Source: an uncultured Opitutia bacterium
GTDB lineage: Bacteria; Verrucomicrobiota; Verrucomicrobiia; Opitutales; Opitutaceae
Assembly: GCA_903896015.1 (NCBI GenBank)
Contig: CAITWF010000016.1
Span: 85,392-149,391 of the forward strand
DNA: 64,000 nucleotides
Direction: 5' to 3'
Position numbers and translations under genes: made by a program. Of this stretch, positions 1 through 64,000 are shown one piece after another. Under the pieces are notes generated by a model that saw only the letters and a list, made by a program, of their open reading frames with translations, did no database searches and was not told where the DNA came from. Every line of letters starts with the position of its first letter. The first letter of the stretch is position 1.

Positions 1-2429
1 TTTAGTGTCTCGAAATCATCCGTCGCATGATACGGCCAGGAAACTTTGATGGCGTCCGCGACCGGCGCATCGTCTGGCGCAATCGGTTTCGCGGAAATCT
101 GCGCCGCTCCGGTTGCATCGCTTTTCGCTGCGGCGAGAATCTGCGCCGCCTGGGAGGGAAACCAGGCAATCTCCAGTGCGGTCCAGGACGGCGGATGAAC
201 CTTTCCGCGCCAGCCGCACGCGAGCAGCACCCCGCCGATTAGAACCCAACTCGCACTCGCGGCGCCACGGACGCCGCCAAATTTCGCCGGCGTCTGCAAT
301 GCCTCGGGCGCGGGGCTGAGCCGTTTCAACTTCGCGATCTCGGAATTGATTTCGGCGAGCGCGCGTTCGAGCCCGGCGGCATCGAGGCCTTTGCCCGCCG
401 CGACTGTTTCAACCTCGCAGCGCTTGGCACCGTCGCGCCACGTCCACGGCCGGGCCGCGGGTGCGACTCTCCGCACCGTGGTGGCCAGACCCAAACTCAC
501 GAAGAGCCGCGCACCGATCGCGAGCGCCACGGGGGCCAGCGCGGCGCCAAGCCATTTCGCGCCCGGAAAAACGAATTCGATCGCCAACGCGGCCCCGCCC
601 CAACCCACCGCCACCGCCGGCCACACGCCGAAAATCGCTGGGCCCGCGGCCAGCGCACGTCCGAGCCGCGCCCAGAACAAACCCGCGGCGATCGGGCCGC
701 CGCGCTCTTGCAGCAGTTTCAACTGCTGTACTTCCCAGTCGAGATGGGTGATGAAGCCGCGCTGCGCCGCTTCCGACTCGGCCCACGCGAGCACGATGAG
801 TTCGACGCGCGAAGGCTTCGCCACCTTGAACATCTTGTCGATCGCCGGCGGGATCGCGCACGCGAAGTCGCGCTGCAGTCGCTGACGCGCCGCGAGCAAC
901 GCGGCCTCGGGTGCGAGCGCGAGCCGGAAAATTTGTTCGCTCGCGCCGTCGTCGGGCCCCTTGAGCCAGCCCTGCCGGCGGATGATGGCCTCGGCATCGG
1001 CGGCACTGCGGGCAATTTGCCCGATCGACCGGCTCGCCGCGAAATCGTGGCGATCGAGTTCGGCCGTGATCGTGCGGTGCACGAGTGCGCGCGCGAAGGC
1101 GAAGCGCTCAGCGTCATCCGGCTTTTCGGCGACGATCGCCCCGAGGCTCTCGCCGTCGAGCCGACGACCGCGCCAGATCAAATTTCCCGCCGCGAGTTGA
1201 ACGAGGGCAACTGTCGTTACAATCTCGCGTGCGACCGTCGGTGCCAGCGCCGCCAGCGGCTCGCATGCGATGAGCTTGCGGGTTTCGGCAAGTTGCGGCG
1301 CGAGATTTTTCTGTTCGGGCGATTTACTAATGAAATTCGCCAGCGTGCCCGGCACGCCCGCGTCGAAAATCTGCGTGACCGCCTCGGACCATCGCTCGGC
1401 CGTCTGCAACTCCTTCGCGGCGTCGGGCACCGACCAGAGTCGGCCGCGCCAACGGAATTTTTTCTCCACGCGCAGCGTGGTGTAATGCTCCTTCACCGGC
1501 AGCTGCTTCGTCCACCGATCCACGGCGTCACCATTCCAGCGCACCTCCGGGTCACTGGCCAGCAGGCCGCGCAACAGCAACTGCAACCGCGGATCGAGTT
1601 TGAGCATGGTCTCGACGGCACCCGCGCGCATCCCCTTTGCGGACGGTTCCAACAACAAAGCTTCCATGCGGGACTCGGCGGGGAGCGATCGGTCCGCGCC
1701 GGGCACATCGTCGATCACGTGGTGGCCGAGCAAGAACTCCTGCACGACGCGGCCCAACCCCCACCAATCCCAGGCGCACAGCCGCCGGCCGGGTTCATGG
1801 CGTTCAAGCGCAGCCGCCTCCGGCGGCGCATAGCGCGGATCAACCGCCATCGGGATGGGTTGGCTGGCGTCAAAAAACGTCACGGCCTCGAGCCCGCCGA
1901 GCGTGCAATGCAGCCCGCCGTTTTCTTCCCGCACAAACACCGCACCCGGCTTCAAACCGAGATGCACCAACCCCGTTGCATGCAACACCCCGAGCGCCTC
2001 GGCGATTTGACGCACGACGGTTTCGACGGTGGCGAGGTCCACGGCGCTCCGCTCGCGACGCCAGACATCCAGCGGCACGCCGCGGATGGCATCGGATATT
2101 TCCACGCGTTGGCCGCCGACGAAGTGCCGATCGCGCACGCGTTGCAAGTGCACCAGTTCGACCGTGCCGAGACGCGAGAGCGCGGCGGAGCGCGGATCGT
2201 TTTCCACGCCGGGCGCAACGCGCAGCACGACTTCCTGCGCCGTATCGGTGCGATGGGCCCGCCAGAGCTGCGCGCCACCCTCGCCCGGCAAAGGCTCGAT
2301 CACGTGGTAAACGTCACGCCAAAGGGTGTCGGTCGCCGGCAACGGCTCCGCCCCCGTCTGGTTTGGCATGGACGATCCTGTGGCGGCGCGCGAGGCGGTG
2401 CGCGCAGTGCTGGCCGAAGCGGCGGACAT
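1..2429 (-). CDS. Pseudokinase-like membrane protein (3' end outside window)
   Basis: At least 809 codons, open at the left window edge. The ATG at 2429 has a strong ribosome binding site (GAGAGGGG, 2436-2443, 6-nt spacer). Residues about 35-300 follow the Ser/Thr protein kinase layout: a beta-3 strand VVLRVAP near residue 67, a catalytic-loop equivalent HLGLKPGAVFV near residue 155, and an APE-like RYAPPEA near residue 198. The beta-3 lysine is Arg, the HRD aspartate is Gly, and DFG reads GGL, so all three catalytic positions are lost. Hydrophobic segments lie at about residues 580-650 (probably two or more helices) and 721-743. By family knowledge it should not phosphorylate and may act as a scaffold or sensor, which is inference. 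It was read directly from the reverse strand; no stop occurs in frame. Confidence 0.8.
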   Translation of the reverse strand, partial: MSAASASTARTASRAATGSSMPNQTGAEPLPATDTLWRDVYHVIEPLPGEGGAQLWRAHRTDTAQEVVLRVAPGVENDPRSAALSRLGTVELVHLQRVRDRHFVGGQRVEISDAIRGVPLDVWRRERSAVDLATVETVVRQIAEALGVLHATGLVHLGLKPGAVFVREENGGLHCTLGGLEAVTFFDASQPIPMAVDPRYAPPEAAALERHEPGRRLCAWDWWGLGRVVQEFLLGHHVIDDVPGADRSLPAESRMEALLLEPSAKGMRAGAVETMLKLDPRLQLLLRGLLASDPEVRWNGDAVDRWTKQLPVKEHYTTLRVEKKFRWRGRLWSVPDAAKELQTAERWSEAVTQIFDAGVPGTLANFISKSPEQKNLAPQLAETRKLIACEPLAALAPTVAREIVTTVALVQLAAGNLIWRGRRLDGESLGAIVAEKPDDAERFAFARALVHRTITAELDRHDFAASRSIGQIARSAADAEAIIRRQGWLKGPDDGASEQIFRLALAPEAALLAARQRLQRDFACAIPPAIDKMFKVAKPSRVELIVLAWAESEAAQRGFITHLDWEVQQLKLLQERGGPIAAGLFWARLGRALAAGPAIFGVWPAVAVGWGGAALAIEFVFPGAKWLGAALAPVALAIGARLFVSLGLATTVRRVAPAARPWTWRDGAKRCEVETVAAGKGLDAAGLERALAEINSEIAKLKRLSPAPEALQTPAKFGGVRGAASASWVLIGGVLLACGWRGKVHPPSWTALEIAWFPSQAAQILAAAKSDATGAAQISAKPIAPDDAPVADAIKVSWPYHATDDFETL

Positions 2430-2487
2430 AGTTGTCCCCTCTCAGCGGCACAAATCGCCGCTTCTTGAGGGCCGCCCGCGACGGAGT

Positions 2488-3477
2488 TTAGGCTGCAGAC
2501 TTCGCCGCGGCCCGACGCTTCTTCCAGTCCCAATACCACGCCACCCAGATGCAGATTTCGTAGAGCAGGTAGAGCGGCACCGCCATGGCGATCTGGGTGA
2601 TCACCTCGGGCGTCGTCAGCACCGCGCCAAGAATGAACGACAGCACGCACACGTGCCGGCGGTATTTTGCCAAATCCTTGTGCGAGAGAATGCCGAGCTT
2701 CACCAGAAACAGCACCACGATCGGAAATTGAAATCCAAGGCCCATGCCGAACACGAAGTGCGTGACGAAGCTGATGTAGTCCTCCGCCCGCCAGTCGTAG
2801 CCTTCGAAGCCGAGGAGGTCGGAATACTCGACCGCTGCGCGCAACGCCACCGGCAGCAGGAAAAAATAGGTCAGGAGCACGCCGGTGAAAAACAGCGTCA
2901 CGCTCCACCCTACCCAGGGAAACAGCAGGTTCCGCTCGCGCAGGTTAAGCGCCGGCATGATAAAGCCGCCGAGAAAATAGATCCAAAACGGCGCCGACGC
3001 CGCCAGCGCGCCGTAGAGCGCAACGTGAAACGCGATGAAGAATCCCTCGGCCGGCCCGAAATTGTGCAGCCGCACTTTCAGGGAATTCGCCGGCTCCGTC
3101 GACGGCGGGAGCAGTTTCAGCGTCGCCACCTGCTCGGTTCCAATCGTGGCCGTGCCGATTTGAAACACCGCCTGCGGCGCCGCGCCCGGCGGCAGCCCGG
3201 CAAACTGATCCCGTGAGACCACGTAGGGCCCGAACTGCGTCGATCCGATCTGAAACGAGACTGTCGGCTTCGGCTTTTCGAACATGTCGATGTGCTTCAG
3301 CGGATATTCGAGCAGCGCGACAATCTTGTCCGCCATCAGCAGGCACGCGATCAGCGCAATCCCAATCGCGATCGCGGAGCGGATGATCGCCTGCCGCAGA
3401 TCGTTGAGGTGGCCCCAAAACGATTTGCGTGCGCCGGGCTCTTCGTCGGGCGTGAGTTCAATGACAGGATCGGACAT
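2488..3477 (-). CDS. tatC: Sec-independent protein translocase subunit TatC
   Basis: Multi-spanning receptor subunit of the twin-arginine translocase, which moves folded proteins across the inner membrane. The 329-residue product opens with a short acidic cytoplasmic tail and the TatC signature SFWGHLNDLRQAIIRS at about residues 19-34, followed by six hydrophobic segments. The conserved loop before TM2 (GPAEGFFIAF) and the RER cytoplasmic loop after it are present. It is about 70-80 residues longer than E. coli TatC. The extra length lies in the first periplasmic loop, about residues 60-140, between TM1 and TM2. Neither tatA nor tatB is adjacent. It sits 58 bp downstream of the kinase-like gene on the same strand, with fcl upstream of it. 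Confidence 0.95.
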   Translation of the reverse strand: MSDPVIELTPDEEPGARKSFWGHLNDLRQAIIRSAIAIGIALIACLLMADKIVALLEYPLKHIDMFEKPKPTVSFQIGSTQFGPYVVSRDQFAGLPPGAAPQAVFQIGTATIGTEQVATLKLLPPSTEPANSLKVRLHNFGPAEGFFIAFHVALYGALAASAPFWIYFLGGFIMPALNLRERNLLFPWVGWSVTLFFTGVLLTYFFLLPVALRAAVEYSDLLGFEGYDWRAEDYISFVTHFVFGMGLGFQFPIVVLFLVKLGILSHKDLAKYRRHVCVLSFILGAVLTTPEVITQIAMAVPLYLLYEICIWVAWYWDWKKRRAAAKSAA

Positions 3478-3551
3478 GACAGGGATGAAGCGAATAGGCG
3501 GTCAGACCGCGTTCGCCAACTGGTTTCGCAAAAAAACCTGCGCGGCCCGGC

Positions 3552-4487
3552 TCATCCGCGCAGTTTGCCCGCGGCTTTTTCCGCGCGATAGCTCGTGCAG
3601 GTTTTCTCGACGCCCTCGCGCAGCGCAATCTTCGCGCTCCAGCCAAGCGCCGTCAGCCGTGACACATCCATGAGTTTTCGCGGCGTGCCGTCGGGTTTCG
3701 TCGCATCCCACACAATCCGACCGCGGTAACCGACGACTGCGGCGACCAACTCGGTCAGCTCGCGAATCGATACGTCTGTGCCGAGGCCGACGTTGATCAA
3801 ATCGGGCGGGTTCTCGAGGCGAAGGAGAAACGCACACGCGTCAGCCAAATCGTCGACGTGGAGAAACTCGCGGCGCGGCGAGCCCGTGCCCCACGCGGCC
3901 ACTTCGGGCAGGTCTTTCTCGCGCGCCTCGTCGAAGCGCCGGATAAGCGCCGGCAGCACGTGCGAATTCTGCGGGTGGTAGTTGTCGCCCGGACCGTAAA
4001 GATTCGTCGGCATCGCGGAGTGGAAGCACACCCCATATTGTTTCCGGTAAAACTGCGCGAGCTTGAGCCCGGTGATCTTCGCGATGGCGTAGGCCTCGTT
4101 CGTCGGCTCCAGCGGACCTGTCAGCAGGCAGTCTTCCGGCATCGGCTGCGGCGCGTGCTTCGGATAAATGCACGAGCTGCCAAGGAAGAGTAGTCGCTTT
4201 ACGCCGGCCAGGTGCGCGCCGTGAATCGTATTTGCCGCGATCGCGAGGTTGTCGAAAAGAAATTCAGCCGGGTAGGTGTTGTTCGCGTAAATGCCACCCA
4301 CCTTCGCCGCCGCGATGATGGCGACGTCAGGCTTCTCCTCTGCGTAGAAGTTTTCCACCGCCGCCTGATTCGCCAGATCGAGTTCACGGTGCGTGCGCAG
4401 CACGAGCAACACACCCGGCTCCGCCTCAAAGCGGCGCACGAGCGCGCCGCCGACCATTCCTTGATGACCCGCAATGAATAATTTCAT
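3552..4487 (-). CDS. fcl: GDP-L-fucose synthase (GDP-4-keto-6-deoxymannose epimerase/reductase)
   Basis: Converts GDP-4-keto-6-deoxy-D-mannose to GDP-L-fucose with NADPH, the second step after Gmd. It is a short-chain dehydrogenase-fold cytoplasmic enzyme of 311 residues, the usual length. Visible motifs are the nucleotide-binding [10 protein letters not shown] at the N-terminus, the serine strand LGSSCIYP and the YAIAK catalytic Tyr/Lys pair. The ATG at 4487 was chosen because [10 protein letters not shown] matches the family start; an ATG eight codons upstream adds residues unlike the family. It lies downstream of gmd on the same strand, separated by about 120 bp. The pair supplies activated fucose, probably for surface polysaccharide or O-antigen. 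Confidence 0.95.
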
Positions 4488-4608
4488 TTTTGAGGAACCA
4501 CTAATGTACACTAATAGAGGGAAATGAGAGAAATCCGATCAACGCCGGATTGAATTTCTGACATTCCCGAGGCTGAGTGAAAATCAGTGGTTCAAGATTT
4601 GGAGCACT

Positions 4609-5643
4609 TCACACAAACGGCGCGCGCGACGGCGCGGGAAGCTTCGCGATCTGCGCCTCGCGCTTGGCGAGTTCGAGATCGGCCTCGGTCATGATTTTCA
4701 CGAGTTCCTTGAACTTCACCTTCGGCTCCCAGCCGAGCTGGCGTTTCGCCTTTGCCGGATCACCGATGAGCAACTCGACCTCAGCTGGGCGCTCGTAACG
4801 CGCGTCATATTTCACGTATTTCTCCCAATCGAGATCGAGCAGCGTGAACGTCTCCTGAATAAATTCCTTCACGCTGTGCGTCTCGTTAGTCGCGACCACG
4901 TAGTCGTCGGGTTTGTCCTGCTGGAGCATCACCCACATCATCTCGACGTATTCCTTCGCGTAGCCCCAGTCGCGGCGCGCGTCGAGGTTGCCCATGTAGA
5001 GCGAGTCTTGGAGGCCGAGTTTGATGCGCGTGGCCGCACGCGTGATCTTGCGCGTGACGAACGTCTCGCCGCGGCGCGGGCTCTCGTGGTTAAACAGGAT
5101 GCCGTTCGATGCATGGAGATTGTAGCTCTCACGGTAGTTCACCGTGAGCCAGTAGGCATACATCTTCGCGCAGCCGTAGGGCGAGCGCGGCCAGAACGGC
5201 GTCTTCTCCGTCTGCGGCACTTCCTGCACCTTGCCGAACATCTCCGACGACGACGCCTGATAATACCGGCACTTCTTCCCCAGCCCCGCCTCGCGGATCG
5301 CCTCAAGGATGCGGACCGAACCAAGCCCGACGACATCGCCGGTGTATTCCGGAATATCGAAGGACACACGCACGTGTGATTGCGCACCGAGGTTGTAGAT
5401 TTCCTCCGGTTGGAGCTCGTAAAGCAACTTCACCATCTGCACCGAGTCGGCGAGGTCGCCGTAGTGCAGATGCAAGCGCACGCCATTAACGTGCGGATCA
5501 CGGTAGAGGTGATCGATCCGGCTCGTGTTAAACGTCGAGGCTCGACGGATGACGCCGTGCACCTCGTAGCCTTTTTCGAGCAGGAGTTCCGCCAGATACG
5601 ATCCGTCCTGACCCGTGATGCCGGTGATGAGCGCTTTCTTCAT
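4609..5643 (-). CDS. gmd: GDP-mannose 4,6-dehydratase
   Basis: Cytoplasmic NADP-dependent SDR-family dehydratase making GDP-4-keto-6-deoxy-D-mannose from GDP-D-mannose, the first step to GDP-L-fucose. The 344-residue length is typical. It begins [19 protein letters not shown], the hallmark Gmd start with its Gly-rich loop. It also carries the [15 protein letters not shown] segment, the [10 protein letters not shown] strand with catalytic Ser/Glu, and SPYGCAK with the Tyr/Lys pair. [16 protein letters not shown] is the typical Gmd substrate-binding stretch. It is followed by fcl, so the two-step pathway is complete here. Confidence 0.97.
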
Positions 5644-5753
5644 GTATGCGGAAAAACGTAGGGGCCGGTCCCTACGGCGGGCAAGCTCGCCGATGGAAAT
5701 CTTCGGCCGGGCTTGGAGAAATTCGACCGGGCTGCGCTGCGGTGGCGATCCGA

Positions 5754-6323
5754 TCAGACGGACCGAAATCGCGTCGCCGTCGCCACCAGCGACACCATCA
5801 ACGCCCGCACGGACATATCGGCGCGCGCATCGAGGAGCTTTCCGTCGGCATCAAACGCCTTGCCCGCCTGCGGCAGCGCGCACTGTCCCGGCACGACGTG
5901 ACACCCCAGCTTCAACAGGAGTTGCTGTGCCTGCACGAGCGAGCGCACGCCACCGAAGCCACCCGGCGACGCCGAGATCACGGCCGCGACCTTGCCGGAA
6001 AACGGATCGACGTCATCACGGGTGCACCAATCGATCGTGTTTTTCAGCAGCGGCGTGATCATCGAGTTGTATTCCGGCGACGCGATCAGCAGGGCGTCAT
6101 GCTCCTTAATCACCGCGATCAGTTTCTTCGCGTTCTCAGGCAACCCGACCGCGTCCTCAAGATCGCCGTCGTAGAGCGGGAGCACGTAGTTGCTCAAATT
6201 GATTAACGTGACTTCCCCACCCGCTTCGCGCGCGCCGGCAACGGCAACGGCGAGAAATTTTCGGTTGAGCGATTCGCGGCGCGCACTGCCGGAAAATGCA
6301 AGGATGCGGGGCGAAAAGGTCAT
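5754..6323 (-). CDS. NADPH-dependent FMN reductase family protein
   Basis: Flavodoxin-like quinone/FMN reductase of 189 residues (ArsH/ChrR/YieF superfamily), probably a cytosolic flavoenzyme using NAD(P)H. The N-terminal strand and phosphate loop read [17 protein letters not shown], typical for FMN phosphate binding. [18 protein letters not shown], about residues 81-98, is the characteristic flavin-contact loop. It lies 13 bp downstream of valS on the same strand and may be cotranscribed with it. The physiological substrate cannot be told from sequence; oxidative-stress quinone reduction is the commonest role in this family. Confidence 0.88.
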
Positions 6324-6336
6324 GCCCCCACAGAAC

Positions 6337-9069
6337 TCACCCGAGCGATTTCAGCAAGCGCTCCAACTCCGCCCGTTTCGCCTTTTGATCGGCGAGTTGC
6401 TTGCGCGCGCCTTCGAGCACGGCCGGGGGCGCTTTGCTCACGAACGCTTCGTTCGAGAGCCGCGCCTCAGTGCCCGCGATGTGCTTCGCGATTTGATCGA
6501 GTTCCTTGGTCAGCCGGATTTTTTCCGCGCCCACATCGACCGTGCTCGCCAAATCGAGATAGATCGTGCCGAGCGCGGCGACGATCGCGGGAGCACCGTC
6601 GACTTTTTCGCGACGATCAATGCTCGCAGCGCCGCACAGGCGCGAGAGTTTCGCGAGATTGTCCGCGACTGTCTTCCACTCGGTGTCGCCTGTGGTCACC
6701 ATGAGTTTCACGTCGCGACGACTGGCGAGATTGTGTTCGGCCTTCAACGCGCGCGTTTTCGCGACAAAATCCTTGAGCCGATCGACCGAAGCCGCGGCGG
6801 CGTGATCAAGCGTGAGGCCGCGGGCAATGCCGGCGTGAGCGACTTGCGAGGCGTTTTCAAGGTGTGCCTCCTCGATGAATTCCCCTTCGGGTCCGTAGCC
6901 GAGCTGGTGCCAGAGTTCCTCGGTGATGAACGGGATAAACGGATGCAGCAACAGCAGCGTCTGCCGCAACACGAGATCCTGGATCGCGAGACAGTTGGCC
7001 TTGGTCTCCGCGTTTTGGAGTTTCGCCTTCGAGACCTCGACATACCAGTCGCAGAAGTCATTCCAGAAAAATCCGTAGAGCGCCTGCACCGCCCCGCTGA
7101 ATTCGAACTCACGAAAGCAACGATCGACTTCGCGCGTCGTCCCGAGCAGGCGATCGAGGATCGCGTGATCATCGGCATCAAACTGCGCGGGCACCAGACG
7201 CGCCACGATCGCGGAGAGCGACGAGTTGTCGCCAGCCTCGCCGCTCATCTGGCGGAAGCGGCACGCGTTCCAGAGCTTGTTGCAGAAGTTCTTTCCGCTC
7301 TCGATGCGATCTTCCTGGAAGCGGATGTCCTGGCCCTGCGGTGCGATCGAGATGATGCCGAAGCGGAGGCCGTCGGCGCCGTAGGTGTCGATGAGATCGA
7401 GTGGATCGGGCGAGTTGCCGAGGGACTTCGACATCTTGCGGCCCTGCTGATCGCGGATGATGCCGGTGAAATAAACGTGCTTGAACGGAATCCGCCGCTC
7501 AATCGGTTCGCCGGGCCGCATGAATTCGAGGCCCGCCATGATCATGCGCGCGACCCAGAAGAAAATGATGTCCGGACCCGTGACGAGCGTCGTGGTCGGA
7601 TAAAAATAATCGAGGCCCTGCGCCTTCATCTTGCCAGCGTCGGGCCAGCCCATCGTCGCAAATGGCCAGAGCCACGACGACGCCCACGTGTCGAGCACAT
7701 CGTCTTCCTGCACCCAGTTCTCCTTGTCGGCCGGGCCTTCGAGCGAGACATGCACCTTCGTCGTGTCGGCGATATCGGCCTCGGTGAGTTTCTCCTTATC
7801 GAGGCCCTTCCGATACCACACGGGAATGCGATGGCCCCACCAAAGCTGACGGCTGATGCACCAGTCTTGAATGTTTTCGAGCCAGTGGAGGTAAACTTTG
7901 CTCCAGCGCTCGGGGTGAAACTTGATGTGGCCGTCGCGCACCGCGGCCTTGGCTTCCTCGACGCGTGGATATTTCAGCCACCACTGCCACGTGAGCCGCG
8001 GCTCGATCGGAACGTCGGCGCGTTCGGAGTAGCCGACGTTGTTCGCATAGGCTTCCTCGGCGAGCAACGCGCCGGAAGCCTTCAACAACTCCGCCGCCTT
8101 CTTGCGTCCCGCGAAACGATCGAGGCCTGCGAGTTCAGGGCCGGCGAGCGCGTTGAGTTTTCCGTCAGCCTCAAGCACGTCGATGACGGGGAGCTTGTGA
8201 CGCAGGCCGATCTCAAAGTCGGTTTTGTCGTGCGCGGGCGTGATCTTGAGCGCGCCGGAGCCGAACTCCTTGTCGACGGCCGTGTCGGCAATGATCGGGA
8301 TTTCTGCGGCCGGCCCGAGAACGCGGCGAACTTTTTTCCCCACCCACCCTGCGTAGCGCGGATCGTCGGGATGCACCGCGATCGCAACGTCTCCCGGGAT
8401 CGTTTCGGGGCGCGTCGTCTTGACCTCAATATATTGTCCCGGCGCATCCGTGCGCTCATAGCGCACGCGATAGATCGTGCCGTTGACTGGCTTCATGATC
8501 ACTTCCTCGTCGGAAAGCGCGGTCATCGAGACCGGACACCAGTTCACCATCCGTTTGCCGCGGTAGATGTGGCCCTTCTTGAAAAGATCGACGAACACCC
8601 CGAGCACCGCCTGCGAGTAGTGCGGGTCCATCGTGAACTGCGTGCGATCCCAGTCGCACGACGCACCGAGGCGACGGAGCTGTTCGAGGATGATGCCGCC
8701 CTTTTCGGTGCGCCACTCCCAGACTTTTTCCAGGAATTTTTCGCGGCCGAAGTCGTGACGCGTCTTCTTCTGCTTGCGCAGCTCGCGCTCGACCACGGTC
8801 TGCGTAGCGATGCCGGCGTGATCGGTGCCGGGAATCCAGAGCGCCGATTTGCCCTCAAGCCGCGCGCGCCGAATCAGGATGTCTTGGATCGAGTTGTTCA
8901 GCACGTGCCCCATCGTGAGGACTCCCGTCACATTCGGCGGCGGGATGGCGATCGTGTAGGGCTCCTTCTCGGGCGTGACTTTGCCCGCGAAGGCCTGAGC
9001 GGCTTGCCAGGCGGCATACCACTTTTTTTCGACTTCGCGCGGTTCGTAGCTCTTGGTGATCTCGGCCAT
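6337..9069 (-). CDS. valS: Valyl-tRNA synthetase
   Basis: Class I aminoacyl-tRNA synthetase charging tRNA-Val, 910 residues. The HIGH-type signature is TMGHVL at residues 52-57, after the ValRS-typical PPPNVTG. The KMSKS signature (RKMSKSLGNSPDPLD) lies near residue 543. An editing (CP1) domain separates them, and the ending is a coiled-coil arm with alternating Lys/Glu/Arg/Ala. The ATG at 9069 gives MAEITKSYEPREVEKKWY, matching the family start; an upstream in-frame ATG at 9150 adds 27 residues unlike ValRS. It is divergent from glnD, with 134 bp between the starts. Confidence 0.97.
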   Translation of the reverse strand: MAEITKSYEPREVEKKWYAAWQAAQAFAGKVTPEKEPYTIAIPPPNVTGVLTMGHVLNNSIQDILIRRARLEGKSALWIPGTDHAGIATQTVVERELRKQKKTRHDFGREKFLEKVWEWRTEKGGIILEQLRRLGASCDWDRTQFTMDPHYSQAVLGVFVDLFKKGHIYRGKRMVNWCPVSMTALSDEEVIMKPVNGTIYRVRYERTDAPGQYIEVKTTRPETIPGDVAIAVHPDDPRYAGWVGKKVRRVLGPAAEIPIIADTAVDKEFGSGALKITPAHDKTDFEIGLRHKLPVIDVLEADGKLNALAGPELAGLDRFAGRKKAAELLKASGALLAEEAYANNVGYSERADVPIEPRLTWQWWLKYPRVEEAKAAVRDGHIKFHPERWSKVYLHWLENIQDWCISRQLWWGHRIPVWYRKGLDKEKLTEADIADTTKVHVSLEGPADKENWVQEDDVLDTWASSWLWPFATMGWPDAGKMKAQGLDYFYPTTTLVTGPDIIFFWVARMIMAGLEFMRPGEPIERRIPFKHVYFTGIIRDQQGRKMSKSLGNSPDPLDLIDTYGADGLRFGIISIAPQGQDIRFQEDRIESGKNFCNKLWNACRFRQMSGEAGDNSSLSAIVARLVPAQFDADDHAILDRLLGTTREVDRCFREFEFSGAVQALYGFFWNDFCDWYVEVSKAKLQNAETKANCLAIQDLVLRQTLLLLHPFIPFITEELWHQLGYGPEGEFIEEAHLENASQVAHAGIARGLTLDHAAAASVDRLKDFVAKTRALKAEHNLASRRDVKLMVTTGDTEWKTVADNLAKLSRLCGAASIDRREKVDGAPAIVAALGTIYLDLASTVDVGAEKIRLTKELDQIAKHIAGTEARLSNEAFVSKAPPAVLEGARKQLADQKAKRAELERLLKSLG

Positions 9070-9203
9070 CGGTCGGTGCTGGTTTGGAACCCGGAAGAAA
9101 ACTGGCCGCGCACGCGCGACGCAAGCGGGGAAACGCGTTCGTTCTGTCATGTCAAAATCCCGCTCGCGCGGACCGCGGGATTGCGTTCTCTTGGCCGATT
9201 CTC

Positions 9204-12014
9204 ATGCCCGATACTGTCCAGTCCCGTGCGCAGGAACGCCTGCATTTCACCGGCGAAGTGCCGATCGCGCAGCGGCTGACCGAGTGCAAAGAATTTCTCC
9301 GGAATGAAACCGCGATTCTCCGCGCGCGGCACAACGCCGGCACCGCCGGCCTCGCAATTGCGCACGAGCGGGCGCAGGCGATCGATGCGCTGCTCACGCG
9401 GCTCTTCGACTACGCGATCGCGTCCTACGAGCGGACGCACGGGCCCCTGCCGGCGCCGGTCGCGCTCGTCGCGCTCGGCGGCTACGGCCGGCGTGAACTT
9501 TCACCGTGGAGCGACATCGACGTCATGTTTCTCTTCCCGACGAAGACCAAGGCCGCCGTCGCGAAGCCGCTCCAGCAACACCTCACCAACGAAATCCTCT
9601 ACGTGCTCTGGGACTGCGGCCTGAAGGTCGGCCATTCCACGCGCACGATCGACGAGACGTTTGCCGAGGCGCGCCGCGAAATTCAGTCGAAGACAGCGCT
9701 GCTCGAGGCGCGACTGCTCGCGGGCTCGGCATCGCTTTTCGACACGTTCGGCCAAGCCTACCGCAGCTACTATACCACCGAGGATCCGAAGGGCTACATC
9801 AGCGCGCGCCTCGACGATCAGGCGAACCGCCGCGCGAAGTACGGCCACACCGTTTTCAACCAGGAGCCCGACATCAAGAACGGCGTCGGCGGCCTGCGCG
9901 ACTACCAGAACGCCGTGTGGATGGCGCGCGTGAAGCTCGGCATCATGACGCTCGACGAGCTCGCCGCGCAAAACTACCTGCGCGCCGACGACCTCGTGGC
10001 GTTTCGCCGCGCCTATGATTTTCTCCTGCACGTGCGCAACGAGCTGCACTTTCTCAGCGCGCGCCCGACCGATGTGATGAGCCTCGATATGCAGCCGCGT
10101 ATCGCGCAAAACCTCGGCTACCCCGAGTCGGACATGCTGGCGCGCGTTGAACGCTTCATGGCCGACTACTACCGCGCCGCGCAGACGATCTACCGCGTGT
10201 CGAAACTGATCGAGGAACGGCTCGCGCTCTCGCTCAGCGCGGTCGGTCCGGTGCGCGGCTCGCTGCGCGCGGCGTTGCGCGCGGCGCGATTCGAACGCGC
10301 GAAGCGCCTCGACGGGTTCGTCCTCCGCGGCCGCGAGCTCGCCGCCGAAAATCCCGATGTTTTCCTCGACGATCCGGTGCGGCTCATCCGCGTGTTTCGC
10401 CACAGCCAGCAGCTCGATGCGCCGTTCGATTTTCACCTCGCGCAGCTCATCCGCGATTCGCTGCCGCGCCTCACGCCCGAGGTCGCCGCATCGCATGACG
10501 CCGGGGTGAGTTTCCGCGCTATCCTTTCCGAGGTCGGTGCGGTGCGGCCGGTGCTGGCGCGGATGCACGAGCTCGGCGTCCTGGGGCGCTTCATCCCGCA
10601 GTTCGACGCGCTCACCTGCCTGGTGCAGCACGAGTACTACCACCGCTACACTGCGGATGTGCACACGCTCAACGCCATCGGCGAACTCGACCGCATCTTT
10701 ATTGAGGCCGAACCCATCACGCTCAAGTATCGCGGCGTCCTCCACGAAAGCGCCGACCCCGCGCTGCTCTATCTTACGCTCCTCCTCCACGACATCGGCA
10801 AGGCCGAGGGAATCCAGGGCCATGCCGAGAGCGGGGTCAGACTGGCCGGGCCGATCCTGGAGCGGCTGGGAGTTTCCCCCGAAGGACGCGAGCTCGTCAC
10901 CTTCACCATCAAAAATCACCTTGCGATGGCACGATTCTGGCAGAAGCGAGACGTCGATGATCCCAAGACTGCAGCTGCATTTGCCGAACTTGTGGGCTCG
11001 CCCGAGCACCTGCGGCACCTCTACGTCCACACGTTTTGCGACGCGCGCGGCACCGCCGCCGACCTCTGGAACAGTTACAAAGACACGTTGCACACGTCGC
11101 TTTATCGCGCCACGCTGGAGCGCCTGAAACTGGGCACCGCCGTCGACCTTGGTTACCAGGAAAAGAAAAAAATGACTCAACAGGAACTCATCGCGAAATC
11201 CATCCCTGGCATCAGTGCCGACGAGATCAACGCGCACTTCGGCCTCCTGCCCGATCGCTACTTCATCCACACCGATACGGACGAAGTCGCCCTGCACATC
11301 CGGATGGTGAACAAGCTCCTCACCTCGATCACAAGCGCCGATTCCGTCGGTTCGCTCCGCCCGATCATCGAATGGAAGGACGACCTCAACCGCTCGCTCA
11401 CGGTCGTCAACGTCGTCACCTGGGATCGCGCCGGACTCTTCTATAAACTCGCCGGCGCGTTCAGCGTCGCCGGCCTCAGCATCCTCGGCGCAAAAGTGAT
11501 CTCCCGCACCGATCACATCGCGATCGACACGTTCTATGTCGTCGAGCCCGGTCGCGGCATCGTGCAAAGCGCGAGCGCGCAGGAAAAATTCGCGAAGACG
11601 ATCGAGGAGGCACTCGTCGCCAACAAGGATCTGATGCCCGACATCACCGCGCAGGCCAAAAAGATCGCGTCCACGCGCTACCTTTCCTCGCCCAGCGGCG
11701 AAATGCTCCACAGCTCGTTTCCCCCGACCGTCGACGTGTATCACGAGCTCTCGATGCAGCGCACCATCGTCGAGATCCAAGCGCGCGATCAAATCGGCCT
11801 GCTCTACCGTCTCGCGAAAACGATTTCCGATCACACGTTCGACATCACCTTCGCCCGCATCGGCACCGAGCGTGGCGTCGCGATCGACACGTTCTACATC
11901 GAAAATGCGAACAAGGAGCCCGTCGACGATAGCGCGCGCCTTATCGGCCTGCGCGACGCGCTGAAGGAAGTCATCACCCCCGCTGCCGCGGCGGTCGTGG
12001 TGGCAGCGAAGTAG
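9204..12014 (+). CDS. glnD: Bifunctional [protein-PII] uridylyltransferase/uridylyl-removing enzyme
   Basis: Nitrogen-status sensor that uridylylates PII when glutamine is low and removes UMP when it is high. The 936 residues hold four expected modules: a nucleotidyltransferase domain with GGYGRRELSPWSDIDVMF, a linker and PII-uridylyl domain with QHEYYHRYTADVHT, an HD phosphohydrolase domain with LLHDIGKAEGIQGH, and two C-terminal ACT domains (VVTWDRAGLFYKLAG and IQARDQIGLLYRLAK). The ATG at 9204 (MPDTVQSR) fits the family length; the frame is open further upstream, but that part overlaps the valS promoter area. No glnB or glnA is nearby. Confidence 0.96.
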   Translation: MPDTVQSRAQERLHFTGEVPIAQRLTECKEFLRNETAILRARHNAGTAGLAIAHERAQAIDALLTRLFDYAIASYERTHGPLPAPVALVALGGYGRRELSPWSDIDVMFLFPTKTKAAVAKPLQQHLTNEILYVLWDCGLKVGHSTRTIDETFAEARREIQSKTALLEARLLAGSASLFDTFGQAYRSYYTTEDPKGYISARLDDQANRRAKYGHTVFNQEPDIKNGVGGLRDYQNAVWMARVKLGIMTLDELAAQNYLRADDLVAFRRAYDFLLHVRNELHFLSARPTDVMSLDMQPRIAQNLGYPESDMLARVERFMADYYRAAQTIYRVSKLIEERLALSLSAVGPVRGSLRAALRAARFERAKRLDGFVLRGRELAAENPDVFLDDPVRLIRVFRHSQQLDAPFDFHLAQLIRDSLPRLTPEVAASHDAGVSFRAILSEVGAVRPVLARMHELGVLGRFIPQFDALTCLVQHEYYHRYTADVHTLNAIGELDRIFIEAEPITLKYRGVLHESADPALLYLTLLLHDIGKAEGIQGHAESGVRLAGPILERLGVSPEGRELVTFTIKNHLAMARFWQKRDVDDPKTAAAFAELVGSPEHLRHLYVHTFCDARGTAADLWNSYKDTLHTSLYRATLERLKLGTAVDLGYQEKKKMTQQELIAKSIPGISADEINAHFGLLPDRYFIHTDTDEVALHIRMVNKLLTSITSADSVGSLRPIIEWKDDLNRSLTVVNVVTWDRAGLFYKLAGAFSVAGLSILGAKVISRTDHIAIDTFYVVEPGRGIVQSASAQEKFAKTIEEALVANKDLMPDITAQAKKIASTRYLSSPSGEMLHSSFPPTVDVYHELSMQRTIVEIQARDQIGLLYRLAKTISDHTFDITFARIGTERGVAIDTFYIENANKEPVDDSARLIGLRDALKEVITPAAAAVVVAAK

Positions 12015-12233
12015 TTTCGCCGTCAGCGGCGGTTCAGCGCACCCCGCCGCAGCTATCCCGCTCGCGATCCCGCGTTAACGAAGCGGCGCGCATACGCGCA
12101 GTCTGGCTGACTTTTCATCTCGAGAAGCACGCGGGCCATTCGTTTCTGTTTAACGATACTAGCACGAAAGCGTTTGTTGCATCTTCGCCGCCGGATTCTT
12201 TCTCTAAGAAATCCCTCAACCCCGAGGCACCCC

Positions 12234-15203
12234 ATGAAAATGAATCTGCTTGCTCGTTCCCGCTGGCTCGTCGCATTCGCCGGCTTGCTCCCCGCGCTGT
12301 TTGCCCAATCGACGCCCCCGCCCGCGCGGCCCTCCGCGTCCGACGACACCGTGCAGCTTTCGGCCTTCGAGGTAAAAGCCGAGGCCGACAAAAGCTACGG
12401 CGCGCTCAATTCAAATTCGCTCACGGCCTTCACCACCGAGTTGAAGCGCATGCCCGTATCGGCTGACGTGTTCGGCGAGGCGTTCATGAACGACGTGGGG
12501 CTCAACACCGTTGAGCAGATGATCCAGAATTTTTCCGCCGGTGCGGGCATGGCCTCGATCAGCCCGGACGGCTCGGCACCGAACAGCCAATACCTCGACC
12601 GCAACGCCAACGGTTCACTCTCACTGCGCGGACTCGCCGCCCCGACCATGCAGGTCAATGGATTCTTCCCGACGGGCGGCGGCGGCGTCACCGCCACGGG
12701 CATCACGAGCAACTTCGACATGGAGCGCGTGGAAGTCATCAGCGGACCGCAGGCGTTGCTTTACGGTGTGAGCGGCGCTGGAGGCGTCGTGAATCTCGTG
12801 ACCAAACAGGCCCGCTTCGCCCGGCCGAGCTTCGGCTCGTTTAAGTTTCAGGTCGATCAATACGGCCACAAACTCAGCCAGCTCGACTACGGTTGGGGCG
12901 GCAAAGATCTCGCCGTGCGCCTGACCCTGATCGACCAGACGATCGGTGGTCGCCGCGTCTGGATCGGCGGCCCGGTCAAGGGCGGCTACGCCCAAATCGC
13001 CTACCGGCCGATTAGCAACACCGTTCTCCGGCTCTCCGTCGAACGAACCAACATGGATCGCACCAACGCCAACAGCGGCGGCATGACCTTCACCGCGCTC
13101 AGCGCCGCCAACGACGCCCGCAACGGTCAGACCCTCCACTGGCTCCTCGCCACCGGCCAGGTTCAGGCCGCCACCAACGGCGGCGCGAGTGGTGCCGGCC
13201 CCATCATGAATGGCGGACTCAATTGGGATAACATCGATTCGATCGGCGGCGCCTTTAGCGGAGAACTCCAACGCCACACCCTCATCACTCTCCAGGCCGA
13301 GACCCGCTGGAACAACTGGCTCTCTACCCAAATCAGCGCCGGCTACCGGCACGAGACGCGTTGGAAAGTCGGCAATAGCGGCGTCTCCTTCCTCGCGCCC
13401 AACGTCACCTCAAACCCCACCGGCGCGTGGGCCGTCAGTATGGGCGGCAGTTCCGCGACCTATTTGTGGGAGCCCGTCCGGCAAAAAGTCGCGCGCTTCT
13501 CAGCCCTCGCCACCAATGATCTCTTCAGCGGTCGAGCCCACAGCCAGACGATCGCCGGCGTCGACTTCACCCGCACGGACGGCGCCGTAAACACTTATGC
13601 GTTCGAACAAGCCGACAGCAACTGGAACGTGATCAAGTCCTCCAGCACCGCGAACAACGGCTACACCGTTTTGCCGACGGTCTATTGGGGCGTGCCCAAT
13701 GGTCCTGTGCAGAATCCGCTCTGGTCGCGCTACGCTTCCCGCATCACCTACGGCGGCGTGAACTACGTGCGCGTCGTCCCCAACGACACCGTCGCTTCGC
13801 TCATCTCACCCACAAATCCCGAGGGTCTCAGCGGCACCGGCTCCGGCGATTTTCGCCACACCTCCGACATCCAGGGCGGCGTCTACGGCGCCAACTACAC
13901 CGACTGGCTCAGCGGACGCCTCACCACCCTGCTCGGCTTCCGCGCAGGCAAAACCTTCTCCCGCAGCGCCACCGAAGCCGCCGCACCGAGCCCGCCGAGC
14001 GTCCTCAGCGAAACCAATACCCGCTACACCGCCTTCAACGCCGGCGCCAACTACGCGCTGACCAAATGGCTGCGCCCCTACGTTGAAGTCTCCGACAACT
14101 ACGTGCCCCCGAGTATCGGCGCCGCCGACCCCTACGGAAAATTTACCAAGACGTCGAACGGCATCGGCGAAGAAGTCGGCCTCAAAGCCAACAACCCCAC
14201 CAGCACGATCTCCGGCTCGCTCGCATTCTACCACACGAAGTCGAAAAACGAATCGATGCAGTTCACCAGCACGGTGCAGAACGACATCAACCCGGCCGGA
14301 CTCAACGGCCGTTTCGGACCCTCCGGCAACACCATCAACGTCGATCGCGAGACAGAGGGCCTGCAACTCGCGCTCACGGCCGCGCCGACGGACGGCTGGC
14401 GCCTGCGCTTCTCCGGCGCCGTCATCCAAAGCAAAATCGGTTCCGACAGCAGCTACGCCCAGCTCTACAACGATCAGTTCTACGCGAACGCCCAGCGGCA
14501 GGTCACGTTTAAGGACGGCACCGTCGTCTACGTGAACCCCAACGCCACCGCAATCGTCGCCTCGACCGCCACCGGCGCCGTCCCGCTCACGATCGACCTG
14601 ATGAACACGTCGACGAGCCGCTACTACGCGAATCCCGCCGCGGTCAGCGGCGCCATCACGTCCAACTCCGCCGTCGCCACCATCCTCAAGTCCGCCGATC
14701 CCGTGCACGGTCCGATTCTCACTGGCGCCACCGGTCTGCCCATCTCCGCCCTGCAAATTGCGCCCAACCCGCTCTCGCCGCCGCCCGGAACCATCATCGT
14801 GTCGAAGGCCGGCGACCGCGTGACCGGTTTCCCGCAGTTCAGCATGAACCTCACCAACGTCTACACCTTCCGCGAAGGCTGGTGGCGCGGCATCCGCCTC
14901 GGCGGCACGGTCGTCTCGACGTGGAAAAACAGCGGCTATTATTATTTCCCAACGGGCGTCGCGACACCGAACAATCGCCAGATGTTCTTCCTCCCGAACC
15001 AGACGACGGTGTCCGCCATCCTCGGCTACGAGAAAAAATTTCGCCGCGTCACCTTCTCCACCCAGCTCAACATCAACAATCTCCTCAACCGCTACAACGT
15101 CGTGCTGCTCCCCAGCTACATCAACGGCTGGTCCGGCCCGAACAACGCCACGTTCGATCGCCAGCCCCGTAGCTACGTCTGGTCCAGTTCGGTGGCGTTC
15201 TGA
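12234..15203 (+). CDS. TonB-dependent outer-membrane receptor
   Basis: 989 residues with a signal peptide (MKMNLLARSRW, hydrophobic core, cleavage near LFAQS). The mature N-terminus carries LSAFEVKAEADKSYG, a signature I associate with TonB receptors of Opitutaceae. A plug domain follows (about residues 60-190, with LSLRGLAAPTMQVNGF and MERVEVISGPQALLYGVSGAGGVVN). The rest is a beta-barrel rich in Asn, Thr, Tyr and Gly that ends in aromatic Phe (SSSVAF), as expected for Bam-dependent assembly. It would import a large ligand such as an oligosaccharide or siderophore, but the ligand cannot be told. The ATG at 12234 is preceded by GAGG. A small SGNH hydrolase lies 34 bp downstream. Confidence 0.93.
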   Translation: MKMNLLARSRWLVAFAGLLPALFAQSTPPPARPSASDDTVQLSAFEVKAEADKSYGALNSNSLTAFTTELKRMPVSADVFGEAFMNDVGLNTVEQMIQNFSAGAGMASISPDGSAPNSQYLDRNANGSLSLRGLAAPTMQVNGFFPTGGGGVTATGITSNFDMERVEVISGPQALLYGVSGAGGVVNLVTKQARFARPSFGSFKFQVDQYGHKLSQLDYGWGGKDLAVRLTLIDQTIGGRRVWIGGPVKGGYAQIAYRPISNTVLRLSVERTNMDRTNANSGGMTFTALSAANDARNGQTLHWLLATGQVQAATNGGASGAGPIMNGGLNWDNIDSIGGAFSGELQRHTLITLQAETRWNNWLSTQISAGYRHETRWKVGNSGVSFLAPNVTSNPTGAWAVSMGGSSATYLWEPVRQKVARFSALATNDLFSGRAHSQTIAGVDFTRTDGAVNTYAFEQADSNWNVIKSSSTANNGYTVLPTVYWGVPNGPVQNPLWSRYASRITYGGVNYVRVVPNDTVASLISPTNPEGLSGTGSGDFRHTSDIQGGVYGANYTDWLSGRLTTLLGFRAGKTFSRSATEAAAPSPPSVLSETNTRYTAFNAGANYALTKWLRPYVEVSDNYVPPSIGAADPYGKFTKTSNGIGEEVGLKANNPTSTISGSLAFYHTKSKNESMQFTSTVQNDINPAGLNGRFGPSGNTINVDRETEGLQLALTAAPTDGWRLRFSGAVIQSKIGSDSSYAQLYNDQFYANAQRQVTFKDGTVVYVNPNATAIVASTATGAVPLTIDLMNTSTSRYYANPAAVSGAITSNSAVATILKSADPVHGPILTGATGLPISALQIAPNPLSPPPGTIIVSKAGDRVTGFPQFSMNLTNVYTFREGWWRGIRLGGTVVSTWKNSGYYYFPTGVATPNNRQMFFLPNQTTVSAILGYEKKFRRVTFSTQLNINNLLNRYNVVLLPSYINGWSGPNNATFDRQPRSYVWSSSVAF

Positions 15204-15237
15204 CGGATTTGTTTCTCGCCCGCACCATCCCGCCTTC

Positions 15238-15948
15238 ATGAAAACCCACCTAGTCTGTTTCCTCGCCGCTCTCGCGATCACCAACGGCGTTTGGTCCCAG
15301 ACCAAAGCGGCGAAAGCACCTGACCCCGCGTTCGTCGCCGTCAACGAAACGCCGGGCCTCCCGCGCGTCCTGCTCATCGGTGATTCAATCTCGATGGGTT
15401 ATACGCTACCAGTGCGTGCCCGGCTCGCGGGCAAGGCCAACGTGCTTCGACCCGCGGAAAATTGCGGCGAGACCGCGCGCGGACTCAAGTCCCTCGACAA
15501 GTGGCTCGGCTCCGGCCACTGGGACGTCATCCACCTCAACTTCGGACTCCATGATCTTAAATACCTCGACGCCGCCGGCAAATACGTCCCGCCCGAGCAG
15601 GGCAAACAAGTCGCCTCCGTCGCCGTCTACGAGGAGCACTTGCGCGCGCTCGTCGCGCACCTCCAGCAGACGAGTGCGAAACTCATCTTTGCCACGACCA
15701 CGCCAGTGCCGGCCGACACGCTCGGGCGCGTCGAACATGACGAACTGAAATACAACGAGGCCGCGAAGCGAATCATGCGCGAACTGGGCGTCGCCGTTGA
15801 CGACCTCCACGCCATTGCCGCCGCCGACCAAGCCCGGTTGCAGCTCCCGCACAACGTGCATTTTACTCCGACCGGTTACGAAAAATTGGCCGACGCCGTT
15901 ACGGCGAGCATCGCCGCCGCCCTTCCTGCCGCTCCGCGCGCACCATAA
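15238..15948 (+). CDS. Secreted SGNH/GDSL-family hydrolase
   Basis: 236 residues with an N-terminal signal peptide (MKTHLVCFLAALAIT, cleavage near VWSQ). The SGNH blocks are LIGDSISMGY (nucleophile Ser) and NFGLHDLKYL (in place of the usual GxND). The catalytic-histidine block is HNVHFTPTGYEKLA; the position three residues before its His, usually Asp, is His. It is probably an esterase for a carbohydrate or lipid ester in the periplasm. It follows the TonB receptor by 34 bp and may be cotranscribed with it, suggesting it acts on the same ligand; that link is inference. Confidence 0.85.
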   Translation: MKTHLVCFLAALAITNGVWSQTKAAKAPDPAFVAVNETPGLPRVLLIGDSISMGYTLPVRARLAGKANVLRPAENCGETARGLKSLDKWLGSGHWDVIHLNFGLHDLKYLDAAGKYVPPEQGKQVASVAVYEEHLRALVAHLQQTSAKLIFATTTPVPADTLGRVEHDELKYNEAAKRIMRELGVAVDDLHAIAAADQARLQLPHNVHFTPTGYEKLADAVTASIAAALPAAPRAP

Positions 15949-16079
15949 ACCGTCGTTCGGCGCGCGACATGTCCGGCACGAACGCGCCAGTGGCACGAAC
16001 TTTCAATTCGCGGCCCCGTGGCAGCCGCAGCGCTTTCGGATTGTTTGCCGCGGTGAGGCGCGTTCAGTCTCCGGCCATC

Positions 16080-17789
16080 ATGTCCACGTCCGACGACCCG
16101 CGCCTGCTCCCCGCGCTCTACCGCGTGGCCGCGCTCGCGTCGCGCACCGCCGACCCCACCGCCGCCCTCCGCGAGATGCTGGAAGTCCTCGTCGCCACCT
16201 TTCACGCCGACGCCGGCTCGATCGCCCTGCTGAATCCTGATACCCGGCACCTCGACACCGAGGTCGCCACCGAATCCTTCGCCGCGCAAAATACCACCCC
16301 CGGCTTGAAACTCGGCCACGGCATCACCGGCTGGTGCGTGCTCAACCATCGCTCGCTCCTCGTGCCCGACGTCACCGTCGAACCGCGCTACATCGTCGTG
16401 CGCGCCGAGGCCCGCTGCGAAATGGCCGCCCCGATGATGGACGGCGATCAGATCATCGGCGTTATCGATCTCGAAAGCGATCGCGTGGGCGGCTTTACGC
16501 CGGCCGATCTCACCGCGCTGGAGACCTTCGCTGCCGAGGCCGCACGCGTCATGCAGCGCCTCTGGGAACTTTCTCACCTTAAGAACAAGGCGCGCCAACT
16601 CGAGTCGCTCATCACCGCCGGCCAGTCGCTCGTCACCAAGCTCGAGCAATACGAACTCTTCGACACACTCACGCACGCCGCCAACGACCTCCTCGGCTCC
16701 CGCACGTGCATGCTCTACCTCCACGACGCCGCCGCGCGCACGCTCCGCTGTGCGTTCATCGCCACCTCCGGCACCATCTCGCCGCCGACCGAGGCGATTC
16801 CCGTCGACTCGTGCCTCGCCGCCGCCGCCGTGCACACGCGTCGCCAAGTCACGTTTCTCGACGTGCAGGCGCCGGAAAACTCCGAGTTGCTCGATCTCCC
16901 GCGCGATACCGCACTGCGCTCGATGCTCGCCACGCCGCTCCTCTTCGATGGCGAAGTGCTTTGCGTGCTCGCCGTCTTCACCGATCGCATCCATCGCTTC
17001 GCCAACGACGAAAAACGCCTTTGCACCACGCTCGCCAGCCTCGGCGCCATCGCGTTGGAGAACGCCCGCCTCTATTCGCGCGTCTTCCAGAGCGAAGACA
17101 CGCTCCGCAAAAACGAACGCCTCACCACCCTCGGTCTCCTCGCCGCCGAGATCGCCCACGAGATCCGCAACCCGCTCACCGTCCTGAAACTCCTCCACGG
17201 CGGCCTCGGCCTCGATTTCGCCGAAGACGATCCGCGCCGCACCGACATGCGCGTCATCGGCGAAAAACTCGATCAACTCGAATCGATCGTCACCCGCGTG
17301 CTCGGTTTCGCCAAGGCGCCGTCTAGCCTGCATTCCCGCTGGTCGCTTGCCGACATCGTCGAGGACACGCTCGTGCTCGTGCGCCTCAAACTCGCGCAAA
17401 GCAAAGTCACCCTCCGCTTCGATCCACCCTCGCAACCACCGCCGATCGTCGAGGTTCATAAGGGGCAGATTCAGCAAGTGCTCCTCAACCTGATGATCAA
17501 CTCGACGCAGGCGATGCCTGACGGTGGCGACATCACGATCACGATTGCGACCGAAGATCGCGAAGGCGTTCAACTCGTGCACCTCGACCTCGGTGACAAC
17601 GGCGGCGGTATTCCGGACAAAATCCGCGACCGCGTCTTCGACTCATTTCTCTCCGGTCGCGCCGACGGCACTGGCCTTGGCCTCGCGATCGCCAAACGCA
17701 TCCTCCTCTCCCACCATGGCGATATCGAAGTGCTCGCGACGAGCCCCGCGGGCACCACCATGCGCGTCACGCTTCCGGTCGCGAAATGA
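16080..17789 (+). CDS. GAF-domain sensor histidine kinase (orphan)
   Basis: 569 residues, no signal peptide and no clear membrane segment, so probably cytoplasmic. Two GAF-like sensor domains occupy about residues 5-165 (motifs LGHGITGWCVLN, EMAAPMMDGDQIIGVI) and 185-330. A HisKA domain follows with the phosphoacceptor His360 in EIAHEIRNPLTV. The HATPase domain has the N box LLNLMINSTQAM, the G1 box DLGDNGGGIP and the G2 box GTGLGLAIAKR. The arrangement resembles NtrB-class kinases. No response regulator lies nearby. An ATG 37 codons upstream (15969) is possible, but those residues are unlike a GAF start. Confidence 0.9.
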   Translation: MSTSDDPRLLPALYRVAALASRTADPTAALREMLEVLVATFHADAGSIALLNPDTRHLDTEVATESFAAQNTTPGLKLGHGITGWCVLNHRSLLVPDVTVEPRYIVVRAEARCEMAAPMMDGDQIIGVIDLESDRVGGFTPADLTALETFAAEAARVMQRLWELSHLKNKARQLESLITAGQSLVTKLEQYELFDTLTHAANDLLGSRTCMLYLHDAAARTLRCAFIATSGTISPPTEAIPVDSCLAAAAVHTRRQVTFLDVQAPENSELLDLPRDTALRSMLATPLLFDGEVLCVLAVFTDRIHRFANDEKRLCTTLASLGAIALENARLYSRVFQSEDTLRKNERLTTLGLLAAEIAHEIRNPLTVLKLLHGGLGLDFAEDDPRRTDMRVIGEKLDQLESIVTRVLGFAKAPSSLHSRWSLADIVEDTLVLVRLKLAQSKVTLRFDPPSQPPPIVEVHKGQIQQVLLNLMINSTQAMPDGGDITITIATEDREGVQLVHLDLGDNGGGIPDKIRDRVFDSFLSGRADGTGLGLAIAKRILLSHHGDIEVLATSPAGTTMRVTLPVAK

Positions 17790-18493
17790 TAACAGAAAAT
17801 ATCCGGCACCGCTCTCGCCTTGCTTCGCATCCTGAAGATTCTCCGGCGCATCGCAGCCTATTTCCCTCACCTCATCTTGATCAGCATGAGGGGCCCAATG
17901 TAGATGTTGCGGACAATGCCGTCATGTTCCCCCATGGCCATCCGCGGCTATGCTAACTAATTCCCGCGCCAAAAGTTCGACTCAACCGCCGACGACCGAT
18001 GATGCGCTCGCGCCGGCAGGCAAAAAGAGCATTTTTTGTCATCAGGCCGTGTTTTTTTGCCTAGATCGCTCAGTTCGCTTGAAGCACGCGGCGCCTGAAC
18101 GAGGGAACTCGATTTAGTTGATTCTAATTCCCTGAAACCTTCCGGCGTCTCCTCACCTATTGGCGCCCGCCAAATATGCCAGATAATCGCTATCAAGCCA
18201 GAAACCAATATAACCCCGACCCCGAGAAGAATCCAAGCAATTGGTGTCATGAAAGAGCGGTGAAAAAATTTCAGCTTTCGCTAACACGGAGAACTAAAAG
18301 AACGTGCTCTGAAGAAAGCCCGAACGCAACACGCTTAAGCAAATTACAGGCATTTGACATTCTTTTAACTTCCTCCCCGTCTCGACTGGTTGCCTTCATT
18401 CCGAACCGTGCGCCGAACGGACCGGAGCGATCTTAAACCACGCTTCTCGACATGCAGTTCGGAAAGCCAGACTGGCGACCCCGTTCAATCCTC
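17790..18493. other. Lower-GC stretch between histidine kinase and small membrane gene
   Basis: About 700 bp with no strongly supported gene apart from the 97-codon reverse-strand frame. Runs of A and T (for example around 18265-18300 and 18340-18370) contrast with the GC-rich flanks. Competing imperfect hairpins occur at 17864-17892 (CCCTCA/TGAGGG and CTCAT/ATGAG) without a following T tract. I see no tRNA, IS terminus or direct repeat. Confidence 0.5.
17957..18250 (-). CDS. Small single-pass membrane protein, unrecognised
   Basis: 97 codons opening with MTPIAWILLGVGVILVSGLI, a clear N-terminal transmembrane helix of about 22 residues ending at WHIWR. A polar, low-complexity cytoplasmic tail follows, rich in Ser, Lys and Arg, with two cysteines (SFC). 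No family is recognised. The DNA is less GC-rich than its surroundings and codon use lacks the strong G/C third-position bias of the neighbours. No good ribosome binding site precedes 18250. The hydrophobic start argues for a real gene, but the tail may not be under selection. Confidence 0.4.
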   Translation of the reverse strand: MTPIAWILLGVGVILVSGLIAIIWHIWRAPIGEETPEGFRELESTKSSSLVQAPRASSELSDLGKKTRPDDKKCSFCLPARAHHRSSAVESNFWRGN

Positions 18494-18691
18494 ATGACCG
18501 CACCCGAAAAAATCGCGCGCCAGAAGCGCATACTGAAAATCATGATCGCGGTGCTCGCGCTCGGTGGCCTTGCGATCGCCGCGCTGGCGACGCGCGTCCC
18601 GCTGCCGCTCCGACTTTTTCTCGCTGCCACCGATTTGGTCGCTGCGGCCTTTTTCACCGTCGCGATCCACCAGGCCTCGGCGAAAAAATAG
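18494..18691 (+). CDS. Small two-helix membrane protein, unrecognised
   Basis: 65 residues beginning MTAPEKIARQKRILK, a basic N-terminus. Two hydrophobic helices follow, at about residues 17-33 (IMIAVLALGGLAIAALA) and 39-58 (RLFLAATDLVAAAFFTVAI). No family is recognised. The internal ATG at 18494 gives a compact protein; a longer frame from 18452 adds 14 polar residues before the helix. Third-position G/C bias returns here, like the bulk of the window, which supports coding. Confidence 0.6.
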   Translation: MTAPEKIARQKRILKIMIAVLALGGLAIAALATRVPLPLRLFLAATDLVAAAFFTVAIHQASAKK

Positions 18692-18709
18692 CGTCGCTGC
18701 GTCAGGCGC

Positions 18710-19243
18710 TCAAACGGGTGGCTTGAGTCGGAAGTCCACCATCAGGTCGTCCGCGATCTTTTCGAGATCGGCACGCACCGCACCCACGCTCGTCGTTGCC
18801 GGCAAGAATACCGTCGCGCGCGCCTGAAACAAAGTGCCGCCGCCCATCGGGGCGTTGACGCGCTCCGAGGCGAGCTCCTCCACATTGGCGCGATGCGCCG
18901 CGAGCACCGCCGATACACTCCGCAAAATTCCCGGCCGATCGTGGCCGACGACATCCAGCATCGCGACCGCGCCCCGTACTCCTTTTTCCCGGTCTCCACC
19001 TCCCAACTCCGCATGAATAATCACGCTTAACCCGACCTGCTCGAGTTTCCCAAGCGCCTGCGTGAGTTCACCCGCGCGTTCGCCGGGCACCTCGACACGC
19101 AGGAGTCCCGCAAACTGCCCACCGAGGTGACACATCCGGCTTTCGAGCCAGTTGCCGCCGTGGTCCGCGACGCACGCGGCGACGAGTTGCACCAGTCCAG
19201 GCCGATCGGTGCCGATGACAGTCATGACGAGGGTCGCGAGCAT
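18710..19243 (-). CDS. ACT-domain protein, GcvR-like (glycine cleavage repressor family)
   Basis: 177 residues made of two ACT domains. The first (residues 1-80) starts LATLVMTVIGTDRPGLVQLVA, the classic ACT Gly-Thr-Asp-Arg-Pro-Gly turn. The second begins AMLDVVGHDRPGILRSVSAVL near residue 95, with the same turn. This tandem-ACT layout and length match GcvR-type amino-acid-responsive regulators, which act by protein-protein contact rather than DNA binding. No gcv genes lie in the window, so the partner is unknown. The HNH gene follows it tail to head on the same strand, about 35 bp away. Confidence 0.8.
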   Translation of the reverse strand: MLATLVMTVIGTDRPGLVQLVAACVADHGGNWLESRMCHLGGQFAGLLRVEVPGERAGELTQALGKLEQVGLSVIIHAELGGGDREKGVRGAVAMLDVVGHDRPGILRSVSAVLAAHRANVEELASERVNAPMGGGTLFQARATVFLPATTSVGAVRADLEKIADDLMVDFRLKPPV

Positions 19244-19278
19244 AAATCAAATTTCCGTTTCTCGCACCCGAGGCGCAC

Positions 19279-19896
19279 TCACTCCTCCAACTCCACGTTC
19301 CAATACGCGACGTCGAGGAAATCCCTCCACATCTCGCGGTGCTGGTTGCCGAGCACGAGCGAAATTACCGGGCGCCATTTCGGGCGGACGGGTTTGCGGA
19401 TCAGCCGCATGGCGGCCTCGTGCGGGAGGCGGTTTGCCTTGCGCGTATTGCACTTGATACACGAGCACACGATGTTTTCCCACGTCGTCTTCCCGCCATA
19501 GTCGCGCGGGATCACGTGATCGAGGTTGAGCTGCTCGCGCGGCATCACCTTCGCGCAATACTGGCAGGTCGCCTTGTCGCGCTCGAAGACATTGTTGCGC
19601 GTGAGCTTCAGCTCTTTGCAGGGCAGCTTGTCGAAAAACGTGAGCAGAATCACGCGCGGCAACCGTATCGTGCGACTCGGCGTGTGCACCGTCTCCAGCG
19701 CCTCGATTGGCGGATTGCTCCGCGAAAAATCGATCCAGTCGAGCAACGCGAAGGTTCGGAAATCATCGTCGTGGTGATGCACGACGTGCGCATGCCCGCG
19801 CGCGAGCAGGCCGAATGCACGGCGTGCGCCGATGACATTCACCGCCTGCCACAGGCGGTTCAAAACCAACACCGGTTGATCGAGTGCGGCCTCCAT
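19279..19896 (-). CDS. HNH endonuclease family protein
   Basis: 205 residues. The C-terminal half holds an HNH nuclease core with two zinc-knuckle pairs: CQYCAKVM, then LNLDHVIPRDYGG (the HNH His with preceding Asp), then ENIVCSCIKCNTRKAN (Asn and second Cys pair). The N-terminal half begins PVLVLNRLWQAVNVIGARRA, an extension typical of a widespread chromosomal HNH family in aquatic and soil bacteria. It is not obviously part of a restriction system: no methylase or specificity gene is adjacent. The start at 19896 (MEAALDQPVLVLN) fits the family better than the ATG five codons upstream. Its cellular role is unknown. Confidence 0.85.
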   Translation of the reverse strand: MEAALDQPVLVLNRLWQAVNVIGARRAFGLLARGHAHVVHHHDDDFRTFALLDWIDFSRSNPPIEALETVHTPSRTIRLPRVILLTFFDKLPCKELKLTRNNVFERDKATCQYCAKVMPREQLNLDHVIPRDYGGKTTWENIVCSCIKCNTRKANRLPHEAAMRLIRKPVRPKWRPVISLVLGNQHREMWRDFLDVAYWNVELEE

Positions 19897-19968
19897 ACGG
19901 GGCCATGGCAATAACGGCGCCCGGCTCAGACTGTCAAGGGCTTGCCAACGACGCGGCCCCGCCCGCCG

Positions 19969-21768
19969 TTACGATTTCGTTTCGTTGCCCGCCCTCGCCG
20001 GCTCCAGCGCGATGCCTTTCAGTTTTATCCCGGCCAGTTTCTTGACGACGAAATCCGCCTCGGCCTCCGCCACGTCGACCAAGGTGTGCCGCTGGTGAAT
20101 ATCGATCGCGCCGACGATGGTCGCAGGCAATCGCGTGACCCCGGCAATTTTTCCAACGATGTCAGCGGGAGTGACGATTTGTTTGCGGCCGACGTTAAGG
20201 AAGACCGTCGCGTAGCCCGGCTCGCGGCCGGTGCGCGCAGGGCGGTCGTATTTCGATTTGCGCGGGCCCGACTCGGGATGTCCATCGTCGTCCTCCCGAT
20301 CGCGTTCGAGTTCCGTTTCGCTCCCCACCGGCGTCTCGGCGGGAGCCGCGGCGGGGGAAACCTTGGGTGCCGCCACCGGTTTCGCCCAGACGGGCGCAGG
20401 CTTCACTGATTTCTCCGTCAACACGGGTGCAGGTTTCGCAACCGGCCCCGGTTTTGCGATCGCGCCTCCGCCCGGAGCCGACGTTCCCTGCAGCAGGTGG
20501 ATCAGCGCCGAGCAAATGTCCGTGCTCGCGTAACCCTGATCGAGCAAGCGATCGATCATGCGATCATGGGGCTTGAAGTTCTTCGCCTCGAGCGTCGCGC
20601 GGATTTTTTCGAAAAATACGCTTGTGCGCGCTTCGTCGACTTCGTCCAGCGAGGGGATTTTACCGCGGCGCACATCGAGTTTCGCCCAGCGCACCATGCT
20701 CTGGAGCTTATAGAGTTCCTGCCCGGAGACGAACGTGAACGCCCGCCCCTTCCGGCCCGCGCGGCCCGTGCGGCCGATACGGTGCGTGTAATCTTCGGCA
20801 TCGTTCGGCAGATCGAAATTGAAGACGACCTCCAGGTCATCGACATCAAGTCCGCGCGCCGCGACGTCGGTGGCGACGAGGAATTCGAATTTCCGCTCGC
20901 GGAACTTCTGCATCACACGGTCGCGCTGCGCCTGCGTGATGTCGCCATGGAGCCGGTCCGTCAGGTAGCCGCGCGAATGCAGGTGCTCGTCGAGATCATC
21001 GACCATGATCTTCGTGCTGCAAAAAATAATCCCATAGCGGAAATCGTTCACGTCGATCAATCGAGTGAGCGCCTCGATTTTTGAGCGGCGGTCCACTTCA
21101 AACCACACCTGCTCGACCTGCGGAGCGTTCTGCGCGACCGACTCGATTTTGATCCACTCGGGGTTCTTCGAATAGCGCCCAATCAGATCCTGGATCATCC
21201 GTGGGATCGTCGCGGAGAAAAACATCAGCTGCCGGGTCTGCGGCGTGGCCTTCAGGATGTGCTCGATGTCGTCGCGAAAGCCCATGTCGAGCATCCGGTC
21301 GGTCTCGTCGAGCACGACGAGTTTCAACTGGTCGAGCTTCAGCGTGCCACGCTCCATGTGATCCATCACGCGCCCCGGCGTGCCGATGACGACCTGCACG
21401 CCTCCCGCGAGCGCGCGAAACTGCCGCTCATAGCTCTGTCCACCGTAAATCGGCACGCCCGTCACACCGCGTTTGAAGTGCGCCAGCTTACCCGTTTCCT
21501 CGGCAACCTGCACGGCGAGTTCGCGCGTCGGACAGAGCACGAGCACCTGCACGGCGCGAATCTTCGGGTCGACGCGCTCGATTGCCGGGATGGCAAATGC
21601 TGCCGTCTTGCCGGAGCCGGTCGACGACATGCCGACGATGTCTTTGCCCGTGAGTGCGACGGGAATCACCGCGGTTTGAATCGGCGAAGCCTCTTCAAAT
21701 CCCATCTTCTCCACCGCTTTTAAAATATCCGGCGTAAGGCCGAGTTCGCTGAACGGACGTTTTTCCAT
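19969..21768 (-). CDS. DEAD-box ATP-dependent RNA helicase with DbpA-type RNA-binding tail
   Basis: 599 residues. Core motifs are all present: the Q-motif region (FSELGLTPDILKAVEKMGFEEASPIQ), Walker A TGSGKTAAF, PTRELA, motif II as DETD rather than DEAD, FFSATIPRM, and HRIGRTGRAGRKGR. The core ends near residue 370. An Ala/Pro/Lys/Val-rich linker follows at about residues 430-500 (repeated KPAPV/GPVAKPAP-like units), then a C-terminal RNA-binding domain similar to DbpA/DeaD tails (residues about 530-595). Likely roles are ribosome assembly or cold-shock RNA remodelling. The ATG at 21768 (MEKRPFSELG) fits the family start. Confidence 0.93.
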   Translation of the reverse strand: MEKRPFSELGLTPDILKAVEKMGFEEASPIQTAVIPVALTGKDIVGMSSTGSGKTAAFAIPAIERVDPKIRAVQVLVLCPTRELAVQVAEETGKLAHFKRGVTGVPIYGGQSYERQFRALAGGVQVVIGTPGRVMDHMERGTLKLDQLKLVVLDETDRMLDMGFRDDIEHILKATPQTRQLMFFSATIPRMIQDLIGRYSKNPEWIKIESVAQNAPQVEQVWFEVDRRSKIEALTRLIDVNDFRYGIIFCSTKIMVDDLDEHLHSRGYLTDRLHGDITQAQRDRVMQKFRERKFEFLVATDVAARGLDVDDLEVVFNFDLPNDAEDYTHRIGRTGRAGRKGRAFTFVSGQELYKLQSMVRWAKLDVRRGKIPSLDEVDEARTSVFFEKIRATLEAKNFKPHDRMIDRLLDQGYASTDICSALIHLLQGTSAPGGGAIAKPGPVAKPAPVLTEKSVKPAPVWAKPVAAPKVSPAAAPAETPVGSETELERDREDDDGHPESGPRKSKYDRPARTGREPGYATVFLNVGRKQIVTPADIVGKIAGVTRLPATIVGAIDIHQRHTLVDVAEAEADFVVKKLAGIKLKGIALEPARAGNETKS

Positions 21769-21813
21769 GCCGCACAGTGCGAGCGATTCTCCGCCGCGGC
21801 GAGCCTGCATTCC

Positions 21814-22698
21814 TCAGGCCCAATGCTGCCGCATCTTGCCCCGGACGAACGCTACGCTCTCCCGTAACTGGTCCATCCCATCGACGCCGTCCTCAATGCT
21901 GATCCAGCCGTCGAAACCCACCCCGCGCAGCGTGCCGAAGATCGCATCGTAGTCGTTCAACCCCTTGCCGATCGTCCCGTGCCGAAGCCGGTTCGCATAG
22001 CCCTCCGCCCCGCCTTCTTCACGACGCAAATCTTCCAGTGTCCCCTCGATCAACGTTCGATCACTCGCATGCATCGTTACCACGCGGTGTTTCACGCGCT
22101 GCAACAACTCCAGCGGATCGTCGCCCGCGAGAAACGCATTGCTCGGATCGTAGTTCACGCCGAACCGCGGATGCTTCACCCGCTCTACCAATTCGCAGAA
22201 CACGTCCATCTTTTGGGCAAACTCCGGATAGCTCCAAAAATCGTCTTTGTAATGATTCTCGATCACAAGCGTCACGCCGCAGCGTTCCGCTTCGGGCAAA
22301 CACGCCTCGATGCTCTGCGCGACGACCTCGAGGCCACGCTCGCGCGTCAGTTCCGGCCGGCGCTGACCTGACAGCACGCGGCAAAACCCTGCGCCCAGCG
22401 CTGCCGCCATCCGGATCCAATTTTTCTCCTTCTCGATTTCCGCCCGGCGAAATTCCGCGTCGGGATGCGCGAAATCGGGCGAGCAACACAGCATCGGAAT
22501 CACGAGTCCGCGCGCTACGACCGTGCGCCGCGCGTCCGCCCAACGCGCCGGGTTCGCCAGCTCGATAAAACCACTGTAGTATTCCAAACCGTCGAGCCCG
22601 AGCGGCGCCGCGAGATCGACCCACTCGCGCAGGGTCATCGTGCCGTCCTTGCACAGCGGGCGCATGAAAGCCTTGGGAAACGCAGCGAGCTTCGGCAT
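21814..22698 (-). CDS. Sugar phosphate isomerase/epimerase (xylose-isomerase-like TIM barrel)
   Basis: 294 residues of the AP-endonuclease-2/xylose-isomerase-like TIM-barrel superfamily (relatives include UlaE, IolE and hydroxypyruvate isomerase). Metal-ligand strands are visible: LVIENHYKD (Glu on beta-5), GVNYDPSNAFL (Asp and Asn), VTMHASDR (His) and WISIEDGVDG (Glu near the C-terminus). Likely substrate is a keto-sugar or keto-sugar phosphate. The ATG at 22698 is 19 bases from the intact stop of the extended SDR frame. It is the last gene of the four-gene operon and lies 45 bp upstream of the helicase. Confidence 0.85.
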   Translation of the reverse strand: MPKLAAFPKAFMRPLCKDGTMTLREWVDLAAPLGLDGLEYYSGFIELANPARWADARRTVVARGLVIPMLCCSPDFAHPDAEFRRAEIEKEKNWIRMAAALGAGFCRVLSGQRRPELTRERGLEVVAQSIEACLPEAERCGVTLVIENHYKDDFWSYPEFAQKMDVFCELVERVKHPRFGVNYDPSNAFLAGDDPLELLQRVKHRVVTMHASDRTLIEGTLEDLRREEGGAEGYANRLRHGTIGKGLNDYDAIFGTLRGVGFDGWISIEDGVDGMDQLRESVAFVRGKMRQHWA

Positions 22699-22717
22699 GA
22701 TCGTTCGCCGTTCGGCG

Positions 22718-22837
22718 CTATTTCGCCGCGACCTTGTTCGGGTTGCGCCCAATCACCGAATATTGCTCGAGCTCCACCACCGAACCCGTGATCGGCTTCG
22801 ACTCATCGCCGAGCCAATAAATCGCCGCCGCGGCGAT
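22718..22837 (-). pseudogene. In-frame C-terminal remnant of the SDR gene behind a premature stop
   Basis: Directly after the stop codon at 22838-22840 the same frame stays open for 39 codons and ends with TAG at 22718-22720. The residues begin IAAAAIYWLGDESKPITGS and look like the normal SDR C-terminus, where MPEEIAAAAIYWLGDES would be expected: GAG is followed by TAA where GAA (Glu) would fit. Restoring that codon gives a 259-residue SDR, a normal length. This is either a genuine nonsense mutation or a base-call error. Confidence 0.8.
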
Positions 22838-23497
22838 TTACTCGGGCATAATGAGCCGGCCCGACGGCGCGAACTGCTCCGGCACCGTCTGCGGCCAGTC
22901 CTTCGCCATGCCGTGCTCGATTTGGTGCGCATACTCGCGGTCCGTCAGCACCCAGCCGACATTGAGATGATTCACTCGCACACGATCGAGACCGTGGGCG
23001 TTCGCGAGGTTGCGCGAGAGGGTCTGCATCGCGCCTTTCGAGAGACTGTAATCGAGCAGGTTTTGCTGCCCGCTATGTGCGTTGGTCGAACCGATGTTGA
23101 GCACGCAACCCTCGTTCGCCTTCAACTGCGGAAACGCCGCCTGAATGAGCAGCATCGGCGCCCGCGCGTTCACGGCCATCATTCGGTCGAAAAATTCCGC
23201 CGTCGTCGTCGCGAGATTGCTGCGCGCCACGATCGCCGCGTTGTTCACCACCGCGTCGATCCGGCCAAACGCCTTCAGCGCGGCCGCGACAACCCGCGCC
23301 GGGCTCGCCGGATCGATCAGATCGTCTAGGTGCAACGCGGCGCTCGCGCCGAGTTTTTTGACGACCGCTTCGCCATCCGCGCGTTCGATCCCATGCACCA
23401 AAACCCGCGCTCCTTCGGCGACCGCGCGCGCCGCAATCGCCTGGCCGATGCCAGATGTGCCGCCGGTGACGATGATGACTTTGTCTTTCAGTCGCAT
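22838..23497 (-). CDS. SDR-family NAD(P)-dependent oxidoreductase, truncated by an in-frame stop
   Basis: Classical short-chain dehydrogenase. The cofactor loop TGGTSGIGQAIA is near residue 11, followed by NNAAIV, the catalytic serine strand NIGSTNAHSG, and the YSLSK Tyr/Lys pair. As read, it stops after 219 residues at MPE, about 40 short of the family norm, losing the last helix and strand that build the core and tetramer contact. The ATG at 23497 gives MRLKDKVIIVTGG; a GTG at 23515 would add six residues and nearly abut the zinc dehydrogenase. It is the third gene in its operon. It may be inactive unless the stop is an error. Confidence 0.85.
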   Translation of the reverse strand: MRLKDKVIIVTGGTSGIGQAIAARAVAEGARVLVHGIERADGEAVVKKLGASAALHLDDLIDPASPARVVAAALKAFGRIDAVVNNAAIVARSNLATTTAEFFDRMMAVNARAPMLLIQAAFPQLKANEGCVLNIGSTNAHSGQQNLLDYSLSKGAMQTLSRNLANAHGLDRVRVNHLNVGWVLTDREYAHQIEHGMAKDWPQTVPEQFAPSGRLIMPE

Positions 23498-23516
23498 AAT
23501 AATTTTCGCCGGCACG

Positions 23517-24542
23517 TCAGACGGGCTTCAAGACCGCCTTCACAATTTCCCCTGAGTGCATTTTCTCGAACGCCTCGTGCCAGCTTTCTAGCGCCCACAC
23601 GCCGCCGAGCACCGGCCGCACGTCGAGCTGACCCGACGCCAGTAGCGCCAGCACGCGCTCCCAGATCGGCCAGTTGTGGCTGAAGCTGCCTTGCAGCGTG
23701 ATGTTTTTCTGCACGAGCGGATCGAGGGAGAAATTCAACGGCTGCGGGCCCCAACCCACCTTGCTGATCCAGCCCGCGGGCCTCACGAGTTCCAGGGCAA
23801 CCTTCAGCGCCGCGGAGGCGCCGGCCGCATCGATCACGCCGTCAACGCCGAGCCCATCGCGCGCGTGAGCCCATGCCGTCGCGTCACCGATAATCGTCTC
23901 GCAGCCGTAGGCCTTCGCGACGTCGAGCCGCGCTTTGTCGCGTTCGAGTCCCACGAGCGCGACCTCCGCACCCGCGAGCCGCGCCATCGCCGCGCACAAA
24001 ATTCCAATCGGCCCCGGCCCGAGCACAATCACGCGATCTCCGGGCTTGATCCGCGAATTGTTCACGACCGCGTTGTAAGCCACGCAGCACGGTTCGGTCA
24101 GCGCGGCGTGCTCGATGGCCAAACCCTTCGGCACGCGATGGAGACAGCGGGCGGGCACGCGCGCGAATCGCGTCATCGCCCCATCGACGCCGTAGCCAAA
24201 TCCTTTGCGCGTCGGATCCAGATTGTAGAGACCCGCGCGACTAAGCGGGCTGTTCACATCGATCACCGCCGCCGTTTCGCTCACGACGAGATCGCCCTCG
24301 CTCCAGCCCTTGACGCCCGCGCCCAACTCCGCGATGCGCCCGCCAAACTCGTGACCGAGCACCACCGGATAATTCACCTTCCAACTATGCGACGCCGTCC
24401 ACTGGTGGAGATCGCTGCCGCAGACGCCGACCGCTTCGACCGCCAGTATCACATCATCGGGCCCCGGTTCGGGCCGCGCGAACTCACGCAACTCCACGCT
24501 GTGCGGCGCGGATGAGAAATTGACGACGGCAGGACTTTTCAT
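23517..24542 (-). CDS. Zinc-binding medium-chain dehydrogenase (sorbitol/threonine dehydrogenase-like)
   Basis: 341 residues. The N-terminal GroES-like domain contains GVCGSDLHQW (catalytic zinc Cys) and VVLGHEFGGRI (His and Glu ligands). The cofactor-binding fold has VIVLGPGPIGILCAAMA, with a GxGxxG-type loop, and the acidic strand end VGLERDK. The four-cysteine structural zinc lobe usual in this superfamily is not seen; the stretch at residues 85-115 has no Cys cluster. Probably oxidises a sugar alcohol or sugar acid with NAD(P). It lies 17 bp after the aldolase/decarboxylase-like gene and adjoins the SDR gene. Confidence 0.85.
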   Translation of the reverse strand: MKSPAVVNFSSAPHSVELREFARPEPGPDDVILAVEAVGVCGSDLHQWTASHSWKVNYPVVLGHEFGGRIAELGAGVKGWSEGDLVVSETAAVIDVNSPLSRAGLYNLDPTRKGFGYGVDGAMTRFARVPARCLHRVPKGLAIEHAALTEPCCVAYNAVVNNSRIKPGDRVIVLGPGPIGILCAAMARLAGAEVALVGLERDKARLDVAKAYGCETIIGDATAWAHARDGLGVDGVIDAAGASAALKVALELVRPAGWISKVGWGPQPLNFSLDPLVQKNITLQGSFSHNWPIWERVLALLASGQLDVRPVLGGVWALESWHEAFEKMHSGEIVKAVLKPV

Positions 24543-24559
24543 CGGAAGAGTTAAACAAC

Positions 24560-25279
24560 TCAGCGGGAATTTTTCGCGCGCCCCACCGGCACATCGCCGT
24601 GGCCATGCACACGCTCGCAGATAATCCGCAGCGTGCCTTCGAGGTTTCCGTCCGCGGTCCTGAACGCGTCCGCGTCAACCGCGAGCGGCGCCCCGATGAC
24701 CACGAGGGGCGCGCCATACTCCGGCGTCCGCACGGCCTGCTCTAGCGTAAGCCCGCCCACCGCCTGCACCGGCACGTTCACCGCCGCGACGATCTCGCGC
24801 AATTGATCAAGCGGACTCGGCATGCGCCGGCCCGCCGCCGTGATTCCGCGCCGCTCGTCATAGCCGATATGGTGGATTACAAAGTCGCAGCCGAAGTCCT
24901 CGATCATCTTCGCACCGGCGACCATGTCGGGGCAGCCGAGGTTGTCGCCCATCACCTTCACACCTTGATCGCGGCCGGCTTTCACGACGCATTTCAACGT
25001 CTCCTCGTGCGCCCGGGCCATCACGACAACGTGCGTCGCGCCGGCCTTCGCCATCATCTCGGCCTCAAGGTAGCCGCCGTCCATGATCTTTAAATCGGCA
25101 ACAATCGGCACTCCCGGGAATCGCTCCCGCAACGCCCGCACGCCATACACGCCCTCCGCAAGGATGAACGGCGTGCCGGCTTCGAGCCAGTCGACGCCCG
25201 CGCGCCGGGCAAGCGCGGCGGTAGCCAGTCCTTCTTCAAGATTCGTGAGGTCGAGCGAAATCTGAACGATCGGCAACAT
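24560..25279 (-). CDS. Hexulose-6-phosphate synthase / 3-keto-L-gulonate-6-phosphate decarboxylase family protein
   Basis: 239 residues of the orotidine-5'-phosphate-decarboxylase-like TIM-barrel suprafamily. Motifs are QISLDLTN on strand 1, EAGTPFILAEGV (the Glu strand), VADLKIMDGGYLEAEMMAKAGATHVVV (the DxKxxD active-site strand) and VQAVGGLTL near the C-terminus (phosphate-binding Gly). HPS and KGPDC cannot be separated by eye. The start at 25279 (MLPIVQISLD) fits; another ATG seven codons upstream is possible. It is the first gene of the operon and is divergent from the polysaccharide gene run across 217 bp. Confidence 0.85.
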   Translation of the reverse strand: MLPIVQISLDLTNLEEGLATAALARRAGVDWLEAGTPFILAEGVYGVRALRERFPGVPIVADLKIMDGGYLEAEMMAKAGATHVVVMARAHEETLKCVVKAGRDQGVKVMGDNLGCPDMVAGAKMIEDFGCDFVIHHIGYDERRGITAAGRRMPSPLDQLREIVAAVNVPVQAVGGLTLEQAVRTPEYGAPLVVIGAPLAVDADAFRTADGNLEGTLRIICERVHGHGDVPVGRAKNSR

Positions 25280-25496
25280 GGGGTAAATGGGGTGCGTCAC
25301 GATGACCGGCCCACACGAGCATCGTCAACGCGCGAGCGCGACGACCGGAAGCTTTGTCACAAGCTGGCGGGGCGAACTGTCCGAAAACGCCGCCCGTGTG
25401 CGATCTCCGAGGGTGCGACAGCATTTCTGGCCCCTCGGCCTCGGTGCTACGCAACCAAAGCCCCCCGCCCGCGTTAGGCCCACGATCCCCCTTCGC

Positions 25497-26030
25497 TTGA
25501 TATTTACGCTCCCCCGTTTCCTCGCGCTCGCCGCCGCGCTCCTCCTCGCGGCGCCGCTGCGCGCGCACGACCCGGCGGAGAGTTGGACCGAGGTCGTCGT
25601 GCACGCCAACGAAATGGAGCTGCTCGTCACGACCGCGCAGGTCAACGCGCTCAAGCTCATCGATCCGACGAACAAGATTCCGGTGCTCACCCAGGAAAAT
25701 TTTTCGCAGCACCGCGCGCGACTGATCGAGGCGGGCGCGTCGCTGTTTACTGTTACTTCGATCAAGGCGCCGATGCGCCCGCGGAAAGTCGAAGTCCAGC
25801 TCACCGAGGAAAACGATGTCGTGTTTACGATCACCTACCCGCGGCCCGCTCCCGGCCTGCTGATCTTCAACGCGGCGTTTCTTAAAAAACTCGGCGAAGG
25901 CTTCGGCGGGATCATCGACGCCAGTGACACCGCCGGCCACCACCTCGGCTGGGACCAAATCTCATGGGAGAACACGTCGCTCGTTGTAATGCTGCCCGCG
26001 CCCGACGCGCCGCCGGCGAAGAAAGACTAA
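25497..26030 (+). CDS. Secreted protein of unknown function, first gene of the pectinolytic run
   Basis: Not recognised. About 177 residues if translation starts at TTG 25497, which gives a signal peptide (LPRFLALAAALLLAAPLRAHDP). No ATG lies close; the nearest in-frame ATGs are far upstream and give an unlikely basic leader. The mature part is an alternation of polar strands (WTEVVVHANEMELLVTTAQ, RKVEVQLTEENDVVFTITY) suggesting a small beta-sandwich. It ends in a Pro/Lys tail (PAPDAPPAKKD). It is 12 bp upstream of the PL26-like gene, so it probably belongs to that transcription unit. The start site is the weakest part of this call. Confidence 0.6.
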   Translation: MIFTLPRFLALAAALLLAAPLRAHDPAESWTEVVVHANEMELLVTTAQVNALKLIDPTNKIPVLTQENFSQHRARLIEAGASLFTVTSIKAPMRPRKVEVQLTEENDVVFTITYPRPAPGLLIFNAAFLKKLGEGFGGIIDASDTAGHHLGWDQISWENTSLVVMLPAPDAPPAKKD

Positions 26031-26042
26031 AGCTCCCGCACC

Positions 26043-28814
26043 ATGAAATTCGCCGCTGCTCTCTTGCTGTTGCCGCTTGCCGCGTTCGCGGCGGCGCCGG
26101 TCACGCTCAACTGGCTCGGCGGCGTCGCGCCCGCAACGCCCTCGGGGGTGAGTTGGGGCGTGCCGTGGCCGAAGGGTGCCGTGCAGCCCAACACCGTTAT
26201 GCATCTGGCGACTGCCAACGGACGTCGCCTCGAGTTGCAGACGTGGCCGCTTGCCTTCTGGCCCGACGGCTCCGTGAAGTGGACAGGCCACGCGTTTGTC
26301 ACACCCTCGGCGCTCGCCGGCCCATTCACGATCACGCCCATGCCCGGCGCCGAGGAAGAGCGCGAGCCGCGCACCGAGATCAAATATTCCGAAGACGCCG
26401 ACGCCTTCACAATCGACACGAGCGCGGTCCGCGCGCGCCTCGCAAAACACGGCACCGCCATGATCGAATCACTGGTCGTTGGCGAGCGCACCGTGGCCCA
26501 AAACGGCAGACTCATCCTCCAACTCGAAGATCGGTCGCGATCCGCCACAAACCGTGTGCTCCGCGAGGAAGATTTTGTGAGCCGCGTGGACTCCGTTTCG
26601 CTCGAACGCTCCGGCCCGATCATTGCCGTCGTCAAAATTACCGGCACGCACCAGTCACTCAACAGCGCGCGGACCCTGCTGCCCTTCGTCGTCCGACTCA
26701 CATTTTTTGCGGGCAGCGGTGAGATCAATCTCACGCACACCTTCATCTTCGATGGAGAAGCCGAGAAGGATTTTATCAAGGGCCTCGGTCTTTCGTTCGC
26801 CGTGCCGTTCAAGGAGGAGCTGCAAAATCGCCACCTTCGTTTCAGTGGCGACGCCGATGGCATCTGGGTGCAGCCCGTGCGCATGCTGCCGGGCTATCGT
26901 TCGCAGACCGGCCAGCAAATTGGCGAGCTCTACGGCGATCACCTCGGCGGCCAGCGCATCCCGAATCTCGCCGACCTCGCACCGCAGGCGCGCAACGCGT
27001 TGCTCACCGTGCCGATTTGGTCCGACGCACGGCTCGTCCAAGCCGGGCCGAATAACTGGACGCTGGAGAAACGCACCGCCACGCCGGGCTCTTCCTGGTT
27101 GCACGTGACCGATGGACATCGCGCGCGCGGCCTCGCGGTGCTCGCCGACGTCTCCGGCGGACTCGCGGTGGGCGTGAAGGATTTCTGGCAGAAGGCGCCC
27201 GCGTCGTTCGAGATCACGGGTGGCGCATCCGCCGTCGGCGAATTGAAAGTGTGGCTCTGGTCGCCCGAGGCCGCCGCGATGGATTTGCGGCGCTACGACG
27301 ACATCGCGCACGGGCTCTCGGTGAACTACGAGGACTGGAAACCCGGCTGGGGCACGCCCTACGGCATCGCCAACACTCACGATCTCACGCTGCGAGCGTT
27401 CGGCGCGATCCCGCCGGATGATCAACTCGTCGCCCTCTCGCGCGCCAGCGCCGAGCCCCCGGTGCTCGTCTGCACGCCGGAATATTATCACGCGCAGCAG
27501 GCGCTCGGCCGCTGGAGCCTGCCCGACCGCTCCACGCCCGCGCTGCGCTGGGTCGAGGATCAGGTGGACACGTTCGTGAATTACTACCGCGATCAGGTCG
27601 ACGAGCGCTCGTGGTATGGTTTTTGGAATTTTGGCGACATCATGCACAACTACGATTTCGGCCGCCACGAATGGCGCTACGATGTCGGCGGCTGGGCGTG
27701 GGCCAACACCGAGCTGATGCCCGACATGCTGCTCTGGTATACGTTTCTGCGCACGGGCCGCGCCGATATTTTCCGCATGGCCGAGGCCATGACCCGTCAC
27801 ACGAGCGAGGTGGACAACTACCATATCGGACCGTTCTTCCCGCTGGGCTCGCGGCACAACGTCAACCATTGGGGCGACGGCTCGAAGCAACCGCGCGAGA
27901 GTCACGCGGGGCTCAAGCGCCAGTATTATTTTCTTTCCGGCGGCGACGGCCGGCTCGGCGATCTTTTGCACGACCAAATCGACGCCGATCTCACCTACGA
28001 TTACGTCTCGCAGTTCAACGCCTCGCACTACGTGCCCAACGCGGATGGCACGCCGCGGCTGGATGTTCCCACCGGCGGCGGTCGCGGTGGTCCGGGCGGT
28101 CGCGGTGGAAAGGCAGCCCCGGCCGCGACGGCCGATGCCTCGCCCTCGCAACCGGGCCGCGGCGCTCGCATCATCCCCGCGCCGCGGCCGGAAAATTTCT
28201 CACCGCGTCCCACGGCCGCCGACCGCAAGCCTTTCACGCGCTTCGGACTCGAGTGGCTGTGCTACGCGCACAACTGGACGACCGAGTGGGAACGCGGTGG
28301 CGATCAATCGTGGCGTGGCCGGGTGGAGACCGACATGAAAGCGATGGCGACCAGCGTCGATGCCGACGGCAAGTTCCCGGGGCGGTATTTCGACGTCATC
28401 TTCGGCGGTCCCGAGAACATGAACGAGATGGAGCCGATGTATGACATCCCCGATTTCTGGAAGGCGTGGGCCAACACGAGCGAGTTCATCGGGCGCGAGG
28501 TCAACGGCGGCCAGATGACCGGCCCGCGCATGCTCGCCTACGCTGCGGAAAAAAAGCACAGCGCCGAGCTCGGCCGCCTTGCGTGGGAAAAATTGATCGG
28601 GCCGCCCGGCCAACTTCCCCCGCTCAACCAGCCGAAGCGCGTCACGGGTCCCAACCTCCTCAAGCCGGTCACCGACCCGTCGTTCCTCGGCGCGCCCGTC
28701 GGCTGGCAGCTCCACGGCGTCGCGAGCGTGCAATGGGCGCTCAACGCGATCGAGACGCTGGAGTTCGCGAAGCCGTGGATCGGCGAGTGGGAAAAAGGCT
28801 CCGCCACAAAATGA
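26043..28814 (+). CDS. YetA/PcRGLX-like secreted protein, putative exo-rhamnogalacturonan lyase (PL26 type)
   Basis: 923 residues with a signal peptide (MKFAAALLLLPLAAFAAAP). The N-terminal beta-rich half (residues about 20-430, with WPDGSVKWTGHAFV and GSGEINLTHTFIFDGE) resembles the RIFT-barrel module of PcRGLX/YetA proteins. An aromatic-rich helical half follows (WYGFWNFGDIMHNYDFGRHEWRYD, GPFFPLGSRHNVNHWGDG) like their alpha/alpha barrel. Such enzymes release unsaturated galacturonosyl-rhamnose from rhamnogalacturonan ends. A Gly/Arg/Pro-rich insert lies at residues about 678-725 (GGGRGGPGGRGG). Its stop overlaps the next start (ATGA at 28811). Family is likely; activity is inferred. Confidence 0.75.
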   Translation: MKFAAALLLLPLAAFAAAPVTLNWLGGVAPATPSGVSWGVPWPKGAVQPNTVMHLATANGRRLELQTWPLAFWPDGSVKWTGHAFVTPSALAGPFTITPMPGAEEEREPRTEIKYSEDADAFTIDTSAVRARLAKHGTAMIESLVVGERTVAQNGRLILQLEDRSRSATNRVLREEDFVSRVDSVSLERSGPIIAVVKITGTHQSLNSARTLLPFVVRLTFFAGSGEINLTHTFIFDGEAEKDFIKGLGLSFAVPFKEELQNRHLRFSGDADGIWVQPVRMLPGYRSQTGQQIGELYGDHLGGQRIPNLADLAPQARNALLTVPIWSDARLVQAGPNNWTLEKRTATPGSSWLHVTDGHRARGLAVLADVSGGLAVGVKDFWQKAPASFEITGGASAVGELKVWLWSPEAAAMDLRRYDDIAHGLSVNYEDWKPGWGTPYGIANTHDLTLRAFGAIPPDDQLVALSRASAEPPVLVCTPEYYHAQQALGRWSLPDRSTPALRWVEDQVDTFVNYYRDQVDERSWYGFWNFGDIMHNYDFGRHEWRYDVGGWAWANTELMPDMLLWYTFLRTGRADIFRMAEAMTRHTSEVDNYHIGPFFPLGSRHNVNHWGDGSKQPRESHAGLKRQYYFLSGGDGRLGDLLHDQIDADLTYDYVSQFNASHYVPNADGTPRLDVPTGGGRGGPGGRGGKAAPAATADASPSQPGRGARIIPAPRPENFSPRPTAADRKPFTRFGLEWLCYAHNWTTEWERGGDQSWRGRVETDMKAMATSVDADGKFPGRYFDVIFGGPENMNEMEPMYDIPDFWKAWANTSEFIGREVNGGQMTGPRMLAYAAEKKHSAELGRLAWEKLIGPPGQLPPLNQPKRVTGPNLLKPVTDPSFLGAPVGWQLHGVASVQWALNAIETLEFAKPWIGEWEKGSATK

Positions 28815-29905
28815 AAAGCTTACATCGCCAAATCTTCACGGCAGCCGCGCTGCTCGCGGTACTCGTGACGCGCCTCGCCGCACTCGAACGGCCCGATGTC
28901 ACCTTCAAAATTTTCCAGTTTCCCGCCGACAAGATCCCGCGCATCGATGGCGACGCTTCCGACTGGGCGATCGTGCCGGACAGCTACGCGATCGGAACCG
29001 ATCAGCTCGTCGACGATTCGAGCCGGCACCAAAAATTCGATCCGAAGAATCTCAATGTCCGCGTGAAGGTCGGCTGGGTGAAGGGGCTCAACCGCCTCTA
29101 TTTTCTCTACGAGGCCGACGACAACTACTGGGACTTCTCCCAGCCCGGACTGCACAACGACACCTTCGAGATCGCCGTCGATGGTGACGCCTCCGGCGGT
29201 CCGTTCATCGATCGCTTTCATCCGAACAAGGACGTGATCGGCGACGCCGAAGCGTGGTTTTCATTTCACGGCGTGCACGCCCAGAACTACCACATCTTCA
29301 CGCCGCACGTCGGCAAAGACTGGTGCATGGCCTGGGGCGCGCCCTCGTGGATCAAGGAGCTGCCGTGGGCCAACGCCGCGCAGAAATTCGATTTCAAGCC
29401 CGGCGAATCCGGCCACTACACGCTTGAGTTTTGGATCACACCGTTCGACTACGCGGGCGCGGAGGGCCCGTCGCGCGCCGTCGAGTCCGTGCTTCGCGAA
29501 AACAAAATCATCAGCCTCGCGTGGGCCGTGATCGATTACGATGACGTCAACGCGAAGGGCTCATCCGGCTTCTGGAACCTCTCGCGCAAGCACACGTTTT
29601 ACGGGCAGGCGTCGGAACTGTGCGCGTTCAAACTCATGCCGCTCGAGCCCGAACTCGCGCCCAAGCTGGATGCGCGCTGGACGTTCAAGGTGATCGACAT
29701 GGGCCGCCGGCTCGTAGCGTTCCAAGACGCGTCCGTTGGAAAAATCACCGCGTGGAAATGGGACTTCGGCGACGGCGAGACGTCGACCGAGCAGCACCCG
29801 CTGCACACTTACGCGAAGCCCGGCCAGTACGTCGTCGTGCTCAATGTCGAGAGCTCCGACGGCACTTCGCGACGCGCGAAAATCTGGGACGTCGTCCTCC
29901 GTTAA
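28811..29905 (+). CDS. Secreted carbohydrate-binding (CBM9-like) protein with C-terminal PKD domain
   Basis: 364 residues with a signal peptide (MKSLHRQIFTAAALLAVL). Residues about 25-270 look like a CBM9/DOMON-type sandwich: IDGDASDWAIVPDSY near the start, RLYFLYEADDNYWDF, NDTFEIAVDGDASGG, and GHYTLEFWITPFDY. Residues about 285-364 form a PKD domain with the hallmark WDFGDGETSTEQHPLHTYAKPG. No catalytic motif is recognised, so it probably binds substrate or tethers enzymes. It starts inside the stop codon of the PL26-like gene (ATGA), implying translational coupling. Twelve bases separate its stop from the GH28 start. Confidence 0.75.
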   Translation: MKSLHRQIFTAAALLAVLVTRLAALERPDVTFKIFQFPADKIPRIDGDASDWAIVPDSYAIGTDQLVDDSSRHQKFDPKNLNVRVKVGWVKGLNRLYFLYEADDNYWDFSQPGLHNDTFEIAVDGDASGGPFIDRFHPNKDVIGDAEAWFSFHGVHAQNYHIFTPHVGKDWCMAWGAPSWIKELPWANAAQKFDFKPGESGHYTLEFWITPFDYAGAEGPSRAVESVLRENKIISLAWAVIDYDDVNAKGSSGFWNLSRKHTFYGQASELCAFKLMPLEPELAPKLDARWTFKVIDMGRRLVAFQDASVGKITAWKWDFGDGETSTEQHPLHTYAKPGQYVVVLNVESSDGTSRRAKIWDVVLR

Positions 29906-29916
29906 TTCCCATTCGC

Positions 29917-31665
29917 ATGAAATACCCCGCCACCCTGCTCGCTCTCTGGATCGCAAGCACCCTCCCCGCCGCCGACTTTGACGTCCGAACATTCGGCGCC
30001 ACGGGCGACGGCAAAACCATCGACACCGCCGCCATCAACCAAGCGATCGACGCCGCCAGTGCCGCGGGCGGTGGCACCGTGCGTTTCCCGGCGGGCACCT
30101 ACCTGAGTTTTTCGATCCATCTGAAAAGCCGCATCACCCTGCTACTCGATGCCGGCTGCACGATCGTCGCGGCGACGCCCGCGACCGGCGGTGGTACCTA
30201 CGATCCCGCCGAGCCGAACGAATGGGGCGACAAACAATACCAAGATTTCGGCCACAGTCATTGGCACGACAGCCTGATCTGGGGTGAAAATCTAGAGGAC
30301 GTTTCGATCACCGGCGGCGGACGGATTTTCGGCAAGGGTCTCGTGCGCGGTGGGGGTGGTGGGGGCGGCCGAGGCGGTCGCGGTCCCCAAGGTCCAAATG
30401 GAACAATCGCTCCCGGCGAGGCGGTCGCCACGGCTCCCGCCACGGCAACTCCCACTCCAGCTCGCGGCCCGCAAACTCCTCCTCCCGCCGGGCGTGGCGG
30501 TGGCGGCGGATTCGGCGGCGGCCCCGGCTCCGGCACCAAATCGATCGCGCTGAAGAATTGCCGCAACGTCACGCTCCGCGATTTCTCGATCCTCCAAGGC
30601 GGATGGTTCGGCATCCTCGCGACCGGCGTCGACAACTTCACGATCGACAATCTCAAAGTCGACACGAACCGCGACGGATTCGACCTCGACAACTGCCGCA
30701 ACCTCCGCATCTCGAATTGCAGTGTCAACGCGCCGAACGACGACGCCATCGTACTGAAAAGTTCCTACGCGCTGGGCGAACTGCGCTCCTGCGAAAACAT
30801 CACAATCGATGGCTGCCAGGTCAGTGGCTGGGATGTCGGTTCGTTCCTCGACGGCACCTACAAGACCACCCAGGACCGTGCGCCCGACCGCGATGGACCG
30901 ACCGGCCGGATCAAGTGCGGCACCGAGTCGAATGGCGGTTTCAAAAATATCGCGATCTCCAATTGCGTTTTCATCCGCAGCCGCGGCCTCGCCCTCGAGA
31001 GCGTCGATGGTGCGCTCATCGAGGACATCGCAATCTCAAACATCACGATGCGCGACCTCTCCAGCTCCGCAATTTTCCTGCGCCTCGGCAACCGCGCCCG
31101 CGGTCCCGAGGGCACTCCGATCGGCGCGCTCCGCCGCGTATCGATCAGCCATTTGGTCGCTTCGGGCGTCGATGCGCGCTACCCGATCATCATCGCCGGC
31201 CTCCCGGGCCACCCAATCGAGGACGTAGCGCTCTCCGACATCCGCGTCGTCTCGCGCGGCGGCCTCTCGCTCGACGACGCAGCCAAGCAGCCCGCCGATC
31301 TCGTGAACACATTTTTTCTCCGCGGCCCCGGCCTCGCCGGCCCGCGCGATCCGTTCGCCCCGCCCGAACAGGAAAAAGGCTATCCCGAGCCGTCGATGTT
31401 CGGGCTCCTGCCCGCCTCCGGGATGTTCGTGCGGCACGCAAAAAATCTCACCGTCGATCAACTCGATGTGAGCTACGCCAAAGAAGACATGCGCCCCGCA
31501 ATCGTTTTGATTGACGTCGAAGGCATCCAGTTCACCAACGGGAAAGCCCAGCGAAGCGCCGGCACACCATTCTTCGCACTGCGCGGGGTGAAGGCTTTCT
31601 CGGCGCAAAATTGCACCGGTCTCGCCAACACCCAGCGCGCGAACACTGAAAACGAATCGCTCTAA
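29917..31665 (+). CDS. Secreted GH28-family polygalacturonase/rhamnogalacturonase-like protein
   Basis: 582 residues with a signal peptide (MKYPATLLALWIASTLPAAD). It begins FDVRTFGATGDGKTIDTAAINQAID, the standard pectinase beta-helix start, and includes a lid-like WGDKQYQDF region. GH28 catalytic elements are NRDGFDLDNC (Asp), NAPNDDAIVLK (Asp-Asp) and GRIKCGTES (the RIK Arg/Lys). The usual GHG histidine motif is not seen; SFLDGTYK occupies that area. A Gly/Arg/Pro/Ala-rich insert (residues about 144-208) sits between the ITGGGRIFG coil and the KNCRNVTLRD coil. It lies 5 bp upstream of the next gene. Confidence 0.85.
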   Translation: MKYPATLLALWIASTLPAADFDVRTFGATGDGKTIDTAAINQAIDAASAAGGGTVRFPAGTYLSFSIHLKSRITLLLDAGCTIVAATPATGGGTYDPAEPNEWGDKQYQDFGHSHWHDSLIWGENLEDVSITGGGRIFGKGLVRGGGGGGGRGGRGPQGPNGTIAPGEAVATAPATATPTPARGPQTPPPAGRGGGGGFGGGPGSGTKSIALKNCRNVTLRDFSILQGGWFGILATGVDNFTIDNLKVDTNRDGFDLDNCRNLRISNCSVNAPNDDAIVLKSSYALGELRSCENITIDGCQVSGWDVGSFLDGTYKTTQDRAPDRDGPTGRIKCGTESNGGFKNIAISNCVFIRSRGLALESVDGALIEDIAISNITMRDLSSSAIFLRLGNRARGPEGTPIGALRRVSISHLVASGVDARYPIIIAGLPGHPIEDVALSDIRVVSRGGLSLDDAAKQPADLVNTFFLRGPGLAGPRDPFAPPEQEKGYPEPSMFGLLPASGMFVRHAKNLTVDQLDVSYAKEDMRPAIVLIDVEGIQFTNGKAQRSAGTPFFALRGVKAFSAQNCTGLANTQRANTENESL

Positions 31666-31670
31666 TCCGC

Positions 31671-32591
31671 ATGAAGCCGTTCACCTCCAGTTTGTTTTTC
31701 GCCGCGGCCTGCATGCAACTCGCCGCGTTTGCCGCAGAGCCGAGCGTCACGTTGAATGTCTGGCCCGGACTCCCGCCCGGCGACAAACCGAACCTCGGCG
31801 AAGAGAAACACGATCCGCAGGAGATGATTCGCGGCGTCGTCACGACCCCGACCATCGCCGTTTATCGGCCGGAAAAGGCGAAGGACAATGGTGCCGCGGT
31901 GCTGATCGCCCCGGGCGGGGGATTTTTCCAGCTCTCGATGGGCCACGAGGGCGCGGACGTGGCGGCGTGGCTCAACACTTTCGGCGTCACTGGCATCGTG
32001 TTGAAGTATCGCATTCCCACCCGCGACGGCGTCGCACGCTCGCTGCCGATGACGCAGGATGCGCAGCGGGCCCTGAGCATCATCCGGTCGAGGGCGGCCG
32101 AATGGGGCCTCGATCCGAAGCGCATCGGCATCTGCGGATTCTCCGCAGGCGGCGAAGTCGCCGTAAATGTGCTGAGCAACCCAACCACGCGACTCTACCC
32201 GCCGATTGATGAAATCGATCGCGCGGAAGTCCGTGCCGATTTCTCGCTCCTGATCTATGCCGGCGGCATTCTGAAGGCCGGCGTGCAACCGCCCGCCCTC
32301 AACGACGGCGTCGTGTTTACGAAGGACACACCGCCCGCGTTTCTCTCCGTCTCGCAAGACGACAAGGGTGCAGAGCAGACAGTCCTGCTCTATCTCGCAT
32401 TCAAGCGTGCGGGCGTGCCCGCCGAGATGCATGTGTGGGGCGAGGGCGGCCACGGTTATGGCATTCGCCCGGGCACTGCACCGCACACAACATGGCCCGC
32501 GCGGGCGGCCGACTGGCTGAACGCACGCGGCCTGCTCAAACCCGCCGTCCCTTCTTCCGAAAAATCGGCCAACCCTCCGACCTCGCCGTGA
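31671..32591 (+). CDS. Secreted alpha/beta-hydrolase, acetyl-esterase-like
   Basis: 306 residues with a signal peptide (MKPFTSSLFFAAACMQLAAFAAE). The HGG-type oxyanion element is LIAPGGGFFQLS. The nucleophile elbow is GFSAGGEVA with Ser158, and a late histidine lies in WGEGGHGYGI. The start VTLNVWPGLPPGD matches the bacterial dienelactone-hydrolase/xylan-esterase-like group often found in polysaccharide clusters. Likely removes acetyl or similar esters from the glycan. It starts 5 bp after GH28, and its TGA overlaps the GTG start of the first fucosidase. Confidence 0.85.
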   Translation: MKPFTSSLFFAAACMQLAAFAAEPSVTLNVWPGLPPGDKPNLGEEKHDPQEMIRGVVTTPTIAVYRPEKAKDNGAAVLIAPGGGFFQLSMGHEGADVAAWLNTFGVTGIVLKYRIPTRDGVARSLPMTQDAQRALSIIRSRAAEWGLDPKRIGICGFSAGGEVAVNVLSNPTTRLYPPIDEIDRAEVRADFSLLIYAGGILKAGVQPPALNDGVVFTKDTPPAFLSVSQDDKGAEQTVLLYLAFKRAGVPAEMHVWGEGGHGYGIRPGTAPHTTWPARAADWLNARGLLKPAVPSSEKSANPPTSP

Positions 32592-34201
32592 GCCTGAAAC
32601 GTTTCGCTTCCATCGCGCTCGCGACCGCGTCGCTCCGCGCGCAACCGGCGCCGCCGCCGAACCCCATCGCCGACGGCGGAAATTCGGACGGCTTCGACAT
32701 GGCGCCCGAGACGCGCCTCGAAGTCGTTGAAGCCGCCAATGCGAAAATCAAAACGCCGCTGCCACCGGGACCGTTCGCGCCGACGTGGGAATCGTTAAAA
32801 AAACATTACCGCGTGCCCGCGTGGCTCGACGAGGCGAAGTTCGGGCTCTCGATTCACTGGGGCCTCTACGCCGTGCCCGCCTACCACAATGAGTGGTATG
32901 AAAAACACATGTATGCCCAGTTCCGCGCGTGGCACGCCGAGCACTTCGGCCCGCCCGACAAATTCGGCTACAAGGATTTCATCTCGCTCTTCCGGGCCGA
33001 GAAATTTGATCCGGAGGCGTGGGCGGAGTTGTTCAAGAAATCCGGCGCGCGCTTCGTCGCGCCCACCGTGCAACACCACGACAACTTTGCGCTCTGGGAC
33101 AGCAAGGTCACGCCTTTCAATTCCATGGCGATGGGCCCGCACCGCGATCTCATGGGTGAACTCGCCAAGGCAATCCGCGCGCGCGGACTGAAGTTCGGTA
33201 TTTCGAATCACGGCATCGAAAATTTCCAATTCATCAACCCGCCAAAGGATCTCGCAGACGATCTGCGCGCGAAGCACGCCGACCTCTTCGATCCGCAGTG
33301 GGCGGATTTCTACAACTACGCCGACCGCAGCGACGCCGCTTGCGAAAAATTCCTGATCAACTGGTGGGACCGCAACATCGAGCTGATCGAGAATTTCCAG
33401 CCCGACCTGCTGTGGTTCGACAACGGCATCGACCAGCGCTACCTCGATCCACTCAAGCTCCGCATCGCCGCCTACTATTACAACCGCGCGATCGCTTGGG
33501 GCAGAGATGTCTCGATCACGACGAAAAAAGCGGCGTATTCGCCGACCAACAAAAACAGCCAGACCATCGCCTCGATCATCGATTTCGAAAAAATCGGTTC
33601 ACGTTCGCCCAGCGGCATCCGCACCGGCAACTGGCAGGTCCACGAAACGATCGGCAGTCCCGCGTGGGGCTACACCAACGATCTGAAGGCATTTCCACCC
33701 GGCGTGATTATCGCGCGGCTCGCCGACACCGTGGCGAAAAACGGCTGCTTCTTCCTGAACCTCTCTCCGAAAGCCGACGGCACCATCCCTCAGGATCAGC
33801 AGGACACGCTGCTGGCGGTCGGCCGCTGGCTCGACGTGAACGGCGAGGCGATCTACGGCACGCACAACTGGGCAACATTCGGCGTCGGCGGTGGCCGCGG
33901 CGAAAAAGGCCTGCACGTGCGCTTCACGGTGAAAGGCGACGCGCTCTATGCGATCGTGATCGGCATGTGGCCTGCGGGCGAAGTGAACCTCACGCCGATC
34001 GCTGCTCCGCTGTCTCTCGAAGGAAAAATCACGCGCGTGACGATGCTCGGCGCTCCAGACAAACTCGGCTTCGAGCAACGCGCGGACGGGCTGCACATCA
34101 AGCTACCCGCCGCCGCGCCGTGCGAGGACGCCTTCGTCTTCAAAATCAACGGCCTCAAAATGAACCCGCCGACCGCCACTCCCGACGGCAACCCGCTCTA
34201 A
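32588..34201 (+). CDS. Secreted GH29 alpha-L-fucosidase, subtype A (first copy)
   Basis: 537 residues starting at GTG 32588, overlapping the previous stop (GTGA), with a short signal peptide (LKRFASIALATASLRAQ). The GH29 barrel is clear: WLDEAKFGLSIHWGLYAVPAYHNEWY, EHFGPPDKFGYKDF, APTVQHHDNFALWDS, and the nucleophile strand PDLLWFDNG with Asp278. NGCFFLNLSPKADGTIPQDQQ is the conserved late barrel segment. A C-terminal beta-sandwich follows. It resembles the GH29 at 41069-42784 far more than the other two. Cleaves terminal alpha-L-fucose; linkage preference is not readable. Confidence 0.92.
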   Translation: MSLKRFASIALATASLRAQPAPPPNPIADGGNSDGFDMAPETRLEVVEAANAKIKTPLPPGPFAPTWESLKKHYRVPAWLDEAKFGLSIHWGLYAVPAYHNEWYEKHMYAQFRAWHAEHFGPPDKFGYKDFISLFRAEKFDPEAWAELFKKSGARFVAPTVQHHDNFALWDSKVTPFNSMAMGPHRDLMGELAKAIRARGLKFGISNHGIENFQFINPPKDLADDLRAKHADLFDPQWADFYNYADRSDAACEKFLINWWDRNIELIENFQPDLLWFDNGIDQRYLDPLKLRIAAYYYNRAIAWGRDVSITTKKAAYSPTNKNSQTIASIIDFEKIGSRSPSGIRTGNWQVHETIGSPAWGYTNDLKAFPPGVIIARLADTVAKNGCFFLNLSPKADGTIPQDQQDTLLAVGRWLDVNGEAIYGTHNWATFGVGGGRGEKGLHVRFTVKGDALYAIVIGMWPAGEVNLTPIAAPLSLEGKITRVTMLGAPDKLGFEQRADGLHIKLPAAAPCEDAFVFKINGLKMNPPTATPDGNPL

Positions 34202-34214
34202 GATTTCTTTTCCT

Positions 34215-35852
34215 ATGAACACGCGTCTCCTCGCTCCCCTCATCTGCGCAATCCTCAGCAGCGTTCTTCGTGCGCAAACCCCCGGCGCACCTGCGGCGCC
34301 CGCCCCCGATCTCGCGAAGAATCCGACTCCTGTTGTCGCCGCGCTCAATCCGGTACTACCGACGATTTTTGTCGCCGGTGATTCGACGGCCGCGCGTGGC
34401 AAGGGTGAGACGCAACAAGGTTGGGGCGTGCCCTTCGCCGATTATTTTGATCCGGCGAAGGTGAACGTTGCCAACCGCGCCCGAGGCGGTCGCAGCAGCC
34501 GCACGTTCATCGACGAAGGATCATGGGACAAAATTTTGGCCGACGCGAAAGCGGGTGATATCATCCTGATCCAGTTCGGCCACAATGACAGCAGCCCGGT
34601 GAACGAGCCGGAATCCGTCCCGGTGTCGGCCCGCCGCTCACGGGGTTCAATCCCGGGCCTCGGCGACGAGTCACGCGAGATCGACAACATCGTCACCAAG
34701 CAGCACGAAATCGTGCACACGTTTGGCTGGTATATGAGGAAATACATCGCCGACGCGAAGGCGAAGGGCGCGCAGCCGATCGTGCTGTCCTGCACCGTGC
34801 GCAACATTTGGAAGGACGGCCATATCGAGCGCGGTCCCGGCCGCTACCGCGAGTGGGCCTATGATCTCGCGCGCGATGCCGCCGTGCCGTTCATCGATCT
34901 TTCGACGACGATGGTGGACAAGTTCGAAGCGCTAGGTGAAGAGAAAACCAAGGCGATCTACCAGCAGGACCACACGCACTTCAACGCGATCGGCGCCGAC
35001 CTGCATGCGGCGGGCGTCGTCGCAGGGTTGAAAGGGCTGCGGTTGAAGACATTTGATGAATTCCTTTCCGCAAAGGGCAACGCCGTCGGAGCCGACAAGA
35101 TGGCGTGGCTGCGCCTGCCCGTGCCGCGCGATCGAGCGCTGCCGACGCTTTTCCTAGTCGGAGATTCCACTGTGCGCAACGGCCGCGGCGACGGTCAGGA
35201 AAAAGGTGGCCAGTGGGGCTGGGGCGATTTTCTCGCGCCGTATTTCGACACGGATAAACTCAACGTCTGCAATCGCGCCGTCGGCGGGACGGGCGTGCAG
35301 ACCTACATGGTCGCCCATTGGGAAAGCGCGCTACGGCTGATGAAACCCGGCGACTTCGTGACGATCCAGTTTGGCCATAACGACAATCCGCCACGCGGCC
35401 CGCTGCCCGGCATCGGCGAGGAAACCGCCGAGCGTGAGAATTCGCGCACCAAGGAAAAGGAAACAGTGCACACGTGGGGCTGGTATCTTCGGAAATACAT
35501 TGCCGATGCGCGCGCGAAGGGCGCCACGCCCATCGTCTGCTCGCTCATCCCACGCAAGACGTGGGGCAAGGATGGGAAAATCTCGCGCAACAAGGACACG
35601 TTCGCCGGTTGGGCCGCACAGGTCGCCGCCAGCGAGAAGGTCGCGTTTGTCGATCTCAACGAGCTGATCGCCGCCCGCTATGATGCGCTCGGCCACGACG
35701 CCGTGATGAAACTTTTTCCCGACGTCACGCCCGACGAGCACACGCACACGAATCGTGCCGGCGCTGAATTTAATGCCGAGGTCGTTGCGACAGCCGTGCG
35801 CGCTCTGCCCGACAGTCCTGTCGTCCCCTATCTCCGATCCACGAAGTCCTGA
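34215..35852 (+). CDS. Secreted tandem rhamnogalacturonan-acetylesterase-like protein (two CE12-type SGNH domains)
   Basis: 545 residues with a signal peptide (MNTRLLAPLICAILSSVLRAQ) and two complete SGNH domains in one chain. Domain 1 (about 45-280) has VAGDSTAARG, QFGHNDSSP and DHTHFNAIGAD. Domain 2 (about 305-535) has LVGDSTVRNG, QFGHNDNPP and DEHTHTNRAGAEF. Both keep the Ser, Gly, Asn and His of the SGNH fold, so both could be active. RGAE-type CE12 esterases remove acetyl from galacturonic acid in rhamnogalacturonan I. It lies 13 bp after the first fucosidase and 20 bp before the beta-lactamase-fold gene. Confidence 0.88.
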   Translation: MNTRLLAPLICAILSSVLRAQTPGAPAAPAPDLAKNPTPVVAALNPVLPTIFVAGDSTAARGKGETQQGWGVPFADYFDPAKVNVANRARGGRSSRTFIDEGSWDKILADAKAGDIILIQFGHNDSSPVNEPESVPVSARRSRGSIPGLGDESREIDNIVTKQHEIVHTFGWYMRKYIADAKAKGAQPIVLSCTVRNIWKDGHIERGPGRYREWAYDLARDAAVPFIDLSTTMVDKFEALGEEKTKAIYQQDHTHFNAIGADLHAAGVVAGLKGLRLKTFDEFLSAKGNAVGADKMAWLRLPVPRDRALPTLFLVGDSTVRNGRGDGQEKGGQWGWGDFLAPYFDTDKLNVCNRAVGGTGVQTYMVAHWESALRLMKPGDFVTIQFGHNDNPPRGPLPGIGEETAERENSRTKEKETVHTWGWYLRKYIADARAKGATPIVCSLIPRKTWGKDGKISRNKDTFAGWAAQVAASEKVAFVDLNELIAARYDALGHDAVMKLFPDVTPDEHTHTNRAGAEFNAEVVATAVRALPDSPVVPYLRSTKS

Positions 35853-35872
35853 GCCGCTCGCCGGCCGCTTGC

Positions 35873-37087
35873 ATGAACCGTCATCTTCTCGCGCTCGGCT
35901 TCACCGCCCTCGCCGTCTCCCGCGCGCTCGCACAGGACAAATTTTCCGGCGTGCCGGCAGCCGAGCAGGCGTTCGTTACCAATGGTGAGATTTCCGGCGC
36001 AGTCATGCTGCTTGCCGACCGCGAGCACATTATGCACTTGTCCGCGATCGGCGTCAGCGATCTGGCCACTCAACGGCCGATGCAGACGGAAGATATCTTC
36101 TGGATCGCGTCGATGACGAAGCCGATTACCGCCGTCGGACTCGGCGTGCTGGTCGATGACCGCAAGGTCTCTTTCGACGATCCCGTCGAAAAATTCCTAC
36201 CGGAATTTCATGCGCCATGGGTGATCCAGGAAAGCACCGCGGACCGGCGCGTCCTCGTGAAAGCCGCCCGACCGATCACGCTGCGCGATCTGCTCACGCA
36301 CACCAGCGGCCTCGGCGAATATCCAGCGACCGCTCCGCACTGGACAGTGTCGGAGTTCGCCAAGGTCGTCGCCCGTGAACCGTTGCGATTTCAGCCCGGC
36401 ACCCGCTGGGCCTACTCGACAGCCGGGATCGATGTGATCGGGCGCGTCATCGAAGTGGTCAGCGGCGAAAGTTTCGCCGCGTTTCTCCAACAGCGAATTT
36501 TCGATCCGCTCGGCATGAATGACACCACTTTCTGGCTCAATGCCGAACAGGAAAAGCGCTTCGCCCACAACTACCGTCCCGACTCGGCCGGTAAACTCGT
36601 CGAGACGCCCATCGCCTACCTGTATGGTGGCACGACCAGCGATCGCGCGCGGCCCGCGCTCGGGGGCGCCGGACTCTTCTCCACCGCCGCGGATGTCGCG
36701 AAATTTTATCAGGCCATGCTCAACCACGGTAAAGCCGCCGGCCATCGCGTGATCTCCGCCGCGACGCTGGCCGAAATGACGCGCAAGCAAACCGGCGACC
36801 TGAAGGCGCGCGCCGGCATGCCGTGGGGCCTCGGCTTCTGTGTCGTCGAGGAACCGGGCGCGATGGAGGCCAACGCCTATTTGTCGCCTGGCACGTTTGG
36901 ACACGGCGGCGCACACGGCACGCAAAGCTGGGCCGACCCCGCGCACGGGCTCGTCTACGTTTTCATGATTCAACGCGCCGGTTTTCGCGGCAACCCCGAC
37001 AACTCCGATCCGCGTCGCGCTTATCAAGACGCGATCGGCGCCGCGCTAAAGATTCCCGCCGCGCCAAATACTTCCCCACCCCCATGA
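35873..37087 (+). CDS. Beta-lactamase-fold serine hydrolase (class C-related esterase)
   Basis: 404 residues with a signal peptide (MNRHLLALGFTALAVSRALAQ). The SxxK nucleophile motif is SMTKPITAVG, the Tyr motif is YSTAGIDVIG in place of YxN, and LRDLLTHTSGLG is the characteristic helix of penicillin-binding-protein-related esterases. A late HGGAHGTQSW takes the place of the KTG strand. Such proteins are often esterases or peptidases rather than antibiotic-resistance enzymes; within this gene run an ester-cleaving role is more likely. Its stop overlaps the next start (ATGA, 37084). Confidence 0.85.
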   Translation: MNRHLLALGFTALAVSRALAQDKFSGVPAAEQAFVTNGEISGAVMLLADREHIMHLSAIGVSDLATQRPMQTEDIFWIASMTKPITAVGLGVLVDDRKVSFDDPVEKFLPEFHAPWVIQESTADRRVLVKAARPITLRDLLTHTSGLGEYPATAPHWTVSEFAKVVAREPLRFQPGTRWAYSTAGIDVIGRVIEVVSGESFAAFLQQRIFDPLGMNDTTFWLNAEQEKRFAHNYRPDSAGKLVETPIAYLYGGTTSDRARPALGGAGLFSTAADVAKFYQAMLNHGKAAGHRVISAATLAEMTRKQTGDLKARAGMPWGLGFCVVEEPGAMEANAYLSPGTFGHGGAHGTQSWADPAHGLVYVFMIQRAGFRGNPDNSDPRRAYQDAIGAALKIPAAPNTSPPP

Positions 37088-38616
37088 GCAACAAATACCC
37101 TTTTGCCGCACTCCTCCTTGCGACGCCACTCGTCGCTGCGGTCCAACTCGCGAGCCCGTTCACCAGCCACATGGTGTTGCAGCGAGAGATGAAGGTCCCC
37201 GTCTGGGGCACGGCCGAAGCCGGCGAAAAGGTCACCGTCGAATTCGCCGGCCAGAAAAAATCCGCAAGCGCCGGGGCCGACGGAAGATGGCGCATCGATC
37301 TCGCCCCGCTCACCGCGTCCGCCGAAAGTCGCGCGCTACTCGTAACTGGATCGAAAACCGCAGCGCCGCTGGAACTCGACGACGTGCTCGTCGGTGAAGT
37401 CTGGGTCGGCTCCGGGCAGTCGAACATGGATTTCAGCGTTTCGGTGAAGGTAAAATATTTCGCCGGCATCACCAACGAGGAACAGGAAATCGCCACCGCA
37501 AATTATCCGCTGATCCGGATGTTTACCGGCGGGGCATCGAAAACCTACGAGCCGCAGGCGCGCGTCGCCGGCGAGTGGAAAGTGTGCAGCCCGGCGACGG
37601 TGCCGGCGTTCTCCGCCGTCGGCTATATTTTCGCACGCGATCTCCAAAAAGAGATCAAAGTGCCGGTCGGCATCGTCACGCTCGCTTTCGGCGCGAGCAC
37701 GGCCGAAGCGTGGATTCGCCGCGAGGCGATGATCGCCGACCCCAAGCTGAAGCCGCTGGTCGAGGGCTTCGATGCCAAGGTGAAGGCGTACGTGCCGCCC
37801 ACTGCCGACGAGGAAAAGCAATGGCAGGAAACCGTCGCCAAGGCCAAAGCCGACGGCAAGCGCGCCCCGCGCCGGGGGAAAAGCGATCCCGTGCAGGATC
37901 AGCACAACGCGACCGTGCTCTTCAATGGTATGGTCGCGCCCGTCATCCCCTTCGCGATTCGCGGTGTGATCTGGTATCAGGGCGAATCGATCGTGGGCGG
38001 CGACGCCGGTCGCCTGCTTTACCCCCACGCGCAGGCTACGCTCATCAAGGATTGGCGCACGCTGTGGGAGCAGGGCGATTTCCCTTTCTACATCGTGCAA
38101 CTCGCCGGTCAGTATGCGGCGAGCAACAGTCCCGAAGTGCGCGAGGCGCAGGCCACGGTGCTCGGGTTGAAAAACACCGGCATGGCGGTCACCACCGATA
38201 TCGGTGAGGCCAAGAACGTCCACCCGCACAATAAACAGGACGTCGGCGATCGCCTCGCGCGCATCGCACGGGCGAATGTCTACGGCGAGAAGCTCGAATT
38301 TTCCGGCCCGCAGTTTTCCGCGATGAAGATCGAACGCAGCTCCATTCGCGTGAGCTTCTCGCACCTCGGTGGAGGCCTCGTCGCGAAAGGGGGCGGCCCG
38401 CTCAAGTGGTTCGAAGTCGCAGGCGCGGACGGCAAATACGTCTCCGCAGACGCGACCATCGACGGTGACACGGTCGTCGTGCGCAACGTCTCCGTCGCCG
38501 CGCCCGTTGCGGTCCGTTACGCGTGGGTCAACTTTCCCGACGGCTGCAATCTCTTCAATGCCGCCGGTCTCCCCGGCGCACAATTCCGCAGCGACGCCCC
38601 GAAGTTGGAGCTTTAG
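37084..38616 (+). CDS. Secreted sialate O-acetylesterase-like (SASA) carbohydrate esterase
   Basis: 510 residues starting at ATG 37084 inside the previous stop codon. The signal peptide is short (SNKYPFAALLLATPLVAA). The SASA-type esterase elements are VGSGQSNMDFS (nucleophile Ser), VIWYQGESIVGG and NVHPHNKQDVGDRLA (catalytic His). An N-terminal beta-sandwich (residues about 20-110, HMVLQREMKVPVWGTAEAGE) and a C-terminal beta-domain flank the catalytic part, as in the family. In plant-glycan clusters such enzymes deacetylate pectin or xylan rather than sialic acid; sialidases are absent here. Confidence 0.9.
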   Translation: MSNKYPFAALLLATPLVAAVQLASPFTSHMVLQREMKVPVWGTAEAGEKVTVEFAGQKKSASAGADGRWRIDLAPLTASAESRALLVTGSKTAAPLELDDVLVGEVWVGSGQSNMDFSVSVKVKYFAGITNEEQEIATANYPLIRMFTGGASKTYEPQARVAGEWKVCSPATVPAFSAVGYIFARDLQKEIKVPVGIVTLAFGASTAEAWIRREAMIADPKLKPLVEGFDAKVKAYVPPTADEEKQWQETVAKAKADGKRAPRRGKSDPVQDQHNATVLFNGMVAPVIPFAIRGVIWYQGESIVGGDAGRLLYPHAQATLIKDWRTLWEQGDFPFYIVQLAGQYAASNSPEVREAQATVLGLKNTGMAVTTDIGEAKNVHPHNKQDVGDRLARIARANVYGEKLEFSGPQFSAMKIERSSIRVSFSHLGGGLVAKGGGPLKWFEVAGADGKYVSADATIDGDTVVVRNVSVAAPVAVRYAWVNFPDGCNLFNAAGLPGAQFRSDAPKLEL

Positions 38617-38622
38617 TTCGCG

Positions 38623-39594
38623 ATGAAGCTTTACCCGCGCTTTTTCGTTTTCGTCGGATTGCTCGTCACCACTGCGCTCCGCGCCCATGAGACTCCGCCC
38701 GTTCCCTCCGCTGCAGCCACGCCCATCCGCGTGCTCATCGTCGATGGGTTCAGCAACCACAACTGGCCGCTCAACACGGCGCTCATCCGCGGCATCATCG
38801 AGCCAAAAAAAATATTCGAAGTCTCCGTCTCAACCTCGCCGCCGCAGGCAGATTCGCCCGGTTGGGACACATGGCGGCCGAAGTTTTCGGATTACGATGT
38901 CGTGATCCAAACCTGCAACGACATCAACGGCGGTCCCTCGTGGCCGCGCGAAGTGCAGGTCGCGTTCGAGGAGTTCGTAGGGCAGGGCGGCGGCGTTTAC
39001 GTCTGGCACTCGGGCAACAATGCGTTTCCGGCTTGGGCCGCCTACAACGACATGATCGGTCTTGGATGGCGGAAAAAAGATTTCGGCGTCGCGATTTCGA
39101 TCGATGAGAAGGAGCAACTCGTGCGCATCCCGGCCGGCGAGGGTCGCGATACGGGTCACGGCTCGCGCGTCGAGACCGTGGTGAAGCGGCTCGGCGAGCA
39201 CCCGATTCACGCGGGACTGCCGCGCGCGTGGCTCACGCCCGACATCGAAGTATACTATTATGCGCGCGGCCCCGCGAAAAGCCTCGAAGTGTTGTCCTAC
39301 GGCTTCGATCCGCGGACGCAGATGAACTGGCCGCTCGAGTGGACTGTCGCCTACGGCAAAGGGCGCGTCTACACCTCAACGTTTGGCCATGTGTGGAAAG
39401 ACGATACGCAGCCCGCGCGCATGCGCTGCGCCGGCGTGCAGACCGTCGTCGTGCGCGCGCTGGAGTGGCTCGCGCACCGTCAAATTACCACGCCCGTGCC
39501 CGCCGATTTTCCGACTGCGACGGCCATTTCCGTGCGCGGCGAAATTGCCCTGCCCAACCACGCCGGCGCTACCGCCCGCCCGCCCGCCCCGTGA
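38623..39594 (+). CDS. Secreted ThuA-domain protein
   Basis: 323 residues with a signal peptide (MKLYPRFFVFVGLLVTTALRAHE). The ThuA fold, a glutamine-amidotransferase-like fold, is shown by VLIVDGFSNHNWPLNTALIRG, FSDYDVVIQTCND, FVGQGGGVYVWHSGNNAF and GKGRVYTSTFGHVW. ThuA was named from trehalose utilisation, but in Planctomycetes and Verrucomicrobia the domain is common in exported proteins of sugar catabolism, with no proven reaction for most. Its TGA overlaps the GTG start of the next fucosidase. Confidence 0.88.
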   Translation: MKLYPRFFVFVGLLVTTALRAHETPPVPSAAATPIRVLIVDGFSNHNWPLNTALIRGIIEPKKIFEVSVSTSPPQADSPGWDTWRPKFSDYDVVIQTCNDINGGPSWPREVQVAFEEFVGQGGGVYVWHSGNNAFPAWAAYNDMIGLGWRKKDFGVAISIDEKEQLVRIPAGEGRDTGHGSRVETVVKRLGEHPIHAGLPRAWLTPDIEVYYYARGPAKSLEVLSYGFDPRTQMNWPLEWTVAYGKGRVYTSTFGHVWKDDTQPARMRCAGVQTVVVRALEWLAHRQITTPVPADFPTATAISVRGEIALPNHAGATARPPAP

Positions 39595-41042
39595 AAGCAC
39601 TCCGTCTCGTCCTCGTCATGCTGGCCGCGCTGCCGGCGCTGGTTGCCGCGGCCACGCCAGCCATCCCCATGGCGCCGCCCGCGGCCGGACTGCCGGCCCT
39701 TCCCGCTGTCGTCCGCAACGAAGCCCAAGAGCAACAGGACGCGCGCCTGCGATGGTTTCGCGAGGCGCGCTTCGGGATGTTCATCCACTGGGGCGTTTAC
39801 GCCGTGCCCGCCGGCACTTGGAAGGATCGCCACGGCGGGGAATGGATCATGAATCAGGCGAAGATTCCCGTCGCCGAGTATCGGGCGCTCGCGGCGCAGT
39901 TCACCGCGGCGCGGTACGATCCCGACGCGTGGGCGCAGCTCGCGGCGGACGCCGGCATGAAATACGTCGTGATCACCGCGAAACACCACGACGGATTCGC
40001 GCTGTTCGACTCCGCGTATTCCGATTGGAACGCCGTGAAAGCCTCCGGCGCGAAACGCGATCTCATCGCACCGCTCGCCGCCGCCGTCCGCTCGAAGGGC
40101 CTGAAGTTCGGCACCTACTATTCGCAATCGCAGGACTGGACCAATCTCGGCGGCAGCAAGGGTCGCGATCAGCCGTGGGACGAGGCGCAAAAAGAGGGCG
40201 ATTTCGACACTTACTTAAAATGCATTGCCTTGCCGCAAGCACGCGAGCTCGTGGAAAAATTTCACCCCGACATCCTCTGGTGGGACACGGAGTATTCGAT
40301 GACGCCGGAACGGGCGCGACCGTTTTTCGACCTCGTCGTCGCTCACTCGAATCTCATCCACAACAGCCGACTTGGCGGTGGCGTGCTGGGCGACTTCCGC
40401 ACCTCCGAACAACGCATTCCCGCCAGCGCGATGCTCGGCCGCGCCCTCGAGGTCAACATGACCATCAACAGCTCGTGGGGCTACCGTGCCGACGACCTGA
40501 ATTGGAAATCCGCGCAGCAGCTGATCCGCAACCTCTCCGACATCGCAAGCAAAGACGGCAACTATCTTCTCAACATCGGCCCAACCGCCGACGGCATCAT
40601 CCCGCAGCCCGAGGTCGACCGACTCCTAGCGATCGGCCGCTGGCTGAAGACCAACGGCGACGCGATCTACGCGACGCGCGGGAGCGTCTATCCGCAGCCG
40701 CGTACGTGGGGCCGCACCACGCAGAAGGCGCGGCCAGCCGGCGGCACGACGCTGTTCCTCCACGTGTGGGACTGGCCCGCCGACGGAAAACTTCTCCTGC
40801 CCAACATTACCCAGGCGCCCCGCTCGGGCCGCGTGCTCGCGAGCGGCGACACCGTGACTGCGGGCGCCACCGCCGCTGGCATCGTCGTGAATCTCCCCGG
40901 CGCCGCACCCGATCCGGATGTGTCGGTCGTGGCGCTGGAGTTTTCCGGGCCGGTGGAGGTCGTAAACGCCGCCGCCCTGCCGACCGACACCGGCGCGTCC
41001 GGCACGCTCGCCGATCCGAGTAAATCACCGCCAGCCCACTAA
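39591..41042 (+). CDS. Secreted GH29 alpha-L-fucosidase, subtype B (first copy)
   Basis: 483 residues starting at GTG 39591 (GTGA overlap). Signal peptide: KALRLVLVMLAALPALVAAA. The GH29 barrel shows RFGMFIHWGVYAVPAG, VVITAKHHDGFALFDS, TYYSQSQDWTN and the nucleophile strand PDILWWDTEYS with Asp232. NYLLNIGPTADGIIPQPE is the conserved late segment. The C-terminal domain ends with a beta-sandwich (VSVVALEFSGPVEV). It closely matches the GH29 at 42793-44295, including WDTEY, ERARPFFD and NSRLGGGVLGD-type segments, and differs from the subtype-A pair. Confidence 0.93.
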   Translation: MKALRLVLVMLAALPALVAAATPAIPMAPPAAGLPALPAVVRNEAQEQQDARLRWFREARFGMFIHWGVYAVPAGTWKDRHGGEWIMNQAKIPVAEYRALAAQFTAARYDPDAWAQLAADAGMKYVVITAKHHDGFALFDSAYSDWNAVKASGAKRDLIAPLAAAVRSKGLKFGTYYSQSQDWTNLGGSKGRDQPWDEAQKEGDFDTYLKCIALPQARELVEKFHPDILWWDTEYSMTPERARPFFDLVVAHSNLIHNSRLGGGVLGDFRTSEQRIPASAMLGRALEVNMTINSSWGYRADDLNWKSAQQLIRNLSDIASKDGNYLLNIGPTADGIIPQPEVDRLLAIGRWLKTNGDAIYATRGSVYPQPRTWGRTTQKARPAGGTTLFLHVWDWPADGKLLLPNITQAPRSGRVLASGDTVTAGATAAGIVVNLPGAAPDPDVSVVALEFSGPVEVVNAAALPTDTGASGTLADPSKSPPAH

Positions 41043-41068
41043 CGCTCGACGCGGGCGCGACCCCTCTG

Positions 41069-42784
41069 ATGCAAACCTCCGTTCGTCTCCTTGCACTGGC
41101 CACTGGTCTCTGGTTGCTGGCCACCGGCGGCATGACGGGGCAACCCGCTTTCCCCGTCGCACAGTCGGCCGCTCCCGGCGCCGCCGAAGAGCCCGCGGTC
41201 GCCGGACCGGTCGCCGCCCCCAAGGCCGGCTCGCGCCCGCCCCGCGACACGCCCGAAATGGTCAGCGCCGCGCTCAAGGACATTCCGCTTCCGCCCCCGG
41301 GCCCGTTCGGAGAATCATGGGAAGCGATCGAAGAAAACTACCGCGACCCCACGTGGTTTCGCGACGGCAAATTCGGCATCATGATGCACTGGGGCATCTA
41401 CTCCGTGCCGGCGCACGGCAGCGAGTGGTATGTCCGCTACATGTATGGCGGCAACGTGCTCGCGGGCGACGGCGGCGGCAACGCCGCGATCGTTAAGTGG
41501 CACACGGAACACTTCGGACCGCCGACGAAATTCGGCTACAAGGATTTTCTCCCGCTGTTCACCGCCGCGAAGTGGGATCCCGATGCGTGGGCCGCGCTCT
41601 TCAAGAAGGCCGGCGCCAAATACGTGCTCGCCCCCGGTGAGCATCACGACGGGTTTTCCAACTGGGACAGTGCGATCAATCCCTACAACGCGAAAAATTA
41701 CGGGCCGCACCACGACCTCGACGGCGAACTGATTCAGGCGATTGAAAAAGTCGGGCTCAAGACCGGCATCTCCGATCATTCGAGCTTCCACTTCGTCTTC
41801 ATCCCGGCGCTGCCCGGCAGCGACCAATACGACCCAAAGTGGGCCGCGTTCTACAGCGTCGCCGACCGGAGCGAAGCGGCCCGCATCAAATTTATGCACG
41901 ACTGGGTGGCGAAGCGGATCGAGACGATCGAAAAATACCGGCCCGACATGCTGTGGTTCGATATGAACACCGACCACGCCTGGGACCCGCTGAAGATTCG
42001 TGTCGCCGCCTACTACTTCAACCGCGCCCGGCAGTGGGGCAAGGAGGTGGGCATCAGCGCCAAGCAGGCCGCTTGGGTCAGCGGACAAATCATGGACTAC
42101 GAGCGCGAGGGCCGCGCGCCCATGGAACTCACCGAGTGGGTCTGGCAGCCCGACGATCCGATCACGAACAAGTTCGGCTACGTCGAGGAGCAAAAGCCCT
42201 ACCCCGCCGATCAGTTCGTCTGGAAGATCATCGAGAACGTGAGCAAGAACGGCAACCTCCTACTCAATATCTCACCGCGCGCCGACGGCACCATCCCCCA
42301 GGAACAGCAGGACGTGTTGCTCGCGATCGGCCGCTGGCTCGACGTGAACGGCGAGGCAATCTACTCGACTCGCCCATGGATCAAATATGGGGAGGGCCCC
42401 GCGGCGGAGGCCGCAGCGGACGCGATGATCGCCGCGCGCGCAAAAGGCTTCGCCGGCCGGCTCAACGGCCAGAATCAAGGCAGCACCGCCGTCGCTGGCG
42501 GTGGTCTGCCGCGGAAGGGCTACACCCCACAGGATATCCGTTTCACCCGGCATGGCGATACGCTCTATGCGACCGTGATGAGTTGGCCAGAGAACGAAGC
42601 GGTCATCGCCTCGCTCGCCACCGGCAAGGCCCCAGAGGGAAAAATCCAACGGGTCGAGCTGCTCGGCCACGCCCGCCCACTCCCGTTCACGCAGGACGCC
42701 GCCGGATTGCACGTGAAATTTCCCACCGAGAAGCCGTGCGACTACGCCTACGCGCTCAAAATCACCGGTCTCAGCCTGAAATAA
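41069..42784 (+). CDS. Secreted GH29 alpha-L-fucosidase, subtype A (second copy)
   Basis: 571 residues with a signal peptide and a low-complexity Ala/Pro-rich linker (residues about 25-70). The barrel includes RDGKFGIMMHWGIYSVPAHG, EHFGPPTKFGYKDFLPLF, APGEHHDGFSNWDS, and the nucleophile strand PDMLWFDMNTD with Asp298. NGNLLLNISPRADGTIPQEQQ is the conserved late segment. Compared with the first subtype-A copy it carries an extra Ala/Gly-rich loop at residues about 450-485. Close ties to the 32588 gene suggest an old duplication. Nine bases separate its stop from the next start. Confidence 0.92.
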   Translation: MQTSVRLLALATGLWLLATGGMTGQPAFPVAQSAAPGAAEEPAVAGPVAAPKAGSRPPRDTPEMVSAALKDIPLPPPGPFGESWEAIEENYRDPTWFRDGKFGIMMHWGIYSVPAHGSEWYVRYMYGGNVLAGDGGGNAAIVKWHTEHFGPPTKFGYKDFLPLFTAAKWDPDAWAALFKKAGAKYVLAPGEHHDGFSNWDSAINPYNAKNYGPHHDLDGELIQAIEKVGLKTGISDHSSFHFVFIPALPGSDQYDPKWAAFYSVADRSEAARIKFMHDWVAKRIETIEKYRPDMLWFDMNTDHAWDPLKIRVAAYYFNRARQWGKEVGISAKQAAWVSGQIMDYEREGRAPMELTEWVWQPDDPITNKFGYVEEQKPYPADQFVWKIIENVSKNGNLLLNISPRADGTIPQEQQDVLLAIGRWLDVNGEAIYSTRPWIKYGEGPAAEAAADAMIAARAKGFAGRLNGQNQGSTAVAGGGLPRKGYTPQDIRFTRHGDTLYATVMSWPENEAVIASLATGKAPEGKIQRVELLGHARPLPFTQDAAGLHVKFPTEKPCDYAYALKITGLSLK

Positions 42785-42792
42785 TCCGCCCG

Positions 42793-44295
42793 ATGAAAGC
42801 GCCGATCAAAAAAATATTTCTGTCCGTTGCCAGCGGGTGCGCGCTTGCGACGTTCGCCGCGTCTGCGCTGGCCCAAACCGCCGCCTTACCGCCTGCGTTG
42901 AAGCCGCCTCCGCCGGGCGCGTTCAGCAACGCGAGCCCGATCCTCTTCCGCGAAGGCGGCGCAGGATTGCCGCCGTATCCCGTGGTCGTCCGCGAGGAGA
43001 CACCGCCCGCGAAGGCCGCGCGGATGAAATGGTTTCACGACGCGCGCTTCGGGATTTTCATCCACTGGGGCGTCTACGCGGTACCGGCCAAGGGCGAATG
43101 GTATATGAGCAACGCCAAGGTGCCGCAGGCAACCTACCGCGCGTTTGCCAGGGATTTCACCGCCGCGAACTATGATCCGGCGGCGTGGGCCGCGCTCTTC
43201 GAAGAAGCCGGCGCAAAATACGTGGTCATCACCGCGAAGCACCACGACGGTTTCGCGCTATATGGCTCGAAGGTTTCCGATTGGAACGCCGTGAAAGTCG
43301 CCGCGGCGCAGCGCGATTTGTTGCAACCGCTCGCCGACGCCGTCCGCGCGCGCGGCATCAAGTTCGGACTCTATTACTCGCAGTCGCAGGACTGGAATAA
43401 TCCCGGCGGCGGCACCGGCAACCGCCCGGCTTGGGACGATGAGCAGAAGAAAGGTTCGTTCGATGACTACATCACGAAGATCGCCGTGCCGCAGGTGCGC
43501 GAGCTGCTTGAAAAATATCACCCCGCCTATCTTTTCTGGGACACCGAGTATGCGATGTCGCCGGAGCGGGCGCGGCCGTTTTTCGACGCGATCAGCGACT
43601 ATCCCGAGCTCATCGCCAACAACCGTCTCGGCGGCGGCGTCCTCGGCGACACCGCCACGCCGGAGCAGCGTATCGCCTTGGACGCCCTCGGCCGCCAGTT
43701 CGAAGTCTGCATGACGATCAATCGCTCGTGGGGCTACAACGCGACCGATCTCGAGTGGAAGTCCGCGCAGCAGCTCATCCGCAATCTCTCCGATATCACG
43801 AGCAGAGGCGGCAACTATCTCCTCAACGTCGGCCCCGACGCCGAGGGCATTATCCCCGAGCCCGAGGTCGAGCGCCTGAAAGCGATGGGCCGCTGGTTGA
43901 AGACGAACGGCGCCGCGATCTACGGCACCGAGGCCGGCCCGTATGCGAAGCCGCCCGAGTGGGGTCGCGTGACGCAGCGTTTCAACGCGAACGGTAGTTC
44001 GACTGTTTACGTCCATGTCTGGAACTGGCCCGCCAACGGCAAGATCGTCCTCCCCCGCGTGCAAGTCGCCGCTGTCTCCGGCAAACTCCTCGCCAACGGC
44101 GCCGCGGTGTCGTCCGCGGTTTCGCCCACGGGCTTGATCGTTACGCTCCGCGGCAGCGCGCCAGACGCCGACGTGTCCGTCGCCGCACTCGAGTTTCCCG
44201 CTCCGCTCCATGTCGCCGAAGACGTCATTCATCCGATCGATGCCAGCTCAGGCGGCACGCCGCTCGACCCAAGCGGCGGAAATCCGCCTAAGTAG
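42793..44295 (+). CDS. Secreted GH29 alpha-L-fucosidase, subtype B (second copy)
   Basis: 500 residues with a signal peptide (KKIFLSVASGCALATFAASALAQ). Barrel motifs are RFGIFIHWGVYAVPAKGEWY, VVITAKHHDGFALYGS, LYYSQSQDWNNPG, and the nucleophile strand PAYLFWDTEYA with Asp250. NYLLNVGPDAEGIIPEPE follows. The C-terminal beta-sandwich matches that of the gene at 39591. It is the fourth fucosidase of the run and follows the second subtype-A copy directly, so three GH29 genes stand in a row (B, A, B). Confidence 0.93.
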   Translation: MKAPIKKIFLSVASGCALATFAASALAQTAALPPALKPPPPGAFSNASPILFREGGAGLPPYPVVVREETPPAKAARMKWFHDARFGIFIHWGVYAVPAKGEWYMSNAKVPQATYRAFARDFTAANYDPAAWAALFEEAGAKYVVITAKHHDGFALYGSKVSDWNAVKVAAAQRDLLQPLADAVRARGIKFGLYYSQSQDWNNPGGGTGNRPAWDDEQKKGSFDDYITKIAVPQVRELLEKYHPAYLFWDTEYAMSPERARPFFDAISDYPELIANNRLGGGVLGDTATPEQRIALDALGRQFEVCMTINRSWGYNATDLEWKSAQQLIRNLSDITSRGGNYLLNVGPDAEGIIPEPEVERLKAMGRWLKTNGAAIYGTEAGPYAKPPEWGRVTQRFNANGSSTVYVHVWNWPANGKIVLPRVQVAAVSGKLLANGAAVSSAVSPTGLIVTLRGSAPDADVSVAALEFPAPLHVAEDVIHPIDASSGGTPLDPSGGNPPK

Positions 44296-44319
44296 GGCCC
44301 CACTCTTCTCCGTCCGATC

Positions 44320-45705
44320 ATGAACTCCGCTCCGCACTTTCTCCGTCACGCCCGCATTGCCGCGCAGCGATTGGGCCTGTTCGCGCTTGGCGCGACGGCC
44401 GCACTTGCCCAACCCCGCCCCGAGGATGAACCGTTGCCTCCTCCGCCGCCCGTTTACGCGGAATTCAAATTCGACTTCGGGTCCGGCAAGGCCTCCGCCG
44501 GCTTCACGCGCGTGACGGCCGAGGAAAATTATTCGACGGAAAAGGGCTACGGTTTCGATTTCCTGTCCAAGCCGGTCAGCGTCGTGCGCGGCGACGACGG
44601 CTTCGTGACGACGAACGAGTCGCCATTTTTCTTTTCCGTGAAGGCGCCCGAAGGAAATTATCGCATCACCGTCACGCTCGGCGATCCCCAGGGCGAGTCC
44701 GACACCACGATTCGCACCGAAGCGGGCCACCTCAATGCCGCGAGCATCAAGACCGCCGTCGCCAAATTGGTGACACGGACATTCTACGCCAACGTGCGCC
44801 GGCCGGAAATTTCCCCGCAACCGCCGCAAAACGCGCCCGGCGGATCGATCGTCCACATGTTTCTCGCGGGCGAGGCGGAGTCGCGGTGTTGGGACGAGAA
44901 ACTCACGATTGAATTCAACGGCGCGCACCCCTGCCTCTCCCGGCTGGAGATCGTGAGAGACGACGCGGTGCCCACGATTTTCGTCGCCGGCGATTCCACC
45001 GTCGGCGATCCGCGGCGCGGACCTGGCGGCAACTGGCCGACGCAGATGTGCCAGTGGTTCAAACCCACAATCTCCTTGTGCAACAGCGCCGAGGGCGGCG
45101 AGACCAGCAAAAGCTTCATCACGGGTCAGCGGATGGACAAGGTCCTCAGTCAAATGAAGGCCGGCGACTTCTTCCTCGTGCAGTTCGGCCACAACGACTC
45201 GAAGCCTCAGTGGCCGCAAACTTACACGGAGCCTGCGACGACGTTCAAAGCTTACCTTGGTGTCTTTCTCGCCGAGACGCGTCGGCGCGGCGCCACGCTC
45301 GTACTCGTGACGCCGATGGAGCGCCGCAACAACGGTGACACCGTCGGGCCGTGGGCGCGCGCGATGCGCGAGTTCGCCGCAGAAAATCGTGTGCCCCTCG
45401 TTGACCAGTGGGCGATGAGCAAAGAGCTGTGGACTGCACTCGGGCCGAAGGTCGGCACAGCGTTCGGCGATCAAACGCATCTCAGCGGCTATGGCGGCTA
45501 TCTGCTCTCGAAGCTGATCATCCGTGGCATCAAGGCCAACGTGCCGGCGCTCGCAAACTTTGTGGCGGACGATTTCACGGACATGGATCCCGCGCACCCC
45601 GAGCCGCCGCCGGACTACCTGAAGCAATCCCCCGGGCCGGGCGTGCCGGTCCGGGGTGGGCGCGGCGCCAGCACGCCACCGACAACCGGCAGCACGGCCC
45701 CATGA
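44320..45705 (+). CDS. Secreted rhamnogalacturonan acetylesterase (CE12-type) with N-terminal galactose-binding-like domain
   Basis: 461 residues. The signal peptide is followed by a Pro-rich hinge (LPPPPPVY). Residues about 45-215 form a beta-sandwich (YAEFKFDFGSGKASAGF, YRITVTLGDPQGESDTT, LTIEFNGAHPCLSRLEI) like the accessory domain of RGAE-type esterases. The SGNH catalytic domain follows: FVAGDSTVGDP, QFGHNDSKP and GDQTHLSGYGGYLL. A Gly/Arg/Thr/Pro tail ends the protein (VRGGRGASTPPTTG). Expected to deacetylate rhamnogalacturonan I. Its TGA overlaps an ATG at 45702 that leads in frame into the next GH28 gene. Confidence 0.9.
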   Translation: MNSAPHFLRHARIAAQRLGLFALGATAALAQPRPEDEPLPPPPPVYAEFKFDFGSGKASAGFTRVTAEENYSTEKGYGFDFLSKPVSVVRGDDGFVTTNESPFFFSVKAPEGNYRITVTLGDPQGESDTTIRTEAGHLNAASIKTAVAKLVTRTFYANVRRPEISPQPPQNAPGGSIVHMFLAGEAESRCWDEKLTIEFNGAHPCLSRLEIVRDDAVPTIFVAGDSTVGDPRRGPGGNWPTQMCQWFKPTISLCNSAEGGETSKSFITGQRMDKVLSQMKAGDFFLVQFGHNDSKPQWPQTYTEPATTFKAYLGVFLAETRRRGATLVLVTPMERRNNGDTVGPWARAMREFAAENRVPLVDQWAMSKELWTALGPKVGTAFGDQTHLSGYGGYLLSKLIIRGIKANVPALANFVADDFTDMDPAHPEPPPDYLKQSPGPGVPVRGGRGASTPPTTGSTAP

Positions 45706-45863
45706 AAACCAACTCCGTCGCCGACACATTTTGTCTGGGCGCTCTCCCGCTTGCCGCCGTCGCCGTGCCGCAGTCCGCGCGTGGTCGTGCCGTATGCGCA
45801 GGCAGAAGCTCGCCGTGCCCAAACCCATCACAGTCGCCTTCGGATAATAGTTTCACGCACCAA

Positions 45864-47273
45864 ATGAGATCATTCCTCCTTTCACTCGCATTTTTTTGCG
45901 CCGGGCTTGGGACTGCCGTAGCCGCCGAACCCAAACCCTACGTTGTGTCCGACCTTGGCGCCGTGGGCGACGGGCACACGGTCAACACCCGCGCCCTCCA
46001 AGCCGCGATCGATCGTTGCGCGGCGGAGGGCGGCGGCATCCTCGTGATTCCGCAGGGCACCTTCGTGAGCGGTGCGCTCTACTTCAAACCAGGGGTGAAC
46101 CTGCGCGTCGAAAAAGACGCCGTCCTGAAAAGCACGACGGTGATGGCCGACTTCCCGCCCATCTACACCCGCTGGGAAGGCATCGAACGCTATTGGACGT
46201 CGGCGTTTCTAAACTTCATCGGCCTGAAAAATGTCGAGGTCACCGGCGAAGGCACAATCGATGGCTCGGGCGACGCGTGGGCCGGTTTCGGCGAGCGTAC
46301 ACGGCCGGCGGGTGGTGCGTCACGTGGCCCGCGACCCGCCGCCGATCCAATCTTGTCCGCACCCGTTCCGACCGTGCGCGAGGTTTACGGTGCGGCCCCG
46401 CCTACGACCGGGACACTGGGCCTCGCGCCCGATCCGGCGAAGCTGCCCGCGATCAACGCCGCCGGCCTCGTGCTGCCCCGCGCCGGCGCGCTGAGCCCGC
46501 CCCGCGCGCTCGTGTTTCAAAACTGCACCGGTGTGCGCGTTTCCGGGCTCACGCTGAAAAACCAAGCGCGCTGGGGCTACGTCTTCCTTTATTGCGAAAA
46601 TGTCGTCGCCGAAAACCTCATCGCGCGCGCCGAGCATTACATCCCGAGTTCCGACAGCATGGACGTCGATTCCTGCCGGCACGTGCTCATCACCGGCTGC
46701 GACTTTGACTGCAACGACGACTGCATCTCGATCAAGTCGGGCAAGGACGATGACGGGCGGCGCGTCGGCCTTCCCTGTGACGACCTCGTCATCGAGAAGA
46801 CGCGCTTCGCCTATGGCCACGGCGGCGCGTCGATGGGTAGCGAGACCTCCGGCGACATCCGCAATGTCGAAGTGCGCGATTGCGTCGGCGAAGCCGGCAA
46901 CTGGGCGCCCATTCGATTCAAGACTCAGCCAAGCCGCGGCGGGATCGTGGAAAACATCACCTACCGCAACGTCGAGCTGCGCGGCGTGAAACAAGCATTC
47001 GAATTCGATCTTGAGTGGAACATGCGCATAAACACCGCCGGCGATGCGCGCATGCCGCCCATCGTGCGCAACGTGAAACTCATTAACGTCCATGGCACCG
47101 CGTCGTCGGTCGGGCGAATCCACGGCCTGAGGGACAGTTTCATCGACGGCGTCGTATTTGAAAACTGCGCGATCACGGCACAACACGGACTCGTCATCGA
47201 CAACGCGCGTAACGTCGACACCACCGGCCTCGCGCTGCAAGTCGCCGAGGGCGAGGCGATCATCCGGAAATAG
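45864..47273 (+). CDS. Secreted GH28-family polygalacturonase
   Basis: 469 residues from ATG 45864, which begins a textbook signal peptide (MRSFLLSLAFFCAGLGTAVA). The beta-helix opens VVSDLGAVGDGHTVNTRALQAAID. GH28 catalytic elements are SSDSMDVDSC (Asp), DCNDDCISIKSG (Asp-Asp) and AYGHGGASMGSE (the GHG histidine), with PIRFKTQ near the usual RIK position. A Pro/Ala/Arg-rich insert (residues about 142-205) sits between GTIDGSGDAW and the next coil, as in the first GH28. The frame is open back to ATG 45702, which would add 54 residues before the signal peptide. It seems the more canonical of the two GH28 enzymes. Confidence 0.9.
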   Translation: MRSFLLSLAFFCAGLGTAVAAEPKPYVVSDLGAVGDGHTVNTRALQAAIDRCAAEGGGILVIPQGTFVSGALYFKPGVNLRVEKDAVLKSTTVMADFPPIYTRWEGIERYWTSAFLNFIGLKNVEVTGEGTIDGSGDAWAGFGERTRPAGGASRGPRPAADPILSAPVPTVREVYGAAPPTTGTLGLAPDPAKLPAINAAGLVLPRAGALSPPRALVFQNCTGVRVSGLTLKNQARWGYVFLYCENVVAENLIARAEHYIPSSDSMDVDSCRHVLITGCDFDCNDDCISIKSGKDDDGRRVGLPCDDLVIEKTRFAYGHGGASMGSETSGDIRNVEVRDCVGEAGNWAPIRFKTQPSRGGIVENITYRNVELRGVKQAFEFDLEWNMRINTAGDARMPPIVRNVKLINVHGTASSVGRIHGLRDSFIDGVVFENCAITAQHGLVIDNARNVDTTGLALQVAEGEAIIRK

Positions 47274-47286
47274 AACCACCTTACAG

Positions 47287-49698
47287 ATGAAAAACCCGTT
47301 CCTCCGCTCCGCACTCGCGCTTGCTCTGTTCGGTGGCGCGCTCACGGCGCTTGCCATGGCACCGAAGCCCGTGCCGCCCCATGCGCGCGAGACGCTCTCG
47401 TTCGATCCGGGCTGGCGTTTTCTGAAGGGCGATGCGCCCGGCGCGGAGCAGTCCACGTTTGCTGACGCCGCGTGGCGCACGCTCGACGTCCCGCACGACT
47501 GGAGCATCGAGGGGCCCTTCGAAGAGAAAGCCCCGACCAGCGGAGCCGGCGCATTCTTGCCGAGCGGTGTCGCGTGGTATCGGAAGCATTTTTCGCTGCC
47601 CGCGCGCGCGGTGGGTCGTCGGGTATTCATCGAATTTGACGGCGTGATGCAGAACAGCGACGTGTGGATCAACGGTCACCTCCTCGGGCACCGGCCCTTT
47701 GGCTACGTGAGTTTTTGCTACGAGCTCACTGACTATCTCAACCTCGGCGACAACGCGACCAATGTGCTCGCCGTACGCACCGATACGTCCTTCCAGCCCG
47801 CCTCACGTTGGTATTCCGGGGCGGGAATTTATCGCCACGTCCGGCTCGTGACGACCAGCCCAGTGCATATCGATCACGACGGAGCCTTCGTTACGACGCC
47901 GAAGATTTTTCAAGGGCTCGCGACGGTTCGAGTGACCGGCAGAGCCGTAAATCAATCGACCACGCCTCGGGATCTGACGTTGGATATCTCCATCATCCGG
48001 CCTGACGGCACGAAGGTCGGATCTGGCTCGTCTGCCACACTGCACGTCGAAGCCGGGCGATCAATCGACCTCATGGCGGAACTGAGCGCGTTCAAAGCCC
48101 AGCTTTGGAGCCCCGAATCGCCCTCGCTTTATCAGGCCGTCGTGCGCTTGCGTTCAGGCAACGAAACCCTCGACGAACGGTCGGAGACTTTCGGCATTCG
48201 CGATGCGCATTTCGAGTCGGCCACTGGCTTTTGGCTGAACGGAAAGAATCTCAAACTCCTCGGAGCCTGCGTGCATCAGGACGGCGGGGCATTCGGCTCT
48301 GCCGTGCCCGTCGCCGTGTGGGAACAGCGCCTGATGGCGCTCCGCGAAATTGGCGTCAATGCCCTCCGCACCGCGCACAACCCGCCCGATCCCTCGTTTC
48401 TCGATCTCTGCGACCGCCTGGGCTTTCTCGTGATGGATGAACTGTTCGACTGCTGGACCGTCGGCAAGCCCGGCCTCGATGGGCAGGCGCTCAAAGACTA
48501 TCACCTCTTTTTCAACGAGTGGTCGGGGACCGATGCGCGCGACACCGTAAAGCGCGACCGCAATCATCCCAGCGTCATCCTCTGGAGTTCCGGCAATGAA
48601 ATCCACGACACCCCGCAGGAGGAGAAAGCAAAGCAGATTCTGGCCGGACTCGTGCAGGTCTTCCACGAAAACGATCCGACGCGACCGGTCACCCAGGCGC
48701 TCTTTCGCCCGAACGTCAGCCACGACTACACCAACGGCCTCGCCGACCTCCTCGACGTGATCGGCACCAACTACCGCGACACCGAACTCATCGCCGCGTG
48801 GCGCGCGAAGCCTGGTCGAAAAATCATCGGCACGGAGCAGCAGCACGATCGGCGCACCTGGCTCACGTTGCGCGACACGCCCGCCGAAGCCGGCCAGTTT
48901 CTCTGGACGGGTGTCGACTACCTCGGCGAATCGCGGCAGTGGCCGACCGTTTCCACCGGCGCCGGCCTAGTCGATCGCACCGGCGCGATCAAGCCGTTGG
49001 GCCGCGAGCGGCAGAGCTGGTGGAGCGAAAAGCCGATGGTTGCCATCGCGCGCCGTGTCGCACCCACGCAGTTTGCCCAGGGCGATCCGGGCTTCGTCCC
49101 GCTCAATCGTCGGCAGGTGCAGTTCGCCGACTGGTCACCCGCCAACCGCGAACCACATGACGAAAACATCGAGGTCTACAGCAACTGCGGGTCCGTCGAG
49201 CTCTTCCTCGATGATCGCTCGCTCGGCGCGCTGCCAATCAATGCCGATGCTTCGCCCCGCGCGTGGAAGGTGCCATTTGCGCCCGGCACGCTGCGGGCTG
49301 TCGCAAAGAACCACGGCCAGACCGTCGCCACCGAGGAACTGCGCACTGCCGGCGCGCCGGCGAAAATCGTGCTCGCGACGAATCGCGCGCGCCTCTCGCT
49401 GAGCTTCGATGATGTCGCGGTCGTCACCGCGCTGATCGTCGACGCGCAGGGCGCGGTTGTGCCGGGAGCGAGTTACGGGATTTCGTTTTCCGTGAAAGGC
49501 CCCGGTGCCGTCGTCGCTGTCGACAACGCCGACGCCGCCAGCCACGAATCGTTTCAAACGAGCGAGCGGCACGCGTTCCAAGGCCGGGCCATAGCGTTCG
49601 TGAAGGCCGGCGCAGCCAGCGGCCAAATCAAGCTCACGGCGTCTGCCCCCGGCCTCACGAGCGGAACGATCGTGCTCGAGGCGAGCAACGCTCGCTAG
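47287..49698 (+). CDS. Secreted GH2-family beta-galactosidase-like enzyme
   Basis: 803 residues with a signal peptide (MKNPFLRSALALALFGGALTALA). The N-terminal jelly-roll domain has LDVPHDWSIEGPF, VAWYRKHFSLP and RVFIEFDGVMQNSDVWINGH. The barrel follows: GACVHQDGGAFGSAVP, ALRTAHNPPDPSFLDLCDRLG, and the acid/base motif LWSSGNEIH with Glu438. The nucleophile is probably Glu517 in IIGTEQQHD. C-terminal beta-domains resemble those of bacterial GH2 beta-galactosidases. It is the last gene of the 24 kb run and would trim galactose side chains, typical of rhamnogalacturonan I; the exact sugar is not certain. Confidence 0.9.
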   Translation: MKNPFLRSALALALFGGALTALAMAPKPVPPHARETLSFDPGWRFLKGDAPGAEQSTFADAAWRTLDVPHDWSIEGPFEEKAPTSGAGAFLPSGVAWYRKHFSLPARAVGRRVFIEFDGVMQNSDVWINGHLLGHRPFGYVSFCYELTDYLNLGDNATNVLAVRTDTSFQPASRWYSGAGIYRHVRLVTTSPVHIDHDGAFVTTPKIFQGLATVRVTGRAVNQSTTPRDLTLDISIIRPDGTKVGSGSSATLHVEAGRSIDLMAELSAFKAQLWSPESPSLYQAVVRLRSGNETLDERSETFGIRDAHFESATGFWLNGKNLKLLGACVHQDGGAFGSAVPVAVWEQRLMALREIGVNALRTAHNPPDPSFLDLCDRLGFLVMDELFDCWTVGKPGLDGQALKDYHLFFNEWSGTDARDTVKRDRNHPSVILWSSGNEIHDTPQEEKAKQILAGLVQVFHENDPTRPVTQALFRPNVSHDYTNGLADLLDVIGTNYRDTELIAAWRAKPGRKIIGTEQQHDRRTWLTLRDTPAEAGQFLWTGVDYLGESRQWPTVSTGAGLVDRTGAIKPLGRERQSWWSEKPMVAIARRVAPTQFAQGDPGFVPLNRRQVQFADWSPANREPHDENIEVYSNCGSVELFLDDRSLGALPINADASPRAWKVPFAPGTLRAVAKNHGQTVATEELRTAGAPAKIVLATNRARLSLSFDDVAVVTALIVDAQGAVVPGASYGISFSVKGPGAVVAVDNADAASHESFQTSERHAFQGRAIAFVKAGAASGQIKLTASAPGLTSGTIVLEASNAR

Positions 49699-49775
49699 TT
49701 GCGCGCGTCTGGCGTGGAACGTGCAACCGATTTCAACGGTTGCGCGCACCACCAACCGTCTCTTCTTTTTTCCCA

Positions 49776-50948
49776 ATGTCCATGACCCACCTCGCCTGCA
49801 CGCTGTGCGGCAAAGTCCACGATGCCTCTGTTCCGCAGAACGTTTCGACGTGCTGCAGCAAGCCGCTGTTCGCGCACTACGACCTCGCCGCCGCCGCGAA
49901 GACGATGACAAAGGAGTCGCTCCGCTCCCGCGGGAAATCGCTGTGGCGTTACCGGGAGGTGCTGCCGGTGAAAAGCGAAACCGACATCGTTACACTCGGC
50001 GAAGGCTGGACGCCACTGCTGCCCGCCCCGCGCCTCGGCGCGAAGCACGGCCTCACGAAACTCTTCATCAAGGACGAGGCGCAGAACCCGACCGCCAGCT
50101 TCAAGGCGCGCGGCATGACCGCCGCCGTCTCGATGGCGAAGCAGTTCGGCCTGAAAAAACTCGCCGTGCCCTCCGCCGGCAACGCCGCTGGCGCCCTCGC
50201 CGCCTACGCCGCGCGCGCCGGGATGGAAGCGCACATTTTCATGCCGAGGGATACGCCCAAGGCCAACATTATCGAGTGCGAGCAGATGGGTGCACACGTC
50301 ACGTTGATTAACGGCCTCATCACCGACTGCGGCGCCGAGGTGGCGAAGCGCAAGGTGGCCGAGGGCTGGTTCGATGTTTCCACGCTCAAGGAACCCTATC
50401 GCGCCGAGGGCAAGAAGACGCTCGGCTACGAACTCGCCGAGCAACTCGACTGGAAATTGCCCGATGTCATTCTCTATCCCACCGGCGGCGGCACCGGCCT
50501 CATCGGCATGTGGAAAGCCTTCGACGAGATGGAAAAAATGGGCCTCATCGCCCCCGGCGCGAAACGCCCCCGCATGTATACCGTGCAGGCCAGCGGCTGT
50601 CAGCCGATCGTCCGCGCTTTCGAAGCCAACGAAAAATTTGCCGCCGAACACCTCGGGGCGACGACGAAGGCCTCCGGCCTCCGCGTGCCCAAGGCGATCG
50701 GTGACTTCCTCATGCTGGAGGCGCTCCACAAATCCGGCGGCGGCGCGATCGCCATCCCGGACGAAGACATGATTACCTGCACGAAAGAAGTCGGCGCCGC
50801 CGAAGGCGTGTTCACCGCGCCCGAGGGTGCGGCGTGCTATGCGGCGCTGAAAGTCCTGCTCGCGCAGAAGAAGGTTTCACCCGACGAAACGGTCGTGCTT
50901 TTCAACACCAGCACCGGCTTAAAATACCTCGAGTGCTATGGCGGGTGA
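49776..50948 (+). CDS. thrC: Threonine synthase
   Basis: PLP-dependent enzyme making L-threonine from O-phosphohomoserine, 390 residues. The N-terminus has a cysteine-rich knuckle (CTLCGKVHD with a later CCSKPLF) seen in one threonine synthase class. TLGEGWTPLLPAPRL leads into the PLP lysine segment KDEAQNPTASFKARG. VPSAGNAAGALAAYA and PTGGGTGLIGMWKAF complete the phosphate-binding sites. The start at 49776 (MSMTHLACTLCG) was preferred over an ATG 12 codons upstream. No hom or thrB is nearby, and it stands apart from the gene run upstream. Confidence 0.93.
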   Translation: MSMTHLACTLCGKVHDASVPQNVSTCCSKPLFAHYDLAAAAKTMTKESLRSRGKSLWRYREVLPVKSETDIVTLGEGWTPLLPAPRLGAKHGLTKLFIKDEAQNPTASFKARGMTAAVSMAKQFGLKKLAVPSAGNAAGALAAYAARAGMEAHIFMPRDTPKANIIECEQMGAHVTLINGLITDCGAEVAKRKVAEGWFDVSTLKEPYRAEGKKTLGYELAEQLDWKLPDVILYPTGGGTGLIGMWKAFDEMEKMGLIAPGAKRPRMYTVQASGCQPIVRAFEANEKFAAEHLGATTKASGLRVPKAIGDFLMLEALHKSGGGAIAIPDEDMITCTKEVGAAEGVFTAPEGAACYAALKVLLAQKKVSPDETVVLFNTSTGLKYLECYGG

Positions 50949-50975
50949 ACGCGCCGGGTCGCCGACCACGCGCAT

Positions 50976-51968
50976 TCACGCGGTCAACGCAGCCTCAAGC
51001 TCCCGAGCATAGTTCGCCTTGGCGGTCGCCGACAGGTCGGCCACCTCGAATCCGTTTCGCGCGATCCGCACCAGTGTCGCGCGATCGAGTCCAGCTTCTC
51101 TCGCAAGCGCAGCGTATTCGTCGTTGAGCCGGTTACCAAATAGCATCGGATCGTCCGTGCTCACCGTGCAGCGCACACCCGCGTCGAGAAAACGTTTGAT
51201 CGGGTGCGCTGACATCGAAGGCACGGCGAGGAGCTTTACGTTGCTAATCGGCGTCATGTCGAGCGTCACCCCGCGCGCGCGCAGCAGTTGGAGCACCGCT
51301 GGGTCGTCGATCGCGGAAAGTCCATGCTGCACGCGGTGCACGCCGAGATATTCCACGGCACGCCGCACATCTGCCGCCGAAGCGAATTCGCCAGCATGTG
51401 CCTTGGTGACCTTGCCCAGCGACCGCGCGCGTGTCCAGACCTCGGCGGTCCACGGTTGAAATTCCGGCCGCTCAAAGCCGTGTAGATCGACGCCGGCAAT
51501 TTCGTCCCACGCGATTGCCTCGTCCACAATCTTCGCCAGCGGGCCCACATAGTGATCGCGAAACATTCCGAGGAAGAGGCGGAACTCAAGGCCGGCGGGC
51601 ACCGCCGCGCGAATCGCCCGGGCAATTTCGCGGAACGGCACATCACCTATGCGCTCAGCGGTGCCGAGATGAAAACTGGCCTCGAGGTAGACAACGTTCT
51701 GCGCCACCACGTCGGCAAACACCCGGCGACAACTCTCGTAGTAATTTTCCGGGGAGACGAACCACTTGAAAAAATATCGATCAAACTGCTCCTGAAATTG
51801 GGCGAAGTCCGTGAACCTAAAATCCGGCCGCCAGTAGGCGGGAGGGGTTCCGAAATATTCCGGATCAATCCGGCGCGCGAGTTCGAGCGGCAACGAACCT
51901 TCGAGATGCAGGTGCGTTTCGGTTTTTGGGAGGCGCTGCACAAACGCAGCAAGATCGACGGCGGGCAT
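50976..51968 (-). CDS. Adenosine deaminase family protein
   Basis: 330 residues. Zinc-dependent aminohydrolase motifs are all present: KTETHLHLEGSLP (HxH metal ligands), HAGEFASA (catalytic Glu and ligand His), RVQHGLSAIDDP (His) and CTVSTDDPMLF (Asp ligand). It converts adenosine to inosine, or a related purine such as adenine; the subgroup cannot be fixed by eye. The start at 51968 (MPAVDLAAFVQRLPKTETH) fits the family. It is divergent from the nucleosidase gene across 45 bp and convergent with threonine synthase. With the nucleosidase and permease it suggests a purine salvage module. Confidence 0.92.
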   Translation of the reverse strand: MPAVDLAAFVQRLPKTETHLHLEGSLPLELARRIDPEYFGTPPAYWRPDFRFTDFAQFQEQFDRYFFKWFVSPENYYESCRRVFADVVAQNVVYLEASFHLGTAERIGDVPFREIARAIRAAVPAGLEFRLFLGMFRDHYVGPLAKIVDEAIAWDEIAGVDLHGFERPEFQPWTAEVWTRARSLGKVTKAHAGEFASAADVRRAVEYLGVHRVQHGLSAIDDPAVLQLLRARGVTLDMTPISNVKLLAVPSMSAHPIKRFLDAGVRCTVSTDDPMLFGNRLNDEYAALAREAGLDRATLVRIARNGFEVADLSATAKANYARELEAALTA

Positions 51969-52013
51969 GGGCAACCGGGTATTCAGCAGTTGCCTGGCGC
52001 CCGTGCAAGCGGC

Positions 52014-52892
52014 ATGCAGACTGCTCCCACGTTTCCCATGTCGCCTCCTCAGTTGCGCCACGCGCCGCCCACGATCGTTGCCGGAATACCCGTCGCTCGC
52101 CACCGCCCGCCCCGCCCGGCCAAGAATCTCACAGTTGTCCTCGGCGCGATTCCCCAAGAGACGGAGCTGGTCGAGTGGTCGCTCGCGGGGAAGCGCCGCG
52201 GCGAGTTCGCAGGGTTTCCCTATGCCGACGGCCGGATTGACGGCCGGCGCGTCGTTGTAGCCGTCACGGGCATCGGCAAGACCAACGCGACCATGATCGC
52301 AGCGCTGTTCATAGAGAAATTCCGCCCGCATGAGGTGATCATGTGCGGCACGGCCTCGCGCATTGATTCTACGGTCCGCAATGGTGATGTCATCGTGGGA
52401 GAGGTCACCTGCAACCACGACATGGGCTCGCTTGGCCCGGGTTTTGCGATGGAGTATTTCGGCTCGGAAGGTCCCTTGGGCGATCATTCGCCCATCGTTT
52501 TTCCCGGCGATCGGCGGCTGCTGGCGGCGGCACGACGTGCAATCCGCACACACGTACCGGAGTCCGCCGCTCACCATACGCCGACCTATGTGCCCACCGT
52601 CCGTCTCGGCCGCATCACCTCCGGAGATCAATTTGGAATTACGCCGGAGCGGATCGCGGACATTCAACGGCAGCTTAAACCCAACCTCATGGAGATGGAA
52701 AGCGGTTCGGTCGCGGAGGTCTGCTTTTACCTGCGCACTCCGTTCCTTTGCATCCGCAGTGGCAGCAACCGCACCCAGCCGTCACCCGACAACGACTATC
52801 GCACTCTCTCGCCCTTCGCCGCGCGGCAGGCGGCGCTGTTTACCGTGTCACTCGTGCGCGAGCTGGCGAAGCGTCCGGCGCGGAAACCATGA
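52014..52892 (+). CDS. Nucleoside phosphorylase / nucleosidase family protein (PNP_UDP_1)
   Basis: 292 residues from ATG 52014 (284 from an alternative ATG at 52038). Family signatures are VVLGAIPQETELV near the start of the fold, AVTGIGKTNATMIAALFIEKF, IMCGTASRID, the ribose/purine-site motif LMEMESGSVAEV and CIRSGSNRTQ. These fit the MTA/SAH nucleosidase and purine phosphorylase superfamily; which one is not decidable. Neither start has a strong ribosome binding site. Its stop overlaps the permease start (ATGA at 52889), so the two are translationally coupled. Confidence 0.85.
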   Translation: MQTAPTFPMSPPQLRHAPPTIVAGIPVARHRPPRPAKNLTVVLGAIPQETELVEWSLAGKRRGEFAGFPYADGRIDGRRVVVAVTGIGKTNATMIAALFIEKFRPHEVIMCGTASRIDSTVRNGDVIVGEVTCNHDMGSLGPGFAMEYFGSEGPLGDHSPIVFPGDRRLLAAARRAIRTHVPESAAHHTPTYVPTVRLGRITSGDQFGITPERIADIQRQLKPNLMEMESGSVAEVCFYLRTPFLCIRSGSNRTQPSPDNDYRTLSPFAARQAALFTVSLVRELAKRPARKP

Positions 52893-54517
52893 AGCTCTTC
52901 ACGCGCGGCGATGCCGATGGGTTTTGTGCCATCGCCCTGGACAACATCGTCCAACTTCTCCTCGTACCCGCGCTCTGTCTGCACGTCGTCGGCTTGCCTC
53001 CCGCGCTTGTTTACGGGCGGATCTTGCCCGGCATCGCTGTGTCGTATCTCGTGGGAAATCTTTTTTACGCCTGGCAGGCGCACCGCCTCGCGCGAAAGGA
53101 AAATCGCACCGATGTATGCGCGCTGCCCTTCGGCCTCAACACGCCCACGTTCATCGCCTACGTGTTCCTGGTCATGCTGCCCGCGAAGCAGATCGCCATC
53201 GCGCGGGGCGCGCCGAATCCCGACGAGATCGCGTGGCAGGCGGGCCTGGTCGCGTGCGTCGGCTCCGGCTGCATCGAGTTTTTTGGCGCATTTATCAGTG
53301 AGCGCATCCGGAGCATGACGCCGCGCGCGGCGCTGCTCGCGGCGCTGTCCGGCGCCGGCATGGCGTTTCTCACTCTGAATTTTCTATTCAGTACCTTTGC
53401 TCACCCGTTCGTTGGGCTCGTCACGCTTGGTCTCGTGCTGCTCTTTTATTTCGGACGTTTGAAGCCCCGCTGGGGCATTCCTGCCGCACTCGTCGTGCTC
53501 GTGGTGGGCACAAGCCTTGCATGGCTCACCGGGCTTGCACCGCAAGGCACCGTGCCCGCGGACTCCATCAGCTGGCATCCGCCGCTGCCCGCCGTGGCGG
53601 CGTTGTGGCGCGCGTTTGGGGGTGGGCAACTGCTCCCGTATCTTTCGGTGATTGTGCCAATGGGTCTGCTCAACTTGCTCGCGTCATTACAGTGCATCGA
53701 GTCAGCCGCAGCCGCGGGGGACAGCTACTCAACGCGCTCGTCGCTCATGGCAAACGGGCTCGGCACGTTCGCGGCAGCATGCTTCGGCTCGCCATTTCCC
53801 ACCTCGATTTACATCGGTCATCCGGCGTGGAAGCGAATGGGCGCGCGGGCCGGCTACTCCACGCTCAACGGCGTTTTCATCACGCTGCTTTGCGTAACCG
53901 GCTCCATGGCCTACGTCGCATGGGCCGTGCCAGCCGATGCCGGTCTCGCCATCATCATCTGGATCGGCCTGATTATCTGCGTGCAGGCGTTCGAAGTCAC
54001 GCCGCAGCGCCACTGGCCCGCGGTCGTTCTCGGCACGATGCCCGTCGTGCTCGCGTGGGCGACGTTCTTCACCAAAAATGCGCTCCGGATCGCGGGCTAC
54101 GGCTCGACGCCCGGTCTGGAATTTTCGCCCAAGCTCCTTGAGGCGTTTCACACCTCTGGCACCTTCATCGACGGCGGCTTCGCCCTCGAACAAGGCACGT
54201 TTTACTGTGCCCTCGTCCTCGCCACGATCACCGTGCTGATCATCGAGCGGCGCCTGCTTGCGGCTGCCGGCTGGTCGATGGCGGCCGCCGTCTTAAGCCT
54301 GCTCGGGTTGATGCACGCCTGGCGGTTCACGTCGAGTGATACGGTGAGCGCGCTTCCTTTGCTCGATCACCTGACCGGGACGGGCCGGGGCGGCGAATCG
54401 CTTTTTCCCGCCGCCGCCTATGCCGCAGGCTATGCTGGCATTGCAGTGGCGCTGGTCCTCGCCCGGCTGTTTACCGAGCCCGACAGTCCCGAAGATCCGC
54501 CTGTTCCGTCGCCCTAA
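52889..54517 (+). CDS. NCS2-like nucleobase/purine permease
   Basis: 542 residues, about a dozen or more hydrophobic segments. It starts GDADGFCAIALDNIVQLLLVP, with the pattern FGLNTPTFIAYVF near residue 85 and a helix-8-like VIVPMGLLNLLASLQCIES. GSPFPTSIYIGHPAWKRMGAR is the conserved substrate region of this permease type. The family moves xanthine, uracil or related bases with protons; this branch is not one I can assign to a base. It starts inside the nucleosidase stop codon, so uptake or export of the released base is likely. Its stop abuts that of purM without spacing. Confidence 0.85.
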   Translation: MKLFTRGDADGFCAIALDNIVQLLLVPALCLHVVGLPPALVYGRILPGIAVSYLVGNLFYAWQAHRLARKENRTDVCALPFGLNTPTFIAYVFLVMLPAKQIAIARGAPNPDEIAWQAGLVACVGSGCIEFFGAFISERIRSMTPRAALLAALSGAGMAFLTLNFLFSTFAHPFVGLVTLGLVLLFYFGRLKPRWGIPAALVVLVVGTSLAWLTGLAPQGTVPADSISWHPPLPAVAALWRAFGGGQLLPYLSVIVPMGLLNLLASLQCIESAAAAGDSYSTRSSLMANGLGTFAAACFGSPFPTSIYIGHPAWKRMGARAGYSTLNGVFITLLCVTGSMAYVAWAVPADAGLAIIIWIGLIICVQAFEVTPQRHWPAVVLGTMPVVLAWATFFTKNALRIAGYGSTPGLEFSPKLLEAFHTSGTFIDGGFALEQGTFYCALVLATITVLIIERRLLAAAGWSMAAAVLSLLGLMHAWRFTSSDTVSALPLLDHLTGTGRGGESLFPAAAYAAGYAGIAVALVLARLFTEPDSPEDPPVPSP

Positions 54518-55624
54518 TCACCGCACCTGCAGCGTATCGCCCTCGAACGTGAGCCCGAGCAACGGCACGATGACCGCCTTGCGCGCGCCGTCCTTTTTCA
54601 CCTTGCCCGCCAGCCACGCGTCGTAGCCCGTCGTCTTCGCAGCCGCGAGTGTCGCATCGACATCCTTCGGCGCAACGTAGGCGGCGAAGCCGATGCCCAT
54701 GTTGAACGTCGCATACATCTCCCGCGGCTCGATCGGGCCGGCTTTGGCGAGAAATTCGAAAATCGCCGGTGCCGGACGCGGCGCCGTGATCTCGTAGACA
54801 AACGGCTCCTCCAACCGCATCAGCTTCCTCCAGCCGTGGCCGGTGATGTGCGAGACGTAATTCAATTTCAGCCCGCGCCGCTGACACTCGCGCACAAATG
54901 CCACGTAGATCACCGACGGCGCGAGCAGTGCGGCACCGTAGTCGCGCGCATCGCCATGTCCGATCGGCGTGGCGTAGCCGTGCGGGAGGTGCTCAGCAAT
55001 CTTACGACAGAGCGTGAGCCCATTGGTGTGCACGCCGGAGCTCGCGAGGAAAATGATCGAGTCGCCATCGCGGACCTCGCCGGTGATGCGAAAATGTTTC
55101 GGCGCAATTTTGCCGATGGCTGAGCCCGCGAGCACGATCGTCTTGGGGTCGACCACGCCGCGGAGCGTCGGAGTCTCCCCACCACCCCAAACCGCGCCAG
55201 CCGAGCGGCAGCCTTCCGCGAAGCCCTCGACAAGGCCATTCGTGCGTTTTTCATCGGCAAACCACGACGAGTCGCCGACCGCCGCATGCATCGCCACCGC
55301 AATCGGCAGCGCGCCGCAGGTCACCAGGTCGTTCACGATCGTTGCCACCAGATCGATGCCGATCTCCCGGTAGAAACTGCGGCCGCTTGAAGCGTAGACT
55401 GCGTCGGCCACGAGGTTCTTCGTGCCGAGCCCTTCCTCGACGTGCGCCAGAAAATGATCGGGCGCCTCGATGAGGTAGGCGCTCTCGCCGCGTGTCGTCG
55501 CGGGCTCCAGGTAGCCGTGCGCGGCGAGTTCGCCGGCGGTCGCGTGCGCGGCGCGCTGGCAGGCGCGCTTGAACGCATCGAGTTCGTCGTAGCGGACGCC
55601 GGAGGATTCGTAGGAAAGCGCCAT
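54518..55624 (-). CDS. purM: Phosphoribosylformylglycinamidine cyclo-ligase (AIR synthetase)
   Basis: Closes the imidazole ring of purines: FGAM plus ATP to AIR, step five of IMP synthesis. 368 residues, normal length. Visible family segments are VEEGLGTKNLVAD, IGIDLVATIVNDLVTCGALP (the PurM ATP-binding region), GVHTNGLTLCRKI and the glycine-rich AGAVWGGGETPTLRG. MYATFNMGIGFAAYV is the conserved C-terminal active-site segment. It ends 1 bp upstream of nothing but the facing permease stop, and its ATG lies 1 bp beyond the purF stop, so it is cotranscribed after purF. Confidence 0.94.
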   Translation of the reverse strand: MALSYESSGVRYDELDAFKRACQRAAHATAGELAAHGYLEPATTRGESAYLIEAPDHFLAHVEEGLGTKNLVADAVYASSGRSFYREIGIDLVATIVNDLVTCGALPIAVAMHAAVGDSSWFADEKRTNGLVEGFAEGCRSAGAVWGGGETPTLRGVVDPKTIVLAGSAIGKIAPKHFRITGEVRDGDSIIFLASSGVHTNGLTLCRKIAEHLPHGYATPIGHGDARDYGAALLAPSVIYVAFVRECQRRGLKLNYVSHITGHGWRKLMRLEEPFVYEITAPRPAPAIFEFLAKAGPIEPREMYATFNMGIGFAAYVAPKDVDATLAAAKTTGYDAWLAGKVKKDGARKAVIVPLLGLTFEGDTLQVR

Positions 55625-55625
55625 G

Positions 55626-57536
55626 TCAGTAGCTGCGGCCGTCGTTTTTCTCGTAGTAATTCACGTAAGCCTGATTCACGACCTGATAGCCACCGGGCGT
55701 CGGATATTTTCCCGAAAAATACCAGTCGCCGCGGTGATTCGGCACGGCATCGTGCAAGTTCTCGATGCTCTGGAAAATGATTTCCACTTCACCTCTCCAC
55801 GAGAGGTTCTTCGGTCGGACGAGCTCGACGACCTTCGCGGAAATTTCCTGCGGCGAGAACGGTTTGTAGATGCGGCGCACCTCGTTGGTCGTCGCGCCCT
55901 TTTTCACGGCGCCACGGCAGAGTTCGTAGACCTCGTCGAGCAACTGCGCCTGACCACGTTCCTTGATGAGCGCAATGGCCGCCTCGAAGGCCACGAATTT
56001 CCCGAGTTCTGACATATCGATGCCGTAGCAATCCGGGTAGCGGATCTGTGGTGCGGTCGACACGATGATAATTTTCTTGGGATTCAACCGCGAGAGGATG
56101 CGCAGGATCGAGCGGCGGAGGGTCGTGCCGCGCACGATCGAATCGTCGACGCATACGAGGTTGTCCTGTCCCGCGCGCACCGAGCCGTAGGTGATGTCGT
56201 AGACGTGGCTCGCGAGCTGGTTGCGCATCGTCTCCTGTCCAATGAAGGTACGAATCTTGATGTCCTTGCTCACGACTTTTTCGCCGCGCGGCCAGTTGCG
56301 CAGGATCACTTCGTCGAGCAACTCCTCGGTGACTTTTCCCTCCTGCGCCGCCTTGAGCAGCGTGGCCTTCACCTCGTCGCGCCGCTTCGTGCGCAGTGCG
56401 GACATCAGGCCGTAATAGGCCACTTCGGCCGTGTTGGGAATGAAGCTGAAGACGGTGTTTCCCCAATCGTGATTGATCGCCTTGATCACTTGATCGGCCA
56501 GACCGCCACCGAGCGCCTGACGCTCGCGGTAGATGTCCACGTCGTTGCCGCGCGAAAAATAAATCCGCTCGAACGAGCAGGAGGCACGCGGCATCGGCGC
56601 AGTGAACGGCACGTCGGTCACCGTGCCGCGGCGCTTAATCACGACGACGTTCCCTGGCGAGACCTCCTTCACCTCCTCGACCGCGAGATCAAATACGGTC
56701 ATCAGCGGAGCGCGCTCGCTGGCAAATGCGACGACCTCGTCGCTTTGGAAATAGAAGCACGGCCGGATGCCCGACGGATCCCGGGCGACGAACGCATCGC
56801 CGTTGCCGATCAGCCCGGCGAGCACGTAGCCGCCATCCCAGTTTTGCGAGGCGCGGGTGAGCACGCGCGCGACGTCGAGCTCCTCGCTAATCTGACGCGA
56901 CATCGCCGCACCACTGAGATCGCGTTTGCGGAGGAAGCGGTAGATGTCCTCGTGCTCCTCATCGAGGAAGAACCCGATCTTTTCGAGGATCGCCTGCGTG
57001 TCCGTCGCGAAGATTGGATGCTGCCCCATCGCGATGAGCGAGCGATTCAGATCCTGCGTGTTGGTCAGATTAAAATTGCCACAGAGGGCGAGGTTGCGCG
57101 TCGGCCACGGGCTGCGGCGGAAATACGGATGGCACGACGAGATATTATAGCCGCCGCTGGTGCCGTAGCGGAGGTGGCCGAGCAGCAACTCGCCGCCGAA
57201 ATCGAAGTTCTTCTTCACCGTTTCCGTGAACTCCGGGTGGATCACTCCGGACTTCACGTGGTCGTTATACTGGCCGAGCAGCGACTTGAATATCTTGTCG
57301 AGGGGGTTCGCCTTGACGTTGCGCTCGCGAAACATGAACGGCTCTCCCGCCGGCACATCGAGTTTCACGCAGGCCACGCCCGCGCCATCCTGCCCGCGGT
57401 TGTGCTGCTTTTCCATCAGGAGGAATAGCTTTGTGAACCCCCAGAGCGGCGAGCCGTATTTCTGCTCGTAGTAAGCGAGCGGCTTAAGCAGTCGCACGAG
57501 TGCGACGCCGCATTCGTGGCCGATGTGGTCGCTCAT
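55626..57536 (-). CDS. purF: Amidophosphoribosyltransferase (long form)
   Basis: First committed step of purine synthesis: PRPP plus glutamine to phosphoribosylamine. 636 residues, against about 470-505 in E. coli or Bacillus; the long type is known in Bacteroidetes and related groups. The Ntn glutaminase starts MSDHIGHECGVALVRL with nucleophile Cys9 behind a short leader. QHNRGQDGAGVA, LLGHLRYGTSGGYN and CGNFNLTN are conserved glutaminase strands. The PRTase domain has the PRPP loop VCVDDSIVRGTTLRRS. The last roughly 120 residues are an extra C-terminal domain. It is followed by purM and divergent from purL. Confidence 0.94.
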   Translation of the reverse strand: MSDHIGHECGVALVRLLKPLAYYEQKYGSPLWGFTKLFLLMEKQHNRGQDGAGVACVKLDVPAGEPFMFRERNVKANPLDKIFKSLLGQYNDHVKSGVIHPEFTETVKKNFDFGGELLLGHLRYGTSGGYNISSCHPYFRRSPWPTRNLALCGNFNLTNTQDLNRSLIAMGQHPIFATDTQAILEKIGFFLDEEHEDIYRFLRKRDLSGAAMSRQISEELDVARVLTRASQNWDGGYVLAGLIGNGDAFVARDPSGIRPCFYFQSDEVVAFASERAPLMTVFDLAVEEVKEVSPGNVVVIKRRGTVTDVPFTAPMPRASCSFERIYFSRGNDVDIYRERQALGGGLADQVIKAINHDWGNTVFSFIPNTAEVAYYGLMSALRTKRRDEVKATLLKAAQEGKVTEELLDEVILRNWPRGEKVVSKDIKIRTFIGQETMRNQLASHVYDITYGSVRAGQDNLVCVDDSIVRGTTLRRSILRILSRLNPKKIIIVSTAPQIRYPDCYGIDMSELGKFVAFEAAIALIKERGQAQLLDEVYELCRGAVKKGATTNEVRRIYKPFSPQEISAKVVELVRPKNLSWRGEVEIIFQSIENLHDAVPNHRGDWYFSGKYPTPGGYQVVNQAYVNYYEKNDGRSY

Positions 57537-57701
57537 GAGTGGTGGATCGCCGGAAATTCCGCCATGAAAAGCACTGATTCCGCCGAGCGACTCGCAATGG
57601 TCAACGGCTTTCTGGCCGCGTTGCGTCTTAACCGAAAATTAAATGACTCCGAGCCGCCTTGACCGCATCCGCGATGTCCGGAAGCGTCCGCCATCGCCAC
57701 C

Positions 57702-60700
57702 ATGCTGACGCTCCGCGGCTCACCTGCCCTCTCGGATTTCCGCCTCCAAAAACTGCTCCAAGATCTCGTCGCCGCCGGGCTGCCCGCGCGCAAAGTCAGC
57801 GCCGAATTCGTCCATCTGGCCGAGGTGGCGGGTGAATTGACCGCGAACGAGCGCACCGTCCTCGACCAACTCCTCACCTATGGCCCGCGCCGCACCGCCG
57901 CCCAGGTCGAGGGCCTGCTGCAGGTAGCCGCGCCCCGCCCCGGCACCATTTCGCCGTGGTCCTCCAAGGCTACGGACATCGCACACCTTTGCGGGTTGGA
58001 AAAAGTGAAGCGGATCGAGCGCGTCGTCGCCTACACCATCGATCTCGGCGACACGGTTATCCCGTTTCCGCTGACGAAACTCAGCCCGGAGCAAAGCAAG
58101 GTGCTTCGCGCCAAGCTCCACGACCGCATGACGCAAGCCGTATTCGGCGATCTTGCATCCTGCGCCGCGCTCTTCCGCCACGAAGCGCCGCGCCTGATGA
58201 ACACCGTGCCCGTGCTTGCGGCCGGCCGTGCCGCCATCGTCGCCGCCAACGCCGACCTCGGCCTCGCGCTCGCCGACGACGAGATGGACTACCTTCTCGC
58301 GGCGTTCAAAAAACTCGGCCGCGATCCGCATGACATCGAATTGATGATGTTCGCGCAGGCCAACTCCGAGCACTGCCGCCACAAAATCTTCAACGCCACT
58401 TGGACCATCGATGGCACCGCGCGCGACCGCTCGCTGTTCCAGATGATCAAGAATACCTACACGCGCCACAGCGAAGGCATTCTCTCCGCCTACCAAGACA
58501 ACGCCGCTGTCCTCGCCGGCACCCGCGGCGGCCGCTTTTACGTCGACCCGCGCACGCAGGAATACGCCGCCCACGACGAGGACATCCATCTCCTCTGCAA
58601 AGTCGAAACGCACAACCACCCCACCGCGATCTCGCCGTTCCCCGGCGCGGCGACCGGCTCCGGCGGTGAGATTCGTGACGAGGGCGCCACCGGCCGCGGC
58701 TCGAAACCCAAGGTCGGCCTCGTGGGCTTCACCGTTTCCAATCTGAAAATTCCCGGCGCCATTCAGCCCTGGGAAAAAGAGCACGGCAAACCCGGCCGCA
58801 TCGTCTCCGCGCTCGACATCATGATCGAAGGTCCGCTCGGCGGCGCGGCGTTTAACAACGAGTTCGGCCGTCCCGCAATCAACGGATACTTCCGCACCTT
58901 CGAGCAAAAAGTCTCCTCGGGCACCGGTTCGGGCGGCGAACTCCGCGGCTACCACAAGCCCATCATGCTCGCCGGCGGCCTCGGCAACATCAAGGCCGAG
59001 CACGTCCAAAAGGGCGCGATCAATCCCGGCGACAAATTGATCGTCCTTGGCGGACCCGCGATGCTGATCGGTCTCGGTGGTGGTGCCGCGAGTTCGATGG
59101 CGAGCGGACACGGCAACGAGGATATCGATTTCGCCAGTGTGCAGCGCGACAACGCCGAGATGGAGCGTCGCTGCCAAGAAGTGATTGACCGCTGCTGGGC
59201 GCTCGGCGCGGAGAACCCCATTTCGTTCATTCACGACGTCGGCGCGGGCGGCGTTTCCAACGCCCTCCCTGAGCTCGTCAACGACGGCGGCCGCGGCGGC
59301 AAGTTTAACCTCCGCGCCCTGCCCAACGACGAGCCCGGCATGGCGCCGCTCGAAATCTGGTGCAATGAATCGCAGGAGCGCTACGTGCTTGCGGTGCCCG
59401 CCGCGCGCCTCGCGACATTTCAACAACTCTGCGAACGCGAGCGCTGCCCGGTCGCCGTCGTCGGCGAAGCCACCGAGGAAAAGCGCCTCGTCGTCGACGA
59501 CCCCCAGTTCAAGAACACCCCGATCGATCTTCCGCTCGATGTGTTGCTCGGCAAGCCGCCGCGCATGGCGCGCACCGATGCCACGCTCAAGCGTCCGCAG
59601 CACCCGCTCGATCTCTCGATGCTCGCGCCCGCCGATGCCGTCACGCCGATCGCCGGCGAACGCGCGGCACTCGCCGAGGCGATCCGCCGCGTGCTCATCC
59701 ATCCGACCGTTGCCGACAAAACGTTTCTCATCTCGATCGGCGATCGCACGCTCGGTGGGCTCATCGCTCGCGACCAAATGGTCGGGCCCTGGCAAGTTCC
59801 GGTCGCCGATTGCGCGGTGACCGCCGCGGCGTTCGACGTTTACACCGGCGAAGCGATGGCCATGGGCGAACGCACGCCCGTCGCCGTCAACAACGCGGCT
59901 GCGTCCGCCCGGCTCGCCGTCGGAGAAGCACTGACGAATCTCGCCGCCGCCCAGATCGGCGCGATCGGCAAAGTGAATCTCTCCGCCAACTGGATGGCCG
60001 CGCCCGCGATCGCCGGCGATGGCGCCGACCTTTTCGCCGCCGTCCAGGCGGTCGGCATGGAACTGTGCCCTGCGCTCGGAATCACGATTCCGGTTGGCAA
60101 AGACTCGATGAGCATGAGCACGGTCTGGCACGAGGGCGAAAACCAGCATCGAATGACCGCGCCCGTCTCGCTGATCGTTTCCGCGTTTGCATCCGTCGCT
60201 GACATCCGGCTCACACTGACGCCCCAACTCCAGCAAATCGACGACACCGTGCTCCTCCTCGTCGATCTTGGCCGCGGGAAAAATCGTCTCGGCGGCTCGA
60301 TCCTCGCCCAAGTCGTTTCGCAGATGGGCGAAGCGACGCCCGATGTCGACCAAACCACCGATCTTAAGAATTTCTGGAACGCGATTCAGTCTCTCGGCCG
60401 CCAGCAAAAACTCCTCGCCTACCACGATCGCTCGGACGGTGGCCTGCTCGCGACCGCGATCGAGATGGCATTCGCTGGCCACACGGGCGTCGATCTAGAA
60501 ATTCCGAACGGTCACGAAGTGTTCTCGTCGCTGTTCAGCGAGGAGCTCGGCGCGGTCCTCCAAGTCCGCGGCGAGGAACTCGACGACGTTTATCTCACCC
60601 TGCGCGAGCACGGCTTCAAGGCCTGCACGACGCGCCTCGGCACGCTGAACCGCACCCATACCTTCAAGATTACGCGCGGCGGAAAAACGATCTTCGAGGA

Positions 60701-61646
60701 CAACCTTTTCTCGTTGCGCGCTATCTGGTCCGACGTGACACGCCGCATCGCCGCGCTGCGCGACAATCCCGCCTGCGCCGAGTCCGAGCACCAGCTCCGC
60801 CTCGATCCGAAAGACCCCGGCATCTCGCCGAAGATCACGTTCGCGATCAAACCGGCCAGCACTGAAAGCTCCCGCCCGCCGATCGCGATTCTCCGCGAGC
60901 AGGGAGTAAACGGCGAAGTCGAGATGGCGGCAGCGTTCACGCGCGCCGGCTTCAAGGCCATCGACGTGCACATGACCGACATTCTGAGCGGCCGCGTCTC
61001 GCTGAAAGAGTTTCGCGGCCTCGCCGCCTGCGGTGGGTTCTCCTACGGCGACGTGCTCGGCGCCGGCGAAGGCTGGGCGAAGAGCGCTCTGTTCAACGAG
61101 CGGGCGCGCGGCGAGTTCGCGGCTTTCTTCGCGCGCGAAGATACATTTGCGCTCGGCGTGTGCAACGGCTGCCAGATGATGAGCAACCTCCACTCGATTA
61201 TTCCCGGCTCCGAGCACTGGCCACGCTTCGTGCAAAACCAGAGCGAGCGCTACGAAGGCCGGTTCGTTTCAGTCAAGATCGAGCCGAGCCCGAGCATCCT
61301 TTTCGCCGGGATGGAAGGCTCCGTGATTCCAATCGCGGTGGCGCACGGCGAAGGCTTCACGGAGTTTCGCGACGCGGCGGCAATGAACCGTTGCAGTGAC
61401 TCCGGCCTTGTGGCAGCGCGCTTCGTCGACAATCATCACCAGCCGACCGAGGTCTATCCGCTCAATCCGAACAGCTCGCCTCGCGGCATGACTGCGCTCA
61501 CGACGACCACCGGTCGCGTGACAATCATGATGCCGCATCCCGAGCGCGTTTTCCGGAGTGCCTGCATGAGCTGGGCGCCGCGCGAGTGGAGCGAGGACTC
61601 ACCGTGGATGCGGCTCTTCTACAACGCCCGTGCATGGGTGGGTTGA
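57702..61646 (+). CDS. purL: Phosphoribosylformylglycinamidine synthase, single-chain
   Basis: Converts FGAR to FGAM using glutamine and ATP, step four of IMP synthesis. The 1314 residues match the single-chain proteobacterial-type PurL rather than the split PurLQS. Features are [17 protein letters not shown] (catalytic His region), [41 protein letters not shown] and VGKDSMSM. The C-terminal glutamine amidotransferase has [10 protein letters not shown] (nucleophile Cys) and [11 protein letters not shown], ending near NARAWVG. The ATG at 57702 stands at the end of a 165-bp region shared with purF. Confidence 0.96.
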
Positions 61647-61684
61647 CCGCGCGCGATTTTTCCCCCGCACTTTCCCGACCCAAA

Positions 61685-62734
61685 ATGAGCAGCACACCCC
61701 GCGATGTTTTCATCGGCACCGACTCTGGCGCCACCACGTCCAAAACCGGCGGCGTCTGGGCCGACGGCACACCCATTTCGCTCAAACTTCGTCAGAGTTC
61801 GACCAACTCCCAACTCGGCACCGTCGCCGTGATCGCGGGCTGGGTCGAGGGTGTCGCGGGATTTCTCACGGACAACCAGCTCTCGTGGTCCCAAGTGCGC
61901 GGGATCGGGCTCGCGTTGCCCGGACCGTATCTGCGCTACGGCGTGCTAGGCAAGAGCGCCAACCTGCCCGCCTCGTTTGACGGCTGGAATTTCTACGCCG
62001 ACTACGCCGCGGCGCTCGCCGCGAAAGCGGGCCGGCCGATCCCGCTCGTGTGCGGCAACGACGGCAACTACGGCGGCGTCGGCGAAGCCGCCCGCGTGCG
62101 CGGCGCGAAAAAAGCCTCCGTGCTGATGCTCGCACCCGGGTCGGGCCTCGGCGCCGCCTACATCGATCAAAATGGCCTGCCGCTCGACGGCGATACGCTC
62201 GCTGGCATGGAAGGCGGGCATATGCCAGCGCCTTTGCATTTGCTCGGAGGCATCCGCCCACTCGCGTGCGGCTGCGGCCGCGACTGGGGCTGCATCGAAG
62301 CCTACACCACGATTTCAGGCCTGCCGCAACTGCTCGCCGAATTCCTGCCGAAATACCCTCAGCACGAACTCGCCACCTCGACAGCACCAATGAAAGACAA
62401 AGTCCTCTCGCTGCGCACCCGCGCGCAAAAAGGCGATCGCCTCGCCCTGGAGATTTTCGATTTTCAGGCCCGCGCGCTTGGGCTGCACGTCGCCAACCTC
62501 ACCATCGCACTCGATGCCGAGTTTGTCGTCATTGGCGGCGGCCTGATCGATCCCGAAGCGACCACGCCCGAGTTTCGCGAACGCTACCTCAGCGGCATCC
62601 GCCGGGCCGCCGAACCATATTTTTTCCCGATGCAGCGCCAGTGCGTGAAGATTGTGCCCGCCGCGCTCGGCGAACTCTCCCAGGCCATCGGCGCCGCGCT
62701 CGTCGCGCTCTACCGGCATCGCGCCGAAGCCTGA
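61685..62734 (+). CDS. ROK-family sugar kinase
   Basis: 349 residues. The N-terminal phosphate loop is IGTDSGATTSKTGGV. CGNDGNYGGVGEA (catalytic Asp region), MLAPGSGLGAAYI and MEGGHMP are ROK segments, and CGCGRDWGCIEAY is the zinc-binding ROK signature. Substrates in this family are glucose, N-acetylglucosamine, allose or fructose; none can be chosen here. The frame is open further upstream, but the ATG at 61685 gives the normal ROK start. It follows purL by 38 bp and may be cotranscribed, though a functional link is not obvious. Confidence 0.88.
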   Translation: MSSTPRDVFIGTDSGATTSKTGGVWADGTPISLKLRQSSTNSQLGTVAVIAGWVEGVAGFLTDNQLSWSQVRGIGLALPGPYLRYGVLGKSANLPASFDGWNFYADYAAALAAKAGRPIPLVCGNDGNYGGVGEAARVRGAKKASVLMLAPGSGLGAAYIDQNGLPLDGDTLAGMEGGHMPAPLHLLGGIRPLACGCGRDWGCIEAYTTISGLPQLLAEFLPKYPQHELATSTAPMKDKVLSLRTRAQKGDRLALEIFDFQARALGLHVANLTIALDAEFVVIGGGLIDPEATTPEFRERYLSGIRRAAEPYFFPMQRQCVKIVPAALGELSQAIGAALVALYRHRAEA

Positions 62735-62750
62735 GCCCGGGCGCGCGCCG

Positions 62751-63734
62751 ATGGACTTCGACGATGACATCCTGAAGGCGTTTCTCGAGCCGCAACTACG
62801 CGACCACGGCGCCAAAGAAGAGATCGACGCGGGCCTGTGGCTCGTCTTCGCCGTGTCCGCGCACGACGCCTTGGAGAACGCCCTCGCGCGCTCGCTGTTG
62901 GCCGCGGCACCGTTCCCCCATCAGTCTGGCCCTTCCGAGGACGATCAGTGGACCGTCTACTACGTCGACACCGCGAACCGCGCCGCCGCCCTGCACTGGC
63001 TCGACGATCTTGCTGCGATTCTTGCCGGTGCGATCCGCACGCCCACGCCCGCCCAGCGCGCGTTGATCAACGACGTCGCGGCATCGGACAAGCCCCACCG
63101 CGCCGCCCAGCAACTCGCCGAGGCGCACACCCGCGGCGAACTTGGCGCCGGTACGATCCGCGATCCCGCGGTCGTGCGTTCCTTGCTCGATCGCCTGCAC
63201 CAGCGCGAACCGCTGTTTTTCGCCGCGTTTCTCACCCTGCTCTCACATCACCTCATCGATCTCGTCGTGCTGCTGCGGCAGCTAATCCCGGAGGACATCG
63301 CCTTGAAAAACGAGATCGTGATGGGCGCCCTCTCGCGCGATCCATTTTTGCAGAGCCGGCAGAATGCCGCGGCGGAAATTCGCAACCTGCTCCTCCGCTT
63401 CCAGCTCATCAACCCGATCGATCAGCAGAAGAACCTCACCATCACGAACCCCTACGCGGTGTTTCTCGAAGTGGTCGGCGACGGTGAGGAGATCAGGGCT
63501 CCGATCGACGGCACGATCGTCACGGTCCCGCGAAAACACTATCTGGACGCCCTTCGCACGACGCGGCGAAACCTCTACCGCGGGGAGGCTTTCAGCACCT
63601 TCGACACGCAGGCGCCGTGGATGACCCAGGATATCGCGTATGCGTTTCGCTTCCTCAAGCAGCGGGTGGACGCCCACCGCGAACTAACGCCACTCGACAC
63701 GCTCGTCATGCTGGAACGCGCGGTGGAGGCGTAG
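62751..63734 (+). CDS. Conserved-looking hypothetical protein
   Basis: Not recognised. 327 residues starting MDFDDDILKAFL, acidic and probably cytoplasmic. The first part is Ala-rich and helical (about 1-165). The middle has a hydrophobic helix, LFFAAFLTLLSHHLIDLVVLL (about 155-180). The C-terminal part has mixed strands (YAVFLEVVGDGEEIRAPIDGTIV) and a helical end (TPLDTLVMLERAV). The APIDGTIV segment recalls a lipoyl/biotinyl-type beta-barrel turn, but no lysine motif is present. It starts 16 bp after the ROK kinase stop. Confidence 0.7.
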   Translation: MDFDDDILKAFLEPQLRDHGAKEEIDAGLWLVFAVSAHDALENALARSLLAAAPFPHQSGPSEDDQWTVYYVDTANRAAALHWLDDLAAILAGAIRTPTPAQRALINDVAASDKPHRAAQQLAEAHTRGELGAGTIRDPAVVRSLLDRLHQREPLFFAAFLTLLSHHLIDLVVLLRQLIPEDIALKNEIVMGALSRDPFLQSRQNAAAEIRNLLLRFQLINPIDQQKNLTITNPYAVFLEVVGDGEEIRAPIDGTIVTVPRKHYLDALRTTRRNLYRGEAFSTFDTQAPWMTQDIAYAFRFLKQRVDAHRELTPLDTLVMLERAVEA

Positions 63735-63775
63735 TCGGCCCAACCGAGATTCTCCGCGCACGCGCGGTTGCATCC

Positions 63776-63803
63776 TTGACAGGTTTTCCGGCTTCTTTAT
63801 TTA
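63776..63803 (+). promoter_or_regulatory. Sigma-70-type promoter of the interrupted arsR-type gene
   Basis: A perfect -35 box TTGACA (63776-63781), 16 bp of spacer, then TATTTA (63798-63803) as the -10 box. It is one of the clearest promoters in this GC-rich window and lies just before the ATG at 63830. Confidence 0.75.
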
Positions 63804-63816
63804 ACCTTTTGGTTAA
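63801..63816. promoter_or_regulatory. Inverted-repeat operator candidate (TTAACC-N4-GGTTAA)
   Basis: Perfect 6-bp half-sites flank TTTT and overlap the 3' end of the -10 box, so a bound dimer would block transcription. AT-rich short-spaced dyads at this position are common autoregulatory sites of ArsR-family repressors. The binding protein is inferred. Confidence 0.6.
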
Positions 63817-63829
63817 TTATAAATGGTTC

Positions 63830-63877
63830 ATGTCCGATCGCCTCAGCAAAACCTTCGCCGCCCTCGCTGATCCGTAA
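63830..63877 (+). pseudogene. ArsR-family regulator, 5' fragment cut by an insertion
   Basis: Only 15 codons are readable: MSDRLSKTFAALADP, then TAA. The start MxxRLxxTFAALADP is the characteristic N-terminus of many ArsR/SmtB winged-helix regulators, which continue with TRRAIL or similar. The last proline codon and the stop (63872-63877) overlap the GTAAGCG element terminus, so the stop comes from inserted DNA. The rest of the gene should lie beyond the window. No good ribosome binding site is seen before the ATG. Confidence 0.65.
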
Positions 63878-64000
63878 GCGTTCAACTCCGACAGGGGGAC
63901 GCCGCGAGCGATTTCGGTTAGACTCTGCTGATGGAATCAGGCGACGACGGCAGGAGACGTGATGGCGGTGGGCGTCGCCACGCGCGCGTTTTTCCACGCA
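63874..64000 (+). mobile_element. Left end of an IS66-family-like insertion sequence (partial)
   Basis: The sequence changes abruptly at GTAAGCGT (63874-63881). IS66-family elements are known to begin with GTAAGCG and to make an 8-bp target duplication; here the 8 bases to the left are GCTGATCC (63866-63873). An ATG at 63931 opens a frame of 23 codons (Arg/Gly-rich start MESGDDGRRRDGG) that runs off the window and may be the first transposase gene. No transposase domain can be seen, so the family call rests on the terminus and position. Confidence 0.6.

What the first reader, a model, noticed from the sequence alone, without database searches (positions are those of the whole stretch)
25497..49698. 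24 kb, 16-gene run of exported enzymes that looks like a complete acetylated, fucosylated rhamnogalacturonan degradation system without SusC/SusD
Seen: 16 consecutive same-strand genes, mostly with signal peptides, five start/stop overlaps (ATGA or GTGA), and other gaps mostly under 30 bp. Contents: PL26/YetA-like, 2 GH28, 4 GH29, GH2, 3 CE12 domains, SASA, alpha/beta hydrolase, beta-lactamase fold, ThuA and CBM9/PKD. Known: these families act on rhamnogalacturonan I backbones, acetyl groups, galactan and fucose. Inferred: one transcript from about 25.3-25.5 kb aimed at fucose-rich pectin such as root mucilage. No SusC/D pair, transporter, GH105 or rhamnosidase is included, so it does not follow the Bacteroidetes plan.
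Basis: partly seen in the sequence, partly recalled or inferred. Interest (0 to 1): 0.75.

Follow-up and report, generated by a model that had tools for sequence, protein, structure and literature searches.

The report
Metal-binding-fold partner of pectin lyases
A bacterium carries a run of 16 genes predicted to break down the pectin rhamnogalacturonan I, and the first of them, which matches no named protein family, encodes a small, likely secreted and likely metal-binding protein whose free-standing relatives lie beside predicted pectin-lyase genes in 39 of 44 places examined, which hints that a metal may play an unrecognised part in pectin digestion.

Summary
The observation largely holds: 16 same-strand genes, 16 of 16 with signal-peptide-like starts, with PL26, GH28, GH29, GH2 and esterase families. 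Four of five start/stop overlaps hold. The pectin target is well supported: nine of the 16 genes recur in the same order and chromosomal slot in a same-genus genome, and related loci add PL11 rhamnogalacturonan lyases. 'Complete' is not supported and 'fucosylated' only partly: two of three GH29 proteins tested match an exo-alpha-L-galactosidase best. Lack of SusD is genome-wide (PF07980).

The surprise is gene 1. It has no Pfam family; its model has the fold of copper- or zinc-binding periplasmic domains (Ang-1 of HupE/UreJ-2, ZrgA), with an invariant histidine where the signal peptide ends. Its homologues fall into two kinds: fused to a HupE/UreJ permease, beside a PL11 or PL26 gene in 1 of 40 places; without a permease, in 39 of 44, including 6 of 6 from a later search. 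I read it as a metal-binding accessory of rhamnogalacturonan degradation; metal binding and role are inferred.

The parts
25497..26030 (+). gene 1: small protein with signal-peptide-like start; predicted mature part 25566-26027 begins with an invariant histidine; Ang/ZrgA-like beta-sandwich fold; no permease domain
26043..28814 (+). gene 2: PL26 rhamnogalacturonan lyase family
   Evidence: PF19501, PF21345, PF21346; PcRGLX 5xq3 at 4e-150
28811..29905 (+). gene 3: PKD-domain protein (reader: CBM9/PKD; CBM9 not called)
   Evidence: PF18911, PF00801; homologues near PL26 or PL11 in several relatives
29917..31665 (+). gene 4: divergent GH28-like beta-helix protein with Gly/Arg-rich insert
   Evidence: PF12708, PF13229, PF00295 33.5 bits
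31671..32591 (+). gene 5: alpha/beta hydrolase, likely acetylesterase
   Evidence: PF20434, PF07859; PaeX model 152 bits, under its cut-off of 550
32588..34201 (+). gene 6: GH29, nearest solved relative exo-alpha-L-galactosidase
   Evidence: PF01120, PF16757; 7ljj 1e-91
34215..35852 (+). gene 7: two SGNH stretches (CE12-like)
   Evidence: PF13472 in two stretches; CE12 by resemblance only
35873..37087 (+). gene 8: beta-lactamase-fold protein, likely esterase
   Evidence: PF00144; under the cut-off of each of the 25 best NCBIfam models shown, of 44
37084..38616 (+). gene 9: SASA-family acetylesterase
   Evidence: PF03629
38623..39594 (+). gene 10: ThuA-domain protein
   Evidence: PF06283
39591..41042 (+). 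gene 11: GH29
   Evidence: PF01120; best solved match alpha-L-fucosidase 9rzx
41069..42784 (+). gene 12: GH29, nearest solved relative exo-alpha-L-galactosidase
   Evidence: PF01120, PF16757; 7ljj 2e-94
42793..44295 (+). gene 13: GH29
   Evidence: PF01120
44320..45705 (+). gene 14: CE12-like, likely rhamnogalacturonan acetylesterase, with YxiM-type galactose-binding domain
   Evidence: PF13472, PF21254; YxiM 2o14 at 5e-23 and rhamnogalacturonan acetylesterase 1deo at 3e-10
45864..47273 (+). gene 15: canonical GH28
   Evidence: PF00295 110 bits; 5olp, 3jur
47287..49698 (+). gene 16: GH2 (beta-galactosidase-like)
   Evidence: PF02836, PF02837, PF18565, PF16355
21814..25300 (-). divergent four-gene cassette: sugar isomerase/epimerase-like, SDR, Zn-dehydrogenase, HUMPS-family decarboxylase; found with the locus in a relative
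   Evidence: Pfam; the same four genes, same order and strand, follow the locus in G026 (L093); isomerase 92% identical over 293 of 312 residues in L042

Best explanation
The 24-kb run is a gene cluster, conserved in part in a same-genus genome, that is predicted to degrade acetylated rhamnogalacturonan I, and its first gene encodes a likely exported protein with a predicted fold known from copper- and zinc-binding domains, which would bind a transition metal through its N-terminal histidine and likely serves as a metal-handling accessory of the rhamnogalacturonan lyases. Shown by sequence: gene order, conservation of the locus and its slot, the fold match of the model, the invariant histidine at the signal-peptide junction, and the linkage of permease-less homologues to PL11 and PL26 genes. 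Inferred: PL26 (and PL11 in relatives) cuts the backbone; esterases, GH28, GH2 and two kinds of GH29 clear acetyl groups and side sugars (galactose, L-fucose, possibly L-galactose); unlinked GH88/105 and GH78 finish the products; TonB-dependent receptors take them up. Also inferred: gene 1, after loss of its signal peptide, holds Cu(II) (or Ni or Zn) with His1, as Ang-1 does, and captures metal that comes with the polyanionic pectin while it is cut, either to supply it or to keep it off the lyases (PL11 enzymes are calcium-dependent: recalled, from no call).
For: Locus: Pfam and solved-structure matches. Synteny: in same-genus genome G001 genes 1, 2, 3, 4, 6, 7, 9, 15 and 16 lie in this order, 64-85% identical in tblastn pieces, between a GlnD-kinase-HNH-DEAD helicase block and PurM-PurF-PurL, as in the window. 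Gene 1: a sequence-only search of 250 family genomes (68 places), then neighbourhoods of 67 of these 68 plus one extra local hit and two, 70 in all: permease-less 33 of 38 within 330 bp of a PL11 or PL26 gene, HupE/UreJ-fused 1 of 32. In the strongest tier (100 bits or more) 21 of 23 genes lie within 250 bp of PL11/PL26 on the same strand, one of the 21 being a fused form. Second sample: 14 of 15 new places from 384 class genomes: permease-less 6 of 6 beside PL11 (21-532 bp), fused 0 of 8. Fold: in the alignment with 9gce (Ang-1 with Cu) the first aligned residues are model 25 and chain 2, so H24 would fall at chain residue 1. Ang-1 holds copper through His1, Kd 73.6 nM for Cu(II) (PMC12537917, section 8 part 1). 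H24 invariant in 29 of 29; in 25 diverse permease-less members only H1 and A28 are invariant (rows were cut to begin at that His).
Against: No metal binding, expression or activity was measured. The second copper ligand of Ang-1 (Asn41) is poorly conserved even there, and none could be assigned in gene 1. The fold matches are distant: rmsd 3.2-4.8 at 10-12% identity for the metal-binding entries; Foldseek TM-scores by model length 0.38-0.54 in the 17 rows at E 0.001 or less. The association is not 39 independent events: the tree needs about three changes between fused and permease-less forms, and the second profile was built largely from members beside PL11. Five permease-less members (L142, L144, L149, two in L186) lack a PL11/PL26 neighbour, and one fused form (L139) has one. 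PL11 matches occur in 91 of 250 family genomes, permease-less homologues in 29 of 250 by my count, so many PL11 genes do without. The window genome has no PL11 over the cut-off.
Confidence: 0.5

Rival explanations
1. The run is an ordinary rhamnogalacturonan locus and gene 1 is a structural or carbohydrate-binding beta-sandwich that has kept its fold and N-terminal histidine without binding metal.
For: Beta-sandwich folds often bind glycans (general knowledge); apart from H1 and A28 nothing is invariant in 25 diverse members; no second metal ligand is assignable.
Against: The one invariant polar residue is the metal ligand of a nearest solved relative, at the same N-terminal place, across members down to about 20% identity.
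Confidence: 0.25
2. Gene 1 is a copper enzyme that attacks or oxidises rhamnogalacturonan itself, or a metallochaperone that loads a lyase.
For: N-terminal histidine as in LPMOs; direct neighbourhood of lyase genes; Cu-loaded Ang-1 has weak oxidase activity and a modest enzymatic role is not fully excluded by its authors (PMC12537917).
Against: Ang-1 showed no substantial oxidase or peroxidase activity relative to LPMOs; no second invariant histidine as in a canonical histidine brace.
Confidence: 0.15
3. Gene 1 is a leftover of a metal permease that happened to sit in this locus; it is hitchhiking and has no role in pectin use.
For: In L138 and L139 fused Ang-HupE/UreJ proteins sit in loci with PKD and GH28 genes, and they group weakly with the locus clade (84/79).
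Against: The linkage is kept through different arrangements: downstream of PL11, between two PL11, between PL11 and PL26, divergent from PL11, and in a second bacterial family; the reading frames stay open with the histidine kept.
Confidence: 0.1

Closest known systems
Anglerases Ang-1/Ang-2 (N-terminal domain of HupE/UreJ-2 permeases; PDB 9GCE)
   Same: beta-sandwich fold, histidine at the predicted mature N-terminus, sequence link: the gene 1 profile finds a HupE/UreJ-2 fusion in the own genome at E 1e-14
   Different: no permease domain; encoded beside rhamnogalacturonan lyase genes; found here in two families of one class, whereas the paper places Ang-1 particularly in Pseudomonadota
ZrgA (8f1b) and PA4063 (7bgo), zinc-bound in their solved structures
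   Different: no match of the gene 1 profile to any solved chain by sequence; their own gene neighbourhoods were not examined
Rhamnogalacturonan utilisation loci of Bacteroidota (SusC/SusD) and of Bacillus subtilis (yes cluster); both recalled
   Same: lyases, acetylesterases, GH28 and beta-galactosidase-type enzymes for rhamnogalacturonan I
   Different: no PF07980 SusD in the genome, no transporter among the 16, signal-peptide-like starts on all 16, four GH29
Opitutaceae strain MRC-7 pectin genes (PMC12613999, main text part 1 of 2)
   Same: PL26, PL11, GH28, GH105 and GH106 annotated in an Opitutaceae genome
   Different: the text read lists families only, no locus and no accessory protein

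Membership tests
Anglerase (Ang domain appended to HupE/UreJ-2 permease) | histidine as first residue after the signal peptide | tested here: met
   A23 H24 invariant in 29 of 29; the cleavage itself is predicted by eye
Anglerase (Ang domain appended to HupE/UreJ-2 permease) | Ig-like beta-sandwich with helices between strands 2 and 3 | tested here: met
   secondary structure of the model and fold matches
Anglerase (Ang domain appended to HupE/UreJ-2 permease) | C-terminal HupE/UreJ-2 permease | tested here: not met
   gene 1 ends 1 residue after the domain; fused relatives exist
Anglerase (Ang domain appended to HupE/UreJ-2 permease) | transition-metal binding | not testable with these tools
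   no assay
Histidine-brace enzyme (LPMO type; definition recalled) | second histidine ligand | tested here: not met
   no other invariant histidine
PL26 | three PcRGLX domains and close match to solved PcRGLX | tested here: met
   the last domain is split by a Gly/Arg-rich insert
PL26 | lyase activity on rhamnogalacturonan I | not testable with these tools
   no assay
SusC/SusD polysaccharide utilisation locus | SusD homologue | tested here: not met
   0 matches of PF07980 in the genome; other SusD models not searched
GH29 alpha-L-fucosidase | GH29 domain | tested here: met
   4 of 4 by PF01120
GH29 alpha-L-fucosidase | specificity for fucose | tested here: inconclusive
   two of the three run match exo-alpha-L-galactosidase best, one fucosidases; gene 13 not run

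The most novel reading that the evidence does not exclude
A whole family of secreted, permease-less anglerase-fold proteins has been recruited as a dedicated copper (or nickel or zinc) partner of rhamnogalacturonan lyases: pectin breakdown in these bacteria has a metal-dependent step, by oxidation or by metal capture, that nobody has looked for.
Probability: 0.3. Interest if true: 0.85.

Novelty: new variant of a known kind. Interest (0 to 1): 0.62.

Why it matters
The rhamnogalacturonan locus itself is a good but ordinary member of a known kind. The tight linkage of permease-less anglerase-fold proteins to PL11 and PL26 genes, kept through rearrangements and in a second bacterial family, gives a family without a name a testable role. 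It links transition-metal handling to pectin degradation, a link for which my paper searches found nothing (the anglerase paper's main text has no occurrence of 'pectin' or 'Opitut'). If right, it would bear on pectin-degrading enzyme mixtures and on the ecology of these bacteria.

Tried and rejected
Rejected or unproductive: (1) Promoter and terminator scans, no excess over shuffles. (2) Solved-structure search with the gene 1 profile, no match; Pfam over 29 members, only scattered weak hits, best E 0.0016 in one member. (3) Gly/Arg-rich inserts as a locus-specific feature: they recur at the same sites in some relatives' PL26 and GH28 and are absent in others, so they are left as a side note. 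(4) The idea that every PL11 carries a gene 1 homologue: not borne out. (5) Fisher test of linkage (p about 1.5e-13) is not used as proof, since the rows are related. (6) Paper searches for a link of HupE, anglerase or Opitutaceae with rhamnogalacturonan gave none beyond the anglerase paper and the MRC-7 announcement; only open PMC text is held. Limits of the census: the first look scored at most 14 candidates per genome, and one permease-less gene (G094:C1:2563127) was found only, so presence counts are lower bounds. Rows dropped before the counts: eight duplicate loci (L164-L171), one 58-residue fragment at a contig edge (G216:C85:10542), a 15-bit fragment in L129, and one 24-bit fragment at a contig start (G715:C105, not fetched).
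Full report
What is there. The window is a stretch of contig 16 of a 4.96-Mb genome in 123 contigs, 97.9% complete. I take the family as Opitutaceae: two unnamed relatives share contig lengths and content with records titled uncultured Opitutaceae (385368 bases: L009, L126) and uncultured Opitutae (263081 bases: L016, L073). All 16 products start like signal peptides by a crude test that one of 10 control genes also passes. The GH28-like protein at 29917 is divergent; the one at 45864 is canonical.

The target. PL26 matches the solved PcRGLX protein at 4e-150; gene 14 matches YxiM and a rhamnogalacturonan acetylesterase. In the same-genus genome G001 the locus sits in the same slot (GlnD, GAF kinase, HNH, DEAD helicase on one side; PurM, PurF, PurL on the other). 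There genes 1, 2, 3, 4, 6, 7, 9, 15 and 16, nine of the 16, recur in order at 64-85% identity. HlyD and MacB-type genes, a DUF5597/GH42-like enzyme and a 610-residue protein without a Pfam family lie among them; genes 5, 8 and 10-14 were not found in the stretch. In G001 PL26 is interrupted by stops, by decay or assembly error. In G026 the order is PL11, gene 1 homologue, PL11, gene 1 homologue, PL26, GH43, then GH29 and SGNH, followed by the same four-gene minus-strand cassette as upstream of the window's run (isomerase, SDR, Zn-dehydrogenase, HUMPS), then the purine genes. So the cassette goes with the locus in these two genera and may handle a released sugar; which one is unknown.

Fucose or L-galactose. 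Genes 6 and 12 match exo-alpha-L-galactosidase 7ljj best, with an entry called alpha-L-fucosidase (7snk) a near tie; gene 11 matches fucosidases. A review lists BpGH29 and BT2192 as GH29 enzymes with galactosidase activity (PMC10154630, passages). Flaxseed rhamnogalacturonan is said to contain L-fucose and L-galactose (PMC9368198, passages). I suggest a substrate with both; this is inference.

Transport and completeness. No PF07980 SusD in the genome, 63 TonB plug matches, one such receptor in the window at 12231-15203, absent between GlnD and the kinase in G001. GH88/105: three, GH78: one, on other contigs (GH106 not searched). PL26: three copies. PL11: none over the cut-off. The run alone is not a complete pathway.

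Genome context of gene 1. I searched the family by sequence alone (50 of 250 genomes, 68 places) and took two more places from a phylum search, then fetched the neighbourhoods. One edge fragment was dropped and one extra local hit added, which leaves 70 distinct places. Of 38 without a permease, 32 lie within 300 bp and one more at 330 bp of a PL11 or PL26 gene; of 32 fused to HupE/UreJ, one does (duplicates taken out by hand from its tally of 78). Distances are between aligned domain edges, and PL11/PL26 were called by phmmer at more than 60 bits. Pfam confirmed HupE_UreJ_2 in three of the fused ones. A new profile from 25 diverse permease-less members then found 15 further places in 384 class genomes; of the 14 fetched, 6 of 6 permease-less ones lie beside PL11 and 0 of 8 fused ones do. 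Five of these six come from another bacterial family of the class. That profile was itself built largely from members beside PL11, so the second sample is new but not wholly independent. The arrangement varies (downstream, between, divergent), yet the neighbour stays. The tree puts 30 of 32 fused forms together at 100/100 and needs about three changes of form, so the linkage is old and inherited. In L142 a gene 1 relative that ends in a hydrophobic stretch sits beside a separate HupE gene, and in L138 three HupE/UreJ genes stand in a row in a locus with PKD and GH28 genes, which hints at how permease and domain parted.

How it may work. Inferred chain: esterases and glycosidases strip the polymer, PL26 (PL11 in relatives) cuts it, and gene 1 with His1-bound metal handles transition metal that pectin carries. 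Capture, protection of the lyases, or a chemical role cannot be told apart here. Confidence: rhamnogalacturonan I target 0.85, metal binding by gene 1 about 0.6, the capture role about 0.4; the combined statement 0.5.

Noticed in passing
26043-28814, 29917-31665, 44320-45705, 45864-47273: Gly/Arg/Pro-rich low-complexity stretches (for example GGRGG runs) in several unrelated enzymes of the run; in PL26 and GH28 they sit at the same site in some relatives and are absent in others.
   Followed up: partly
21814-25300, minus strand; L093:2300-5860: Four-gene cassette (isomerase, SDR, Zn-dehydrogenase, HUMPS decarboxylase) that goes with the locus in two genera; perhaps catabolism of a released sugar such as L-galactose or L-fucose.
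   Followed up: partly
12231-15948: TonB-dependent receptor followed by an SGNH hydrolase between GlnD and the GAF kinase; this pair is absent from the same slot in G001.
   Followed up: partly
L016:9199-12603; L073: In the same-genus genome the PL26 gene next to an open gene 1 homologue is interrupted by stops; decay or assembly error.
   Followed up: no
L138:6811-10342: Three HupE/UreJ genes in a row in a locus with PKD and two GH28 genes but no PL11 or PL26 found in the 16 kb fetched.
   Followed up: no
38623-39594: The ThuA-domain protein also has a histidine at the end of its signal-peptide-like start (RA then HETPP); not examined further.
   Followed up: no
L016:12681-15786, L134:3215-7596: HlyD and MacB-type genes lie inside the rhamnogalacturonan loci of some relatives and not among the window's 16.
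   Followed up: no
L143:8401-12196: In the own genome a fused Ang-HupE/UreJ gene is followed by a TonB-dependent receptor, perhaps a metal-uptake pair.
   Followed up: no
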